Below, one piece after another: positions 1 to 35,003 of a DNA stretch of 35,003 nucleotides (position 1 is the stretch's first letter; every line of letters starts with the position of its first letter). The position numbers and the translations under genes are program-made. The DNA comes from a virus: positions 1-35,003 of the IMG/VR virus record IMGVR_UViG_3300021962_000330; one strand, 5' to 3'. A model generated the notes under the pieces. It did not search any database, was not told the DNA's origin, and saw only the letters and a list, made by a program, of their open reading frames with translations.

Positions 1-120
1 TCAGTTGTAAAGAGTGTGTTAAGATTCGGAGCTTGTTATTTTTTATTCAACGAGCAATTTGGAAACGCAGCTATCACATTCGCATTGGCCGAAGTGTTAG
101 GAATTGTTGAAGAATTATAA
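1..120 (+). CDS. C-terminal end of a small hydrophobic protein (partial)
   Basis: An open frame enters from the left edge and stops at TAA 118-120, giving the last 39 residues (ending AEVLGIVEEL). The piece is rich in Phe, Leu and Ala, as in a small membrane or membrane-associated protein. The start lies outside the window, so family and function cannot be judged. A Bacteroidota-type promoter follows at once, so this gene ends the preceding transcription unit. Confidence 0.6.
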   Translation, partial: SVVKSVLRFGACYFLFNEQFGNAAITFALAEVLGIVEEL

Positions 121-138
121 AAAATAAATACGAAATGT

Positions 139-170
139 CTTGTTTATATGGGAATTATTTCGTATGTTTA
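139..170 (+). promoter_or_regulatory. Bacteroidota-type promoter (-33 TTG, -7 TATGTTTA)
   Basis: TTG at 140-142 and TATGTTTA at 163-170, preceded by TTCG, match the promoter family repeated through the window. It would drive the unit starting at 218. Confidence 0.7.
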
Positions 171-203
171 TACTGTAGTGAGAGAAGTTAAGTTAATTTT
201 TTT

Positions 204-217
204 AAACCCCTTATAAT
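204..217 (+). promoter_or_regulatory. C-rich leader motif abutting a start codon
   Basis: AAACCCCTTATAAT lies directly against ATG 218. It takes the place of a Shine-Dalgarno site. It is the same motif found at 21731, 24175, 24757, 25449, 26056 and 28479, which shows that the left end of the window shares the regulatory style of the 21-28 kb segment. Confidence 0.6.
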
Positions 218-460
218 ATGATACATAGAGCAAAGTATGAAAGATTGTTAAAGAATTCAAAAGGTCAATACCGTTACCAATTCAATTGGGTAAGTGGTGG
301 GTTCAATGATATTTGGGCTAAGAACCTTAAAGAGTTCAAAGTAGAACTTAAACGCCAGTTCGGTAATTCAAACTTAGATGTGAATTACAACACACTTCAC
401 AAAGCAACCGAAAGTGGTGCTAGAAGTTGGGATAAAGCTGGTAATATGTTGTGTTGGTAA
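218..460 (+). CDS. Small hypothetical protein, 80 aa
   Basis: An 80-residue basic protein with several Trp, Tyr and Lys/Arg residues and no membrane segment or recognised motif. ATG 218 follows the C-rich motif and is the first start after the promoter at 139-170. It is the first gene of a + strand run of small genes. Function is not recognised. Confidence 0.6.
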   Translation: MIHRAKYERLLKNSKGQYRYQFNWVSGGFNDIWAKNLKEFKVELKRQFGNSNLDVNYNTLHKATESGARSWDKAGNMLCW

Positions 461-497
461 TAAATTAAATAAATAATAAAATATAAAAATTAAAGTT

Positions 498-935
498 ATG
501 GGATTTTTTAGTTGGAAAACACAAGATACTGATGAAAGTATCGCTAACAGTTACTCTAATCGTGATACTTTTAGAGTTCAAATGATTGATAATGCTGGTA
601 ATGTATTTACCGAAGATGACTACGAAGGTTATGGCCTATTTGGTGGTAAGGATTACTATGAGTTACTTGCTGAAATGAACGGATTCGTTTCTGAAAAGTA
701 TGAGAAAGGTACAGAGGAATATACCGATGAAGCTAGAGGGTTTGGTATCAGTTTAGCTTTCAGTAAAGAAAACCATAGTGGTGTGGGTACTGAAGGTGTT
801 TACTATCCTAACTTAATAGAGCAAGCCGATGGTTGGGTGTATGAAATGGCCGGACCTGATAGTTGTGATTATCAGGGTTATTTCTACGATGACACCGAAT
901 ATGAGGATGATGAGGAAGATGAAGATAATTATTAA
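498..935 (+). CDS. Conserved phage-type hypothetical protein with acidic tail, 145 aa
   Basis: It begins MGFFSWKTQDTDESIANSYS and contains EGYGLFGGKDYYELLAEMNG, a pattern I recognise from conserved hypothetical proteins of phages and large plasmids in many hosts. No biochemical role is known to me. The last 15 residues are almost all Asp, Glu and Tyr, giving a strongly acidic tail that could mimic nucleic acid or bind a basic partner (inference). The start follows an A-rich leader. Confidence 0.75.
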   Translation: MGFFSWKTQDTDESIANSYSNRDTFRVQMIDNAGNVFTEDDYEGYGLFGGKDYYELLAEMNGFVSEKYEKGTEEYTDEARGFGISLAFSKENHSGVGTEGVYYPNLIEQADGWVYEMAGPDSCDYQGYFYDDTEYEDDEEDEDNY

Positions 936-952
936 TCATTAAAACAAATTAA

Positions 953-1624
953 ATGAAAATAGAGTATAAGATAGAAGAGGTCAGACCTAATGTATTCGCT
1001 GTGATAGTGAAAGACCATTACCATAGAGCGATGCTATTTTGTAGAGTGCAAGAATACTACGAATCACCAAACCCACAATTCAGAGGTAAGAACTTTAGTA
1101 TTTGGGATTACATTGAATGGTATAGTAGAGAGCATAGGGATGTGTTCACATATACATACGATTGGGGTGGATTCAATATACCTTTGAAAACCGCATACGA
1201 TTGTTATGAGAAGTTAAGAGAGCACGAATCACCATACGATACGGAGATGGAAAGTATTATTCGAACTATTGAATTAAAGATGTTCAATAAAAAGAATACC
1301 CGTAGTTGGAACGCCTATATTATCGGAGCGGATTCTATTGAAAGTGATACCTTTGACCACGAAATTTGTCATGGTTTATATGCAACTAACAAAGAGTACA
1401 AACAATTGGTGGACGAGATTACTGAAACTATTGAGTGGCAGGACTACTTAGTATTTGAAAAGAACTTATTGGATATGGGATATACAGCCGCTGTGATACC
1501 CGATGAGATTCAGGCATACCTAAGTACTAACTATGAATATACAAAGTTTAGTAAAGGTGTAAGTAAAAAGAAATGTAAAGCACTTCATAAAGAATATCAA
1601 AAGGTGTTTGACAAATATTTATAG
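953..1624 (+). CDS. Hypothetical protein with an HExxH motif, possible metallopeptidase
   Basis: A 223-residue protein. Residues 136-140 read HEICH followed by GL, which fits the zinc-binding HExxH motif. A possible third ligand is Glu185 in PDEIQAYL, similar in spacing and context to gluzincin-like peptidases. The N-terminal part has many aromatic residues and no signal peptide, so the protein is probably cytoplasmic. It lies 17 bases after the previous gene. The peptidase call is inference from the motif; the family is not recognised. Confidence 0.6.
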   Translation: MKIEYKIEEVRPNVFAVIVKDHYHRAMLFCRVQEYYESPNPQFRGKNFSIWDYIEWYSREHRDVFTYTYDWGGFNIPLKTAYDCYEKLREHESPYDTEMESIIRTIELKMFNKKNTRSWNAYIIGADSIESDTFDHEICHGLYATNKEYKQLVDEITETIEWQDYLVFEKNLLDMGYTAAVIPDEIQAYLSTNYEYTKFSKGVSKKKCKALHKEYQKVFDKYL

Positions 1625-1626
1625 AT

Positions 1627-1821
1627 ATGGATGGATTAACAATTTTATCAATATGGGTACTATTAAGTTTCCCAATTGTAAGACACGTAAACAAACGAAT
1701 GGAAGAATTGGATGATGAACTTAGATTTAGGACATCATTTCAATTGATTCTATTTGTTAGGGCTCAATTTGAAGTACCAAGATTTTATTTAAATAAAATA
1801 GCTAAACTCTTAATAAGATGA
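1627..1821 (+). CDS. Small membrane protein, 64 aa
   Basis: Residues 2-18 form a hydrophobic segment (LTILSIWVLLSFPIV) followed by basic and acidic residues and a second partly hydrophobic stretch. It starts 2 bases after the preceding stop and its TGA overlaps the next start as ATGA (1818-1821), so it is translationally coupled to both neighbours. Function unknown. Confidence 0.6.
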   Translation: MDGLTILSIWVLLSFPIVRHVNKRMEELDDELRFRTSFQLILFVRAQFEVPRFYLNKIAKLLIR

Positions 1822-2198
1822 AAGGAAAAAAACTAACAGCAGGTGAAAAAGGTATGCTGGTAAACGAACAACGATTTTCAATGATTGTTGTATTGTGTAA
1901 CATATTAGACTCGGAGCAGGGGGTAAGTAATTCAGTTAAATCAGCAGTTGCTGCATCTTTACTGAATATGATTGAAATGAGTTTTATACCATCGGATGAT
2001 GATGTATTTGCTGATTTGATTAATCATTCTATTGATAACTTTTGTAGGAATGTGGAAGATGAAACTGGTATTGAGGATTATCGTGACAAACTATTAGAAG
2101 GTGTATCTTTGGCTAAAGATGTGATTAACAAAATCAATGAAAAAGCTAGGAGAATTAAGGAAGCCGATGAAATCCTTAAAGGAATTTGTTTAAACTAA
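1818..2198 (+). CDS. Hypothetical helical protein, 126 aa
   Basis: Predicted by eye to be mostly alpha-helical, with a hydrophobic central helix (residues 44-55, SAVAASLLNMIE) and a charged C-terminal helix rich in Lys, Glu and Ile. No catalytic motif is seen. ATGA coupling to the upstream membrane protein suggests coordinated production. Function not recognised. Confidence 0.6.
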   Translation: MKGKKLTAGEKGMLVNEQRFSMIVVLCNILDSEQGVSNSVKSAVAASLLNMIEMSFIPSDDDVFADLINHSIDNFCRNVEDETGIEDYRDKLLEGVSLAKDVINKINEKARRIKEADEILKGICLN

Positions 2199-2218
2199 TA
2201 CTTATATAAAAATAAAAT

Positions 2219-2479
2219 ATGGAAAAGAAATTAGCAAGAATAGTAAACAAAGGATTGGCTGGGGAACCTGAACACATCGTTTTTCAAATTAAAGATAATC
2301 TACAATGTGTGGATTTTTCTCAAATTAAATACGTTGATGAAAATGAAGGAACTATTAGAGAGGTATCTTTGGTAGATGCAGATTTGAATCAGCCTGAAAT
2401 ACTCCATGTTCTAAATGCTATGGGACATGAGTGTGAATTATCAATCAATGAAAATGATGAAGTAACCATATACTTCTAA
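2219..2479 (+). CDS. Hypothetical acidic protein, 86 aa
   Basis: An acidic 86-residue protein, rich in Glu, Asp, Val and Ile, likely an alpha/beta fold. No cysteine pairs, membrane segment or known motif. Co-directional with its neighbours and preceded by an A/T-rich leader without a Shine-Dalgarno site. Confidence 0.55.
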   Translation: MEKKLARIVNKGLAGEPEHIVFQIKDNLQCVDFSQIKYVDENEGTIREVSLVDADLNQPEILHVLNAMGHECELSINENDEVTIYF

Positions 2480-2489
2480 AAAAATTAAT

Positions 2490-2627
2490 ATGTTACGAAA
2501 ATTAGATTGGTGGTTTGATTATTACTTTGTGTGGATGTTCTATAATGGAATGAAGCAAGACCACTATGTGGAATATATGCGAAATAAATGGCCGGAAAAA
2601 ATAAAAGATTTTGAAAATCCAAAATAA
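2490..2627 (+). CDS. Very small aromatic-rich protein, 45 aa
   Basis: ATG 2490 to TAA 2625-2627 encodes 45 residues. The first half (WWFDYYFVWMFYNG) is extraordinarily aromatic and could form a membrane-interface helix; the second half is charged. It lies 10 bases after the preceding stop. The -33 box of the next promoter lies inside its 3' end. A real but unrecognised short gene is likely. Confidence 0.5.
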   Translation: MLRKLDWWFDYYFVWMFYNGMKQDHYVEYMRNKWPEKIKDFENPK

Positions 2628-2640
2628 TTTCGTATATTTG
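2609..2640 (+). promoter_or_regulatory. Promoter of the phosphoesterase gene, leaderless type
   Basis: TTTTG at 2609-2613, a 19-base spacer and TATATTTG at 2633-2640 preceded by TTCG. The ATG of the next gene is at 2646, only 5 bases past the -7 box, so transcription should begin at or next to the start codon. Confidence 0.75.
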
Positions 2641-2645
2641 TACTT

Positions 2646-3404
2646 ATGAGAATCACACACATTTCAGATACCCACAACAAGCACAATAAGCTTAATGGTA
2701 AATTACCCGGTGGAAACATATTAATCCATTCGGGTGATTTCACGTCTATTGGTAGAAAGCACGAAGTTGAAGGATTTATTAAATGGTTCGCTAAGCAGGA
2801 TTATACACACAAAGTTTTTATAGCTGGTAACCACGATTTAGTTTTGGATAGCGAAAGATTATATGAAGCTAAATCAGCACACTTTGAATACAAAGAATAT
2901 CCAACGCCAGGTGCAGAAGGTAAGCCTGAATGGTTAGTTGAACTATTGAGTAACTTACCCGATAGTGTTTATTACTTAGAGAATAGTTCTATTAAGTTAG
3001 AAGGTATTAACATTTGGGGTTCGCCGTATTCACCATCATTTGGTTATGGGTGGGCATTCAACAAAGATAGAGGTAATGATATAGCACAAATTTGGAATGG
3101 CATACCAATGGATACTGATATAGTAATAACCCACAGTCCTATCTATGGATATAATGATAAGACTCAAAACAATTATCAAAACGTAGGATGTGAAGATTTG
3201 TATCACCGATTAAAAGAGGTACAACCACACTTACACTTTGCCGGTCACATTCACGAAGCGTATGGTTGGAAAACTATGGGATTGACGAGTTGGTATGATT
3301 TACAAACATTCAATGGTTGTAGCTGTAATCTAAGATATGAGGCTGAGAATGCACCAATTACTTTTGATTACAATTTTGAAAGTGGTGAGATAAATTTTAT
3401 ATAA
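2646..3404 (+). CDS. Calcineurin-like metallophosphoesterase
   Basis: A 252-residue enzyme with all the motifs of the calcineurin-like fold: D8-x-H10 (HISDTH), G-D31 (HSGDF), N62-H63 (AGNHD), H163 (ITHSP) and G-H201-x-H203 (AGHIH). These ligate a two-metal centre that hydrolyses phosphomonoesters, phosphodiesters or nucleotides. Length and motif spacing resemble the single-domain MPPED/UPF0046-like group. The substrate cannot be read from sequence. No signal peptide, so cytoplasmic. It has its own promoter and its stop overlaps the next gene as TAATG. Confidence 0.88.
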   Translation: MRITHISDTHNKHNKLNGKLPGGNILIHSGDFTSIGRKHEVEGFIKWFAKQDYTHKVFIAGNHDLVLDSERLYEAKSAHFEYKEYPTPGAEGKPEWLVELLSNLPDSVYYLENSSIKLEGINIWGSPYSPSFGYGWAFNKDRGNDIAQIWNGIPMDTDIVITHSPIYGYNDKTQNNYQNVGCEDLYHRLKEVQPHLHFAGHIHEAYGWKTMGLTSWYDLQTFNGCSCNLRYEAENAPITFDYNFESGEINFI

Positions 3405-3829
3405 TGAAAAAAGAAAAGATGAGGTTGTATTTGGATGATGTTCGAATACCAACAGAAGAGGGATGGGAGGTTGTAAAAAACTACGATGAGTTTGTAGCTC
3501 ATATCCGAATGAATGGTTTAGAAAGTTATGAAGTAATTTCATTAGACCACGATTTGGGTGATACTGCTATGAATGAATACTATAACAATGTAAGGGATAA
3601 TTATAAAATTGATTATAACAATATAACTGAAAAGACTGGGTTAGATTGTGCTAAGTTTTTGGTGGCGGAAAGTATGACTAAAAGTATTCCATTACCACAA
3701 ATTTATGTACACTCTGCTAATCCAATTGGTTCGGCTAATATAATGGGGTATATCAACAATTACTTTATGAATTGTAGAATGCCACAAACCTGTATAAGAG
3801 TAAAAATATCACATAAAATAAAAGAGTAG
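3404..3829 (+). CDS. cREC-type receiver-like protein (cyclic-phosphate processing receiver)
   Basis: Residues 7-16 (RLYLDDVRIP) and 45-53 (ISLDHDLGD) carry the acidic pairs D11-D12 and D48/D50 of the receiver-like domain known as cyclic-phosphate processing receiver (cREC). The third conserved strand appears as IYVHSANPIG. Proteins of this group are common in phages and mobile elements, sometimes near RNA-repair genes; their exact reaction is not settled. It overlaps the phosphoesterase stop by one base, so the two are coupled and may process related phosphate substrates (inference). Confidence 0.72.
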   Translation: MKKEKMRLYLDDVRIPTEEGWEVVKNYDEFVAHIRMNGLESYEVISLDHDLGDTAMNEYYNNVRDNYKIDYNNITEKTGLDCAKFLVAESMTKSIPLPQIYVHSANPIGSANIMGYINNYFMNCRMPQTCIRVKISHKIKE

Positions 3830-3849
3830 AAAATAAACGTTAAAATGTT

Positions 3850-4221
3850 ATGTTAAGCTGGTTAAAAGAAAGAATGATTCCAAAGTACAAACCAAATGAG
3901 AAAGAAAAACTCATTTTAGATGTTGTAAGTAATTTGTGTCAACATTCAGACACGGACATCCTAATGGCTCCTTTAAGTGGTAGATACTATCTAATCAATA
4001 AAAAGCTTGAGTATTGGGTAAGGGTTTATGATAATGGAGTTACCATTACAAATCATAAGTTTACATTCAGTAACACATCACCCCAAATGTTTCAAGATAT
4101 GATAGTTGAATTGGTAGTTACTGCTATTGAAAAAAGTAGGGATGAATTTGAAACTGCAGTATTTCAAAATGAAGTAGAATTATTGGAAAACATTGTGGCT
4201 AATATAAAGCACACAAAATAA
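3850..4221 (+). CDS. Hypothetical protein, 123 aa
   Basis: A mixed alpha/beta protein with a basic N-terminus (LKERMIPKYKPNEKEK), a central beta-rich part and a C-terminal acidic helix. No motif recognised. It lies between the cREC gene and the glycosyltransferase, 10 bases before the latter. Confidence 0.6.
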   Translation: MLSWLKERMIPKYKPNEKEKLILDVVSNLCQHSDTDILMAPLSGRYYLINKKLEYWVRVYDNGVTITNHKFTFSNTSPQMFQDMIVELVVTAIEKSRDEFETAVFQNEVELLENIVANIKHTK

Positions 4222-4231
4222 AATGTATTAA

Positions 4232-5233
4232 ATGAAAGTTACGGCAATAATTCGTACTTGTAATAGACCTGAATATCTGAAAGAAGCATTAGTATCTGTT
4301 CAATTACAAACACATAAAGATTGGGAGGTTATTATTTTTGATGATGGAGCTACTGAAATGAATTTTTTGATATACAAAACTTTTAAAAAGGCTAATCCAA
4401 ATAATAAAGTAATGTATATTACAACAGGCGATGCTTATGACCTTTTTAAAAACTCTTGGTTAATAGCACCCGATATTGCTGATGGCGAAGTTATGGTTAG
4501 GGTTGATGACGATGATATTTTAGCTAGTGATGCTTTCGAATTTATATCTGAAATATATTCTAAAAATCCCGAACTTGATTTTAGCTATGGTTCGTCTGTA
4601 TTTTTTAATGAAGATGGTATTGTTAGTTTAATAGAAACTAAAAATCCATTTGAGCATGAAAAATCAAAAGATATGTGGGCTCCATATACTATACCAAATA
4701 ATAATCCTTGGAGAGAACCTTGGATGTGGTATAGGGATTACTATGAGTATCCACAACCATATACATCAATAATACATGCAGCCAAAGCAAATCAAATGTC
4801 AATTTATCATACATACAGTATGAGAACTTCGGCGGTTAAAAAAATAAAACATAAAATTACAATGACAACTGATTTTGTGGATGATTTGGAATTTTTTGGT
4901 AGTTTAGATTACTTAGGTCTTGGACACAATTCATTGAAAAAGATTCTAACCTTTGTCAGAATGCATAATAGTGGAAAGGTATCTGATTATAATAAACAAA
5001 TTTTTGGAAAAACTATGTTTGACGAAAATTTTAGGGTAAGGGATAAGGTGGATGAATTAAGACCATCCGGATTCTTTTCGAAAGTAGTGCCCATTCGTAA
5101 TGAAAAAAATAAAAACAATGGTATTGATACAATTATACTTGATTATTTTAATGAATTGCAATCTAAAATTGCTTATGTGTTAGGTAATACTTCAAGTATG
5201 AAATTGGGTAATGTATCTATAAAGAAAATATAA
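4232..5233 (+). CDS. Family 2 glycosyltransferase
   Basis: A 333-residue GT-A fold enzyme. Residues 3-40 (TAIIRTCNRPEYLKEAL then WEVIIFDDG) are the nucleotide-sugar binding start of GT2 enzymes, and VRVDDDDIL (residues 89-97) holds the metal-binding DXD motif. No membrane segment, so it acts in the cytoplasm or at the inner face of the membrane. In phages, GT2 enzymes may modify surface sugars, proteins or DNA bases; the acceptor here is unknown. It ends the first run of genes; a strong hairpin follows about 100 bases later. Confidence 0.85.
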   Translation: MKVTAIIRTCNRPEYLKEALVSVQLQTHKDWEVIIFDDGATEMNFLIYKTFKKANPNNKVMYITTGDAYDLFKNSWLIAPDIADGEVMVRVDDDDILASDAFEFISEIYSKNPELDFSYGSSVFFNEDGIVSLIETKNPFEHEKSKDMWAPYTIPNNNPWREPWMWYRDYYEYPQPYTSIIHAAKANQMSIYHTYSMRTSAVKKIKHKITMTTDFVDDLEFFGSLDYLGLGHNSLKKILTFVRMHNSGKVSDYNKQIFGKTMFDENFRVRDKVDELRPSGFFSKVVPIRNEKNKNNGIDTIILDYFNELQSKIAYVLGNTSSMKLGNVSIKKI

Positions 5234-5235
5234 CT

Positions 5236-5250
5236 GATTGATTATCAATC
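5236..5250. repeat. Perfect dyad GATTGA-TTA-TCAATC
   Basis: Six-base arms around TTA. The core resembles the ATTGA-n3-TCAAT element found upstream of promoters at 24.45, 25.08, 25.69 and 26.96 kb. It is a possible protein-binding site. Confidence 0.5.
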
Positions 5251-5335
5251 GCTTATAAATGATTGATTTAGAATGGTTTATGTATATAAATGGCTATAAT
5301 ATATAGGTTGATATATTGACCTTATTAGGGTATTT

Positions 5336-5386
5336 TAGGGGAAATTTGGGGTGTTTCTGTACGTTCGGAGCCCGAAATTTCCCCTA
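5336..5386 (+). terminator. Strong hairpin, probable terminator after the glycosyltransferase
   Basis: TAGGGGAAATTT (5336-5347) pairs perfectly with AAATTTCCCCTA (5375-5386), with a further GGG/CCC pairing inside across a G-G mismatch and a loop of about 20 bases. It is followed by TTTTAG. The stem is much longer than a minimal terminator, so a structured RNA or a processing site is also possible. Confidence 0.65.
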
Positions 5387-5412
5387 TTTTAGTTAAATTA
5401 TTTTAAAATAAA

Positions 5413-5444
5413 TTTGGAATACTCGGGTATTTTTCGTATTTTTA
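5413..5444 (+). promoter_or_regulatory. Promoter with the conserved ACTCGGG spacer
   Basis: TTTG 5413-5416, spacer containing ACTCGGG, TTCG, then TATTTTTA 5437-5444. Nearly identical to the promoters at 21316 and 22886. Drives the unit from 5467. Confidence 0.75.
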
Positions 5445-5466
5445 CTTCGTAATAAATCTTAAAAAT

Positions 5467-5880
5467 ATGAACAAAATGCATGTTATTCTCCCTGATTCGT
5501 TTGTTAAAGGTTTAATCGTTAATGTTCATGTCTCAATTAACGGAAAGACAGGAACTAAACAATTAAAAGTATGTATGGTAAAAACCCGTTCAATTACGTT
5601 TATCGAAGTTGATAGGCAAAATCGCCAAAACATTTTCCGAAAAGTGGACCGTAAGGACATTGTAGAATTCAGACCCACTGCTATTTGCGAAATTAAGGTA
5701 AGGGATGGTATCTTACCTGTAAAGTGGGAGAGCAGTTGGGATTCAATTGGACAACCATCTAATTCAGTACAAAGTTATGGTAGGTTCGCTACGGCAGCTA
5801 GTGGATTGGCATCACAACGTACTAAACATTTTCCTGTTAATCATACAACAAATTCAGCTGCTGGTTTTCCAATGGTATAA
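5467..5880 (+). CDS. Hypothetical basic protein, 137 aa
   Basis: Beta-rich N-terminal part (residues 1-75) with many Lys and Arg residues, then a low-complexity Ser/Asn/Gly-rich C-terminus. It could bind nucleic acid, but no known domain is visible. First gene after the promoter at 5413, in the run that leads to DNA ligase. Confidence 0.6.
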   Translation: MNKMHVILPDSFVKGLIVNVHVSINGKTGTKQLKVCMVKTRSITFIEVDRQNRQNIFRKVDRKDIVEFRPTAICEIKVRDGILPVKWESSWDSIGQPSNSVQSYGRFATAASGLASQRTKHFPVNHTTNSAAGFPMV

Positions 5881-5890
5881 AATTTAAGAT

Positions 5891-6148
5891 ATGAAAGTTA
5901 ATGTAAATAATTTAGAGATGACAAGTTGTACGAAGTGTGGAGGTAATATGCCACTTTTACGTTACACTAAATATGGATATAAGAGTTGTGTTAATTGTAG
6001 TACGGAAGCTAGAGTAGGTGGTGTAGCAATTGCTAACCATAAGACTGGCAATGAAATACAAATTATGCCGATGGAAGATGCACAACGTTTGTATAGATTA
6101 TCACAAAGAAGTGGATATGGAGTTTGTAAAGGAATGAAACATAATTAA
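5891..6148 (+). CDS. Small zinc-ribbon protein, 85 aa
   Basis: CTKCGG (residues 13-18) and CVNCS (33-37) form a CxxC-x(16)-CxxC set that should bind one zinc ion. The rest is basic with a final Cys and His. Such short zinc ribbons often bind nucleic acid or partner proteins. It sits 10 bases after the previous gene. Confidence 0.65.
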   Translation: MKVNVNNLEMTSCTKCGGNMPLLRYTKYGYKSCVNCSTEARVGGVAIANHKTGNEIQIMPMEDAQRLYRLSQRSGYGVCKGMKHN

Positions 6149-6149
6149 T

Positions 6150-6512
6150 ATGATAGTAGGTATAGATAAAATAAAAGATATGGAATTCAGTTTTCCAATT
6201 AGGAATGCTGAAAAAGCAACGTACAAAGTTGTAAGTGTGAACGAATTAAATGATATAAAAACATTTGATGTTGGTAGTTGGGCAGCTGTTATTCTAGCCA
6301 AAGATACTAAACAATTAGCTTATATTATACCTGACCATATTGTATTCACCATTGAATATGATAAGACATGGAACAATACCTACAAAATATCAGCAGTTAC
6401 ATCCGATAATGACACTGCTAAAATTGAAGTTGGTAAGTTGGCAGTAAGTACGCCGGAAAACTTTTTTAAATCATTAAAAGAGGTAGCAGATTTAATACAA
6501 TTTATAGTATAA
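6150..6512 (+). CDS. Hypothetical protein, 120 aa
   Basis: An alpha/beta protein of 120 residues without known motif. It starts 1 base after the zinc-ribbon stop and ends 11 bases before the DNA ligase gene, so it is part of the same operon. Confidence 0.6.
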   Translation: MIVGIDKIKDMEFSFPIRNAEKATYKVVSVNELNDIKTFDVGSWAAVILAKDTKQLAYIIPDHIVFTIEYDKTWNNTYKISAVTSDNDTAKIEVGKLAVSTPENFFKSLKEVADLIQFIV

Positions 6513-6523
6513 AAAATAAAGAT

Positions 6524-7624
6524 ATGAAGTTAAAAACAATTTACAAAAAAACAAAGACAGGGGCAACCCAAGAGTGGACAATCGAAGTAGATGGTAATAA
6601 GTACCGAACCCATAGTGGACAAGTTGGGGGTGCTATCACTACAAACGAATGGACGGTAGTGTATGGTAAAAATATAGGTAAAGCAAATGGTACTACTGAT
6701 AGTGAGCAAGCATTCAAAGAAGCTGAGGCTAAACGTACAAAGAAATTAGAGAGTGGTTACTTTGAGGATGTGAATAACATCAATGAGCAACAATACTTTG
6801 AACCTATGTTAGCAGCTAAGTGGGAGGATTACAAAGATAAAATTCAGTATCCTATTTTTTCACAACCGAAGCTAGATGGTATCCGTTGTATCGTAACTAA
6901 AGATGGTATGTTTAGTAGAAATGGTAAGGCAATCATTTCAGCACCACACATTGGAGAAAGCTTAAACTTTTTGTTTGAATCCAATCCTAACTTAATACTG
7001 GATGGTGAGTTATACGCTGATAAGTTCGCTAATGATTTCAACGCTATCGTTTCATTAGTTAAGAAAACTAAACCAACTGCGGATGACCTAAAAGAAAGTG
7101 CTAAAAACATTGAGTATCACATTTACGATATACCTTCTGTTAATGAAACGTTTGATGGTAGATTGGAGGCACTCAATGAATTATTTCAGTATTTTCCAAA
7201 ATGTGTAAAGTTAGTTGAAACGCATATTGCTGATAATGTGGATGAAGTTATGGAATTGTATGGTGAATATGTGGATAAAGGTTTTGAAGGTCAGATGTTA
7301 CGATTGAATGGTAAGTATGAAAACAAACGTAGTAAATCTTTGTTAAAGCATAAATCATTTGTGGACGAAGAATATACTATTTTGGACATTGTAGAAGGTG
7401 AGGGTAACCGAACTGGAACTGCCGGTTATATGGTATTTGAAACGGTAGAAGGTAAACGATTCAAATCAAATGTGAAAGGTACATGGGATGAAACGGCCGA
7501 AATGTTAAAGAGTAAAAAGAAACTAATAGGTAAACAGGCAACGATTAAGTATTTCAACTTAACACCCGATGGTATTCCTCGTTTTCCCTTTGTGATTAAC
7601 ATTGATAGAAATAGTTACGAATAA
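6524..7624 (+). CDS. ATP-dependent DNA ligase with WGR-like N-terminal domain
   Basis: A 366-residue ligase that seals nicks in duplex DNA through a ligase-AMP intermediate. Residues 1-80 resemble a WGR domain, a DNA-binding module also seen in PARPs. The nucleotidyltransferase core follows: motif I KLDGIR with adenylated Lys116, LDGELY (159-164), YHIYDI (198-203), EGQMLR (255-260) and motif V LLKHKSF (273-279), then a C-terminal OB-fold (about 280-366). The length suits a small phage-type ligase. The stop overlaps the next start (TAATG). It probably serves phage replication or repair. Confidence 0.9.
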   Translation: MKLKTIYKKTKTGATQEWTIEVDGNKYRTHSGQVGGAITTNEWTVVYGKNIGKANGTTDSEQAFKEAEAKRTKKLESGYFEDVNNINEQQYFEPMLAAKWEDYKDKIQYPIFSQPKLDGIRCIVTKDGMFSRNGKAIISAPHIGESLNFLFESNPNLILDGELYADKFANDFNAIVSLVKKTKPTADDLKESAKNIEYHIYDIPSVNETFDGRLEALNELFQYFPKCVKLVETHIADNVDEVMELYGEYVDKGFEGQMLRLNGKYENKRSKSLLKHKSFVDEEYTILDIVEGEGNRTGTAGYMVFETVEGKRFKSNVKGTWDETAEMLKSKKKLIGKQATIKYFNLTPDGIPRFPFVINIDRNSYE

Positions 7625-7956
7625 TGACATTCCTATTAACATACATATTATTCATATCCATACTTTACACATTTATAGGATGGGATAAAATAATGCATAG
7701 AATCCTAATGTATAAGGATAAAAATTATTGGACTGATTACAATGTTATTGAGTTTTCAGCTTGGATGGCGAAAGCAATAATCATTGTACCCGGTTTGATA
7801 TTTGGTATTGAAATATGGTATTTACATTTCCTTACCTTATTAACATCCTCACTATTGATTTGGGCATCAATGAGAAAGGATTTACCAACATTAATCATAT
7901 TCAATACAATTTGGATAATGATTTCATTAACAATTATAATAAGAAATTTAGTATGA
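7624..7956 (+). CDS. Small membrane protein, 110 aa
   Basis: Three to four hydrophobic segments: residues 2-18, 44-64, 66-80 and 88-108. Charged loops carry HRILMYKDKNYW. No transporter motif recognised. It overlaps the ligase stop by one base and the next gene by ATGA (7953-7956). Confidence 0.6.
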   Translation: MTFLLTYILFISILYTFIGWDKIMHRILMYKDKNYWTDYNVIEFSAWMAKAIIIVPGLIFGIEIWYLHFLTLLTSSLLIWASMRKDLPTLIIFNTIWIMISLTIIIRNLV

Positions 7957-8246
7957 ACCCATCACAATTAGCACAACAGGTTATAGCAAATTATCAAAAG
8001 CAAGCCGGTACAATTTACAATACACCAGCAAAAACAAAACCGATATTTGTAATGAGAGTACCATCTTCAATGGGTGCAGCTGAATTACAAAGTGTTAGGG
8101 ATGCACTTTCAAAGGATAGTATTACAGATGATTATCATGTTGTAGTAGTACCTAGTTCCGATAATGATTTTGGATTTGAAATGTATAACGCTGATAAGAT
8201 TGAAACACAAAAGTGGAATGAGTTAGTAAATCGTATTTTAAAGTAG
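7953..8246 (+). CDS. Hypothetical protein, 97 aa
   Basis: I chose ATG 7953 because it forms an ATGA overlap with the preceding stop. A longer upstream start would lie deep within the membrane-protein gene in another frame. The product has a Gln/Ala-rich N-terminal helix and a beta-alpha-beta core (IFVMRVPSSMGAAELQSVRD, then YHVVVVPSS) reminiscent of small ferredoxin-like folds. Function unknown. Confidence 0.6.
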   Translation: MNPSQLAQQVIANYQKQAGTIYNTPAKTKPIFVMRVPSSMGAAELQSVRDALSKDSITDDYHVVVVPSSDNDFGFEMYNADKIETQKWNELVNRILK

Positions 8247-8247
8247 A

Positions 8248-8279
8248 TTTGGTAGTCTCAGGATTATTTCGTATATTTG
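8248..8279 (+). promoter_or_regulatory. Promoter, -33 TTTG and -7 TATATTTG
   Basis: TTTG 8248-8251, spacer with the TCTCAGG variant, TTCG, TATATTTG 8272-8279. Drives the gene at 8307 and possibly the RNA that follows it. Confidence 0.75.
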
Positions 8280-8306
8280 TATAAATAAAATTTAAAAGTA
8301 TAAAAG

Positions 8307-8735
8307 ATGAACGTAAAACAGGCATTAAAGCAAAAGAACAAATTAGTAACTGAATTGAAAGCTCAATATCAGATTTTACAAAAGTTTAATTCGATTGAGG
8401 AAGGGAATCCTCGCAGGTATTCAATGGTAGATGTATTGGCTAAAATCGAATCATTATCAAATGAATTGGTGGAATTAAAAGCAAGAATCCACAAAGTAAA
8501 CCAACCAGTTTATAACCAAATTTTCCTATTAGCTGAATTAAAAGGTCAGATTAAGGAATTAAAGAAAGTTCCAACGGATGAAGGTAAGCAAACCGAAAGG
8601 TATGGTAGTGTTCAATCCATCAAAGTAGTGGAATTGAATATAGTGGATGTTGAAAATAGAGTAGGTGAACTTCAAGATAGAATTGAGGAATTGCAGAATG
8701 AATTAGATATTCATAATGCAAATACAATCATTTAA
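8307..8735 (+). CDS. Coiled-coil protein, 142 aa
   Basis: Nearly all helical, with heptad-like Leu/Ile/Val spacing over two long segments (about residues 5-65 and 72-138) separated by KVNQPVYNQ. The two halves share the pattern of an internal duplication, each carrying a YS or YG followed by V and a helix. Probably a structural or scaffold protein; no enzyme motif. Confidence 0.6.
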   Translation: MNVKQALKQKNKLVTELKAQYQILQKFNSIEEGNPRRYSMVDVLAKIESLSNELVELKARIHKVNQPVYNQIFLLAELKGQIKELKKVPTDEGKQTERYGSVQSIKVVELNIVDVENRVGELQDRIEELQNELDIHNANTII

Positions 8736-8746
8736 AAAAATTGAGG

Positions 8747-8937
8747 GAGTGTGGGTGATGATGTTTATTTAATATAATCTTGCAATCCAACTATGACGCC
8801 ATATAGCGGATGAACGAATAAGATAATGAAAATTAATAAACTTCAACAATGTTAGGGTCTCTTGTCGGTAACTTCAATACAATCAAAACTCTTTGAAACC
8901 CGATTATCTTATTTAAACTGATTCACCCCACAAACTC
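8747..8937 (+). ncRNA. Candidate structured non-coding RNA or long leader
   Basis: The 223 bases between two genes hold long-range complementarity. GAGTGTGGGTGA (8747-8758) pairs with TCACCCCACAAACTC (8923-8937) with small bulges, and AATAAGATAAT (8817-8827) pairs perfectly over 11 bases with ATTATCTTATT (8903-8913). A small CGC/GCG hairpin lies near 8797-8808. This gives a closed multi-helix fold. It could be a separate RNA or the leader of the gene at 8959. No known riboswitch recognised. Confidence 0.55.
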
Positions 8938-8958
8938 ATAATTAAAACAAAATAAAAA

Positions 8959-9291
8959 ATGGAAAAACTAAAAAAGTATCAAACGCAAATCTTTAATGTA
9001 ATCACAATCTTTTTGATATTACAATTTGCTGTATTCCCTGGCTTAACGGCAGCCAATACTATTCTAAATATCTTAGCAGGTATTGGATTATTGCTATTAG
9101 TAGTTTGGGGTGGATTGGCATTGTATGATTATGTACGAAGCTCAGAAGGTTTAGTGGATGTTAATGAATTAAAAGAAGCTGAGCAAATGGTGAAAGAAAA
9201 GCCTAAAACAAAACGCAAACCAAAGGTGACGAAATCCGAATTTCCATTACCTCCACATCACCCAATTTCTAAAACTAAAACAAAAAAATAA
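8959..9291 (+). CDS. Membrane protein with Lys-rich tail, 110 aa
   Basis: Two transmembrane segments (about residues 12-30 and 34-54) and a cytoplasmic C-terminal tail rich in Lys and Pro (KPKTKRKPKVTK). It lies 1 base before the SPFH gene, so the two probably act together at the membrane. Family not recognised. Confidence 0.6.
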   Translation: MEKLKKYQTQIFNVITIFLILQFAVFPGLTAANTILNILAGIGLLLLVVWGGLALYDYVRSSEGLVDVNELKEAEQMVKEKPKTKRKPKVTKSEFPLPPHHPISKTKTKK

Positions 9292-9292
9292 T

Positions 9293-10222
9293 ATGGCATT
9301 CGAAAGTTTTGAAGAAAGGTATGCTCGCCAGCAAAAAGAGCGTGAAGAACAATTAGTACAATATAAATTAGAACAACAATTAAAAATTAAAAAAATGACA
9401 AAGTTAATTACAGGTGGTATCGTAAGTTTTTTCTTATTGATATTTTTATTTATGTCTTGTGAAAGAATTGATGCAGGACATGTGGGTGTTAAAGTTAATC
9501 AGTATGGTGATAACAAAGGTGTAAGTGATGTGACTGAAGTAACTGGTATGGTATTCTATAATCCAATTACACATTCAATCTATGAGTTCCCAACGTTTAT
9601 TCAACACAAAGAATATACAGGCGATAATTCATTCGTAGTAAATAGTAAAGATGGTTCGGAGTTTCACGTATCACCAATCATTAACTATTCAGTACAAAGA
9701 GAAAAAGTTCCAGCAATTTTTTCTAAATATCGTAGAAGCTTGGACCAAATTGAGGAAGGTTTCTTAAAAACATCTGTGTTTGATGCATTCAGATTAGCAA
9801 CTAACAAATATACGGCTGATGAATTGATTGGTAATCGTCAGGCTTACGAAGTAGAAGTTCGTAGAATTTTAGAAGGACAGTTATTAAAAGAGGGATTTAT
9901 AGTTAATCAATTTACATCTAACTTAGTATATCCTGAAACATTCAAACAGGCGATTGAAGCTAAGAACAATGCAGTTCAAGCAGCACTAAGAGCAGAGAAT
10001 GAAGTTAAAACGGCTGAAGCACAGGCTAAAATTAAAGTAGCAACGGCAGAAGGTAACGCTCAGGCTATGTTGACATCGGCAAAGGCTGAAGCTGAAGCAA
10101 ATAGAATGAAGCAACAAACATTGACACCATTGCTATTACAATTAGAGTATGTAAACAAATGGGATGGTAAGTTACCTGTTTATGGTGAAGTACCACAATT
10201 ATTTAGAAACATTCAAAAATAA
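9293..10222 (+). CDS. SPFH/band-7 (prohibitin-like) membrane protein
   Basis: A 309-residue protein: charged N-terminal helix, one transmembrane segment (about 37-54), SPFH domain (about 60-210) starting DAGHVGVKVNQYG, then an Ala/Glu-rich coiled coil (about 215-270, ENEVKTAEAQAKIKVATAEG) and a short C-terminal region. SPFH proteins form large ring or cage assemblies in membranes and modulate proteases such as FtsH. Phages encode prohibitin-like proteins of unsettled role. Coupled to the membrane protein upstream. Confidence 0.85.
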   Translation: MAFESFEERYARQQKEREEQLVQYKLEQQLKIKKMTKLITGGIVSFFLLIFLFMSCERIDAGHVGVKVNQYGDNKGVSDVTEVTGMVFYNPITHSIYEFPTFIQHKEYTGDNSFVVNSKDGSEFHVSPIINYSVQREKVPAIFSKYRRSLDQIEEGFLKTSVFDAFRLATNKYTADELIGNRQAYEVEVRRILEGQLLKEGFIVNQFTSNLVYPETFKQAIEAKNNAVQAALRAENEVKTAEAQAKIKVATAEGNAQAMLTSAKAEAEANRMKQQTLTPLLLQLEYVNKWDGKLPVYGEVPQLFRNIQK

Positions 10223-10243
10223 AAAATAATACTACGGAAAATG

Positions 10244-10275
10244 CTTGGTAATATCGGGCATTTTTCGTATATTTG
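10244..10275 (+). promoter_or_regulatory. Promoter, TTG and TATATTTG
   Basis: CTTG 10244-10247, spacer with ATCGGG, TTCG, TATATTTG 10268-10275. It follows the SPFH gene and starts the next unit at 10307. Confidence 0.75.
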
Positions 10276-10296
10276 TACAAATTAACAATTAAACAC

Positions 10297-10301
10297 GGAG
10301 G
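10297..10301 (+). promoter_or_regulatory. Canonical Shine-Dalgarno GGAGG
   Basis: GGAGG ends 5 bases before ATG 10307. A clear Shine-Dalgarno site is exceptional in this window, where most starts have A-rich or C-rich leaders, so this gene may be highly translated. Confidence 0.7.
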
Positions 10302-10306
10302 AAACT

Positions 10307-10543
10307 ATGAAATGTATTAAATGTATTAAGGTAGCTAAAGGCTATGAGCTAGATGAAATTCGTAGAGTGGATGACATTGAAGCAGATGAAAAAGTAAAGG
10401 TAGGATACTGGAAGTTCGTACCAAAGAGTGAGTGGAAACTTGCAACTCGTAAAGTGAAAGTAGCTGATGTAGTAAAAGAACCTGTTGAGGAACTTTCAAT
10501 TGAGGAAAAAAAGTTAAAACGTAAAAAGAATGACAAAAAGTAA
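10307..10543 (+). CDS. Small basic protein, 78 aa
   Basis: Starts MKCIKCIKVAKGYELDEIRR; the CIKC pair could bind metal but no second pair exists. The C-terminus is Lys-rich (KKLKRKKNDKK). This is the only gene here with a strong Shine-Dalgarno site and a dedicated promoter. It overlaps the next gene by 14 bases. Function unknown. Confidence 0.65.
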   Translation: MKCIKCIKVAKGYELDEIRRVDDIEADEKVKVGYWKFVPKSEWKLATRKVKVADVVKEPVEELSIEEKKLKRKKNDKK

Positions 10544-11108
10544 TAGCAACAAAATAGTTGAATTGTATCCTGAAATGTTTACATTCAAAACAAGAGAATA
10601 TAATCACAATATATTTGAGAAAGCTTATAACAAAGTAATAGGATTTGTACATAAGCATTTCAAATTCACACGTTCAATAAACTATATACAACAAACAAAT
10701 CCATATCAGTATTCATTTGCTGTTGGTGATGGTTGGTATAAACTTATTTATGAATTAGTACATGAGGTTAGAGTTAATGACCTAAAAAAAGGCGATTGGG
10801 TTACAAAAGCAACTCAAATAAAAGAAAAGTTTGGTGGATTGCGTTTTTATGTAACAGGTACATCAGATAAGAATTGGGCACTGATTAGAAACGCTGAACA
10901 AAAATCTTACGCAGTTTGTGAGGAAACTGGTTCGGAGGTTGAAGTTGGAACTTGGAATAACGGATGGATTAGAACTATATGCCGTAAAGAAGCACTTAGA
11001 AAGTTTTATGATTTAAGTGATAAAGGTGAATTGAATGGTAAGCGATTTGAGGATTGTTGGAAGCCAACGGAAAAATCAGAAACGATAGTAACCAAAAAGA
11101 AAAAATAA
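10530..11108 (+). CDS. Conserved phage-associated hypothetical protein, 192 aa
   Basis: The central part VGDGWYKLIYELVHEV then TQIKEKFGGLRFYVTG is a pattern I recognise from proteins encoded in many prophages and phages, usually with a following Cys pair (here C130 and C150). No enzymatic role is known to me. It has a Lys-rich end and its stop overlaps the next start (TAATG). Confidence 0.7.
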   Translation: MTKSNSNKIVELYPEMFTFKTREYNHNIFEKAYNKVIGFVHKHFKFTRSINYIQQTNPYQYSFAVGDGWYKLIYELVHEVRVNDLKKGDWVTKATQIKEKFGGLRFYVTGTSDKNWALIRNAEQKSYAVCEETGSEVEVGTWNNGWIRTICRKEALRKFYDLSDKGELNGKRFEDCWKPTEKSETIVTKKKK

Positions 11109-11377
11109 TGAGTTTAGCCCAAAGAGAACTTGGAGAAACTTTTAGAAAGGATGTCAAAAAAGAAATGAGTTATAAACACATAGAAGTAATTAGATTTGAT
11201 AATGCTAAAATTAGTGTTAAAGAATACATAGGTGATAGGGTATTACAGCCGGTAGCATATCAGCCCGCAATTATTAAAATGATTGGAGCACGATTGTTAG
11301 TTATAAACCCTGATAATCAAGAGGAGTATTACGATTGTAGGTATGAGGATTGCACAATTAAAAGAGTAAACGGATGA
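11108..11377 (+). CDS. Hypothetical protein, 89 aa
   Basis: ATG 11108 overlaps the preceding TAA. An upstream TTG in the same frame is less likely because it lies well inside the previous gene. The product has a beta-rich C-terminal half (ARLLVINPDNQEEYYDC). The stop overlaps the NlpC/P60 gene as ATGA. Function unknown. Confidence 0.55.
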   Translation: MSLAQRELGETFRKDVKKEMSYKHIEVIRFDNAKISVKEYIGDRVLQPVAYQPAIIKMIGARLLVINPDNQEEYYDCRYEDCTIKRVNG

Positions 11378-11883
11378 GAAAGTATAAAACACAAATACTA
11401 GCAGCAACGGCTTCAATACTTTTTTGGATGTTATGTTATAGTTGTACCGCACAAGCACAAACAAAAAAACCATTACCTACATTGGATTCATTACCATACC
11501 TAACTGCTGATAGTACATTAAATAACTTTATGTTACATTGGATAGGAAAACCTTATAAGTTGGGAGGTAAAACTGAAAAGGGAATCGATTGTTCACAATT
11601 CAATAAGAGGTTATATATCGATGTGTATAAATTGAATTTGGAAAACGTATGTTATAAACAATGGGCTCAAACAAATAGAGTACCAAAAGATAGTTTACAA
11701 ACAGGTGACCTATTATTTTTTAGAAGTAGACAATCACCAAGTGGATGGCATTGTGCAGTTTACTTAGGTGAAACTATGTTTGTACATGCAGCTAATAGGT
11801 ATGAAGGTGTAAAAATAAGTTCAATGTTAGAACCTAACTATAAAAGAGCATATAGAGGTGCTGGTAGATTATTAAAAAAATAA
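11374..11883 (+). CDS. NlpC/P60 family cell-wall hydrolase, exported
   Basis: A 169-residue protein with an N-terminal signal peptide (hydrophobic 8-22, likely cleaved after AQA near residue 29) and an NlpC/P60 domain (about 50-165). Catalytic residues visible are Cys73 (GIDCSQF), His126 (GWHCAVYLG) and His138 (FVHAA). The family cuts gamma-D-Glu-diamino acid bonds in peptidoglycan peptides. In a phage-like setting it could act as an endolysin-like or entry enzyme; a bacterial role is also possible. Followed by two membrane proteins, a possible lysis group (inference). Confidence 0.87.
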   Translation: MRKYKTQILAATASILFWMLCYSCTAQAQTKKPLPTLDSLPYLTADSTLNNFMLHWIGKPYKLGGKTEKGIDCSQFNKRLYIDVYKLNLENVCYKQWAQTNRVPKDSLQTGDLLFFRSRQSPSGWHCAVYLGETMFVHAANRYEGVKISSMLEPNYKRAYRGAGRLLKK

Positions 11884-11886
11884 ATT

Positions 11887-12012
11887 ATGAAAGAAAAATT
11901 AACAAAAGTATTGGAAACAATTGGATACCTTATAGTATTTGGATTTGGATTTTGGATATTGTATATGGGATTCAGAATGTTTTGGGTATTCTTACAAGCA
12001 ATTTTAAAATAA
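11887..12012 (+). CDS. Single-span membrane peptide, 41 aa
   Basis: ATG 11887 to TAA 12010-12012. Sequence begins MKEKLTKVLETIGYLIVFGF and continues hydrophobic to residue 38, so it is one long transmembrane helix. It begins 3 bases after the NlpC/P60 gene. A holin-like role is conceivable but cannot be shown. Confidence 0.55.
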   Translation: MKEKLTKVLETIGYLIVFGFGFWILYMGFRMFWVFLQAILK

Positions 12013-12018
12013 AACAAT

Positions 12019-12546
12019 ATGATAGTATGGATTTTCGCAATCATTGTATTAGCAATAGTTGGTAAGCTAATTTACGATGTACAACAAAACAAAAAGAAAC
12101 CAACACAAACTGAAACTGAATTTGCGGATAAGGAAGCATTTCAAAAATTAGCAGGAATTACACCAGTAAATCCAAACGATGAAATACGCGAAATCTTAGT
12201 TAAGAACAATGTTATAGGTAAACAACAAATTATTGATGCATTAGTAAAAGCAGCTGAGAATAGTGAGTTCCCACCATCGGATGAATCAATCAATGTACGA
12301 ACTACAAAGATAGCTACAATTGATACAAACTTTGGTAGTGATAATGACCCATTAGCATCAGTACCAATGAGTAGGGTATCTAATGAAGCTAAACAAAAAA
12401 TGGCTGAAATTGCTAAAGAGGACATCACTAAACAATTAGAACAAAATGCTGAAAGGTTTGCAACATTAACTGATGACCAAAGGTTGGGTATGGAATTTGT
12501 AAAACCAAAAAGAAAATACACTAAAAGAAAAACATCTGCAAAATGA
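12019..12546 (+). CDS. Membrane-anchored protein with basic tail, 175 aa
   Basis: An N-terminal transmembrane segment (residues 2-19) is followed by a soluble, Ala/Gln/Glu-rich region and a Lys/Arg-rich C-terminus (KPKRKYTKRKTSAK). Co-directional with the NlpC/P60 gene and overlapping the next gene as ATGA (12543-12546). It could be a spanin-like or scaffold protein, but nothing specific supports this. Confidence 0.6.
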   Translation: MIVWIFAIIVLAIVGKLIYDVQQNKKKPTQTETEFADKEAFQKLAGITPVNPNDEIREILVKNNVIGKQQIIDALVKAAENSEFPPSDESINVRTTKIATIDTNFGSDNDPLASVPMSRVSNEAKQKMAEIAKEDITKQLEQNAERFATLTDDQRLGMEFVKPKRKYTKRKTSAK

Positions 12547-13136
12547 TTGATGATATAATTGTTATTGATGATGTAGTACCAAACGATATTCAGAACAAAA
12601 TTGAAGATTTGTTTACATCTTCAAAATTAGCTTGGATATTTTTTAAAGATATAGCATTACCGGCATCTGAAATAAAAAGGTTAGGTATAACTCAACTTAC
12701 ACCCGGTATAGCATGTTATATAAAACAGGATACTCCTAAATTTATTAATGAGAATCTTCTAAGAGAGGTCAAAGTGATTACGGATGAAGCTTGTAGAAAG
12801 ATTGGTAAGGAATGTAAAGAAATTTATAATGCACGAAGTTTCATGCATTTTCCATTAGCTACTGAATTAAGAAAAGAATATGATAACATTCATGTTGATG
12901 TTGGGTATGAGCATTTGGTTTGTTTATATTATGTAAACGATTCCGATGGGGATACATTTTTATTTGATAGAACTATAAAGGATGGCCCTATACCAAAAGA
13001 TACGAAACCAGTTATTGTAAAAAAAGTAAGTCCAAAAAAAGGTAGAGTAGTATTATTTAATGGTAACCGATACCATTCAAGTTCGGGCCCTACAAAAGAT
13101 GTTAGGGTAATTATAAACTTTAACGTAAAAATATAA
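12543..13136 (+). CDS. 2-oxoglutarate/Fe(II) oxygenase-like protein
   Basis: A 197-residue protein with a prolyl-hydroxylase-like core: H117-x-D119 (NIHVDVG), a double-stranded beta-helix region (HLVCLYYVND), distal H178 (NRYHSSSGP) and R188 (DVRVIINF) that would bind 2-oxoglutarate. All key residues are present, so it is probably active. The substrate (protein, sugar or nucleic-acid base) is unknown. It lies immediately upstream of GroES and overlaps the previous gene. Confidence 0.75.
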   Translation: MIDDIIVIDDVVPNDIQNKIEDLFTSSKLAWIFFKDIALPASEIKRLGITQLTPGIACYIKQDTPKFINENLLREVKVITDEACRKIGKECKEIYNARSFMHFPLATELRKEYDNIHVDVGYEHLVCLYYVNDSDGDTFLFDRTIKDGPIPKDTKPVIVKKVSPKKGRVVLFNGNRYHSSSGPTKDVRVIINFNVKI

Positions 13137-13137
13137 A

Positions 13138-13449
13138 ATGAGTAACGAAACATTTGAATTAGCAAAGCCATTGGCAGACAGAGTACTGATTGAAAAAGAG
13201 GAAGTACAAACAAAAACAATAGGAGGTATCATTATTCCAGAAACAGCTAGGGCTGAAGATACTAAAATAGGAATGGTAGTTTCAACCGGACCGGGTGTGT
13301 TTACAAATGATGGGGTGCTTATCCCAATGACGGTAAAAGTTGGGGATAAAGTAATGATGCCTCAAATCGGAACTGCACAAACAGTGAAACTAAACAATAA
13401 AGAATACTATTTGTTTAGAGAAATGGAATTATTAATGGTTATAAAATAA
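13138..13449 (+). CDS. GroES-type co-chaperonin (Cpn10)
   Basis: A 103-residue protein starting near KPLADRVLIEKEE, with the mobile loop TKTIGGIIIPE (about residues 26-36) that docks on GroEL and the C-terminal beta strand EYYLFREMELLMVI. Length matches the family. There is no groL gene beside it, so it should work with the host GroEL, as known for phage co-chaperonins. It lies between the oxygenase-like gene and the cyclophilin gene. Confidence 0.88.
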   Translation: MSNETFELAKPLADRVLIEKEEVQTKTIGGIIIPETARAEDTKIGMVVSTGPGVFTNDGVLIPMTVKVGDKVMMPQIGTAQTVKLNNKEYYLFREMELLMVIK

Positions 13450-13453
13450 AAAT

Positions 13454-13900
13454 ATGGCAACAAAAGTAAAAATAGAAACAGCAAAAGGTGTTATGATAGC
13501 AGAGCTATACGATGAAACACCAATAGCATCCGGCAACTTTAAGAAATTAGTTGAGCAAGGATTCTATAATGGATTAAATTTTCATAGAGTTATACCAAAC
13601 TTTATGATTCAGGGTGGATGTCCAAACGGTAGAGGTGATGGTGGTCCTGGTTATAAAATTCAATGTGAAGTTAATGCACCAAAACAATTTCACGATAGAG
13701 GTGTATTAAGTATGGCACATGCCGGTAGAAATACTGGTGGCTCTCAATTCTTTATTTGCCACAATAGAGCAGGAGTTGCTCATTTGGATGGTAATCACAC
13801 TTGCTTCGGTAAGGTGATTGATGGAGTTGAGGTGATTGATTTTATTAGACAAGGTGATACAATACTTTCAATGGAAATAATTAAAGAAGCAAACATTTAA
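13454..13900 (+). CDS. Cyclophilin-type peptidyl-prolyl isomerase
   Basis: A single cyclophilin domain of 148 residues without signal peptide, so cytoplasmic. Motifs: FHRVIPNFMIQGG (43-55, catalytic Arg45), GGSQFFI (95-101) and HLDGNHTCFG (110-119), where the cyclosporin-site Trp is His, as in many bacterial forms. It catalyses cis-trans change at proline bonds. Its position 4 bases after GroES suggests a small folding operon. Confidence 0.92.
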   Translation: MATKVKIETAKGVMIAELYDETPIASGNFKKLVEQGFYNGLNFHRVIPNFMIQGGCPNGRGDGGPGYKIQCEVNAPKQFHDRGVLSMAHAGRNTGGSQFFICHNRAGVAHLDGNHTCFGKVIDGVEVIDFIRQGDTILSMEIIKEANI

Positions 13901-13902
13901 TT

Positions 13903-14106
13903 ATGAATAGATACCACATTTTAGTTATAACAGGGGAATCTTATATGAATCGTAAAGTTGAAGCAGATGGAATATCTTGGTCAGACTCAGGTCTTTACGA
14001 ATTTTGGAAACGAAATGAGCAGGGTAAAGCAATTGGAATTGCATATTATCCAGTTAGTAAAACAATTATTGACAGCATAGAATTTAACATCGAAGAAAAT
14101 GATTGA
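13903..14106 (+). CDS. Hypothetical protein, 67 aa
   Basis: A small, probably beta-rich protein (YHILVITGESYMNRKVEADG). It overlaps the next gene by 8 bases. No motif recognised. Confidence 0.55.
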   Translation: MNRYHILVITGESYMNRKVEADGISWSDSGLYEFWKRNEQGKAIGIAYYPVSKTIIDSIEFNIEEND

Positions 14107-14344
14107 GTTAAAAGAATGGATTGAGGACGGAATAACTATTCGAAAAACAAATGAGGGGTATCGGGTGTTTACAATACCTACTCAGCACTTTGATGTTAAA
14201 GAGTTGGACGAATTAACACCAGACAAATTCAGAGAAATGGTTTTGAAGCAAAAGCAATTTCAAGAACTACAAAATGAATTACTAAATGCAGCATTCGGTG
14301 AAAGGGTAGAAGCTGGACTGTTTAAAGATTTATTCAATGATTGA
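14099..14344 (+). CDS. Hypothetical protein, 81 aa
   Basis: A charged protein with a C-terminal helix rich in Gln, Glu and Leu (MVLKQKQFQELQNELLNAAF). It overlaps both neighbours by 8 bases, so it is translated in series with them. Function unknown. Confidence 0.55.
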   Translation: MIELKEWIEDGITIRKTNEGYRVFTIPTQHFDVKELDELTPDKFREMVLKQKQFQELQNELLNAAFGERVEAGLFKDLFND

Positions 14345-14570
14345 TATATTTGGTTACATAGGTACTATATTAATACTGTATTCGTTTACAATAGAAAATA
14401 TATACAAACTACGGCTGATTAATTCAATTGGGTCTGTATTTTGGATTATATATGGTATTGGTATTATGGCTGGACCTACTATAATAGTTAATAGCTGTGT
14501 ATTGTGTATTCATTCATATTGGTTTATAAAAAATAGAAAAGGTATAAATGTTAAAAATAGAAAACCATAA
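14337..14570 (+). CDS. SemiSWEET/PQ-loop-like small membrane protein
   Basis: 77 residues with three transmembrane helices (about 4-19, 27-44, 46-66). The arrangement GYIGTILILYSF, then KLRLINSIGSVFWIIYG, then NSCVLCIHSYWF resembles half-transporters of the PQ-loop/SemiSWEET class and YgjV-like proteins. SemiSWEETs dimerise to move sugars. The transporter role is inference from fold pattern. It overlaps the first MLTIEN-family gene by 23 bases. Confidence 0.55.
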   Translation: MIDIFGYIGTILILYSFTIENIYKLRLINSIGSVFWIIYGIGIMAGPTIIVNSCVLCIHSYWFIKNRKGINVKNRKP

Positions 14571-14841
14571 AAAGTTATTAGGTAAAGAGCTGTATGGTAG
14601 TGGTAAATCGGGTTCCACTTATTGGAAAGTCGTATCTATTATGGAGCACTTAAATCATTATGTAATTTTTATAGAGCAACCAGATGTGGGATGGGAGCGT
14701 AAGGTAACACTACATAGGCATAGTCAAATGCAAACAATACCTAAATACAGATTAGAATGTGGGACAGAGTATATTCTATTAGTTACTGATAGTATTAAAC
14801 AAGTGGATGTATTTACTAATTACTTAGAATCCTTTTTATAA
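14548..14841 (+). CDS. MLTIEN-family small protein, copy 1 (97 aa)
   Basis: Begins MLKIENHKKLLGKELYGSGK. It matches the family plan: a short L-x-I-E-N start with K-L about 5 residues later, then a beta-rich middle with Trp (YWKVVSI), a core strand (HYVIFIEQP), and a C-terminal helix (IKQVDVFTNYLESFL). No cysteine pairs or enzyme motif. It overlaps the upstream membrane gene by 23 bases. Function unknown. Confidence 0.65.
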   Translation: MLKIENHKKLLGKELYGSGKSGSTYWKVVSIMEHLNHYVIFIEQPDVGWERKVTLHRHSQMQTIPKYRLECGTEYILLVTDSIKQVDVFTNYLESFL

Positions 14842-15165
14842 ATGAAAAAACAAAAAGCACAATTTCAAAAGATAGTAAAGGAATACAAAGATGCAACTCC
14901 ATTGGAAATTTGGGAGGGCTTTAGGGATAACTTCATATTTGGATTCTTAGGAGCAACATTGGTTGTATTCATAGCAACTAAAACTGATATAGCAGTATTG
15001 GTTGGATACTTAACATATTACTTTTTTATGGGTAAGATTGTGAACAGACCTAAGTATGTGACAGATTTGGGTAAAATGATTGTATTTCCAATTCCATCTG
15101 CATTGGGAGCATTTACAGGCTATAAACTATCCTATGTACTTTTAGAATTAATCAAATCAATATAA
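14842..15165 (+). CDS. Membrane protein, 107 aa
   Basis: A basic, Lys-rich N-terminal helix is followed by hydrophobic segments at about 30-45, 47-64 and 79-105 (FGFLGATLVVFIATKTD, then VLVGYLTYYFFMG). It begins directly after the stop of copy 1 and overlaps the next gene by one base. No family recognised. Confidence 0.6.
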   Translation: MKKQKAQFQKIVKEYKDATPLEIWEGFRDNFIFGFLGATLVVFIATKTDIAVLVGYLTYYFFMGKIVNRPKYVTDLGKMIVFPIPSALGAFTGYKLSYVLLELIKSI

Positions 15166-15635
15166 TGCCACATATACCAATACCACCAACATCCTTTCAA
15201 AGTAGGGGATTAACACAGCTAACAGGAAAAATAGTAGCAAATACGAATGGAGCTGTAAATATAGCACAACCGAATTCAAACATTGCTCAACAAATAAAGG
15301 ATATAGCAATTGAGCAGGCAAAACAAACGGTAATTGAATTAATGAAACAACAAACCGAATTAAAGAAAACGGTCTTAACGATTGAAAACATTGATAAGAT
15401 TAGAGGTGCAAAGTATAGTGAATGGCTTTCAGTTGGTGGTGTTAAAGAGTGGGACAACCATTATGAATTTACTTTATTGGACGAGAAGGGTTCGCAAGTT
15501 GAAACAATACTTTTACATAGAAAGCAGACATCAGATAAGAGGTATATAATGGAATACAATAATCACACACTTTGGGTAACTAAGGATAGGTTGGATACGA
15601 TTGATGCGATTATAGAATGTATGAAGGAAATATAA
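15165..15635 (+). CDS. MLTIEN-family protein with N-terminal extension, copy 2 (156 aa)
   Basis: Residues 1-70 are an extra Gln/Ala-rich region, probably helical (NIAQQIKDIAIEQAKQTVIE). The family domain starts at residue 70 (VLTIENIDKIRG) and runs to the end, with W.S and W pattern (EWLSVGGVKEW) and a closing helix LDTIDAIIECMKEI. The fused extension could mediate oligomerisation (inference). Confidence 0.65.
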   Translation: MPHIPIPPTSFQSRGLTQLTGKIVANTNGAVNIAQPNSNIAQQIKDIAIEQAKQTVIELMKQQTELKKTVLTIENIDKIRGAKYSEWLSVGGVKEWDNHYEFTLLDEKGSQVETILLHRKQTSDKRYIMEYNNHTLWVTKDRLDTIDAIIECMKEI

Positions 15636-15636
15636 T

Positions 15637-15939
15637 ATGCTCACAATAGAAAATATAAATAAGATTTGGAAACGTGACGTAGGTGAATGGCGTATTGGTA
15701 GAATAGAAACAAAAAATACAGCATACCTATTCCAATTATATATTCGTAATAGAAGGCATACAATACAAATCAATTTAGAAAGGACACCAATAGGTAGACA
15801 ATATGAATTATGGTGTTGGGATATGCAAGATAATGGACAACCTTTACCACATGCAACTCCATTAAGGCGGATGTTGGATATGACAGAATTAAAAACAATG
15901 GATGGCTTGGTAAATCAAATGACAAAATTATTATCGTAA
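15637..15939 (+). CDS. MLTIEN-family protein, copy 3 (100 aa)
   Basis: Begins MLTIENINKIWKRDVGEWRI, then AYLFQLYIRNRRHTIQINL, and ends with TELKTMDGLVNQMTKLL. This is close to the family average and a good query sequence. It starts 1 base after copy 2 and its TAA overlaps the ATG of copy 4. Confidence 0.7.
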   Translation: MLTIENINKIWKRDVGEWRIGRIETKNTAYLFQLYIRNRRHTIQINLERTPIGRQYELWCWDMQDNGQPLPHATPLRRMLDMTELKTMDGLVNQMTKLLS

Positions 15940-16262
15940 TGCTAACAATAGAAAACTTTACTAAATTAGTGGGTAAAACATTTGTAATGCCGGATTTTAC
16001 TCAATGGATTATATCCGAAGCAACTACTGATTTAAGTCCTGCTAGAAGGGATGCTAGGTATATAGTGAAAGTAAAAACACATGATGGTAGGGAGGTTACG
16101 TTTGCTTTATATAGGGATGTAACTAAAAAAGAGAAAGGGTATCGTATGTATAACAATGTACTTATGGATTATACGATTGTAAAGTTGGAATCGCTTGAGA
16201 ATATGACATCGTTTTTTTATGTACTAAAAACACAATTACAAACTTTTAATCAAACAATATGA
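15939..16262 (+). CDS. MLTIEN-family protein, copy 4 (107 aa)
   Basis: Begins MLTIENFTKLVGKTFVMPDF, followed by QWIISEATTD and a beta-rich core RYIVKVKTHDGREVTFALYR, ending in a helix (LESLENMTSFFYVLKTQL). The first 18 coding bases match those of copies 6 and 7 almost exactly. Overlaps the next gene by ATGA. Confidence 0.7.
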   Translation: MLTIENFTKLVGKTFVMPDFTQWIISEATTDLSPARRDARYIVKVKTHDGREVTFALYRDVTKKEKGYRMYNNVLMDYTIVKLESLENMTSFFYVLKTQLQTFNQTI

Positions 16263-16573
16263 GTATAAACATAACACCGGACAATGGTAGGCTAACAATG
16301 AAGGGTAGCGGTTTAGTTACAATTAAAACTTCAATAAAGATTTACGGAACTGGGACTGAATTACCAATTAAGATAGTTGCAGATTTTAATAACATACCGC
16401 ATAACTTACATTCTTTGTATTATCAATCCTTAATAAGCCATTATAATACCAATATAGTTGCACATAAAAATTTAAATGAAGTTGAGGACGAACCGAAAAC
16501 CATTGAGGAAAAAAAGAGTGAATGGAGGTTGAATAGATTGGTAGAATTAATTAGTAAAATTATAAAAAAATAA
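16259..16573 (+). CDS. Hypothetical protein, 104 aa
   Basis: A beta-rich N-terminal half (ITPDNGRLTMKGSGLVTIKT) and a charged helical C-terminus (EEKKSEWRLNRLVELISKII). The start resembles that of the protein at 30490 (GxGxLxV pattern), which suggests a shared N-terminal module. It lies within the MLTIEN cluster but lacks the family start. Confidence 0.55.
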   Translation: MSINITPDNGRLTMKGSGLVTIKTSIKIYGTGTELPIKIVADFNNIPHNLHSLYYQSLISHYNTNIVAHKNLNEVEDEPKTIEEKKSEWRLNRLVELISKIIKK

Positions 16574-16574
16574 T

Positions 16575-16859
16575 ATGAAACATAGAATCATTGAAAAAGT
16601 TTATATAGACCATTACGGTAAAGAGTATAACAAACATTACTACATACAAACACAAAAAGAATTTTTAGGATTTAAGTATTGGAAAACCTTAAAGCATACA
16701 GAGTGTGGTTGGGGTGATTGTTATCAGGCTACAACAAAATTCGCAGAACACAAAGATGCAGTAAAACATATTAAAGAGGTACTTTGTTTGGGAATTAAAA
16801 CGGATAGGCATAAAGAAACCATTTACGATTATCAACAATGCGAACAATTAAAAAAATAG
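16575..16859 (+). CDS. Hypothetical protein, 94 aa
   Basis: A basic, Lys/His/Tyr-rich small protein (HYYIQTQKEFLGFKYWKTLK). Its pattern is typical of small conserved phage proteins. Starts 1 base after the previous gene. No function known to me. Confidence 0.55.
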   Translation: MKHRIIEKVYIDHYGKEYNKHYYIQTQKEFLGFKYWKTLKHTECGWGDCYQATTKFAEHKDAVKHIKEVLCLGIKTDRHKETIYDYQQCEQLKK

Positions 16860-16860
16860 T

Positions 16861-17040
16861 ATGGCAGAATTTAGAAAAACAATAACGGACAAACGTTTAG
16901 AAGATTTATCGGATAAAGTGCGAATGGGTACGCCGGTATCAATGAGTGAAGCATTAGAGGTTATTGAGTATCAGCAGATGTTAAGAAAGTACAAACCAAC
17001 TTTAAAGGATAGGATTATTAATTTCTTTAAAATAAAATAG
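16861..17040 (+). CDS. Hypothetical helical protein, 59 aa
   Basis: ATG 16861 to TAG 17038-17040. Begins MAEFRKTITDKRLEDLSDKV and is charged and helical. It fills the space between two genes with a one-base gap upstream and none downstream, which supports it as a real gene. Confidence 0.55.
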   Translation: MAEFRKTITDKRLEDLSDKVRMGTPVSMSEALEVIEYQQMLRKYKPTLKDRIINFFKIK

Positions 17041-17385
17041 ATGTATATAGAGAATCCCGAAAAACTATTGAGTACACCTATCTTTGGTACGGATGGACAA
17101 TTGTGGATAGTATGTGAGTGTATTAGATTAGCCGTAGGTACGGATGGACCTACATACGAATTCAAATTAATAACGGATGTACCGGTTAAGAGTTCACCCA
17201 ATCAGGTTTATTATAGTATGACAAAAGCAAGAAAGGAGACCGTAGAATTGACGTTATATAGAGTTCAACATGAAGGTGTTTTTGAATTGGTATGTAATGG
17301 GGCAGTGGAGCGTGGATATACAAAGGATATAGATACAATGGATAAATTTGTTTATAGATTAAAAGAAATGCTACCTACATGCTAA
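17041..17385 (+). CDS. MLTIEN-family protein, copy 5 (114 aa)
   Basis: Begins MYIENPEKLLSTPIFG, a shortened version of the family start, then QLWIVCECIRL, a beta core (YEFKLITDVPV) and closing helix IDTMDKFVYRLKEML. More divergent than copies 3, 4 and 7. Overlaps copy 6 by 7 bases. Confidence 0.6.
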   Translation: MYIENPEKLLSTPIFGTDGQLWIVCECIRLAVGTDGPTYEFKLITDVPVKSSPNQVYYSMTKARKETVELTLYRVQHEGVFELVCNGAVERGYTKDIDTMDKFVYRLKEMLPTC

Positions 17386-17705
17386 CAATAGAAAATAGAG
17401 GGTATATAATAAGTGATTCGTTTTATGATAAAATGGGCATGTATTGGGTGGTGGATAAAATTATAGATAACACCGATGAATATCTAATCTTAATTGAAAA
17501 TAGAAAAGGCCCAAAAGAATTATTTAGTTTGAAAAAAGAAAACTTATATGAGCTTGGGTATCAATTGGGTTTATTGGATGATAATAGGCATATCAATAAG
17601 AATATGTTTAAGGTTAAAACATACATACCAATTGAAACTATAAGTGATAAAAAGTTATTGGTAATGAGAATGGCTGAAATGATTGATACCGCATACGATA
17701 TATAA
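17379..17705 (+). CDS. MLTIEN-family protein, copy 6 (108 aa)
   Basis: Begins MLTIENRGYIISDSFYDKMG then YWVVDKIIDNTDEYLILIEN. The start codons are encoded by the shared bases ATGCTAACAATAGAAAA. C-terminal helix SDKKLLVMRMAEMIDT fits the family. Overlaps the end of copy 5. Confidence 0.65.
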   Translation: MLTIENRGYIISDSFYDKMGMYWVVDKIIDNTDEYLILIENRKGPKELFSLKKENLYELGYQLGLLDDNRHINKNMFKVKTYIPIETISDKKLLVMRMAEMIDTAYDI

Positions 17706-17715
17706 AACAAAGTAC

Positions 17716-18039
17716 ATGCTAACAATAGAAAACTTTCAAAGATTAAAGGGTAAGGTAATCGGAATAACGGGATACTATGTAGAATCAATAAAGCCCGTTG
17801 GACTATTAGATATGAATAGTACTAAGCAAGGGTATTTGTATATGATTGAATTAACGAATAGAAAGCAATCCCTTATGGTCCAATTGAATAGGGAATCGGA
17901 AATGGTGAATGGATTAAGGTTATACGAAATGACATTAGGAGCAAATTGTAAACAAACCATAACTAAGTACGAATTAAGGAATATGAATAAAGTAGTGGAC
18001 AAGCTAACTAAATTAGTATTAGAACAATATGTACCTTAA
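17716..18039 (+). CDS. MLTIEN-family protein, copy 7 (107 aa)
   Basis: ATG 17716 was chosen over an upstream ATG at 17683 because it gives the family start MLTIENFQRLKGKVIG with the shared DNA sequence. Core LYMIELTNRKQSLMVQLNRE and closing helix YELRNMNKVVDKLTKLVLEQ. Last member of the first cluster. Confidence 0.7.
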   Translation: MLTIENFQRLKGKVIGITGYYVESIKPVGLLDMNSTKQGYLYMIELTNRKQSLMVQLNRESEMVNGLRLYEMTLGANCKQTITKYELRNMNKVVDKLTKLVLEQYVP

Positions 18040-18192
18040 TCCTATATTCATTCAGTATTCTCTTATATATCGTATCGGTGAATCGGAAATCGGGTCGATG
18101 GGGAATTTTTTTTGATAGCATAATATATATAGTAGTAAACTAAAACAAGCTAACTCACAGCTATACCAGTGAGAAACATAAAATTAAAAACT
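18040..18192 (+). other. Intergenic stretch with small hairpin
   Basis: 153 bases, AT-rich toward the end. CTCAC (18154-18158) can pair with GTGAG (18169-18173) around a 10-base loop just before the next gene. A T-run near 18107 follows a G-rich stretch and might end the MLTIEN operon. No clear promoter of the common type. Confidence 0.35.
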
Positions 18193-18474
18193 ATGGCAAT
18201 AGATTTTTCAACACAAACAGACCAATGGTGGATTGATACTTTTGAAAGGTACATTACCGGAGGGAACGCATTTGGTACAATAGCCGAAGGTGGATGGGAT
18301 TCCATTAAAAAGCATTATGAGGCATGTATACCCGCAGGTGATTTTCCGGATAGGGAATTGGTGGATACCGGTAGGGAATGGATTATACGAGCTACACATC
18401 CCCGTGCAGGTAGGTTCAATTTAACGGTACAAAAGGGTGATAAAAGTTGGGCATTCGAATGGGAGGGAAACTAA
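18193..18474 (+). CDS. Hypothetical Trp-rich protein, 93 aa
   Basis: ATG 18193 (MAIDFSTQTDQWWIDTFERY) follows an A-rich leader and is preferred to ATG 18169, which lies in the hairpin stem. The product is rich in Trp and Gly. No motif recognised. First of five small + strand genes that lead to the origin-like region. Confidence 0.55.
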   Translation: MAIDFSTQTDQWWIDTFERYITGGNAFGTIAEGGWDSIKKHYEACIPAGDFPDRELVDTGREWIIRATHPRAGRFNLTVQKGDKSWAFEWEGN

Positions 18475-18495
18475 ACAATTTAAAATAAAATCAAA

Positions 18496-18717
18496 ATGAG
18501 CGATACATACAAACAATTAACAATAGAGGAAAAAGAATCGGCAATCCGTATGGGCATAGTACCCGCAGGTGGCAATAGAGGTACAATTATATCCGTAATT
18601 CAAAATGTGTTAGAAACGGGATTTGATTGGAGACAAGATGGGGAAATCTTAACAATCGAACACCCGAACGGAGTCATAACGGTAAGTGGATTAAATGTAC
18701 AATTCGTTTGGTCATAA
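18496..18717 (+). CDS. Hypothetical protein, 73 aa
   Basis: Begins MSDTYKQLTIEEKESAIRMG, with a helical first half and a beta-rich end (GEILTIEHPNGVITVSGLNV). Begins 21 bases after the previous stop. Function unknown. Confidence 0.55.
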   Translation: MSDTYKQLTIEEKESAIRMGIVPAGGNRGTIISVIQNVLETGFDWRQDGEILTIEHPNGVITVSGLNVQFVWS

Positions 18718-18782
18718 AAAGCCGGACACGAATTCTACTAATCCCAGTATAAGAAACTAAGGTAAATAAAAATCAGTAAGGA

Positions 18783-18932
18783 ATGTATAACGAATGGGGA
18801 ATAGGCATAGGAATGGTAGGGTATATAGTGTACATAGTATCCCTGAACTGGATGTATATAAGAGAATACACAAAGGGAGGGAACGTAATCCGTAGGGGAG
18901 GGGAATGGCCTGATGAGAATCCGCAAGAATAG
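18783..18932 (+). CDS. Small membrane protein, 49 aa
   Basis: ATG 18783 to TAG 18930-18932. One transmembrane segment (about residues 5-24, WGIGIGMVGYIVYIVSLNWM) then a basic tail. Longer reading frames on the other strand here are its shadows. Function unknown. Confidence 0.45.
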   Translation: MYNEWGIGIGMVGYIVYIVSLNWMYIREYTKGGNVIRRGGEWPDENPQE

Positions 18933-18953
18933 TATCCAATATAAGAGAATCCA

Positions 18954-19133
18954 ATGAGCAATATAGATAAGATAAGGAATCGAATCGAAGGTTTACAATC
19001 CCTTCTCCAAATGAGTATCCGAATAGGTGAACCCCAATATACAAGGAGTATAAGGAATACCATAACGGAATACGAAAGGGAACTCAAAATCTTAAACGTA
19101 CAACGAGCGCATATAAACGAAAACCAAGACTAA
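18954..19133 (+). CDS. Small coiled-coil protein, 59 aa
   Basis: ATG 18954 to TAA 19131-19133, beginning MSNIDKIRNRIEGLQSLLQM. Almost wholly helical and charged. Lies 21 bases after the previous gene and 3 before the next, in the same direction. Confidence 0.45.
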   Translation: MSNIDKIRNRIEGLQSLLQMSIRIGEPQYTRSIRNTITEYERELKILNVQRAHINENQD

Positions 19134-19136
19134 GGA

Positions 19137-19268
19137 ATGATAATCCTAAAAGAAAACGAAACCATAAGGAGGGGTAAGGTAGTACAAATCAAGCCGAAAC
19201 CACAAACGAATGCCAAAAAGAAAAAGAAAGTAGGTAAGGTATGGAGGCAGTATAAGAACCTGTTTTAG
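19137..19268 (+). CDS. Small Lys-rich protein, 43 aa
   Basis: ATG 19137 to TAG 19266-19268, with KPKPQTNAKKKKKVGKV in the middle. A strongly basic peptide that could bind nucleic acid. It is the last gene before the origin-like region. Confidence 0.4.
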   Translation: MIILKENETIRRGKVVQIKPKPQTNAKKKKKVGKVWRQYKNLF

Positions 19269-19389
19269 TATATAGTATAAGAGTATAACAAGCCATAAGA
19301 GTATAAGAGAATAACAAACGTATAAGAGTATAAAGAAACCAAAACAGCTTGTAAAATTGGCTGGGAATGTGGGCTTGAATAAGGTCCAC

Positions 19390-19970
19390 ATTTTTTATTT
19401 TGATACTGCCAAAACCTTAATTACAAAATCCGTCTATATATCAGGGTATATTGGTATGTTTATATTTTGATACTACAAAGGGATTCAAAACCGATGTGTG
19501 TCAGTTTTCCCACACCTTACCACTTTCACCCACTTTTTACCACAATGAAAATAAAATGGGTGTCAAATGATAGTGTAGTATATCACAATGTGACCCTATA
19601 CGGATTCATTGGCAGAGCGCAAAATTTCTTGGGGATTATTTTTACACACTAGCTCATTTTTTTTCCACAAGCTTATCCACATTTGTGATTCACATTTGTA
19701 TATTCGTTTAGGGGGTAAAGCTCTGATAACCAATAGCTTGTGCGTTACCGAAAAAGTTATCCACAATAGCTGTTTACAATTGTGAACGATTTAGGTGAGC
19801 TTGAAAAATTTAGGTTAGTCTAAATCTTATTTTTTAGGGTAGTCTAAACTATTGGTTATATACAACTTATGCTCCATAATATACAAGATAGCTGTTATAT
19901 AACTTGTATTATGTTAAATAGCGCTGTACTATTTCGGGACCGCATTGGATTAAAAAAGTTATCCACACCC
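19390..19970. other. Candidate replication origin: three perfect DnaA boxes in non-coding DNA
   Basis: About 580 AT-rich bases with no convincing gene. TTATCCACA occurs at 19673-19681, 19757-19765 and 19959-19967; the last two share the longer string AAAAAGTTATCCACA. A fourth box in reverse orientation is at 21281-21289. Other structure includes repeated TTACCAC/CACCCAC strings near 19505-19543, two AGTCTAAA copies near 19816 and 19843, and a dyad ATACAAG (19881-19887) with CTTGTAT (19903-19909). This fits a host-DnaA-dependent origin or a DnaA-titration site. No rep gene is adjacent. Confidence 0.55.
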
Positions 19971-19971
19971 C

Positions 19972-20003
19972 CTTGACTTTATGGAATTTTTTTTGTATCT
20001 TTA
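19972..20003 (+). promoter_or_regulatory. Promoter next to the origin-like region
   Basis: CTTG 19972-19975 and TATCTTTA 19996-20003. No gene follows directly; a G-rich non-coding transcript is expected. Confidence 0.55.
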
Positions 20004-20005
20004 TA

Positions 20006-20055
20006 GGGTGGTAGGGCGGGAGCAGAGGTGCGTAACCGAGCCTGTATCCCAGCTC
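20006..20055 (+). ncRNA. G-rich short RNA, copy A
   Basis: The first bases after the promoter (GGGTGGTAGGGCGGG) resemble those after the promoters at 20165 and 21175. GGT/ACC and GAGC/GCTC pairings can form a hairpin. No open frame with a credible product was found here. End point uncertain. Confidence 0.4.
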
Positions 20056-20163
20056 ATTGAAAAACTTCTAATGAATTGGGGATTTCTTTGTGAATTTCGT
20101 ATATCAAGACGATGGCGCATTAGAAATATGTTAATAAAATGGGGGAATTATTATGACGAAAAG

Positions 20164-20195
20164 CTTGGAATTCTCAGGAAATTGTTGTAACTTTA
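20164..20195 (+). promoter_or_regulatory. Promoter for G-rich RNA copy B
   Basis: CTTG 20164-20167, spacer containing TTCTCAGG, TAACTTTA 20188-20195. Same elements as the promoter at 21175. Confidence 0.55.
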
Positions 20196-20236
20196 GGGTG
20201 AGGAGGGCGGGGTATGCCTTCCTGCGTACAGGCCCG
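20196..20236 (+). ncRNA. G-rich short RNA, copy B
   Basis: Starts GGGTGAGGAGGGCGGGG. AGGAGGG pairs with CCTTCCT (7 pairs, one wobble) around a 9-base loop, then CCTG/CAGG forms a second small hairpin before a run of A. It lies just before the promoter of the HExxH gene. Confidence 0.45.
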
Positions 20237-20247
20237 ATAAAAAAAGA

Positions 20248-20279
20248 TTTGGATATGTGAGATTTTTTTCGTATATTTG
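20248..20279 (+). promoter_or_regulatory. Promoter, TTTG and TATATTTG
   Basis: TTTG 20248-20251, TTCG, TATATTTG 20272-20279. Drives the gene at 20301. Confidence 0.75.
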
Positions 20280-20300
20280 TATTACAATAAAAGTATATTT

Positions 20301-20654
20301 ATGAGAGTAACCAATAAACGTTTAGGTATGAAGTTCGATTGTGTCAAGCTTTTAAACTGGGCGGAGGAGCTCTTAGGGCCTTCGAAGTGTAAATCAATAG
20401 CATTTACTTGGGATTCGGAGGAGGAGTCTCTAGGTTGGTATAATTGGGATGAAACGATTTGGATTAATTTAGCATCCTGCAAACGAATGATTTCTGTCCA
20501 AAAGACTATACTGCATGAATGGACACATGCCCAGCAAACATTCCGCTGGTATAACCATTATCAAATGAAGTATGGATATAAGAACAACCCTTACGAAATC
20601 CAAGCACGAGATAACGAAAAGCTGGTTAAGCGAGCATATAAGAAAAGAAAATAA
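20301..20654 (+). CDS. Small HExxH zinc metallopeptidase-like protein
   Basis: ATG 20301 is the first start after the promoter. The 117-residue product has a zinc motif H72-E-W-T-H76 (ILHEWTHAQQ) and a third ligand E99 in NPYEIQARD, the HExxH...NPyEieA arrangement found in small SprT/gluzincin-like proteins of phages and viruses. It may cut proteins or be a DNA-linked protease; the substrate is unknown. It is followed by two small genes in the same operon. Confidence 0.75.
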   Translation: MRVTNKRLGMKFDCVKLLNWAEELLGPSKCKSIAFTWDSEEESLGWYNWDETIWINLASCKRMISVQKTILHEWTHAQQTFRWYNHYQMKYGYKNNPYEIQARDNEKLVKRAYKKRK

Positions 20655-20981
20655 ATGAGAGGTAAGAAAGTGGGCCCTGGGGAGCAAGTGGCTACGAATA
20701 GGGCAATGCATTGTAATATGCAACTATTCGAAAACGAAGCCGGTGAGTATTACCCTGTTGTGGAAAGGCTACCGCAACCTACGTTAGTAAGGGGTGAGTA
20801 CCATCCAATAGGGAATAAGTTTCAGTATCCTAAACAATGGGGTAGAAAATATGCAGCTAAGGTACTATTAGAGAATAAGATAGCTGTCCAACAGGATATA
20901 CTATACAGGGCTGAATTGGAATTGTCCAAGCTTCAGCGATGCTTAGATGGAATACAACAATGGTCAGATAGTGACGAATAA
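20655..20981 (+). CDS. Hypothetical protein, 108 aa
   Basis: ATG directly follows the metallopeptidase stop. A basic, Pro-containing N-terminal half and a helical C-terminus (LYRAELELSKLQRCLDGI). No motif recognised. Confidence 0.6.
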   Translation: MRGKKVGPGEQVATNRAMHCNMQLFENEAGEYYPVVERLPQPTLVRGEYHPIGNKFQYPKQWGRKYAAKVLLENKIAVQQDILYRAELELSKLQRCLDGIQQWSDSDE

Positions 20982-20990
20982 ACCACACAT

Positions 20991-21155
20991 ATGTCAGAAA
21001 GTGAAATGATTCAGCGAGCCACCTTATTAGGAATGGATGAGGAGCTCATATCGTATGCATTACATATCCAAAGGCAGTTAGGTTCAGAAGGGGATACAGC
21101 CGATTGGTTGGATTGCTTGGAGATGGCCTACAACGAATTGATAGTCAATCGATAA
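20991..21155 (+). CDS. Hypothetical acidic helical protein, 54 aa
   Basis: ATG 20991 to TAA 21153-21155, beginning MSESEMIQRATLLGMDEELI. Helical and acidic. It lies 9 bases after the previous gene. The next promoter follows 20 bases later. Confidence 0.5.
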   Translation: MSESEMIQRATLLGMDEELISYALHIQRQLGSEGDTADWLDCLEMAYNELIVNR

Positions 21156-21174
21156 AAAAATAATCGTTAAAAAG

Positions 21175-21206
21175 CTTGTAATTCTCAGGTATTTTTCGTA
21201 ACTTTA
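21175..21206 (+). promoter_or_regulatory. Promoter for G-rich RNA copy C
   Basis: CTTG 21175-21178, spacer with TCTCAGG, TTTTTCG, TAACTTTA 21199-21206. Followed at once by a perfect nested hairpin rather than a gene. Confidence 0.6.
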
Positions 21207-21242
21207 AGGGTGCGGAGGGCGGGTAGAGCGCCTCCTGACCCT
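21207..21242 (+). ncRNA. G-rich hairpin RNA, copy C
   Basis: AGGGT (21207-21211) pairs with ACCCT (21238-21242); inside, GGAGG (21214-21218) pairs with CCTCC (21231-21235), then CG pairs with CG around a 7-base loop with one bulged G. It begins at the expected transcription start. A similar GGGTGCGGAGGCGG string, without a clear -7 box, occurs near 23590. Confidence 0.5.
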
Positions 21243-21280
21243 ATATACCATAAGCTATTGACGCATAAGGGGTTATGAAA

Positions 21281-21289
21281 TGTGGATAA
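21281..21289 (-). promoter_or_regulatory. DnaA box in reverse orientation
   Basis: TGTGGATAA is the exact complement of TTATCCACA. It lies 1.3 kb from the cluster of three at 19.67-19.97 kb, in non-coding DNA just upstream of the next promoter. Confidence 0.5.
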
Positions 21290-21315
21290 AATGTTGATAA
21301 CTTTTAAGGAAAAGA

Positions 21316-21347
21316 TTTGGAATACTCGGGTATTATTCGTATGTTTG
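21316..21347 (+). promoter_or_regulatory. Promoter with ACTCGGG spacer
   Basis: TTTG 21316-21319, ACTCGGG, TTCG, TATGTTTG 21340-21347, followed by TTATGTAATAAAA. Drives the gene at 21371. Confidence 0.75.
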
Positions 21348-21370
21348 TTATGTAATAAAAAATGAGATAT

Positions 21371-21727
21371 ATGAAAGAGAATTTTGATTATGATTTGTTC
21401 GATTCTAAGATTGGTTATGATTCGTACAATAAGTTATACCTTATTAGGGTATATGATTTGTTAGTGTTTGAAATGAACACAAACCCTGCTCCCACTTGGA
21501 CGGGTATTATGAGAAAGATGTTAGGTGATAATCCTAATAAGTGTGTACCATCCGGCTACTATTCATCCGTTCGTAGAAGTTTAAAAGAAATCGATGTGTG
21601 TAAATTCGATTCGGTTAAACGTTGTATGGTTAAAGGTTCGAATTGGGATAGGTTCGTATCTGATGAAGATTGGAGTTGGTTTATTATGAGAACCGGCAGT
21701 TGTGAGTATTCTGAAGTAATTAAATAA
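21371..21727 (+). CDS. Hypothetical protein, 118 aa
   Basis: ATG 21371 (MKENFDYDLFDSKIGYDSYN) is chosen because its leader matches those of the other cassette genes; ATG 21362 is possible and would add three residues. Basic, with six cysteines not in zinc-finger pairs. No motif recognised. Confidence 0.6.
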   Translation: MKENFDYDLFDSKIGYDSYNKLYLIRVYDLLVFEMNTNPAPTWTGIMRKMLGDNPNKCVPSGYYSSVRRSLKEIDVCKFDSVKRCMVKGSNWDRFVSDEDWSWFIMRTGSCEYSEVIK

Positions 21728-21744
21728 TTTAACCCCTATATACA

Positions 21745-21900
21745 ATGGAAAATTTTGAAGTAGAAACCAAACAGTTAATCGAGTCACTATATTTGACCGA
21801 GTCACAAAAGGAGCAGTTAGTACAGGCCCTTGAATGGGAAAAGGAGCTAAGCTGGTCCAATGGGTATGCCGATGCATGTGACCAGAATGGTATTGATTAA
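21745..21900 (+). CDS. Hypothetical acidic protein, 51 aa
   Basis: ATG 21745 to TAA 21898-21900, beginning MENFEVETKQLIESLYLTES. Directly preceded by the C-rich linker AACCCCTATATACA. Helical and acidic. Second gene of its cassette. Confidence 0.55.
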   Translation: MENFEVETKQLIESLYLTESQKEQLVQALEWEKELSWSNGYADACDQNGID

Positions 21901-21909
21901 CCCCTATAT

Positions 21910-21936
21910 GTAACTCGTTGGTAATCAATGAGTTAC
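21910..21936. repeat. Long dyad element upstream of a promoter
   Basis: GTAACTCGTTG and CAATGAGTTAC, one mismatch from perfect arms, around a 5-base centre. Same family as the elements at 24452, 25075, 25694 and 26954. Likely a protein-binding site or an RNA hairpin after the preceding gene. Confidence 0.6.
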
Positions 21937-21964
21937 AACTTTTTTAAAAATAATTGTCAAAATA

Positions 21965-21996
21965 TTTGGTAGTCTCAGGAATTATGTGTAGTTTTA
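21965..21996 (+). promoter_or_regulatory. Promoter with TCTCAGG spacer
   Basis: TTTG 21965-21968, TCTCAGG, TAGTTTTA 21989-21996, then CTATGTAATCAAAAG. Drives the gene at 22019. Confidence 0.7.
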
Positions 21997-22018
21997 CTAT
22001 GTAATCAAAAGATAAGAT

Positions 22019-22318
22019 ATGAGAAAAATCACTAAAGAATCGGTCAACGCTTTCCTAATGGGAAAGACTTTCAACAAAGGTAATATGAGTGTGGTAAAGG
22101 ATGGTGAGACCTTTAAGTTGAGGTTACATGGTAATACAATCGCTACAATCGATGAGTTGGGCGTACTAAGTGTATCGAACGCTGGATGGGCTAGTAATAC
22201 CACAAAGGAAAGATTAAATGGTTTGCCCGGCGTAAGGGTTAATCAAAAGAACTGGAATTGGTATCTAAATGGCCAAGAGTGGGATGGTGGCTGGAAACGT
22301 ATTAGTATTGTGAAGTAG
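22019..22318 (+). CDS. Conserved phage-type hypothetical protein, 99 aa
   Basis: The pattern SVNAFLMGKTFNKGNMSV, TTKERLNGLPGV and WYLNGQEWDGGW is one I recognise from conserved small proteins in many phages and prophages. Function unknown. It supports a phage origin of this segment. It is followed by the tRNA-like structures. Confidence 0.75.
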   Translation: MRKITKESVNAFLMGKTFNKGNMSVVKDGETFKLRLHGNTIATIDELGVLSVSNAGWASNTTKERLNGLPGVRVNQKNWNWYLNGQEWDGGWKRISIVK

Positions 22319-22330
22319 TTCTTTGAGTTC

Positions 22331-22372
22331 AACTGCGAACGGTTGATAGGGGTTCGATTCCCTTCCGCAGTT
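22331..22372 (+). ncRNA. tRNA-like minihelix: acceptor stem plus T-arm only
   Basis: AACTGCG (22331-22337) pairs perfectly with CGCAGTT (22366-22372). Between them is a T-arm-like hairpin AGGGG-TTCGATT-CCCTT (22348-22364) with the classic TTCGA loop. Only 10 bases separate the 5' acceptor strand from the T-arm, so D-arm and anticodon arm are missing. Either a decayed tRNA or a deliberate mimic of the tRNA top half. Confidence 0.5.
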
Positions 22373-22383
22373 CAAATATCGTT

Positions 22384-22521
22384 CTTTATATGGCGGAGTG
22401 ACACACGCACCGAATTGGGATGAGAAAAATAATATCGGAAAGGGCTGCCTCCCAAGCTGATGGCCCAAAGGATAGGTGAAATTAAGTAACCCACTTACAG
22501 GTTTGAGTCCTGTTATAGAGA
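22384..22521 (+). ncRNA. Aberrant tRNA-like structure with inserted sequence
   Basis: CTTTATA (22384-22390) pairs with TATAGAG (22514-22520) over 7 pairs with one wobble. TG at positions 8-9 and a D-stem GCG/CGC (22393-22395, 22406-22408) follow. The T-arm ACAGG-TTTGAGT-CCTGT (22497-22513) abuts the acceptor, as in a true tRNA. An anticodon-like stem CCGA/TCGG holds TTGGGAT plus a 12-base excess, and the variable region is about 58 bases. The D-arm resembles that of leucine tRNAs. Decoding ability is doubtful. Confidence 0.45.
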
Positions 22522-22554
22522 ATGATAACAAAATTGATAATAAAAATAAAAGAT

Positions 22555-22878
22555 ATGGCAACTAAGAAAACAACAAAGAAATCAGTTAAGCCCGCTAAGA
22601 AGGCGGCATCTAAGAAAGCAGTGGCAATGAACATAATCAAGCATAAGAGAGTAGTAATGGAGTTGGTGGGTACGGAATCCCTTCCCGAAATGGTGTTTGT
22701 TTCAGCAGCGCCGGCATGGGCTAAGAGTATCGTAGGTAAGAGGTATGTAAACGAAACCCGAGCGAAAGCAGTAATCGAAGCCTTAGATGCGGAGAAGCTC
22801 ATATCTAAGGGAGCTAAATCGGTCCTTAAAGAAATGGATGCGGCCGGTATCACCCCACTTGATGTAGATAGTATTTAA
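22555..22878 (+). CDS. Basic protein with histone H1-like N-terminal tail, 107 aa
   Basis: ATG 22555 (MATKKTTKKSVKPAKKAASK) follows an A-rich leader. The first 25 residues are Lys/Ala-rich, like histone H1 tails or DNA-binding tails. The rest (about 26-107) is a compact mixed domain with a helix that reads ETRAKAVIEALDAEKLISKG. It may bind nucleic acid (inference). It lies directly after the tRNA-like structures. Confidence 0.65.
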   Translation: MATKKTTKKSVKPAKKAASKKAVAMNIIKHKRVVMELVGTESLPEMVFVSAAPAWAKSIVGKRYVNETRAKAVIEALDAEKLISKGAKSVLKEMDAAGITPLDVDSI

Positions 22879-22885
22879 AAATAAA

Positions 22886-22917
22886 TTTGGAATACTCGGG
22901 TATTTTTCGTATCTTTG
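22886..22917 (+). promoter_or_regulatory. Promoter with ACTCGGG spacer
   Basis: TTTG 22886-22889, ACTCGGG, TTTTTCG, TATCTTTG 22910-22917. The gene begins about 96 bases later, leaving a structured leader. Confidence 0.75.
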
Positions 22918-22941
22918 GTATTCTATAAAGATAATGGGTAA

Positions 22942-23004
22942 GGACCACCCCATATTAAAAGTGGTTCAAAATAACAAAAACCTGGCGGTGAGAGAGGTCA
23001 ACCG
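22942..23004 (+). promoter_or_regulatory. Structured leader of the gene at 23014
   Basis: GGACCAC (22942-22948) pairs with GTGGTTC (22961-22967), and CGGT (22986-22989) with ACCG (23001-23004). The leader could control translation. An ATG at 22934 opens a frame overlapping the next gene but looks unlike a protein. Confidence 0.4.
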
Positions 23005-23013
23005 TAGTAAATT

Positions 23014-23208
23014 ATGGCTAATAAGTCAAAAGCAGCAGCAAAGCGTGGAAACATCTATGAGACAGTTTCTAACAACATTCAGAAAATCACTCGTCCATCA
23101 GGTACTGTAAGTTACCGTGTGAGAGTAAGTGAAGATGGTGTAATGTATTCTCAATACGAAACATCATTGAAGAAAGCGAAAGCATTACGCAATAGCTGGG
23201 TAGGATAA
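23014..23208 (+). CDS. Small AP2/integrase-N-like DNA-binding protein, 64 aa
   Basis: GNIYETVSNNIQKITRPSG then YRVRVSEDG and SLKKAKALRNSW resemble the three-strand plus helix fold of AP2-like or phage-integrase arm-binding domains. There is no catalytic part, so it is a stand-alone domain or a remnant. It may bind DNA as a regulator (inference). Confidence 0.55.
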   Translation: MANKSKAAAKRGNIYETVSNNIQKITRPSGTVSYRVRVSEDGVMYSQYETSLKKAKALRNSWVG

Positions 23209-23325
23209 GATACTAAGATAAGGGACTGGTGTATAACCGGTCCCATATCAAAAAAATCCAATATCACTATACTTATTAAAGTTACAATAAAGAGTAAACA
23301 ATTTAAACAAACAAACAAAAGAAAG

Positions 23326-23499
23326 ATGAAAAAAGTAATCGCAATTTTCGCAATCGCAACTACATTGGTAGCTTGTGGAGGTAAAGGTACAAACGAAGCT
23401 ACAACTGATTCAACAGCAGTAGCGGTAGATTCAGCAGTAGTAACCGCTGATACCACAGCCGTAGATACAACAGCGGCTCCTGCAGTAGAAGTAAAGTAA
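23326..23499 (+). CDS. Small lipoprotein, 57 aa
   Basis: ATG 23326 to TAA 23497-23499: MKKVIAIFAIATTLVACGGK, with lipobox LVAC and lipid-attached Cys17, then a low-complexity region of Ala, Thr, Val and Asp (TDSTAVAVDSAVV). Small lipoproteins of this form are common in Bacteroidota. It should be anchored in a membrane. A probable terminator follows 25 bases after the stop. Confidence 0.75.
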   Translation: MKKVIAIFAIATTLVACGGKGTNEATTDSTAVAVDSAVVTADTTAVDTTAAPAVEVK

Positions 23500-23524
23500 T
23501 TAGAGCAGGGTTAGTAATATAATT

Positions 23525-23554
23525 AAGGGTATCCTTTTAGGGTATCCTTTTTTT
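23525..23554 (+). terminator. Probable terminator after the lipoprotein gene
   Basis: AAGGGTA (23525-23531) pairs with TATCCTT (23543-23549) with one wobble, followed by a run of seven T. The sequence also reads as a direct repeat of GGGTATCCTTTT. Confidence 0.55.
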
Positions 23555-23815
23555 ATGCCCAATTGCAGTAAATACCTCAGGCAGAAGACGGGTGCGGAGG
23601 CGGCTAATCAGTATAGGTAACTTGTAGTTTATACGAAATCTATACAAAATAACTTACAATATAGGTATAAACTATTAGTTATAAAACTGGAGAAATCTGG
23701 AATTCTGTTCCAGAACTGTAAAGTACTGATAATCAATCACTTACATATAGGGGATGGGTATATACATAACTCATTGATTATCAAGCAACAATTTTAAAAA
23801 TAAATGGACTTTCTC
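23555..23815 (+). other. Non-coding stretch with hairpins and dyads
   Basis: No credible gene. It holds a G-rich string near 23590 like that of the short RNAs at 20.2 and 21.2 kb, a 7-base hairpin TCTGGAA (23696-23702)/TTCCAGA (23708-23714), and two ATCAAT-type dyad strings (near 23728 and 23773) in opposite orientations. Repeated GTATA, TATAC and ACTTACAA strings suggest a regulatory or decayed origin-like stretch. Confidence 0.4.
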
Positions 23816-23846
23816 TTGGATATATGGTAAAGACCCCCTATCTTTA
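23815..23846 (+). promoter_or_regulatory. Promoter, TTG and TATCTTTA
   Basis: CTTG 23815-23818 and TATCTTTA 23839-23846, then CTATGTAATAAATG. Its position shows that the following gene must start after 23850. Confidence 0.6.
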
Positions 23847-23868
23847 CTATGTAATAAATGATAAGAAT

Positions 23869-24171
23869 ATGAATAATCACTATGTTAATTTCGCCGCTAG
23901 TAAAATGAGTAATAACCCTAAGTTTGAGGTAATCGTTACCTATACTGACTTTATGGGTAGAATCCACAATATCGTATGTAAGTCCCGTCCGGCGTTAAAA
24001 AGGGCTAATGAGTTCTTAAAGATGTTCAAAACTGAATCGGTTAAGATTAATAAGATCTTGAGTGAGTATCCGGTTAAGATGGGTAAGTTCCCTAAAAAGT
24101 ACCATTCTGAAATAAAGAACGAATTGGCTGTGGCTGGTTTCGGTTCGGTATCTAATTTCCTTATTAAGTAA
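23869..24171 (+). CDS. Hypothetical basic protein, 100 aa
   Basis: ATG 23869 (MNNHYVNFAASKMSNNPKFE) is chosen because an upstream ATG at 23824 lies within the promoter. Basic, with helix RPALKRANEFLKMFKTES. First gene of its cassette. Function unknown. Confidence 0.6.
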   Translation: MNNHYVNFAASKMSNNPKFEVIVTYTDFMGRIHNIVCKSRPALKRANEFLKMFKTESVKINKILSEYPVKMGKFPKKYHSEIKNELAVAGFGSVSNFLIK

Positions 24172-24174
24172 TTT

Positions 24175-24188
24175 AAACCCCTTATACT
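24175..24188 (+). promoter_or_regulatory. C-rich linker between stop and start
   Basis: AAACCCCTTATACT lies directly before ATG 24189 and 3 bases after the preceding TAA. One of seven such linkers that end at a gene start. Confidence 0.6.
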
Positions 24189-24443
24189 ATGAATAGTAAT
24201 ACTCAAAAGTTAGTTAGTGTGTTTTCTCAAGATGAGTTATCCGCTTTAATGACAGCTGTGGCTGGTTATGTGAATACGAAACGTAAACAAGGTAGAAGTA
24301 CCGGTACGGAGGTCCAAGCGTTCAATAAGATTGTAGATGCCCTATTGGTATCCAACTATCTAAACGCTGTGGAGGTGGATGTTAAGCCCGGTAGAGTGGG
24401 TGTGGCTGAATATAAGTTAGCGGAGGCGGCTGGACAGTACTAA
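24189..24443 (+). CDS. Hypothetical protein, 84 aa
   Basis: Begins MNSNTQKLVSVFSQDELSAL; mostly helical with Ala and Val. Second gene of its cassette. No motif recognised. Confidence 0.6.
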   Translation: MNSNTQKLVSVFSQDELSALMTAVAGYVNTKRKQGRSTGTEVQAFNKIVDALLVSNYLNAVEVDVKPGRVGVAEYKLAEAAGQY

Positions 24444-24451
24444 AAGATTTT

Positions 24452-24473
24452 TTATTGAGAATCAATGAGTTAC
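24452..24473. repeat. Dyad element ATTGA-GAA-TCAAT with GAGTTAC
   Basis: Same element and orientation as at 25075 and, with two base changes, 25694. It lies about 30 bases upstream of the next -33 box. Confidence 0.6.
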
Positions 24474-24503
24474 GAATTATAGGGAAAAAAATGTCCTAAA
24501 ACC

Positions 24504-24535
24504 CTTGTTTATATCAGGGATTATTCGTATGTTTA
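24504..24535 (+). promoter_or_regulatory. Cassette promoter, TTG and TATGTTTA
   Basis: CTTG 24504-24507, TTCG, TATGTTTA 24528-24535, then CTATGTAATAAAG. Drives 24559. Confidence 0.75.
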
Positions 24536-24558
24536 CTATGTAATAAAGATTAAGAGTT

Positions 24559-24759
24559 ATGAAAAATTATCAGATTATCCTTACAGCCATCCTTTCTTTC
24601 GGAGTGGCTATCAGTATCCTTAATGGTACAGCCCAGCAGTATGTAACCTTCGCTGGTGAGTTGAACGAATTAGGATGTGCAGTTATCGCCCTTACTATGG
24701 GTATGTTATCTACCTTCGCCATCGATTGGAAAGGCTTCATTCAGTTTTTAAACAAATAA
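24559..24759 (+). CDS. Small membrane protein, 66 aa
   Basis: Two transmembrane segments (about residues 4-22 and 37-56). Begins MKNYQIILTAILSFGVAISI. No motif recognised. Linked to the next gene by the C-rich linker at 24757. Confidence 0.6.
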   Translation: MKNYQIILTAILSFGVAISILNGTAQQYVTFAGELNELGCAVIALTMGMLSTFAIDWKGFIQFLNK

Positions 24760-24770
24760 CCCCTTACACT
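24757..24770 (+). promoter_or_regulatory. C-rich linker between stop and start
   Basis: TAACCCCTTACACT, starting with the stop of the previous gene and ending at ATG 24771. Confidence 0.6.
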
Positions 24771-25058
24771 ATGATTATTTCAGAATTGAATCTTACAGAG
24801 TTAGAATCTAAAGTACTTGAATCTTTTATTGGTGGCTTATACGCTGAGCCGGGCTTCTCCGATGTGGATGCCAACGATATAGCTAGTGACTTGGGTATAT
24901 CCACAAAAATCATTAGAGGTGCATTGGGTTCATTAGTTAAGAAAGAAATCGTATCGCTGGATGAGAATGATAGCGGATATGTTATTATCTACCTTAACAC
25001 AAAGTATTGGCCGTTAGTTAATGAGAATTGGGCTGAAGAAGCCAAAGGTTACCTATAA
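24771..25058 (+). CDS. Winged-helix-like protein, 95 aa
   Basis: ATG 24771 follows the C-rich linker; a longer in-frame extension upstream overlaps the membrane gene and is unlikely. The product has the pattern of a winged helix-turn-helix: DANDIASDLGISTKIIRGAL (about residues 39-58) as helix-turn-helix, then a beta wing (SGYVIIYLN). It may be a transcriptional regulator of the cassettes (inference). Confidence 0.6.
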   Translation: MIISELNLTELESKVLESFIGGLYAEPGFSDVDANDIASDLGISTKIIRGALGSLVKKEIVSLDENDSGYVIIYLNTKYWPLVNENWAEEAKGYL

Positions 25059-25074
25059 TCCCCTAAAAATAATT

Positions 25075-25096
25075 TTATTGAGAATCAATGAGTTAC
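25075..25096. repeat. Dyad element ATTGA-GAA-TCAAT with GAGTTAC
   Basis: Identical over 22 bases to the element at 24452. Lies after the winged-helix gene and upstream of the next promoter. Confidence 0.6.
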
Positions 25097-25127
25097 GGGC
25101 TAGGGTCCAAAAATAAATGGGTAAACC

Positions 25128-25159
25128 CTTGTTTATATCCCGTATTATTCGTATGTTTA
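25128..25159 (+). promoter_or_regulatory. Cassette promoter, TTG and TATGTTTA
   Basis: CTTG 25128-25131, TTCG, TATGTTTA 25152-25159, then CTATGTAATAAAAG. Drives 25184. Confidence 0.75.
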
Positions 25160-25183
25160 CTATGTAATAAAAGATAAGATAAT

Positions 25184-25450
25184 ATGAATAGTGTTGAAAC
25201 CCTCAAAGAAGCAATCACCGGTGTTAAGTTCACCCCAGCCCAAAAAGCCGTAGTATCTAAGTTGTTGGATGGCTGGATTATCGTAGTAGTTAATAGACAC
25301 TACCTCAATGGTGGTGAATATATGTGGAGGACTCCTTATTCGGAAAACCTACAACACGCCGGTAAAGTATATAAGGCCTTTTGGAATGTGTTTTATGAAA
25401 TCAAACGCCAGAAAGGTATCAAAGTAGAAACTAATTTATTTATTGTTTAA
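25184..25450 (+). CDS. Hypothetical protein, 88 aa
   Basis: Begins MNSVETLKEAITGVKFTPAQ; mixed alpha/beta with aromatic residues (HLYK and FWNVFY). First gene of its cassette. Function unknown. Confidence 0.6.
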   Translation: MNSVETLKEAITGVKFTPAQKAVVSKLLDGWIIVVVNRHYLNGGEYMWRTPYSENLQHAGKVYKAFWNVFYEIKRQKGIKVETNLFIV

Positions 25451-25460
25451 ACCCCTTAAT
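25449..25460 (+). promoter_or_regulatory. C-rich linker between stop and start
   Basis: AAACCCCTTAAT, overlapping the end of the TAA stop and ending at ATG 25461. Confidence 0.55.
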
Positions 25461-25685
25461 ATGAGAATAGACTCAGATACCCTAGTCCTTATACGCTCCG
25501 AGTTTGGTGAGTTCGATGTATCACAAGTCATTGGAGGCTCAAACGCTATATACCTTCGATTTGGTTATTGGAGGCGAGTAAATGCCCGAAAGCTTCAAGA
25601 CCTGATAGGTTCACATGCGGAGGTAGTGGAGGACGATATAGATGATGATGACTGTGGGACCCTATATTCCTACAAACTAATTTAA
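25461..25685 (+). CDS. Hypothetical protein with acidic C-terminus, 74 aa
   Basis: ATG 25461 after the linker. Beta-rich start, then HAEVVEDDIDDDDCGTL near the end. Second gene of its cassette. Confidence 0.6.
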   Translation: MRIDSDTLVLIRSEFGEFDVSQVIGGSNAIYLRFGYWRRVNARKLQDLIGSHAEVVEDDIDDDDCGTLYSYKLI

Positions 25686-25693
25686 AAATAATT

Positions 25694-25715
25694 TTATTGA
25701 GTATCAACGAGTTAA
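25694..25715. repeat. Dyad element TTGA-GTA-TCAA with GAGTTA
   Basis: Variant of the elements at 24452 and 25075. It lies about 30 bases upstream of the next -33 box. Confidence 0.55.
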
Positions 25716-25745
25716 GCCTCGAGCTCAAAAATAATTGATAAAACC

Positions 25746-25777
25746 CTTGTTTTACTCGGGTTTTATTCGTATGTTTA
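25746..25777 (+). promoter_or_regulatory. Cassette promoter with ACTCGGG spacer
   Basis: CTTG 25746-25749, ACTCGGG, TTCG, TATGTTTA 25770-25777, then CTATGTAATAAAACG. Drives 25801. Confidence 0.75.
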
Positions 25778-25800
25778 CTATGTAATAAAACGATAAAGAT

Positions 25801-26055
25801 ATGAGTTATTTAAGATTCGACCGCCATCAGACCTTCAATAGTGAAATGATGGACTACCATTCAGATACCCTTAGAGCGGTAGAGGACTTCTATATGGACC
25901 AGAATAAGAGTTGGTTCAATGAGGTGTACAATATGTTATGTGGTATATGGGATGGTTACCTATATACTGACCTTTTGGAATCAGCTAAACAGCTAGGGCT
26001 TCCAACACATATCACCAACCGTATCGAATACACAATCAATTTCATTCAAAAATAA
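25801..26055 (+). CDS. Hypothetical protein, 84 aa
   Basis: Begins MSYLRFDRHQTFNSEMMDYH; helical and aromatic. First gene of its cassette. No motif. Confidence 0.6.
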   Translation: MSYLRFDRHQTFNSEMMDYHSDTLRAVEDFYMDQNKSWFNEVYNMLCGIWDGYLYTDLLESAKQLGLPTHITNRIEYTINFIQK

Positions 26056-26067
26056 ACCCCTTATACT
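26056..26067 (+). promoter_or_regulatory. C-rich linker between stop and start
   Basis: ACCCCTTATACT fills exactly the 12 bases between TAA 26053-26055 and ATG 26068; the best example of the consensus. Confidence 0.6.
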
Positions 26068-26604
26068 ATGAGTAACTTAAAAGTATCTATTGGTGGTACT
26101 ATCTACCAAATCAATGAAAAAGCTTTCCGTAATACCGGTTACAATAAAGAGCCTATTACCCCTTACTTCTATGTATCCCATGCGGCGGCTGGACAGCTAG
26201 TTAAACAATTCGTTAAAAAGAACTATCCGAATGTGGAGTGTAGAGTATCCTCTAGCTCATTCGCTGGTGGTAACTCGCTGGATGTGCATGTGTGTAACCC
26301 CGATGGGACACCTATTCCAAACGCACAGTTCGAAGCTATAAATAATTTCGCTAATCTATTTGAGTATGGTAGATATGATGGTATGCATGATATATACGAA
26401 TCATACGAAAACTCTGGACTACGGACTGATAATGGTACGGAGTTAAAGGCTGGTGTGAAGTATGTGAGAACGGAGAATAGACCGGCATGGGGCACCCCTC
26501 AATACGTCCTGAATGGGATTCGTAATGGTGAGTGTACTTGGGAGAGTATAGCCCGATACATAACCCCTAAAGTGTTGGAGCAGGCTAGAGCCCTGGCAGC
26601 TTAA
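26068..26604 (+). CDS. LPD29-domain protein, 178 aa
   Basis: Residues about 36-110 match the pattern of the large polyvalent protein-associated domain LPD29: AAAGQLVKQFVKKNYPNVEC, SSSSFAGGNSLDVHV and YGRYDGMHDIYE. LPD domains occur in mobile-element and phage proteins; their function is not settled. The C-terminal region is Trp/Arg-rich. Second gene of its cassette. Followed by 450 bases without a gene. Confidence 0.72.
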   Translation: MSNLKVSIGGTIYQINEKAFRNTGYNKEPITPYFYVSHAAAGQLVKQFVKKNYPNVECRVSSSSFAGGNSLDVHVCNPDGTPIPNAQFEAINNFANLFEYGRYDGMHDIYESYENSGLRTDNGTELKAGVKYVRTENRPAWGTPQYVLNGIRNGECTWESIARYITPKVLEQARALAA

Positions 26605-26953
26605 TCCCTCTTTTGGGTTTTTGGTGTATTTCGGTCTACCTACCTTCGAGGGGCAGGGGGGGACTGAATTACTTGGAACTCTGCGAATATTGCTTTCGCA
26701 AGACCCACGCCTAACCCTTTCACGTATGGAGCAAGACTTTTTCGGGTATAGGGTTTTTATAGGGTAAAGGTGACCTTAGGGTATCTTTCCTTATAGGTGT
26801 ATATCAATTTAGCTGGATTCCTTTTAGGTAGGTTTAGACCCCCTTATTTTAACCCCTTTTAGGACCGGATGGGTATTTGGATGGCTGGATGATTTGAGGG
26901 GCTTAAAACGGAAATAAACCCTATAATATGTAAAATGTTGAAAACCAATGGTT
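26605..26953 (+). other. Non-coding stretch, possibly a decayed cassette
   Basis: No credible gene. It contains a hairpin TGCGAA/TTCGCA near 26682-26700, several decayed copies of AACCCCTTTT, and near 26915-26933 the string TAAACCCTATAATATGTAA, where the C-rich linker is followed by ATG and at once by TAA. This looks like a cassette whose second gene is missing. Confidence 0.45.
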
Positions 26954-26976
26954 TATAACTCGTTGATACTCAATAA
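26954..26976. repeat. Dyad element in inverted orientation
   Basis: TAACTCGTTGATACTCAATAAAG is the reverse complement of the element at 25694 (TTGAGTATCAACGAGTTA). Its inversion shows that the element can function or move in either direction. Confidence 0.55.
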
Positions 26977-27003
26977 AGAATTTTGAAAAAAAATGCCTAA
27001 AAG

Positions 27004-27035
27004 CTTGTTTATATGGGGAATTATTCGTAGTTTTA
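27004..27035 (+). promoter_or_regulatory. Cassette promoter, TTG and TAGTTTTA
   Basis: CTTG 27004-27007, TTCG, TAGTTTTA 27028-27035, then CTATGTAACAAAAA. Drives 27058. Confidence 0.7.
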
Positions 27036-27057
27036 CTATGTAACAAAAATTAAGATT

Positions 27058-27402
27058 ATGGTATATGTTGATTCTTTCTTCCCTTCTCAATCAGAATGGG
27101 ATATGTTTATGGACAGGGTACATAGTGTATCCCACTTTGTTAAACCTATTGATATATGGGTGGATGAAGTTACTAAGGTATCCTCTATTGATTATGATGA
27201 GGTGTACACATTCGTAACTATTAAAAATGGTGAGTTCGGAGAATCTAAGCGCTTCTTCCTTCGTAGTTGGGAAATCAATCCTAACCATGCTAATCCACAT
27301 ACAAAGTATTATATCGATGATTTGTATTCGATGGATTCGCTTAAACCTACACTTAGAAAGGATAGGACAAACATTATTAAGTTCATTCAAAATAGTATAT
27401 AA
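27058..27402 (+). CDS. Hypothetical protein, 114 aa
   Basis: Begins MVYVDSFFPSQSEWDMFMDR; beta-rich and aromatic. First gene of the last cassette run (27.0-28.7 kb). Function unknown. Confidence 0.6.
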   Translation: MVYVDSFFPSQSEWDMFMDRVHSVSHFVKPIDIWVDEVTKVSSIDYDEVYTFVTIKNGEFGESKRFFLRSWEINPNHANPHTKYYIDDLYSMDSLKPTLRKDRTNIIKFIQNSI

Positions 27403-27419
27403 AATATAAAACGTAAAAT

Positions 27420-27986
27420 ATGAAAAACAATGTAAATGGTGGTGGTGGTTCAAATCCTTACTTAGATGGATTAAAAGCTAAGGTAGAGGCGGATAAGGCC
27501 GTTTCCCTATTGAGTGGATACTTCAAAGGTAAGGTTATCCAATTGGGTAAGAAACAATTGTATAAGGTGAATACCCCTAGCCCTTTCTTCGTACTAATTA
27601 CTTCTGCTCCATCTAATCTTAAATTGGATAAGGTGGTTAAGGGATTGATGAAGGAGCATGGTTCATTGCCCTTCTATATTATCTTCACCCGTACGTTGGC
27701 GGATTATCCAACCAACCCAAAGACAGTTCAAGCGTATTATTCTAAGTTGAGAATTATCAATAAGAGTAAAGGTAAGTTTAAGGGCTCTATTATTGGTATA
27801 GAGGAATTAACAACCCAATTGGCATCTATGAGAAAGGGAGAAAGAATTCCGTTGACTATAGATAGAGTTAAAGATGCTCCATCCGTATTGGGATTGGATT
27901 CATACATTAAGGAGAAATTCGGATTAACCCCTAAGACAACTAAATCTATTATTCAGGCTATTAAGAATCATTATAACATTATATAA
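27420..27986 (+). CDS. Hypothetical basic protein, 188 aa
   Basis: A Gly-rich start (NNVNGGGGSNPYLDG), then a mixed alpha/beta domain and a Lys-rich C-terminus (TPKTTKSIIQAIKNHY). The pattern FFVLITSAPSNLKLDKV resembles no family I know. It lies 17 bases after the previous gene. Confidence 0.6.
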   Translation: MKNNVNGGGGSNPYLDGLKAKVEADKAVSLLSGYFKGKVIQLGKKQLYKVNTPSPFFVLITSAPSNLKLDKVVKGLMKEHGSLPFYIIFTRTLADYPTNPKTVQAYYSKLRIINKSKGKFKGSIIGIEELTTQLASMRKGERIPLTIDRVKDAPSVLGLDSYIKEKFGLTPKTTKSIIQAIKNHYNII

Positions 27987-28004
27987 CAAATAAAAATTCA
28001 GATT

Positions 28005-28244
28005 ATGAAAAGTTTTAAAATCAGAGAAGGTATCGTACATATTGATGGAGTACTATACGGACAAACCCCTACGGAACTAAAGGTTAAGGGAAAGGCAGGT
28101 AACATCCATTCTATTAACATTCCATCTAAAGGCCAATTCTTTCCTATCGGCGGAGAGTTCATCGATTCAACCCTAAAGGTAACGGATGATTCTACCGGCA
28201 TTATGGAAGATACAAAAGGGAAACGTAAATCAAAATCTAAGTAA
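28005..28244 (+). CDS. Small beta-rich protein with Lys-rich tail, 79 aa
   Basis: Beta-rich core (HIDGVLYGQTPTELKVKG) and a basic end (DTKGKRKSKSK). It might bind nucleic acid; no domain recognised. 3 bases before the next gene. Confidence 0.55.
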   Translation: MKSFKIREGIVHIDGVLYGQTPTELKVKGKAGNIHSINIPSKGQFFPIGGEFIDSTLKVTDDSTGIMEDTKGKRKSKSK

Positions 28245-28247
28245 CCT

Positions 28248-28478
28248 ATGTTTGTTGTATTATTAACTACGTTCGCATTCCTATTGAATACCGCTGGTGC
28301 ATTAGGGATTCATGCCTTAGTAGATGATAGCGTAAGGGAGAGGTATCTAAATAGTGTATGGGTTAAGGTCCTACTCCTTATTCCGCCTGTATCTATTGTA
28401 CTTGCATTTATTACCTTATCCTATGGTGTGCTATTTTTAATATACTTAGCACTTTCAAATTATTTTTCAAACAATTAA
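28248..28478 (+). CDS. Small membrane protein, 76 aa
   Basis: Two transmembrane segments (about 2-20 and 37-70). Its stop merges into the C-rich linker ACCCCTATACT before the next gene. Confidence 0.6.
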   Translation: MFVVLLTTFAFLLNTAGALGIHALVDDSVRERYLNSVWVKVLLLIPPVSIVLAFITLSYGVLFLIYLALSNYFSNN

Positions 28479-28489
28479 ACCCCTATACT
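28479..28489 (+). promoter_or_regulatory. C-rich linker between stop and start
   Basis: ACCCCTATACT fills the space between TAA 28476-28478 and ATG 28490. Confidence 0.55.
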
Positions 28490-28732
28490 ATGAGTAGATA
28501 TAACTATTTTAACGATGTCCAAGCTTATGAGGCTTTGGAAGAAAAACGGGCTAAGATTCAAATGGACCCAGCTTATCAACAATGGGTTCAAGAGCTGAGG
28601 ATTTCGCAATCGTATGTAGAGCCGGAAGGTGCTATCAGAGCGAAGCTCCTCAATGAACAATATGATTTTTCTAGCAAAACGACTAAATCACCAATTTTGA
28701 ATTTCTTAAAGCTGAAAGGATTATGGAGTTAA
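28490..28732 (+). CDS. Hypothetical helical protein, 80 aa
   Basis: Begins MSRYNYFNDVQAYEALEEKR; helical and charged. Overlaps the next gene by 10 bases. Function unknown. Confidence 0.6.
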   Translation: MSRYNYFNDVQAYEALEEKRAKIQMDPAYQQWVQELRISQSYVEPEGAIRAKLLNEQYDFSSKTTKSPILNFLKLKGLWS

Positions 28733-29100
28733 TCATTGAAGGTTTACATAAGTTGATATTGAAAACCTTTTCGGGTAGAAAGATAAGCGATATAACTGTA
28801 AAGAATAGGACTAGAAAATCTATTCCTCAAGATACTGCTTATGTATTTACTATTAAAGAGTTACCTAAACCGCATCAATTTAAAATCAATGGTATGGGTA
28901 AGAGTTGGGAAAGTGAGCATGAGGTGTGGTTGAGTAAGTTTCCGAATGCGTATGGTAAGTATGAGATGTTCGTAATGGGATTGCATGGTGTGACTTGTTA
29001 TGAGATGGAATTATTTGATGTTAAAAGCTTAGAGGCTTTTAGTTTAGTAATGAATGTAGTATTGGAAAGATGTAAAGAGTATTGGGTAAGTTTAAAGTAA
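28723..29100 (+). CDS. Possible divergent MLTIEN-family protein, 125 aa
   Basis: Begins MELIIEGLHKLILKTF, similar in shape to the family start, then a beta-rich middle and a closing helix VKSLEAFSLVMNVVLERCKE. The match is weaker than for the other members, so membership is tentative. It opens the second cluster. Confidence 0.5.
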   Translation: MELIIEGLHKLILKTFSGRKISDITVKNRTRKSIPQDTAYVFTIKELPKPHQFKINGMGKSWESEHEVWLSKFPNAYGKYEMFVMGLHGVTCYEMELFDVKSLEAFSLVMNVVLERCKEYWVSLK

Positions 29101-29105
29101 AAGGT

Positions 29106-29213
29106 ATGATAAGATATATAAAACGATTGTGGAATGGTATGGATGAGCAAGATAAGATATTAACTATCTATTTGTTATTTCTTGCGGTATTAGTATTCAT
29201 ATCCACATTCTAA
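29106..29213 (+). CDS. Single-span membrane peptide, 35 aa
   Basis: ATG 29106 to TAA 29211-29213. A charged start then ILTIYLLFLAVLVFISTF, one transmembrane helix. 5 bases after the previous gene. Confidence 0.45.
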   Translation: MIRYIKRLWNGMDEQDKILTIYLLFLAVLVFISTF

Positions 29214-29229
29214 AACGAACACCAAAATA

Positions 29230-29553
29230 ATGAAACGATTAAACATTGAAAACTTTACGCTTATTAACCGAAAGGATACTGCTAACTTTACTATATTCAA
29301 TCCCGAAGTAAAGGAGGATAGTTATGAGTTCCTATTTAAATTTAGAGATGGTAGGACTTCTGATGTAGGTGAAGTGGTTATTCAAAGAAATGAATCCCTA
29401 TACAATCCAAACACATTTTATTTGGATGTACGTTGGAAAGAGCGTACTAACTCCATCTATTCCGAAAATGTGATATATGAGGTATTCGGAAAGAAAGTAC
29501 AATTTTTTGAAAAGTTGGATGAGATAATATTAGGAAAATTAAAGCATATATAA
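29230..29553 (+). CDS. MLTIEN-family protein, copy 8 (107 aa)
   Basis: Begins MKRLNIENFTLINRKDTANF, then YEFLFKFRDGRTSDVGEVVI and a closing helix KVQFFEKLDEIILGKL. Its stop overlaps the start of copy 9 (TAATG). Confidence 0.65.
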   Translation: MKRLNIENFTLINRKDTANFTIFNPEVKEDSYEFLFKFRDGRTSDVGEVVIQRNESLYNPNTFYLDVRWKERTNSIYSENVIYEVFGKKVQFFEKLDEIILGKLKHI

Positions 29554-30182
29554 TGTTACAATTAGAAAACATACATAAATTAGATGGTAAATTAATTGGT
29601 GATTGGAAATGCTACTATGTTGGAGAAGAAGGTGAGTACTATCGTATCTTTTTTGATTCAATGACTACTACTGATATAAGAGCTGAATTCCGTTTATACA
29701 AAGAGGACCAGATAAAGGGATTATGGACATTAAGTGGAAAGTTGGATAATAAAGCTAACGTAGTGTCCGCATTACAAACCAATCCTATTAGAGATGTTCA
29801 AGCTCTTTCAATAGATGAATTAAGAACACCTGATATGTTTTGTGCGGCATTGGGTAGAAGCCTTTTCCAATTCAATGAAATGTTAAGGGTGGGTATTCCT
29901 ACACAATGGATACCAAAAACATATAACACATCATCATTGGCTAGAAGGATTAACGGAGGAGGACATTCTTTTGGCGGACATCAAATCCCCAAACCTCCAC
30001 CTATATCAGCACCTCAATGGTATGTTAAGGAAGAAGAAGTTAATATGCCTACAATGTGGGAAACTTTTAAAGAGATGGTTAAGTGGGATAAATGGATTAA
30101 CATTCTATTCCCTATGAAACAAGCGATAGAGCAAGTTATACCTAAAAAGAAAAAGATAACCGCTAAAAAAGCAGCGTACTAA
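29553..30182 (+). CDS. MLTIEN-family protein with C-terminal extension, copy 9 (209 aa)
   Basis: Family domain in residues 1-110 (MLQLENIHKLDGKLIGDWKC, closing at TPDMFCAALGRSLFQF), then an added region with Gly/His/Pro-rich linker (NGGGHSFGGHQIPKPPP) and a Lys-rich end (PKKKKITAKKAAY). The extension suggests a tether to nucleic acid or membrane (inference). Confidence 0.7.
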   Translation: MLQLENIHKLDGKLIGDWKCYYVGEEGEYYRIFFDSMTTTDIRAEFRLYKEDQIKGLWTLSGKLDNKANVVSALQTNPIRDVQALSIDELRTPDMFCAALGRSLFQFNEMLRVGIPTQWIPKTYNTSSLARRINGGGHSFGGHQIPKPPPISAPQWYVKEEEVNMPTMWETFKEMVKWDKWINILFPMKQAIEQVIPKKKKITAKKAAY

Positions 30183-30184
30183 TT

Positions 30185-30493
30185 ATGAGATTAGATATAA
30201 AAAATATACATAAGTTAGTAGATTCGGAATACCATAAGAGTAGATTCGTATGTACTAATGCGATAGAAACGGAAACCAACTATCGATTTCAATTTCACGA
30301 TACCCATTATGCTACATCAAGATACGTTTGGATTGAGGTTAGTAGAATCGGCCATCGGAATCTAATCGAAGATAAATGGGAGTATCGATTAAACTACCCA
30401 AACCACCCAATACATTCCGTAACTGCCGATTGGTTAGGGTTTCCACCTAATGCAGTAAAATTAATGGAAGATTGCTTACACTATTCACTATGA
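30185..30493 (+). CDS. MLTIEN-family protein, copy 10 (102 aa)
   Basis: Begins MRLDIKNIHKLVDSEYHKSR, then NYRFQFHDTHYATSRYVWIE and a C-terminal helix. Overlaps copy 11 by ATGA (30490-30493). Confidence 0.6.
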   Translation: MRLDIKNIHKLVDSEYHKSRFVCTNAIETETNYRFQFHDTHYATSRYVWIEVSRIGHRNLIEDKWEYRLNYPNHPIHSVTADWLGFPPNAVKLMEDCLHYSL

Positions 30494-30987
30494 GTATAAT
30501 GAGAACAAAAGGACAAGGAAACTTAGTTGTAAATAAAAATAGATTTTCTGGCAAAGCTATTATAACCTCCACTCCAATTAGCGCTGGGAGCTGGATGGCT
30601 AACTACTATCAACCAAATCAAACCCAAAAAAATCTTAACATCGACCCGAATCGGAAGTTGGTGATACAAAACTATGCTAAAGACTTAGGTAGTGGTGTAT
30701 TTTGGGGTTGGGATATTATCTCTGCGGATGAAACCGATGAATACTATTTATTTCAATTAAGCCATAGACAGGATTCAAAGTTAAGGGTTTATATTACGTT
30801 GGGTAGAGAATTACAAGTTTCGAATTTAGAGAACAACCTATATCAGATGTATCAATGTTATATGCATGATGATTTAGGAGAATGGAATGAAACGATTTGG
30901 TTTGATTCGACTAATTTAAATCATCCACTATTTTGGGGAAGGGTAGAAACGATTGTAGATAAACATCATCCACTATTACCATTTTAA
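30490..30987 (+). CDS. MLTIEN-family protein with N-terminal extension, copy 11 (165 aa)
   Basis: ATG 30490 overlaps the previous stop. The first 60 residues are Asn/Ser/Gln-rich (GQGNLVVNKNRFSGKA, similar to the start of the protein at 16259). The family domain follows: KLVIQNYAKDLGSGVFWGWD, EYYLFQLSHRQDSKLRVYI, closely parallel to copy 3. Confidence 0.65.
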   Translation: MSIMRTKGQGNLVVNKNRFSGKAIITSTPISAGSWMANYYQPNQTQKNLNIDPNRKLVIQNYAKDLGSGVFWGWDIISADETDEYYLFQLSHRQDSKLRVYITLGRELQVSNLENNLYQMYQCYMHDDLGEWNETIWFDSTNLNHPLFWGRVETIVDKHHPLLPF

Positions 30988-30991
30988 TATT

Positions 30992-31597
30992 ATGAATATG
31001 AACGAAAATCAAATAATGGATTGGTTGAAGTTAAATAAACCAGATGTTTATTATTTAGCTCTATCATCAACCAATTTAGTAAAAAACGGAAATGTAAGAG
31101 ACTTAGGTAAATTGTATGCCGAAGCAAATGAATATATCCAAATAGATTGGATTAATGAAAATACAAATATACAAGTTATAAAAAGAGATGAGTTTGATAA
31201 TAGTGTTACTGCCGATGGGTGGGATATAATTACATCTGATGGTTTGTTAAAGATTCAATCAAAGTTACGATTTGGTGGACTTCATATAGAACAAACACGA
31301 AGGAATACAACAAACAATACTCTTAATAATAGAGCAAACTCTGGATATATTAGATATGCTATTGGTGAGGCTGATGTTTATTTGTTTAGTAAACCAAAAT
31401 CGTTAGAACAATATACTGATATTAAAAATTGGGATATTATAGCCATACCAGAACAAGAACTTATTGATTCAAAATGTCCTGGCTTTTTATATAAAAGTGT
31501 TCCTAAAAAGATATGGACTAAATGGATTGGTAAAGCTAAAGATGTATTGGAACAAACTTATAACCTTAAACAAAATGCTAACAATAGAGAATTATAA
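30992..31597 (+). CDS. Possible PD-(D/E)XK-type nuclease, 201 aa
   Basis: Residues 75-92 (DGWDIITSDGLLKIQSKL) fit the core of PD-(D/E)XK nucleases: D78, then a strand with Q89-x-K91 as the (D/E)xK variant, followed by R121 and D128 in GYIRYAIGEADVYLFSK. The fold fits restriction-enzyme or resolvase-like nucleases. This is motif-level inference. The 3' end overlaps copy 12 by 23 bases. Confidence 0.45.
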   Translation: MNMNENQIMDWLKLNKPDVYYLALSSTNLVKNGNVRDLGKLYAEANEYIQIDWINENTNIQVIKRDEFDNSVTADGWDIITSDGLLKIQSKLRFGGLHIEQTRRNTTNNTLNNRANSGYIRYAIGEADVYLFSKPKSLEQYTDIKNWDIIAIPEQELIDSKCPGFLYKSVPKKIWTKWIGKAKDVLEQTYNLKQNANNREL

Positions 31598-31886
31598 GAA
31601 GATAAAGAATCGTTGGTTTGGAGATTGGCAGATTGGAAAGATTTTGGAAGAAAAATCTTTTTACGCATTGCAATGTTTTCATTCAAGTGGAAAACGTAGT
31701 ATTACAATAGTTATATTTAGAGATGAAACAATCGATACAGAATTCAACGAAACTGCATATAAAATATCTTTATTAGAAGATAGTAAAGGAATTAGTGATG
31801 CTATTGAAGATATTATTTATAAAGCAGTTTTAGAAGATATGGAATTATTCGGAGAATCATTAGTACATTATTTAAATACATTATAA
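31575..31886 (+). CDS. MLTIEN-family protein, copy 12 (103 aa)
   Basis: ATG 31575 gives MLTIENYKKIKNRWFGDWQI; the DNA at the start again reads ATGCTAACAATAGA. An upstream start in the same frame would overlap the nuclease-like gene completely. Core FYALQCFHSSGKRSITIVIF. Overlaps the end of the previous gene. Confidence 0.7.
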   Translation: MLTIENYKKIKNRWFGDWQIGKILEEKSFYALQCFHSSGKRSITIVIFRDETIDTEFNETAYKISLLEDSKGISDAIEDIIYKAVLEDMELFGESLVHYLNTL

Positions 31887-31887
31887 A

Positions 31888-32631
31888 ATGAAAAAAGAAA
31901 AAGCAGTTATAGTTAGTGGGTACTTTAATCCCTTACACAAAGGCCATTTGGATTTGTTTAAGAAAGCGAAACAAATGGGTGATAAACTTTGGGTAATCGT
32001 TAATTCGGATTTCCAAAGAGAATTAAAAGGTTCATCGGAATTTATGTCCGATACTGAGCGATTGGAAATAGTTAAGGCTATTAAGTATGTTGATTATGCA
32101 TTGGTATCATCGGATAGAGATAGAACACAATGCTATACTCTACAACAATTTCACGATATGTTTTCCGATAGATACGATTTAATATTTGCGAATGGTGGTG
32201 ACCAAAATAATGATACAATACCGGAGAAAGAAGTGTGTGAACGTTTGGGTATCGAATTAGTTGATGGGTTGGGTGATAAAATACAAAGTAGTAGTTGGTT
32301 ATTAAAAGGCAATCTTATCAATCAAACAAAAAGATATTTTGAATTATTTTCAACAAAGAATGTAAAGGGATTGGAAAACGAAATGTATTCCGATAATGTA
32401 CATCTTAGAGATTGGAATGGTGAGTGGAAAGGTAAACAGGCTGTTTTGGAAATGAATGAGAACCTATTCAATAATGATTTTACAATCAACATAGATAACA
32501 TTAAGCAAGCAGGTTCAACTACTATTACTACATTTACTCTACATATTGCTGATACTGAATATAAAGTTGTAGATATTATAGATTGGGATAATGATGGTAA
32601 AATAAAAACAATCTTTGCATATAATGGATAA
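31888..32631 (+). CDS. Nucleotidyltransferase fused to a SnoaL/NTF2-like domain, 247 aa
   Basis: Residues 1-135 form a cytidylyltransferase-like fold with SGYFNPLHKGHLDLFKKA (HxGH-type motif at 17-20), FANGGDQNN and IQSSSWLL. Residues about 142-247 resemble an NTF2/SnoaL-like domain (RYFELFSTKNVKGLENEMYS, HLRDWNGEWKGKQAVLEM). The first domain transfers a nucleotide to a phosphate or sugar-phosphate; the second usually binds small molecules. Fusion of the two is unusual. It closes the + strand gene run; a terminator follows. Confidence 0.75.
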   Translation: MKKEKAVIVSGYFNPLHKGHLDLFKKAKQMGDKLWVIVNSDFQRELKGSSEFMSDTERLEIVKAIKYVDYALVSSDRDRTQCYTLQQFHDMFSDRYDLIFANGGDQNNDTIPEKEVCERLGIELVDGLGDKIQSSSWLLKGNLINQTKRYFELFSTKNVKGLENEMYSDNVHLRDWNGEWKGKQAVLEMNENLFNNDFTINIDNIKQAGSTTITTFTLHIADTEYKVVDIIDWDNDGKIKTIFAYNG

Positions 32632-32635
32632 AAAG

Positions 32636-32665
32636 AAAGGGAAGTAATTACACTTCCCTTTTTCT
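32636..32665. terminator. Terminator, usable from both sides
   Basis: AAAGGGAAGT (32636-32645) pairs with ACTTCCCTTT (32652-32661) around a 6-base loop, with T-runs on the + side and an A-run before it. It separates convergent genes. Confidence 0.75.
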
Positions 32666-32695
32666 TTTGAATACCTTGTGATTTATTATAACTTA

Positions 32696-33487
32696 TTAGA
32701 ATTTAGTTCCACAATGTGGGCAGAACTTAAAAGAATCTTTCTTTCTTTTAGCTCCACAATTTCCACAATAGTTTACACTTACTTCTTCGGATGTATATTG
32801 TTTTTGTGATGTTGGTAGAATTTGCCAAGCCACATTCCAAAACGAAAACGTATTGAATGTTTTGTTTGTATGTTGGAATGTTTGGTCAGAACCACTACCC
32901 TTTTCAGTTGTGCCGGTTTCTACTTTATTAGATAGGTTTCTAATGTTTGGACCTGCTAGAGTATTTGTTGAAGTTAAACTGGCATTATAGAATGTGCTTG
33001 TTGTTGTAGTACCCGATGTTAAATTGAAATTCCCACTACCACCTGTTGTAGTAAATGTTATTGGATTTCCATTAACTGTTCCGTTTGAATAAGTGTAAGT
33101 ATTCCCACCCCAAATGTTTGTAGGTTTGTATTCTGAATAGAACTCAATCTCCACATATCCGTTGTTTCTAATCGCATCCTGAACTTCTGAATTGTTTCCA
33201 TTAACTACATAGGTTGAGAACTTAAACTTATCAGGAGAATCCAAAAAGCGTTCTAAAAACACTCTTTCACCCCTTCTAAGAACTATACCACCACCGGCAA
33301 TATAATCGCCATCTATTTTGATTTTAGCCAATACTACTTCTTGTGTAGGATTGAATAATTCAATTTCGTATTCATCTCCATCGGAGAGATACACTTGTCC
33401 ATCAAATTGTTTGATTCTTTTTTTGCCTTTAGTTACGAAGGCTTCTGGTCTTTTGGAAGCAGACCATGTGTTTGTAATGTTGTACAT
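32696..33487 (-). CDS. Zinc-ribbon protein with Gly/Thr/Ser-rich middle, 263 aa
   Basis: Residues 1-120 form a beta-rich domain (YLSDGDEYEIELFNPTQEVV). Residues 125-180 are low-complexity Thr/Asn/Gly. The C-terminus has C241-x-x-C244 and C256-x-x-C259, a complete zinc ribbon (YCGNCGAK and FCPHCGTKF). The leader is A-rich. The overall design resembles phage or large-virus proteins of unknown function. It is on the minus strand and convergent with the gene before it. Confidence 0.65.
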   Translation of the reverse strand: MYNITNTWSASKRPEAFVTKGKKRIKQFDGQVYLSDGDEYEIELFNPTQEVVLAKIKIDGDYIAGGGIVLRRGERVFLERFLDSPDKFKFSTYVVNGNNSEVQDAIRNNGYVEIEFYSEYKPTNIWGGNTYTYSNGTVNGNPITFTTTGGSGNFNLTSGTTTTSTFYNASLTSTNTLAGPNIRNLSNKVETGTTEKGSGSDQTFQHTNKTFNTFSFWNVAWQILPTSQKQYTSEEVSVNYCGNCGAKRKKDSFKFCPHCGTKF

Positions 33488-33717
33488 AATTGTCTTGTTT
33501 TTGTTTGTTTATTTAAGCCTTTATTCGTTGAGGGTTTTATTTTCAACTCAAATGTTTCTAAGAACACTAAAGGATTAACCACAAGGTTTCAATAATATAT
33601 ATTAGCTAAAAATATTTTTGTACAATTTAAAGAACCTTTTTTAACATATTGGGAAAGTCCAACTTTTATTAGATTCTTACAATATATGTCTATATTTATA
33701 TTAAAATAATATAATAT

Positions 33718-33843
33718 ATGATAAATTTACTTATAGCACTTATACTAATATGTGGTACATTTGGAGCTACAATTTCTAAAACAACAAAAGAATATGGATT
33801 CCGTAAACAAAGAGAACATACCGAACCATTAAAGTTGGATTAA
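33718..33843 (+). CDS. Single-span membrane peptide, 41 aa
   Basis: ATG 33718 to TAA 33841-33843. Begins MINLLIALILICGTFGATIS, a transmembrane or signal-anchor helix, then a basic tail. It ends inside the 3' end of the minus-strand gene by 15 bases. Confidence 0.45.
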   Translation: MINLLIALILICGTFGATISKTTKEYGFRKQREHTEPLKLD

Positions 33844-34374
33844 ACTAATTATGGTATTAGCTGTATCATTATTGATTGGTACTTTAAAATAATTTACATC
33901 ATATCGTTCAAGCATTCCAATAATCTCTTTATCAATCTGCATACTTTCTTCTAAGTTTTGAAATCTACCATCCTCTTGATACATTGATGGGTCTCTTTCT
34001 AAAACTATATTAAGTGAATCATAGTGTTGGTGTAAATCAACAATAAATTCATCAAACTTATATCCATAGAACATAGCAGGGTATTCGGGTTCTTCATTGT
34101 ATCTATCTTTGTATATCAATCCAAATAGTATCGGAGAATCAACAATAATATAATCAACTTGTCCATATAGACGTGATATATTACGATGTTGATTTGCTGT
34201 TATATAGAATTGGTCTTTAACTGCATATACATTCCTTTCCCATGCTTGTAACTTTGGAAATTCATAAGGCATCTCTACATTGTATCCTGCCTTTTTCATT
34301 TCATAATATAACCCCGCTGCTTGTGTTGATTTTCCGATGGAAGGTCCACCAAATAGATTTATAATTTTACTCAT
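33829..34374 (-). CDS. P-loop kinase-like (AAA-type) protein, 181 aa
   Basis: Start at 34374 (MSKIINLFGGPSIGKSTQAA), since its promoter lies directly upstream; a longer frame would run across the terminator. Walker A GGPSIGKST (Lys15), a Walker B-like strand DYIIVDSPILFG (Asp79) and a lid-like Arg in VLERDPSMYQ resemble small nucleoside or nicotinamide-riboside kinase-like P-loop proteins. The substrate is unknown. It fits phage nucleotide metabolism. Confidence 0.7.
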   Translation of the reverse strand: MSKIINLFGGPSIGKSTQAAGLYYEMKKAGYNVEMPYEFPKLQAWERNVYAVKDQFYITANQHRNISRLYGQVDYIIVDSPILFGLIYKDRYNEEPEYPAMFYGYKFDEFIVDLHQHYDSLNIVLERDPSMYQEDGRFQNLEESMQIDKEIIGMLERYDVNYFKVPINNDTANTIISLIQL

Positions 34375-34378
34375 TTTG

Positions 34379-34409
34379 TAAAGGTACGAATTTTTTATTA
34401 AAGGGCAAA
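34379..34409 (-). promoter_or_regulatory. Minus-strand promoter of the P-loop gene, leaderless type
   Basis: On the minus strand, TTTG (34409-34406), 19 bases, TTCG, then TACCTTTA (34386-34379). The start codon is only 4 bases further (34374), so the mRNA should have no leader. Confidence 0.65.
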
Positions 34410-34411
34410 AT

Positions 34412-34439
34412 AAAAGGGGAGTTTTTATTCTCCCCTTTT
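34412..34439 (-). terminator. Terminator after the TonB-dependent receptor gene
   Basis: AAAAGGGGAG (34412-34421) pairs with CTCCCCTTTT (34430-34439). On the minus strand it ends in a T-run. It overlaps the -33 box of the P-loop gene by a few bases' distance. Confidence 0.75.
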
Positions 34440-34444
34440 TATTA

Positions 34445-35003
34445 TTAATTAAATAGGTATCTAACACCTAATTGAATTTGGAAACGAGAACCAAATCCTA
34501 CATTATCTCTGAATGAATCGGTGAATGGAACTTTATTTCTACCATCCAAATAAGGGAATGAGTAGATAGGAGTTTTACCATCCGTATCCAATTTAACAAA
34601 GTTAAGCGGAGTCATAGTTGTTGGGATTTGTTGAATACCTAAATCTTTACTAATCAAATTAGTGAAGTTGTAAATATCAGCTGTAAATCTCAATGTATGT
34701 TTTGATTCTTTTACTTTGATATAGAAATCTTGCGTAAAGTTCAAATCCATCCTATGAACCCAAGGTAATACCAATGCTTGTCTTTCAGCAAACTCACCTC
34801 TACGAGAAGAAAGGTATGGGTTGTTTGAAATGAAAGCATCTAATTGTGACCATAATTCTGATTGTGTTCTTGTATCAACTACACCACCTACTGCAGATGC
34901 GTTAGTTAATTTGATTTGAGATGCATCGGCCGGAACGAACATTAAATCGTTACCATTGAAACCATCGTTATTCAAATCACCTGCGTATGTGTAAGAAAGA
35001 GAA
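34445..35003 (-). CDS. TonB-dependent outer-membrane receptor, C-terminal part (truncated by window)
   Basis: The frame is open to the right edge, so only the last 185 or so residues are seen. Near the edge it reads YTYAGDLNNDGFNGNDLMFV, a pattern typical of TonB-dependent receptors of the Chitinophagales, then beta strands such as MDLNFTQDFYIKV and LRFTADIYNFTNL. The last residues RFQIQLGVRYLFN end in Phe-Asn, close to the usual C-terminal beta strand of outer-membrane barrels. This is a bacterial gene and marks the host side of the region. Confidence 0.8.
   Translation of the reverse strand, partial: SLSYTYAGDLNNDGFNGNDLMFVPADASQIKLTNASAVGGVVDTRTQSELWSQLDAFISNNPYLSSRRGEFAERQALVLPWVHRMDLNFTQDFYIKVKESKHTLRFTADIYNFTNLISKDLGIQQIPTTMTPLNFVKLDTDGKTPIYSFPYLDGRNKVPFTDSFRDNVGFGSRFQIQLGVRYLFN

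Follow-up and report, generated by a model that had tools for sequence, protein, structure and literature searches.

A diverged family of small proteins with one predicted fold, carried in two gene clusters by large T4-like phages

The internal proteins of phage T4 are diverse and are injected, and one of them, IPI*, is a compact sheet-plus-helix inhibitor that binds a restriction enzyme (PMC3012670). In T-even phages, small proteins of the dmd-tifA type bind host factors (PMC9391042). In archaeal viruses, anti-defence genes have reportedly been recognized via a shared regulatory sequence (PMC11065993). We analyzed a stretch of 35,003 nucleotides, the IMG/VR virus record IMGVR_UViG_3300021962_000330 (hereafter, the window), in which an earlier note had described about 12 genes for small “MLTIEN” proteins in two clusters. 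The reading that we favor, to which we give a probability of roughly 40%, is that these are lineage-specific binding proteins with a single domain, expressed early by large T4-like phages whose hosts are most likely Bacteroidota, with each copy binding a different host or phage target.

Every gene described was an open frame, and all of them belonged to one family. Pairwise similarity among the window copies was weak. With leave-one-out profiles, 12 of 13 copies outranked all decoys (138 other window frames and 500 shuffles), at E-values from 2.7e-10 to 8e-4. The exception was the copy at 28723, listed earlier with a “perhaps,” which failed when the profile was built from window copies alone (E 0.36) and proved to be a member once relatives were added. 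When the first ten residues were deleted, 11 of the 13 copies still ranked first among the decoys (17379 and 28723 failed), so the similarity extends beyond MLTIEN. When 17 related viral contigs were searched iteratively, the family grew to 185 members, and the best reversed decoy against this wide profile had an E-value of 0.028. These computations and the models described below show that all copies share one ancestry and fold. The 12 listed genes, 28723, and a missed, divergent copy that joined the wide profile bring the count, as judged from sequence, to 14 genes of the 35 kb fragment (Table 1); the earlier observation was thus correct, yet understated. An LTIEN..KL string inside the membrane protein at 14337 was also considered as a family copy and attributed to chance (family score E 1.1). 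This membrane protein is Imp-YgjV-like.

The N- and C-terminal extensions claimed for some copies were found as well, e.g., in 15165 and 30490, where the domain lies behind an N-terminal extension. There were five such modular tails, on family members only. In 15165, residues 1–36 were Pro-rich and disordered and residues 38–68 formed a helix; the extension of 30490 was also present in the G003, G004, G005, and G008 orthologs, and the C-terminal extension of 29553 was common to the G003 and G008 orthologs only.

Table 1. Family copies and promoter features in the window.
Feature	Coordinates	Strand	Evidence or remarks
Early-type (Bacteroidota-like) promoter motif, nearest upstream of cluster 1	10244..10275	+	Motif search
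Early-type promoter motif, nearest upstream of cluster 2	27005..27035	+	Motif search
Inter-cluster region	18040..28722	.	Many early-type promoters, small genes, DnaA-box-like sites
14th family copy, divergent, outside clusters	6150..6512	+	Top decoy in most leave-one-out tests; wide-profile E 5e-6; orthologs in G003, G004
Family copy, cluster 1	14548..14841	+	Leave-one-out E 2.7e-10; G003/G004 orthologs 51-53%
Family copy, N-terminal extension	15165..15635	+	Domain from about 15372; leave-one-out profile, model
Family copy, cluster 1	15637..15939	+	Leave-one-out E 1.6e-8; orthologs in 7 phages
Family copy, cluster 1	15939..16262	+	Leave-one-out E 1.8e-10
Family copy, cluster 1	17041..17385	+	Leave-one-out E 3.5e-4; orthologs 53-54%
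Family copy, cluster 1	17379..17705	+	Leave-one-out E 8e-4; wide profile 2.5e-13; most conserved ortholog (73%)
Family copy, end of cluster 1	17716..18039	+	Leave-one-out E 5.3e-8
Family copy, start of cluster 2	28723..29100	+	E 9e-16 with relatives; orthologs in 4 other phages
Family copy, cluster 2	29230..29553	+	Leave-one-out E 6.4e-5
Family copy, conserved C-terminal extension of ~95 residues	29553..30182	+	Leave-one-out E 5e-6
Family copy, cluster 2	30185..30493	+	Leave-one-out E 1.1e-6
Family copy, N-terminal extension	30490..30987	+	Domain from about 30658; leave-one-out E 5e-4
Family copy, end of cluster 2	31575..31886	+	Leave-one-out E 6e-10; modelled

The earlier note had placed this expansion in a mobile element; the expansion stands, but its carriers are a clade of large T4-like phages. 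Relatives of the window reach 274 kb, and the one of that size, G004, encodes T4-type terminase, portal, capsid, and sheath proteins and a DnaB helicase. Among named isolates, its capsid is close to those of Flavobacterium phage immuto, Microcystis phage Mel-JY01, and Rhodothermus phage RM378. No structural genes were recognized in the window itself. The usual layout is two clusters flanking a promoter-rich region, and the two clusters were also found in four related contigs. Copy numbers ranged from 1 to about 25 per phage. At the sensitivity used, 30 of 43 related phage records, many of them fragments, seem to be without the family; that many related phages seem to do without it counts against the binder reading. 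A TonB-receptor piece at the right end was rejected as a host junction because relatives carry the complete gene within the phage contig.

Two copies were modelled independently with AlphaFold2 from different alignments, 15165 with its own orthologs only. The model of 31575 (pLDDT 89.1, pTM 0.80) and that of 15165 agreed in the order of their elements, i.e., a short helix, five antiparallel strands, and a C-terminal helix, as compared by secondary-structure order rather than by superposition. This predicted fold matches the beta-rich core and closing helix described previously. The conserved columns across the family (31575 numbering) were I4 (94%), N6 (82%; G in 13%), Y30 (96%), R/K49 (96%), an aromatic residue at 62 (about 96%), and F92 (70%), and position 18 was W, Y, or F in 76%. 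The hydrophobic core was conserved and the exposed positions were variable, and no catalytic signature was found among the conserved columns. The 185 cores had a mean net charge of -0.1 and a median pI of 7.05. A kinship with acidic DNA-mimic anti-restriction proteins, for which a strong negative charge is expected, is not supported by these near-neutral values. The lack of a catalytic signature and the near-neutral charge fit a binder, not an enzyme or a DNA mimic.

In member scans of Pfam, PHROGs, and PADLOC, no family was matched by more than 2 of the 53 members scanned, even with a cutoff as loose as E 0.5, and single-sequence searches and member-by-member scans of Pfam and PHROGs gave only scattered sub-threshold matches. 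The best hits of a PDB sequence-profile search (E 1.4) and of Foldseek against solved folds (E 0.15 for 31575 and 0.09 for 15165) were not significant. The top-ranked solved folds in Foldseek were the Fbxo7/PI31 FP domain for 31575 and the Csm1 C-terminal domain for 15165, the latter ranking lower in the other search; TM-scores for these two domains were 0.20–0.39, and we claim membership in neither. There was no match to the family in BFVD, in INPHARED phages (tblastn with three copies), or in prokaryote genomes scanned with the most widespread ortholog group (15165-type, 22 IMG/VR loci), and profiles found nothing in two huge phages or in the three isolates named above. The strings MLTIEN and MLTIKN were not found in a literature search. 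The protein fold is undescribed: the family, which numbers 185 members or more, has no counterpart in the family and structure libraries that we searched and no detectable fold relative.

The protein sequences had been called far diverged, and paralogs within one phage were indeed nearly all <40% identical. The suggestion of diversifying pressure fared less well. It is weakly favored by the great differences among paralogs and the somewhat faster evolution of orthologs: median ortholog identity between the window and G003 was 52% for the family and 67% for other genes, and the median dN/dS-type ratio between G003 and G004 was 0.24 versus 0.13 (p 0.03). Against it, these ratios are well below 1, gene loss or gain between G003 and G004 was not raised (4/25 in the family, 15/122 in others; p 0.74), and no single hypervariable patch or face was seen among orthologs. 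The orthologs are under purifying selection. Together with the near absence of recent duplicates and a turnover that is not raised, this indicates that the expansion is old and not an ongoing burst. The slightly relaxed constraint relative to other genes would suit clusters made largely of decaying duplicates without individual function, but the frames are intact throughout, the ratios remain low, and two ortholog pairs had a dN of 0 at a dS of about 0.06, i.e., an unchanged protein despite silent changes. This reading is already disfavored, and we give it almost no credence.

Purifying constraint and the scarcity of recent duplicates would also be expected if the paralogs were distinct subunits of a single hetero-oligomeric phage structure (e.g., a shell, a membrane-associated scaffold, or an adaptor complex), in which the subunits assemble with each other through the LTIEN segment and core edges and the tailed copies act as anchors. 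Gene order and ortholog identity are kept across phages, the tails are conserved and confined to the family, and conservation is highest in the N-terminal motif, though residues 1–6 are not part of the modelled sheet. However, the range of copy numbers among relatives is hard to explain for a fixed complex, and surfaces and charges differ greatly between copies, so we consider such a structure unlikely. Immunity, superinfection-exclusion, or antitoxin proteins acting against competing phages or host toxins might be small, clustered, and present in many distinct versions, and close relatives do differ in the presence or absence of copies; but no toxin-like partner genes were recognized and no immunity or antitoxin family was matched, which makes this role quite unlikely.

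The early-type motif was enriched in the window (21 observed vs. 3.75 expected), and early-type promoters also occur between the clusters in G003, G004, G005, and G008. It was the nearest upstream motif of both clusters in G000, G003, and G004 and of cluster 2 in G005 and G008. In G004, it was confined to 17–171 kb on the cluster strand, except for two copies near the receptor gene, and the late-type motif was divided 34 versus 2 by strand; no late-type motif fell within the clusters, as far as motif-based evidence goes. The roles suggested earlier (inhibitors of host defences, immunity proteins, or adaptors) are possible ones, and proteins that act by binding would fit both the early-type promoters and the absence of catalytic residues.

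In T4, cutting by the head protease requires a Glu at the end of the targeting peptide. If the family members were packaged in the head and injected along with the DNA, like the internal proteins of T-even phages, MLTIE(N) could be such a capsid-targeting signal: the phage group is the same, a short conserved N-terminus precedes diverse small proteins, and the T4 set is diverse and defence-related, with only the targeting sequence in common (PMC3012670). However, only about 35% of groups have Glu at the cut position, where 30% have Lys and 13% Gln, 24 of 72 groups carry the motif internally, the whole fold and not the tag alone is conserved, and the clusters have early-type promoters and lie far from the head genes. 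Capsid targeting is not supported by the Glu rate, internal motifs, and promoters, and we judge an internal head role very unlikely.

The bases reported to be shared by several starts (ATGCTAACAATAGA) are real and go beyond codon bias. At the starts of family genes, the signature is visible in the nucleotides themselves (ATGCTA), the start being written ATGCTAACAATAGAAAAC. Leu2 was encoded by CTA in 22 of 40 independent groups with a gene-starting motif versus 2 of 19 with an internal motif (Fisher p 0.0015), and in 6 of 29 non-family genes. Recent gene conversion is an unlikely origin, since outside these bases the paralogs have diverged strongly and the signature is missing where the motif is internal. 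An elaborated possibility, which we consider unlikely, is a binder library on a new fold: a genome would carry up to about 25 ancient copies, every one adapted to its own host target, and an RNA signal that they share near the start codon (AUGCUAACAAUA) would let one regulator control all of them at translation.

We infer the function of the copies indirectly. If they are early binding proteins, the same rigid sheet-plus-helix scaffold would in each copy engage its own host (or phage) protein shortly after infection, leading to host takeover or a block of host defences, and the Pro-rich/helical or C-terminal tails may add localization or oligomerization. PADLOC gave no defence link for the family, and an arms race would be expected to leave stronger traces than the unraised turnover between two close phages and the lack of a hypervariable face. 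Phage counter-defence in Bacteroidota is little known; if the copies do bind specific targets, the ortholog groups would each point to a host factor there. With ortholog groups this clean, genes this short, and promoters of the early type, the idea can be tested directly, gene by gene.

Like the T4 internal head proteins (IPI*, IPII, and IPIII), the family comprises several small, diverse proteins of a T4-type phage with a short conserved N-terminus, and IPI* may serve as a precedent, by analogy and from the same phage group, for the proposed early binders. Unlike them, its fold is itself conserved in up to about 25 copies, its N-terminal Glu is not conserved, its motif can be internal, and its upstream promoters are early-type. 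The amplified or clustered anti-defence genes of T-even phages (dmd-tifA; PMC9391042) are similarly small and change in copy number in an accessory region; tifA amplification, however, produces recent tandem copies (PMC9391042), whereas the duplicates described here are ancient. As in the archaeal virus anti-defence genes (PMC11065993), diverse genes have a nucleotide signal in common, but in the present family the shared bases lie within the start of the coding region.

The small 'MLTIEN' proteins of the window form a real family. In leave-one-out profiles, each of 13 candidates competed with 138 further window frames and 500 shuffles; 12 of the 13 came out on top when the whole domain was used, and 11 still did so once the first ten residues had been removed, with frame 6150–6512 as a recurrent best decoy. 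The profile that included relatives recognized 198 members in 17 contigs and G001, an IMG/VR contig that overlaps the window, or 185 without G001 (one truncated duplicate frame of G003, a related viral contig, is counted). With it, copies 28723 and 6150 joined at E = 9e-16 and E = 5e-6, respectively, and reversed frames scored E = 0.028 at best. The single family proposed in the earlier note is thus borne out, since the similarity persists beyond the opening residues.

The model of copy 31575 (53-row alignment; mean pLDDT 89.1, pTM 0.80) has a helix at 7–10, strands at 18–25, 29–36, 42–54, 59–68, and 77–82, and helices at 83–87 and 89–102. The model of copy 15165 was built from its 15 orthologs only and is therefore largely independent evidence; its core (pLDDT about 94) has a helix at 76–79, strands at 89–95, 99–105, 111–118, 127–131, and 134–138, and helices at 140–143 and 146–155, while its N-terminal extension is predicted to be disordered up to residue 36 and then to form a single long helix. 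Unrelated folds, which the earlier note would have counted against its proposal, were not obtained: the models indicate one fold for both copies, the agreement being in the order of elements and not in superposed coordinates. Searches with Foldseek gave no significant PDB match for either model, and none in BFVD for the 31575 model.

Over the family alignment, the fixed core positions are I4, Y30, aromatic 62, and F92 (31575 numbering), together with N/G6, probably a helix cap, and the basic R/K49. The exposed positions of the strands are low in information, and the conserved positions suggest no catalytic residue set. Changes between orthologs are scattered across exposed positions and loops, and no single variable hot patch was found among them. 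The common fold, the clustered old expansion, the constraint, and the early-type promoters are shown by computation; we infer that these proteins would act by non-enzymatic binding, with a target specificity that varies by copy. A rival reading is that the copies are parts of a hetero-oligomeric complex. Five types of extension were distinguished (see table), each conserved between phages and restricted to family members; the tail carrier at 125333 of G021, another related contig, scores just under the family inclusion threshold.

Grouping of the 185 members at a threshold of 35% identity gave 93 groups. The most similar paralogs of a single phage are 47% identical and the rest at or below about 40%, and so either the duplication is old or the copies are drawn from a shared pool. 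Orthologs in the window and G003 are 28–72% identical (median 52%, vs. 67% for other frames, a few of them shadow frames). The nonsynonymous/synonymous ratio between G003 and G004, by simple counts, had a median of 0.24 for the family and 0.13 for other genes (Mann–Whitney p = 0.03); one pair had a ratio of 1.19. Raised loss or gain was not found (4/25 vs. 15/122 for others). The diversifying pressure suggested earlier holds only weakly; these values amount to slightly relaxed purifying selection with no burst of diversification. Immunity or antitoxin proteins are another rival identity for the copies.

The family was present in 13 of the 43 records reached through the neighboring band-7 gene, absence from fragments being weak evidence; relatives of that gene occur in at least 80 IMG/VR loci. 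Orthologs of 15165 were found in 22 IMG/VR loci and none in prokaryote genomes.

The window record is a linear virus contig of 35 kb, nearly identical to G001 (39.9 kb) where they overlap, and much of its gene content is common to G002 (164 kb), G003 (89.5 kb), and G004 (274 kb); these contigs are metagenomic and their gene calls mechanical. Because G004 encodes a T4-type terminase, portal, major head protein, and tail sheath, and a DnaB helicase, the window is a piece of a large T4-like phage. Capsid ranking of named isolates placed Flavobacterium phage immuto closest, followed by a Microcystis phage and Rhodothermus phage RM378. The promoter pattern, TTG...TAnnTTTG, resembles that of Bacteroidota and suggests a host from this group.

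G003 and G004 likewise have two clusters, separated by about 9 kb, and the arrangement recurs in G005 and G008. Early-type promoters are abundant in the region between the clusters; with one mismatch allowed, the window has 21 copies of their motif, TTCGTATNTTTR (3.75 expected). In G004 it is confined to 17–171 kb, with none in the structural half, and lies on the coding strand save for two copies near the receptor gene. The nearest upstream motifs are at 10275 for cluster 1 (>4 kb away) and 27035 for cluster 2, and for this reason we only infer that the clusters belong to operons under these promoters. A second motif, ATATTTATA, is strand-specific in G004 (34 on the coding strand vs. 2 on the other) and over-represented upstream of structural genes (16/26 vs. 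14/82 for the shorter ATATTTAT), which makes it a candidate late promoter; it was absent from the family clusters. A further rival reading of the copies is that they are internal head proteins.

Other features were observed in the window and its relatives. The complete receptor-like gene of the T4-like contig G004 lies on the strand opposite nearly all other genes. The DnaA-box-like sites (5 in the window vs. 0.62 expected) may mark a replication origin. The GC-rich elements, conserved between phages, are possibly small RNAs; some, not consistently, contain hairpins, and Rfam gave no match for them.

Features of the window and related viral contigs
Feature	Contig	Position	Remark
Cluster 1	window	14548–18039
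Cluster 2	window	28723–31886
Extension type 1	window	copy 15165	Pro-rich and helix N-terminus
Extension type 2			second N-terminal type
Extension type 3	window	copy 30490	N-terminus
Extension type 4	window	copy 29553	C-terminus
Extension type 5			second C-terminal type; end read as coiled-coil-like
Genes for band-7/SPFH protein, NlpC/P60 protein, GroES, cyclophilin	window	9293–13900	upstream of cluster 1
TonB-dependent receptor-like outer-membrane protein	window	34445–35002 (-)	terminal part, at right end
TonB-dependent receptor-like gene	G004	28719–32009 (+)	complete, 1086 aa, plug and barrel domains
DnaA-box-like sites TTATCCACA	window	19673–21289	largely non-coding, between gene clusters
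DnaA-box-like sites TTATCCACA	G008	16782–17017
GC-rich short elements, start roughly GGG(A/T)GnGGAGGGCGGG	window	about 20004, 20196, 21207	directly behind early-type promoters
Same elements	G003	42517
Same elements	G004	47444
Same elements	G005	108100
Same elements	G008	17062, 17265
Short repeat TAAACCCCTTAtACTATGA	window	24174, 24756, 25448, 26053, 28475	inter-cluster region, gene junctions, overlapping start codons
Motif ATATTTATA	G004	2651–268311

The family genes also carry a signal at their starts. Leu2 is encoded by CTA in 22 of 40 groups where the motif is gene-initial and in 2 of 19 where it is internal; the comparison values are 6/29 for Leu2 of non-family genes and 10% for Leu near gene starts in general. 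Ile4 is ATA in 37/47 and Asn6 is AAC in 26/47, the latter not significantly different from internal motifs (p = 0.17). The upstream bases showed no comparable signal, apart from a preference for T at -4. One possibility, which we regard as a lead, is that the CTA signal is the site of a translational regulator, subject to the caveat of a possible deep common ancestry of the groups. In Bacteroidota, which lack Shine–Dalgarno sequences, the bases that precede the start tune initiation (PMC6847099), and such tuning leaves the CTA on the coding side unexplained.
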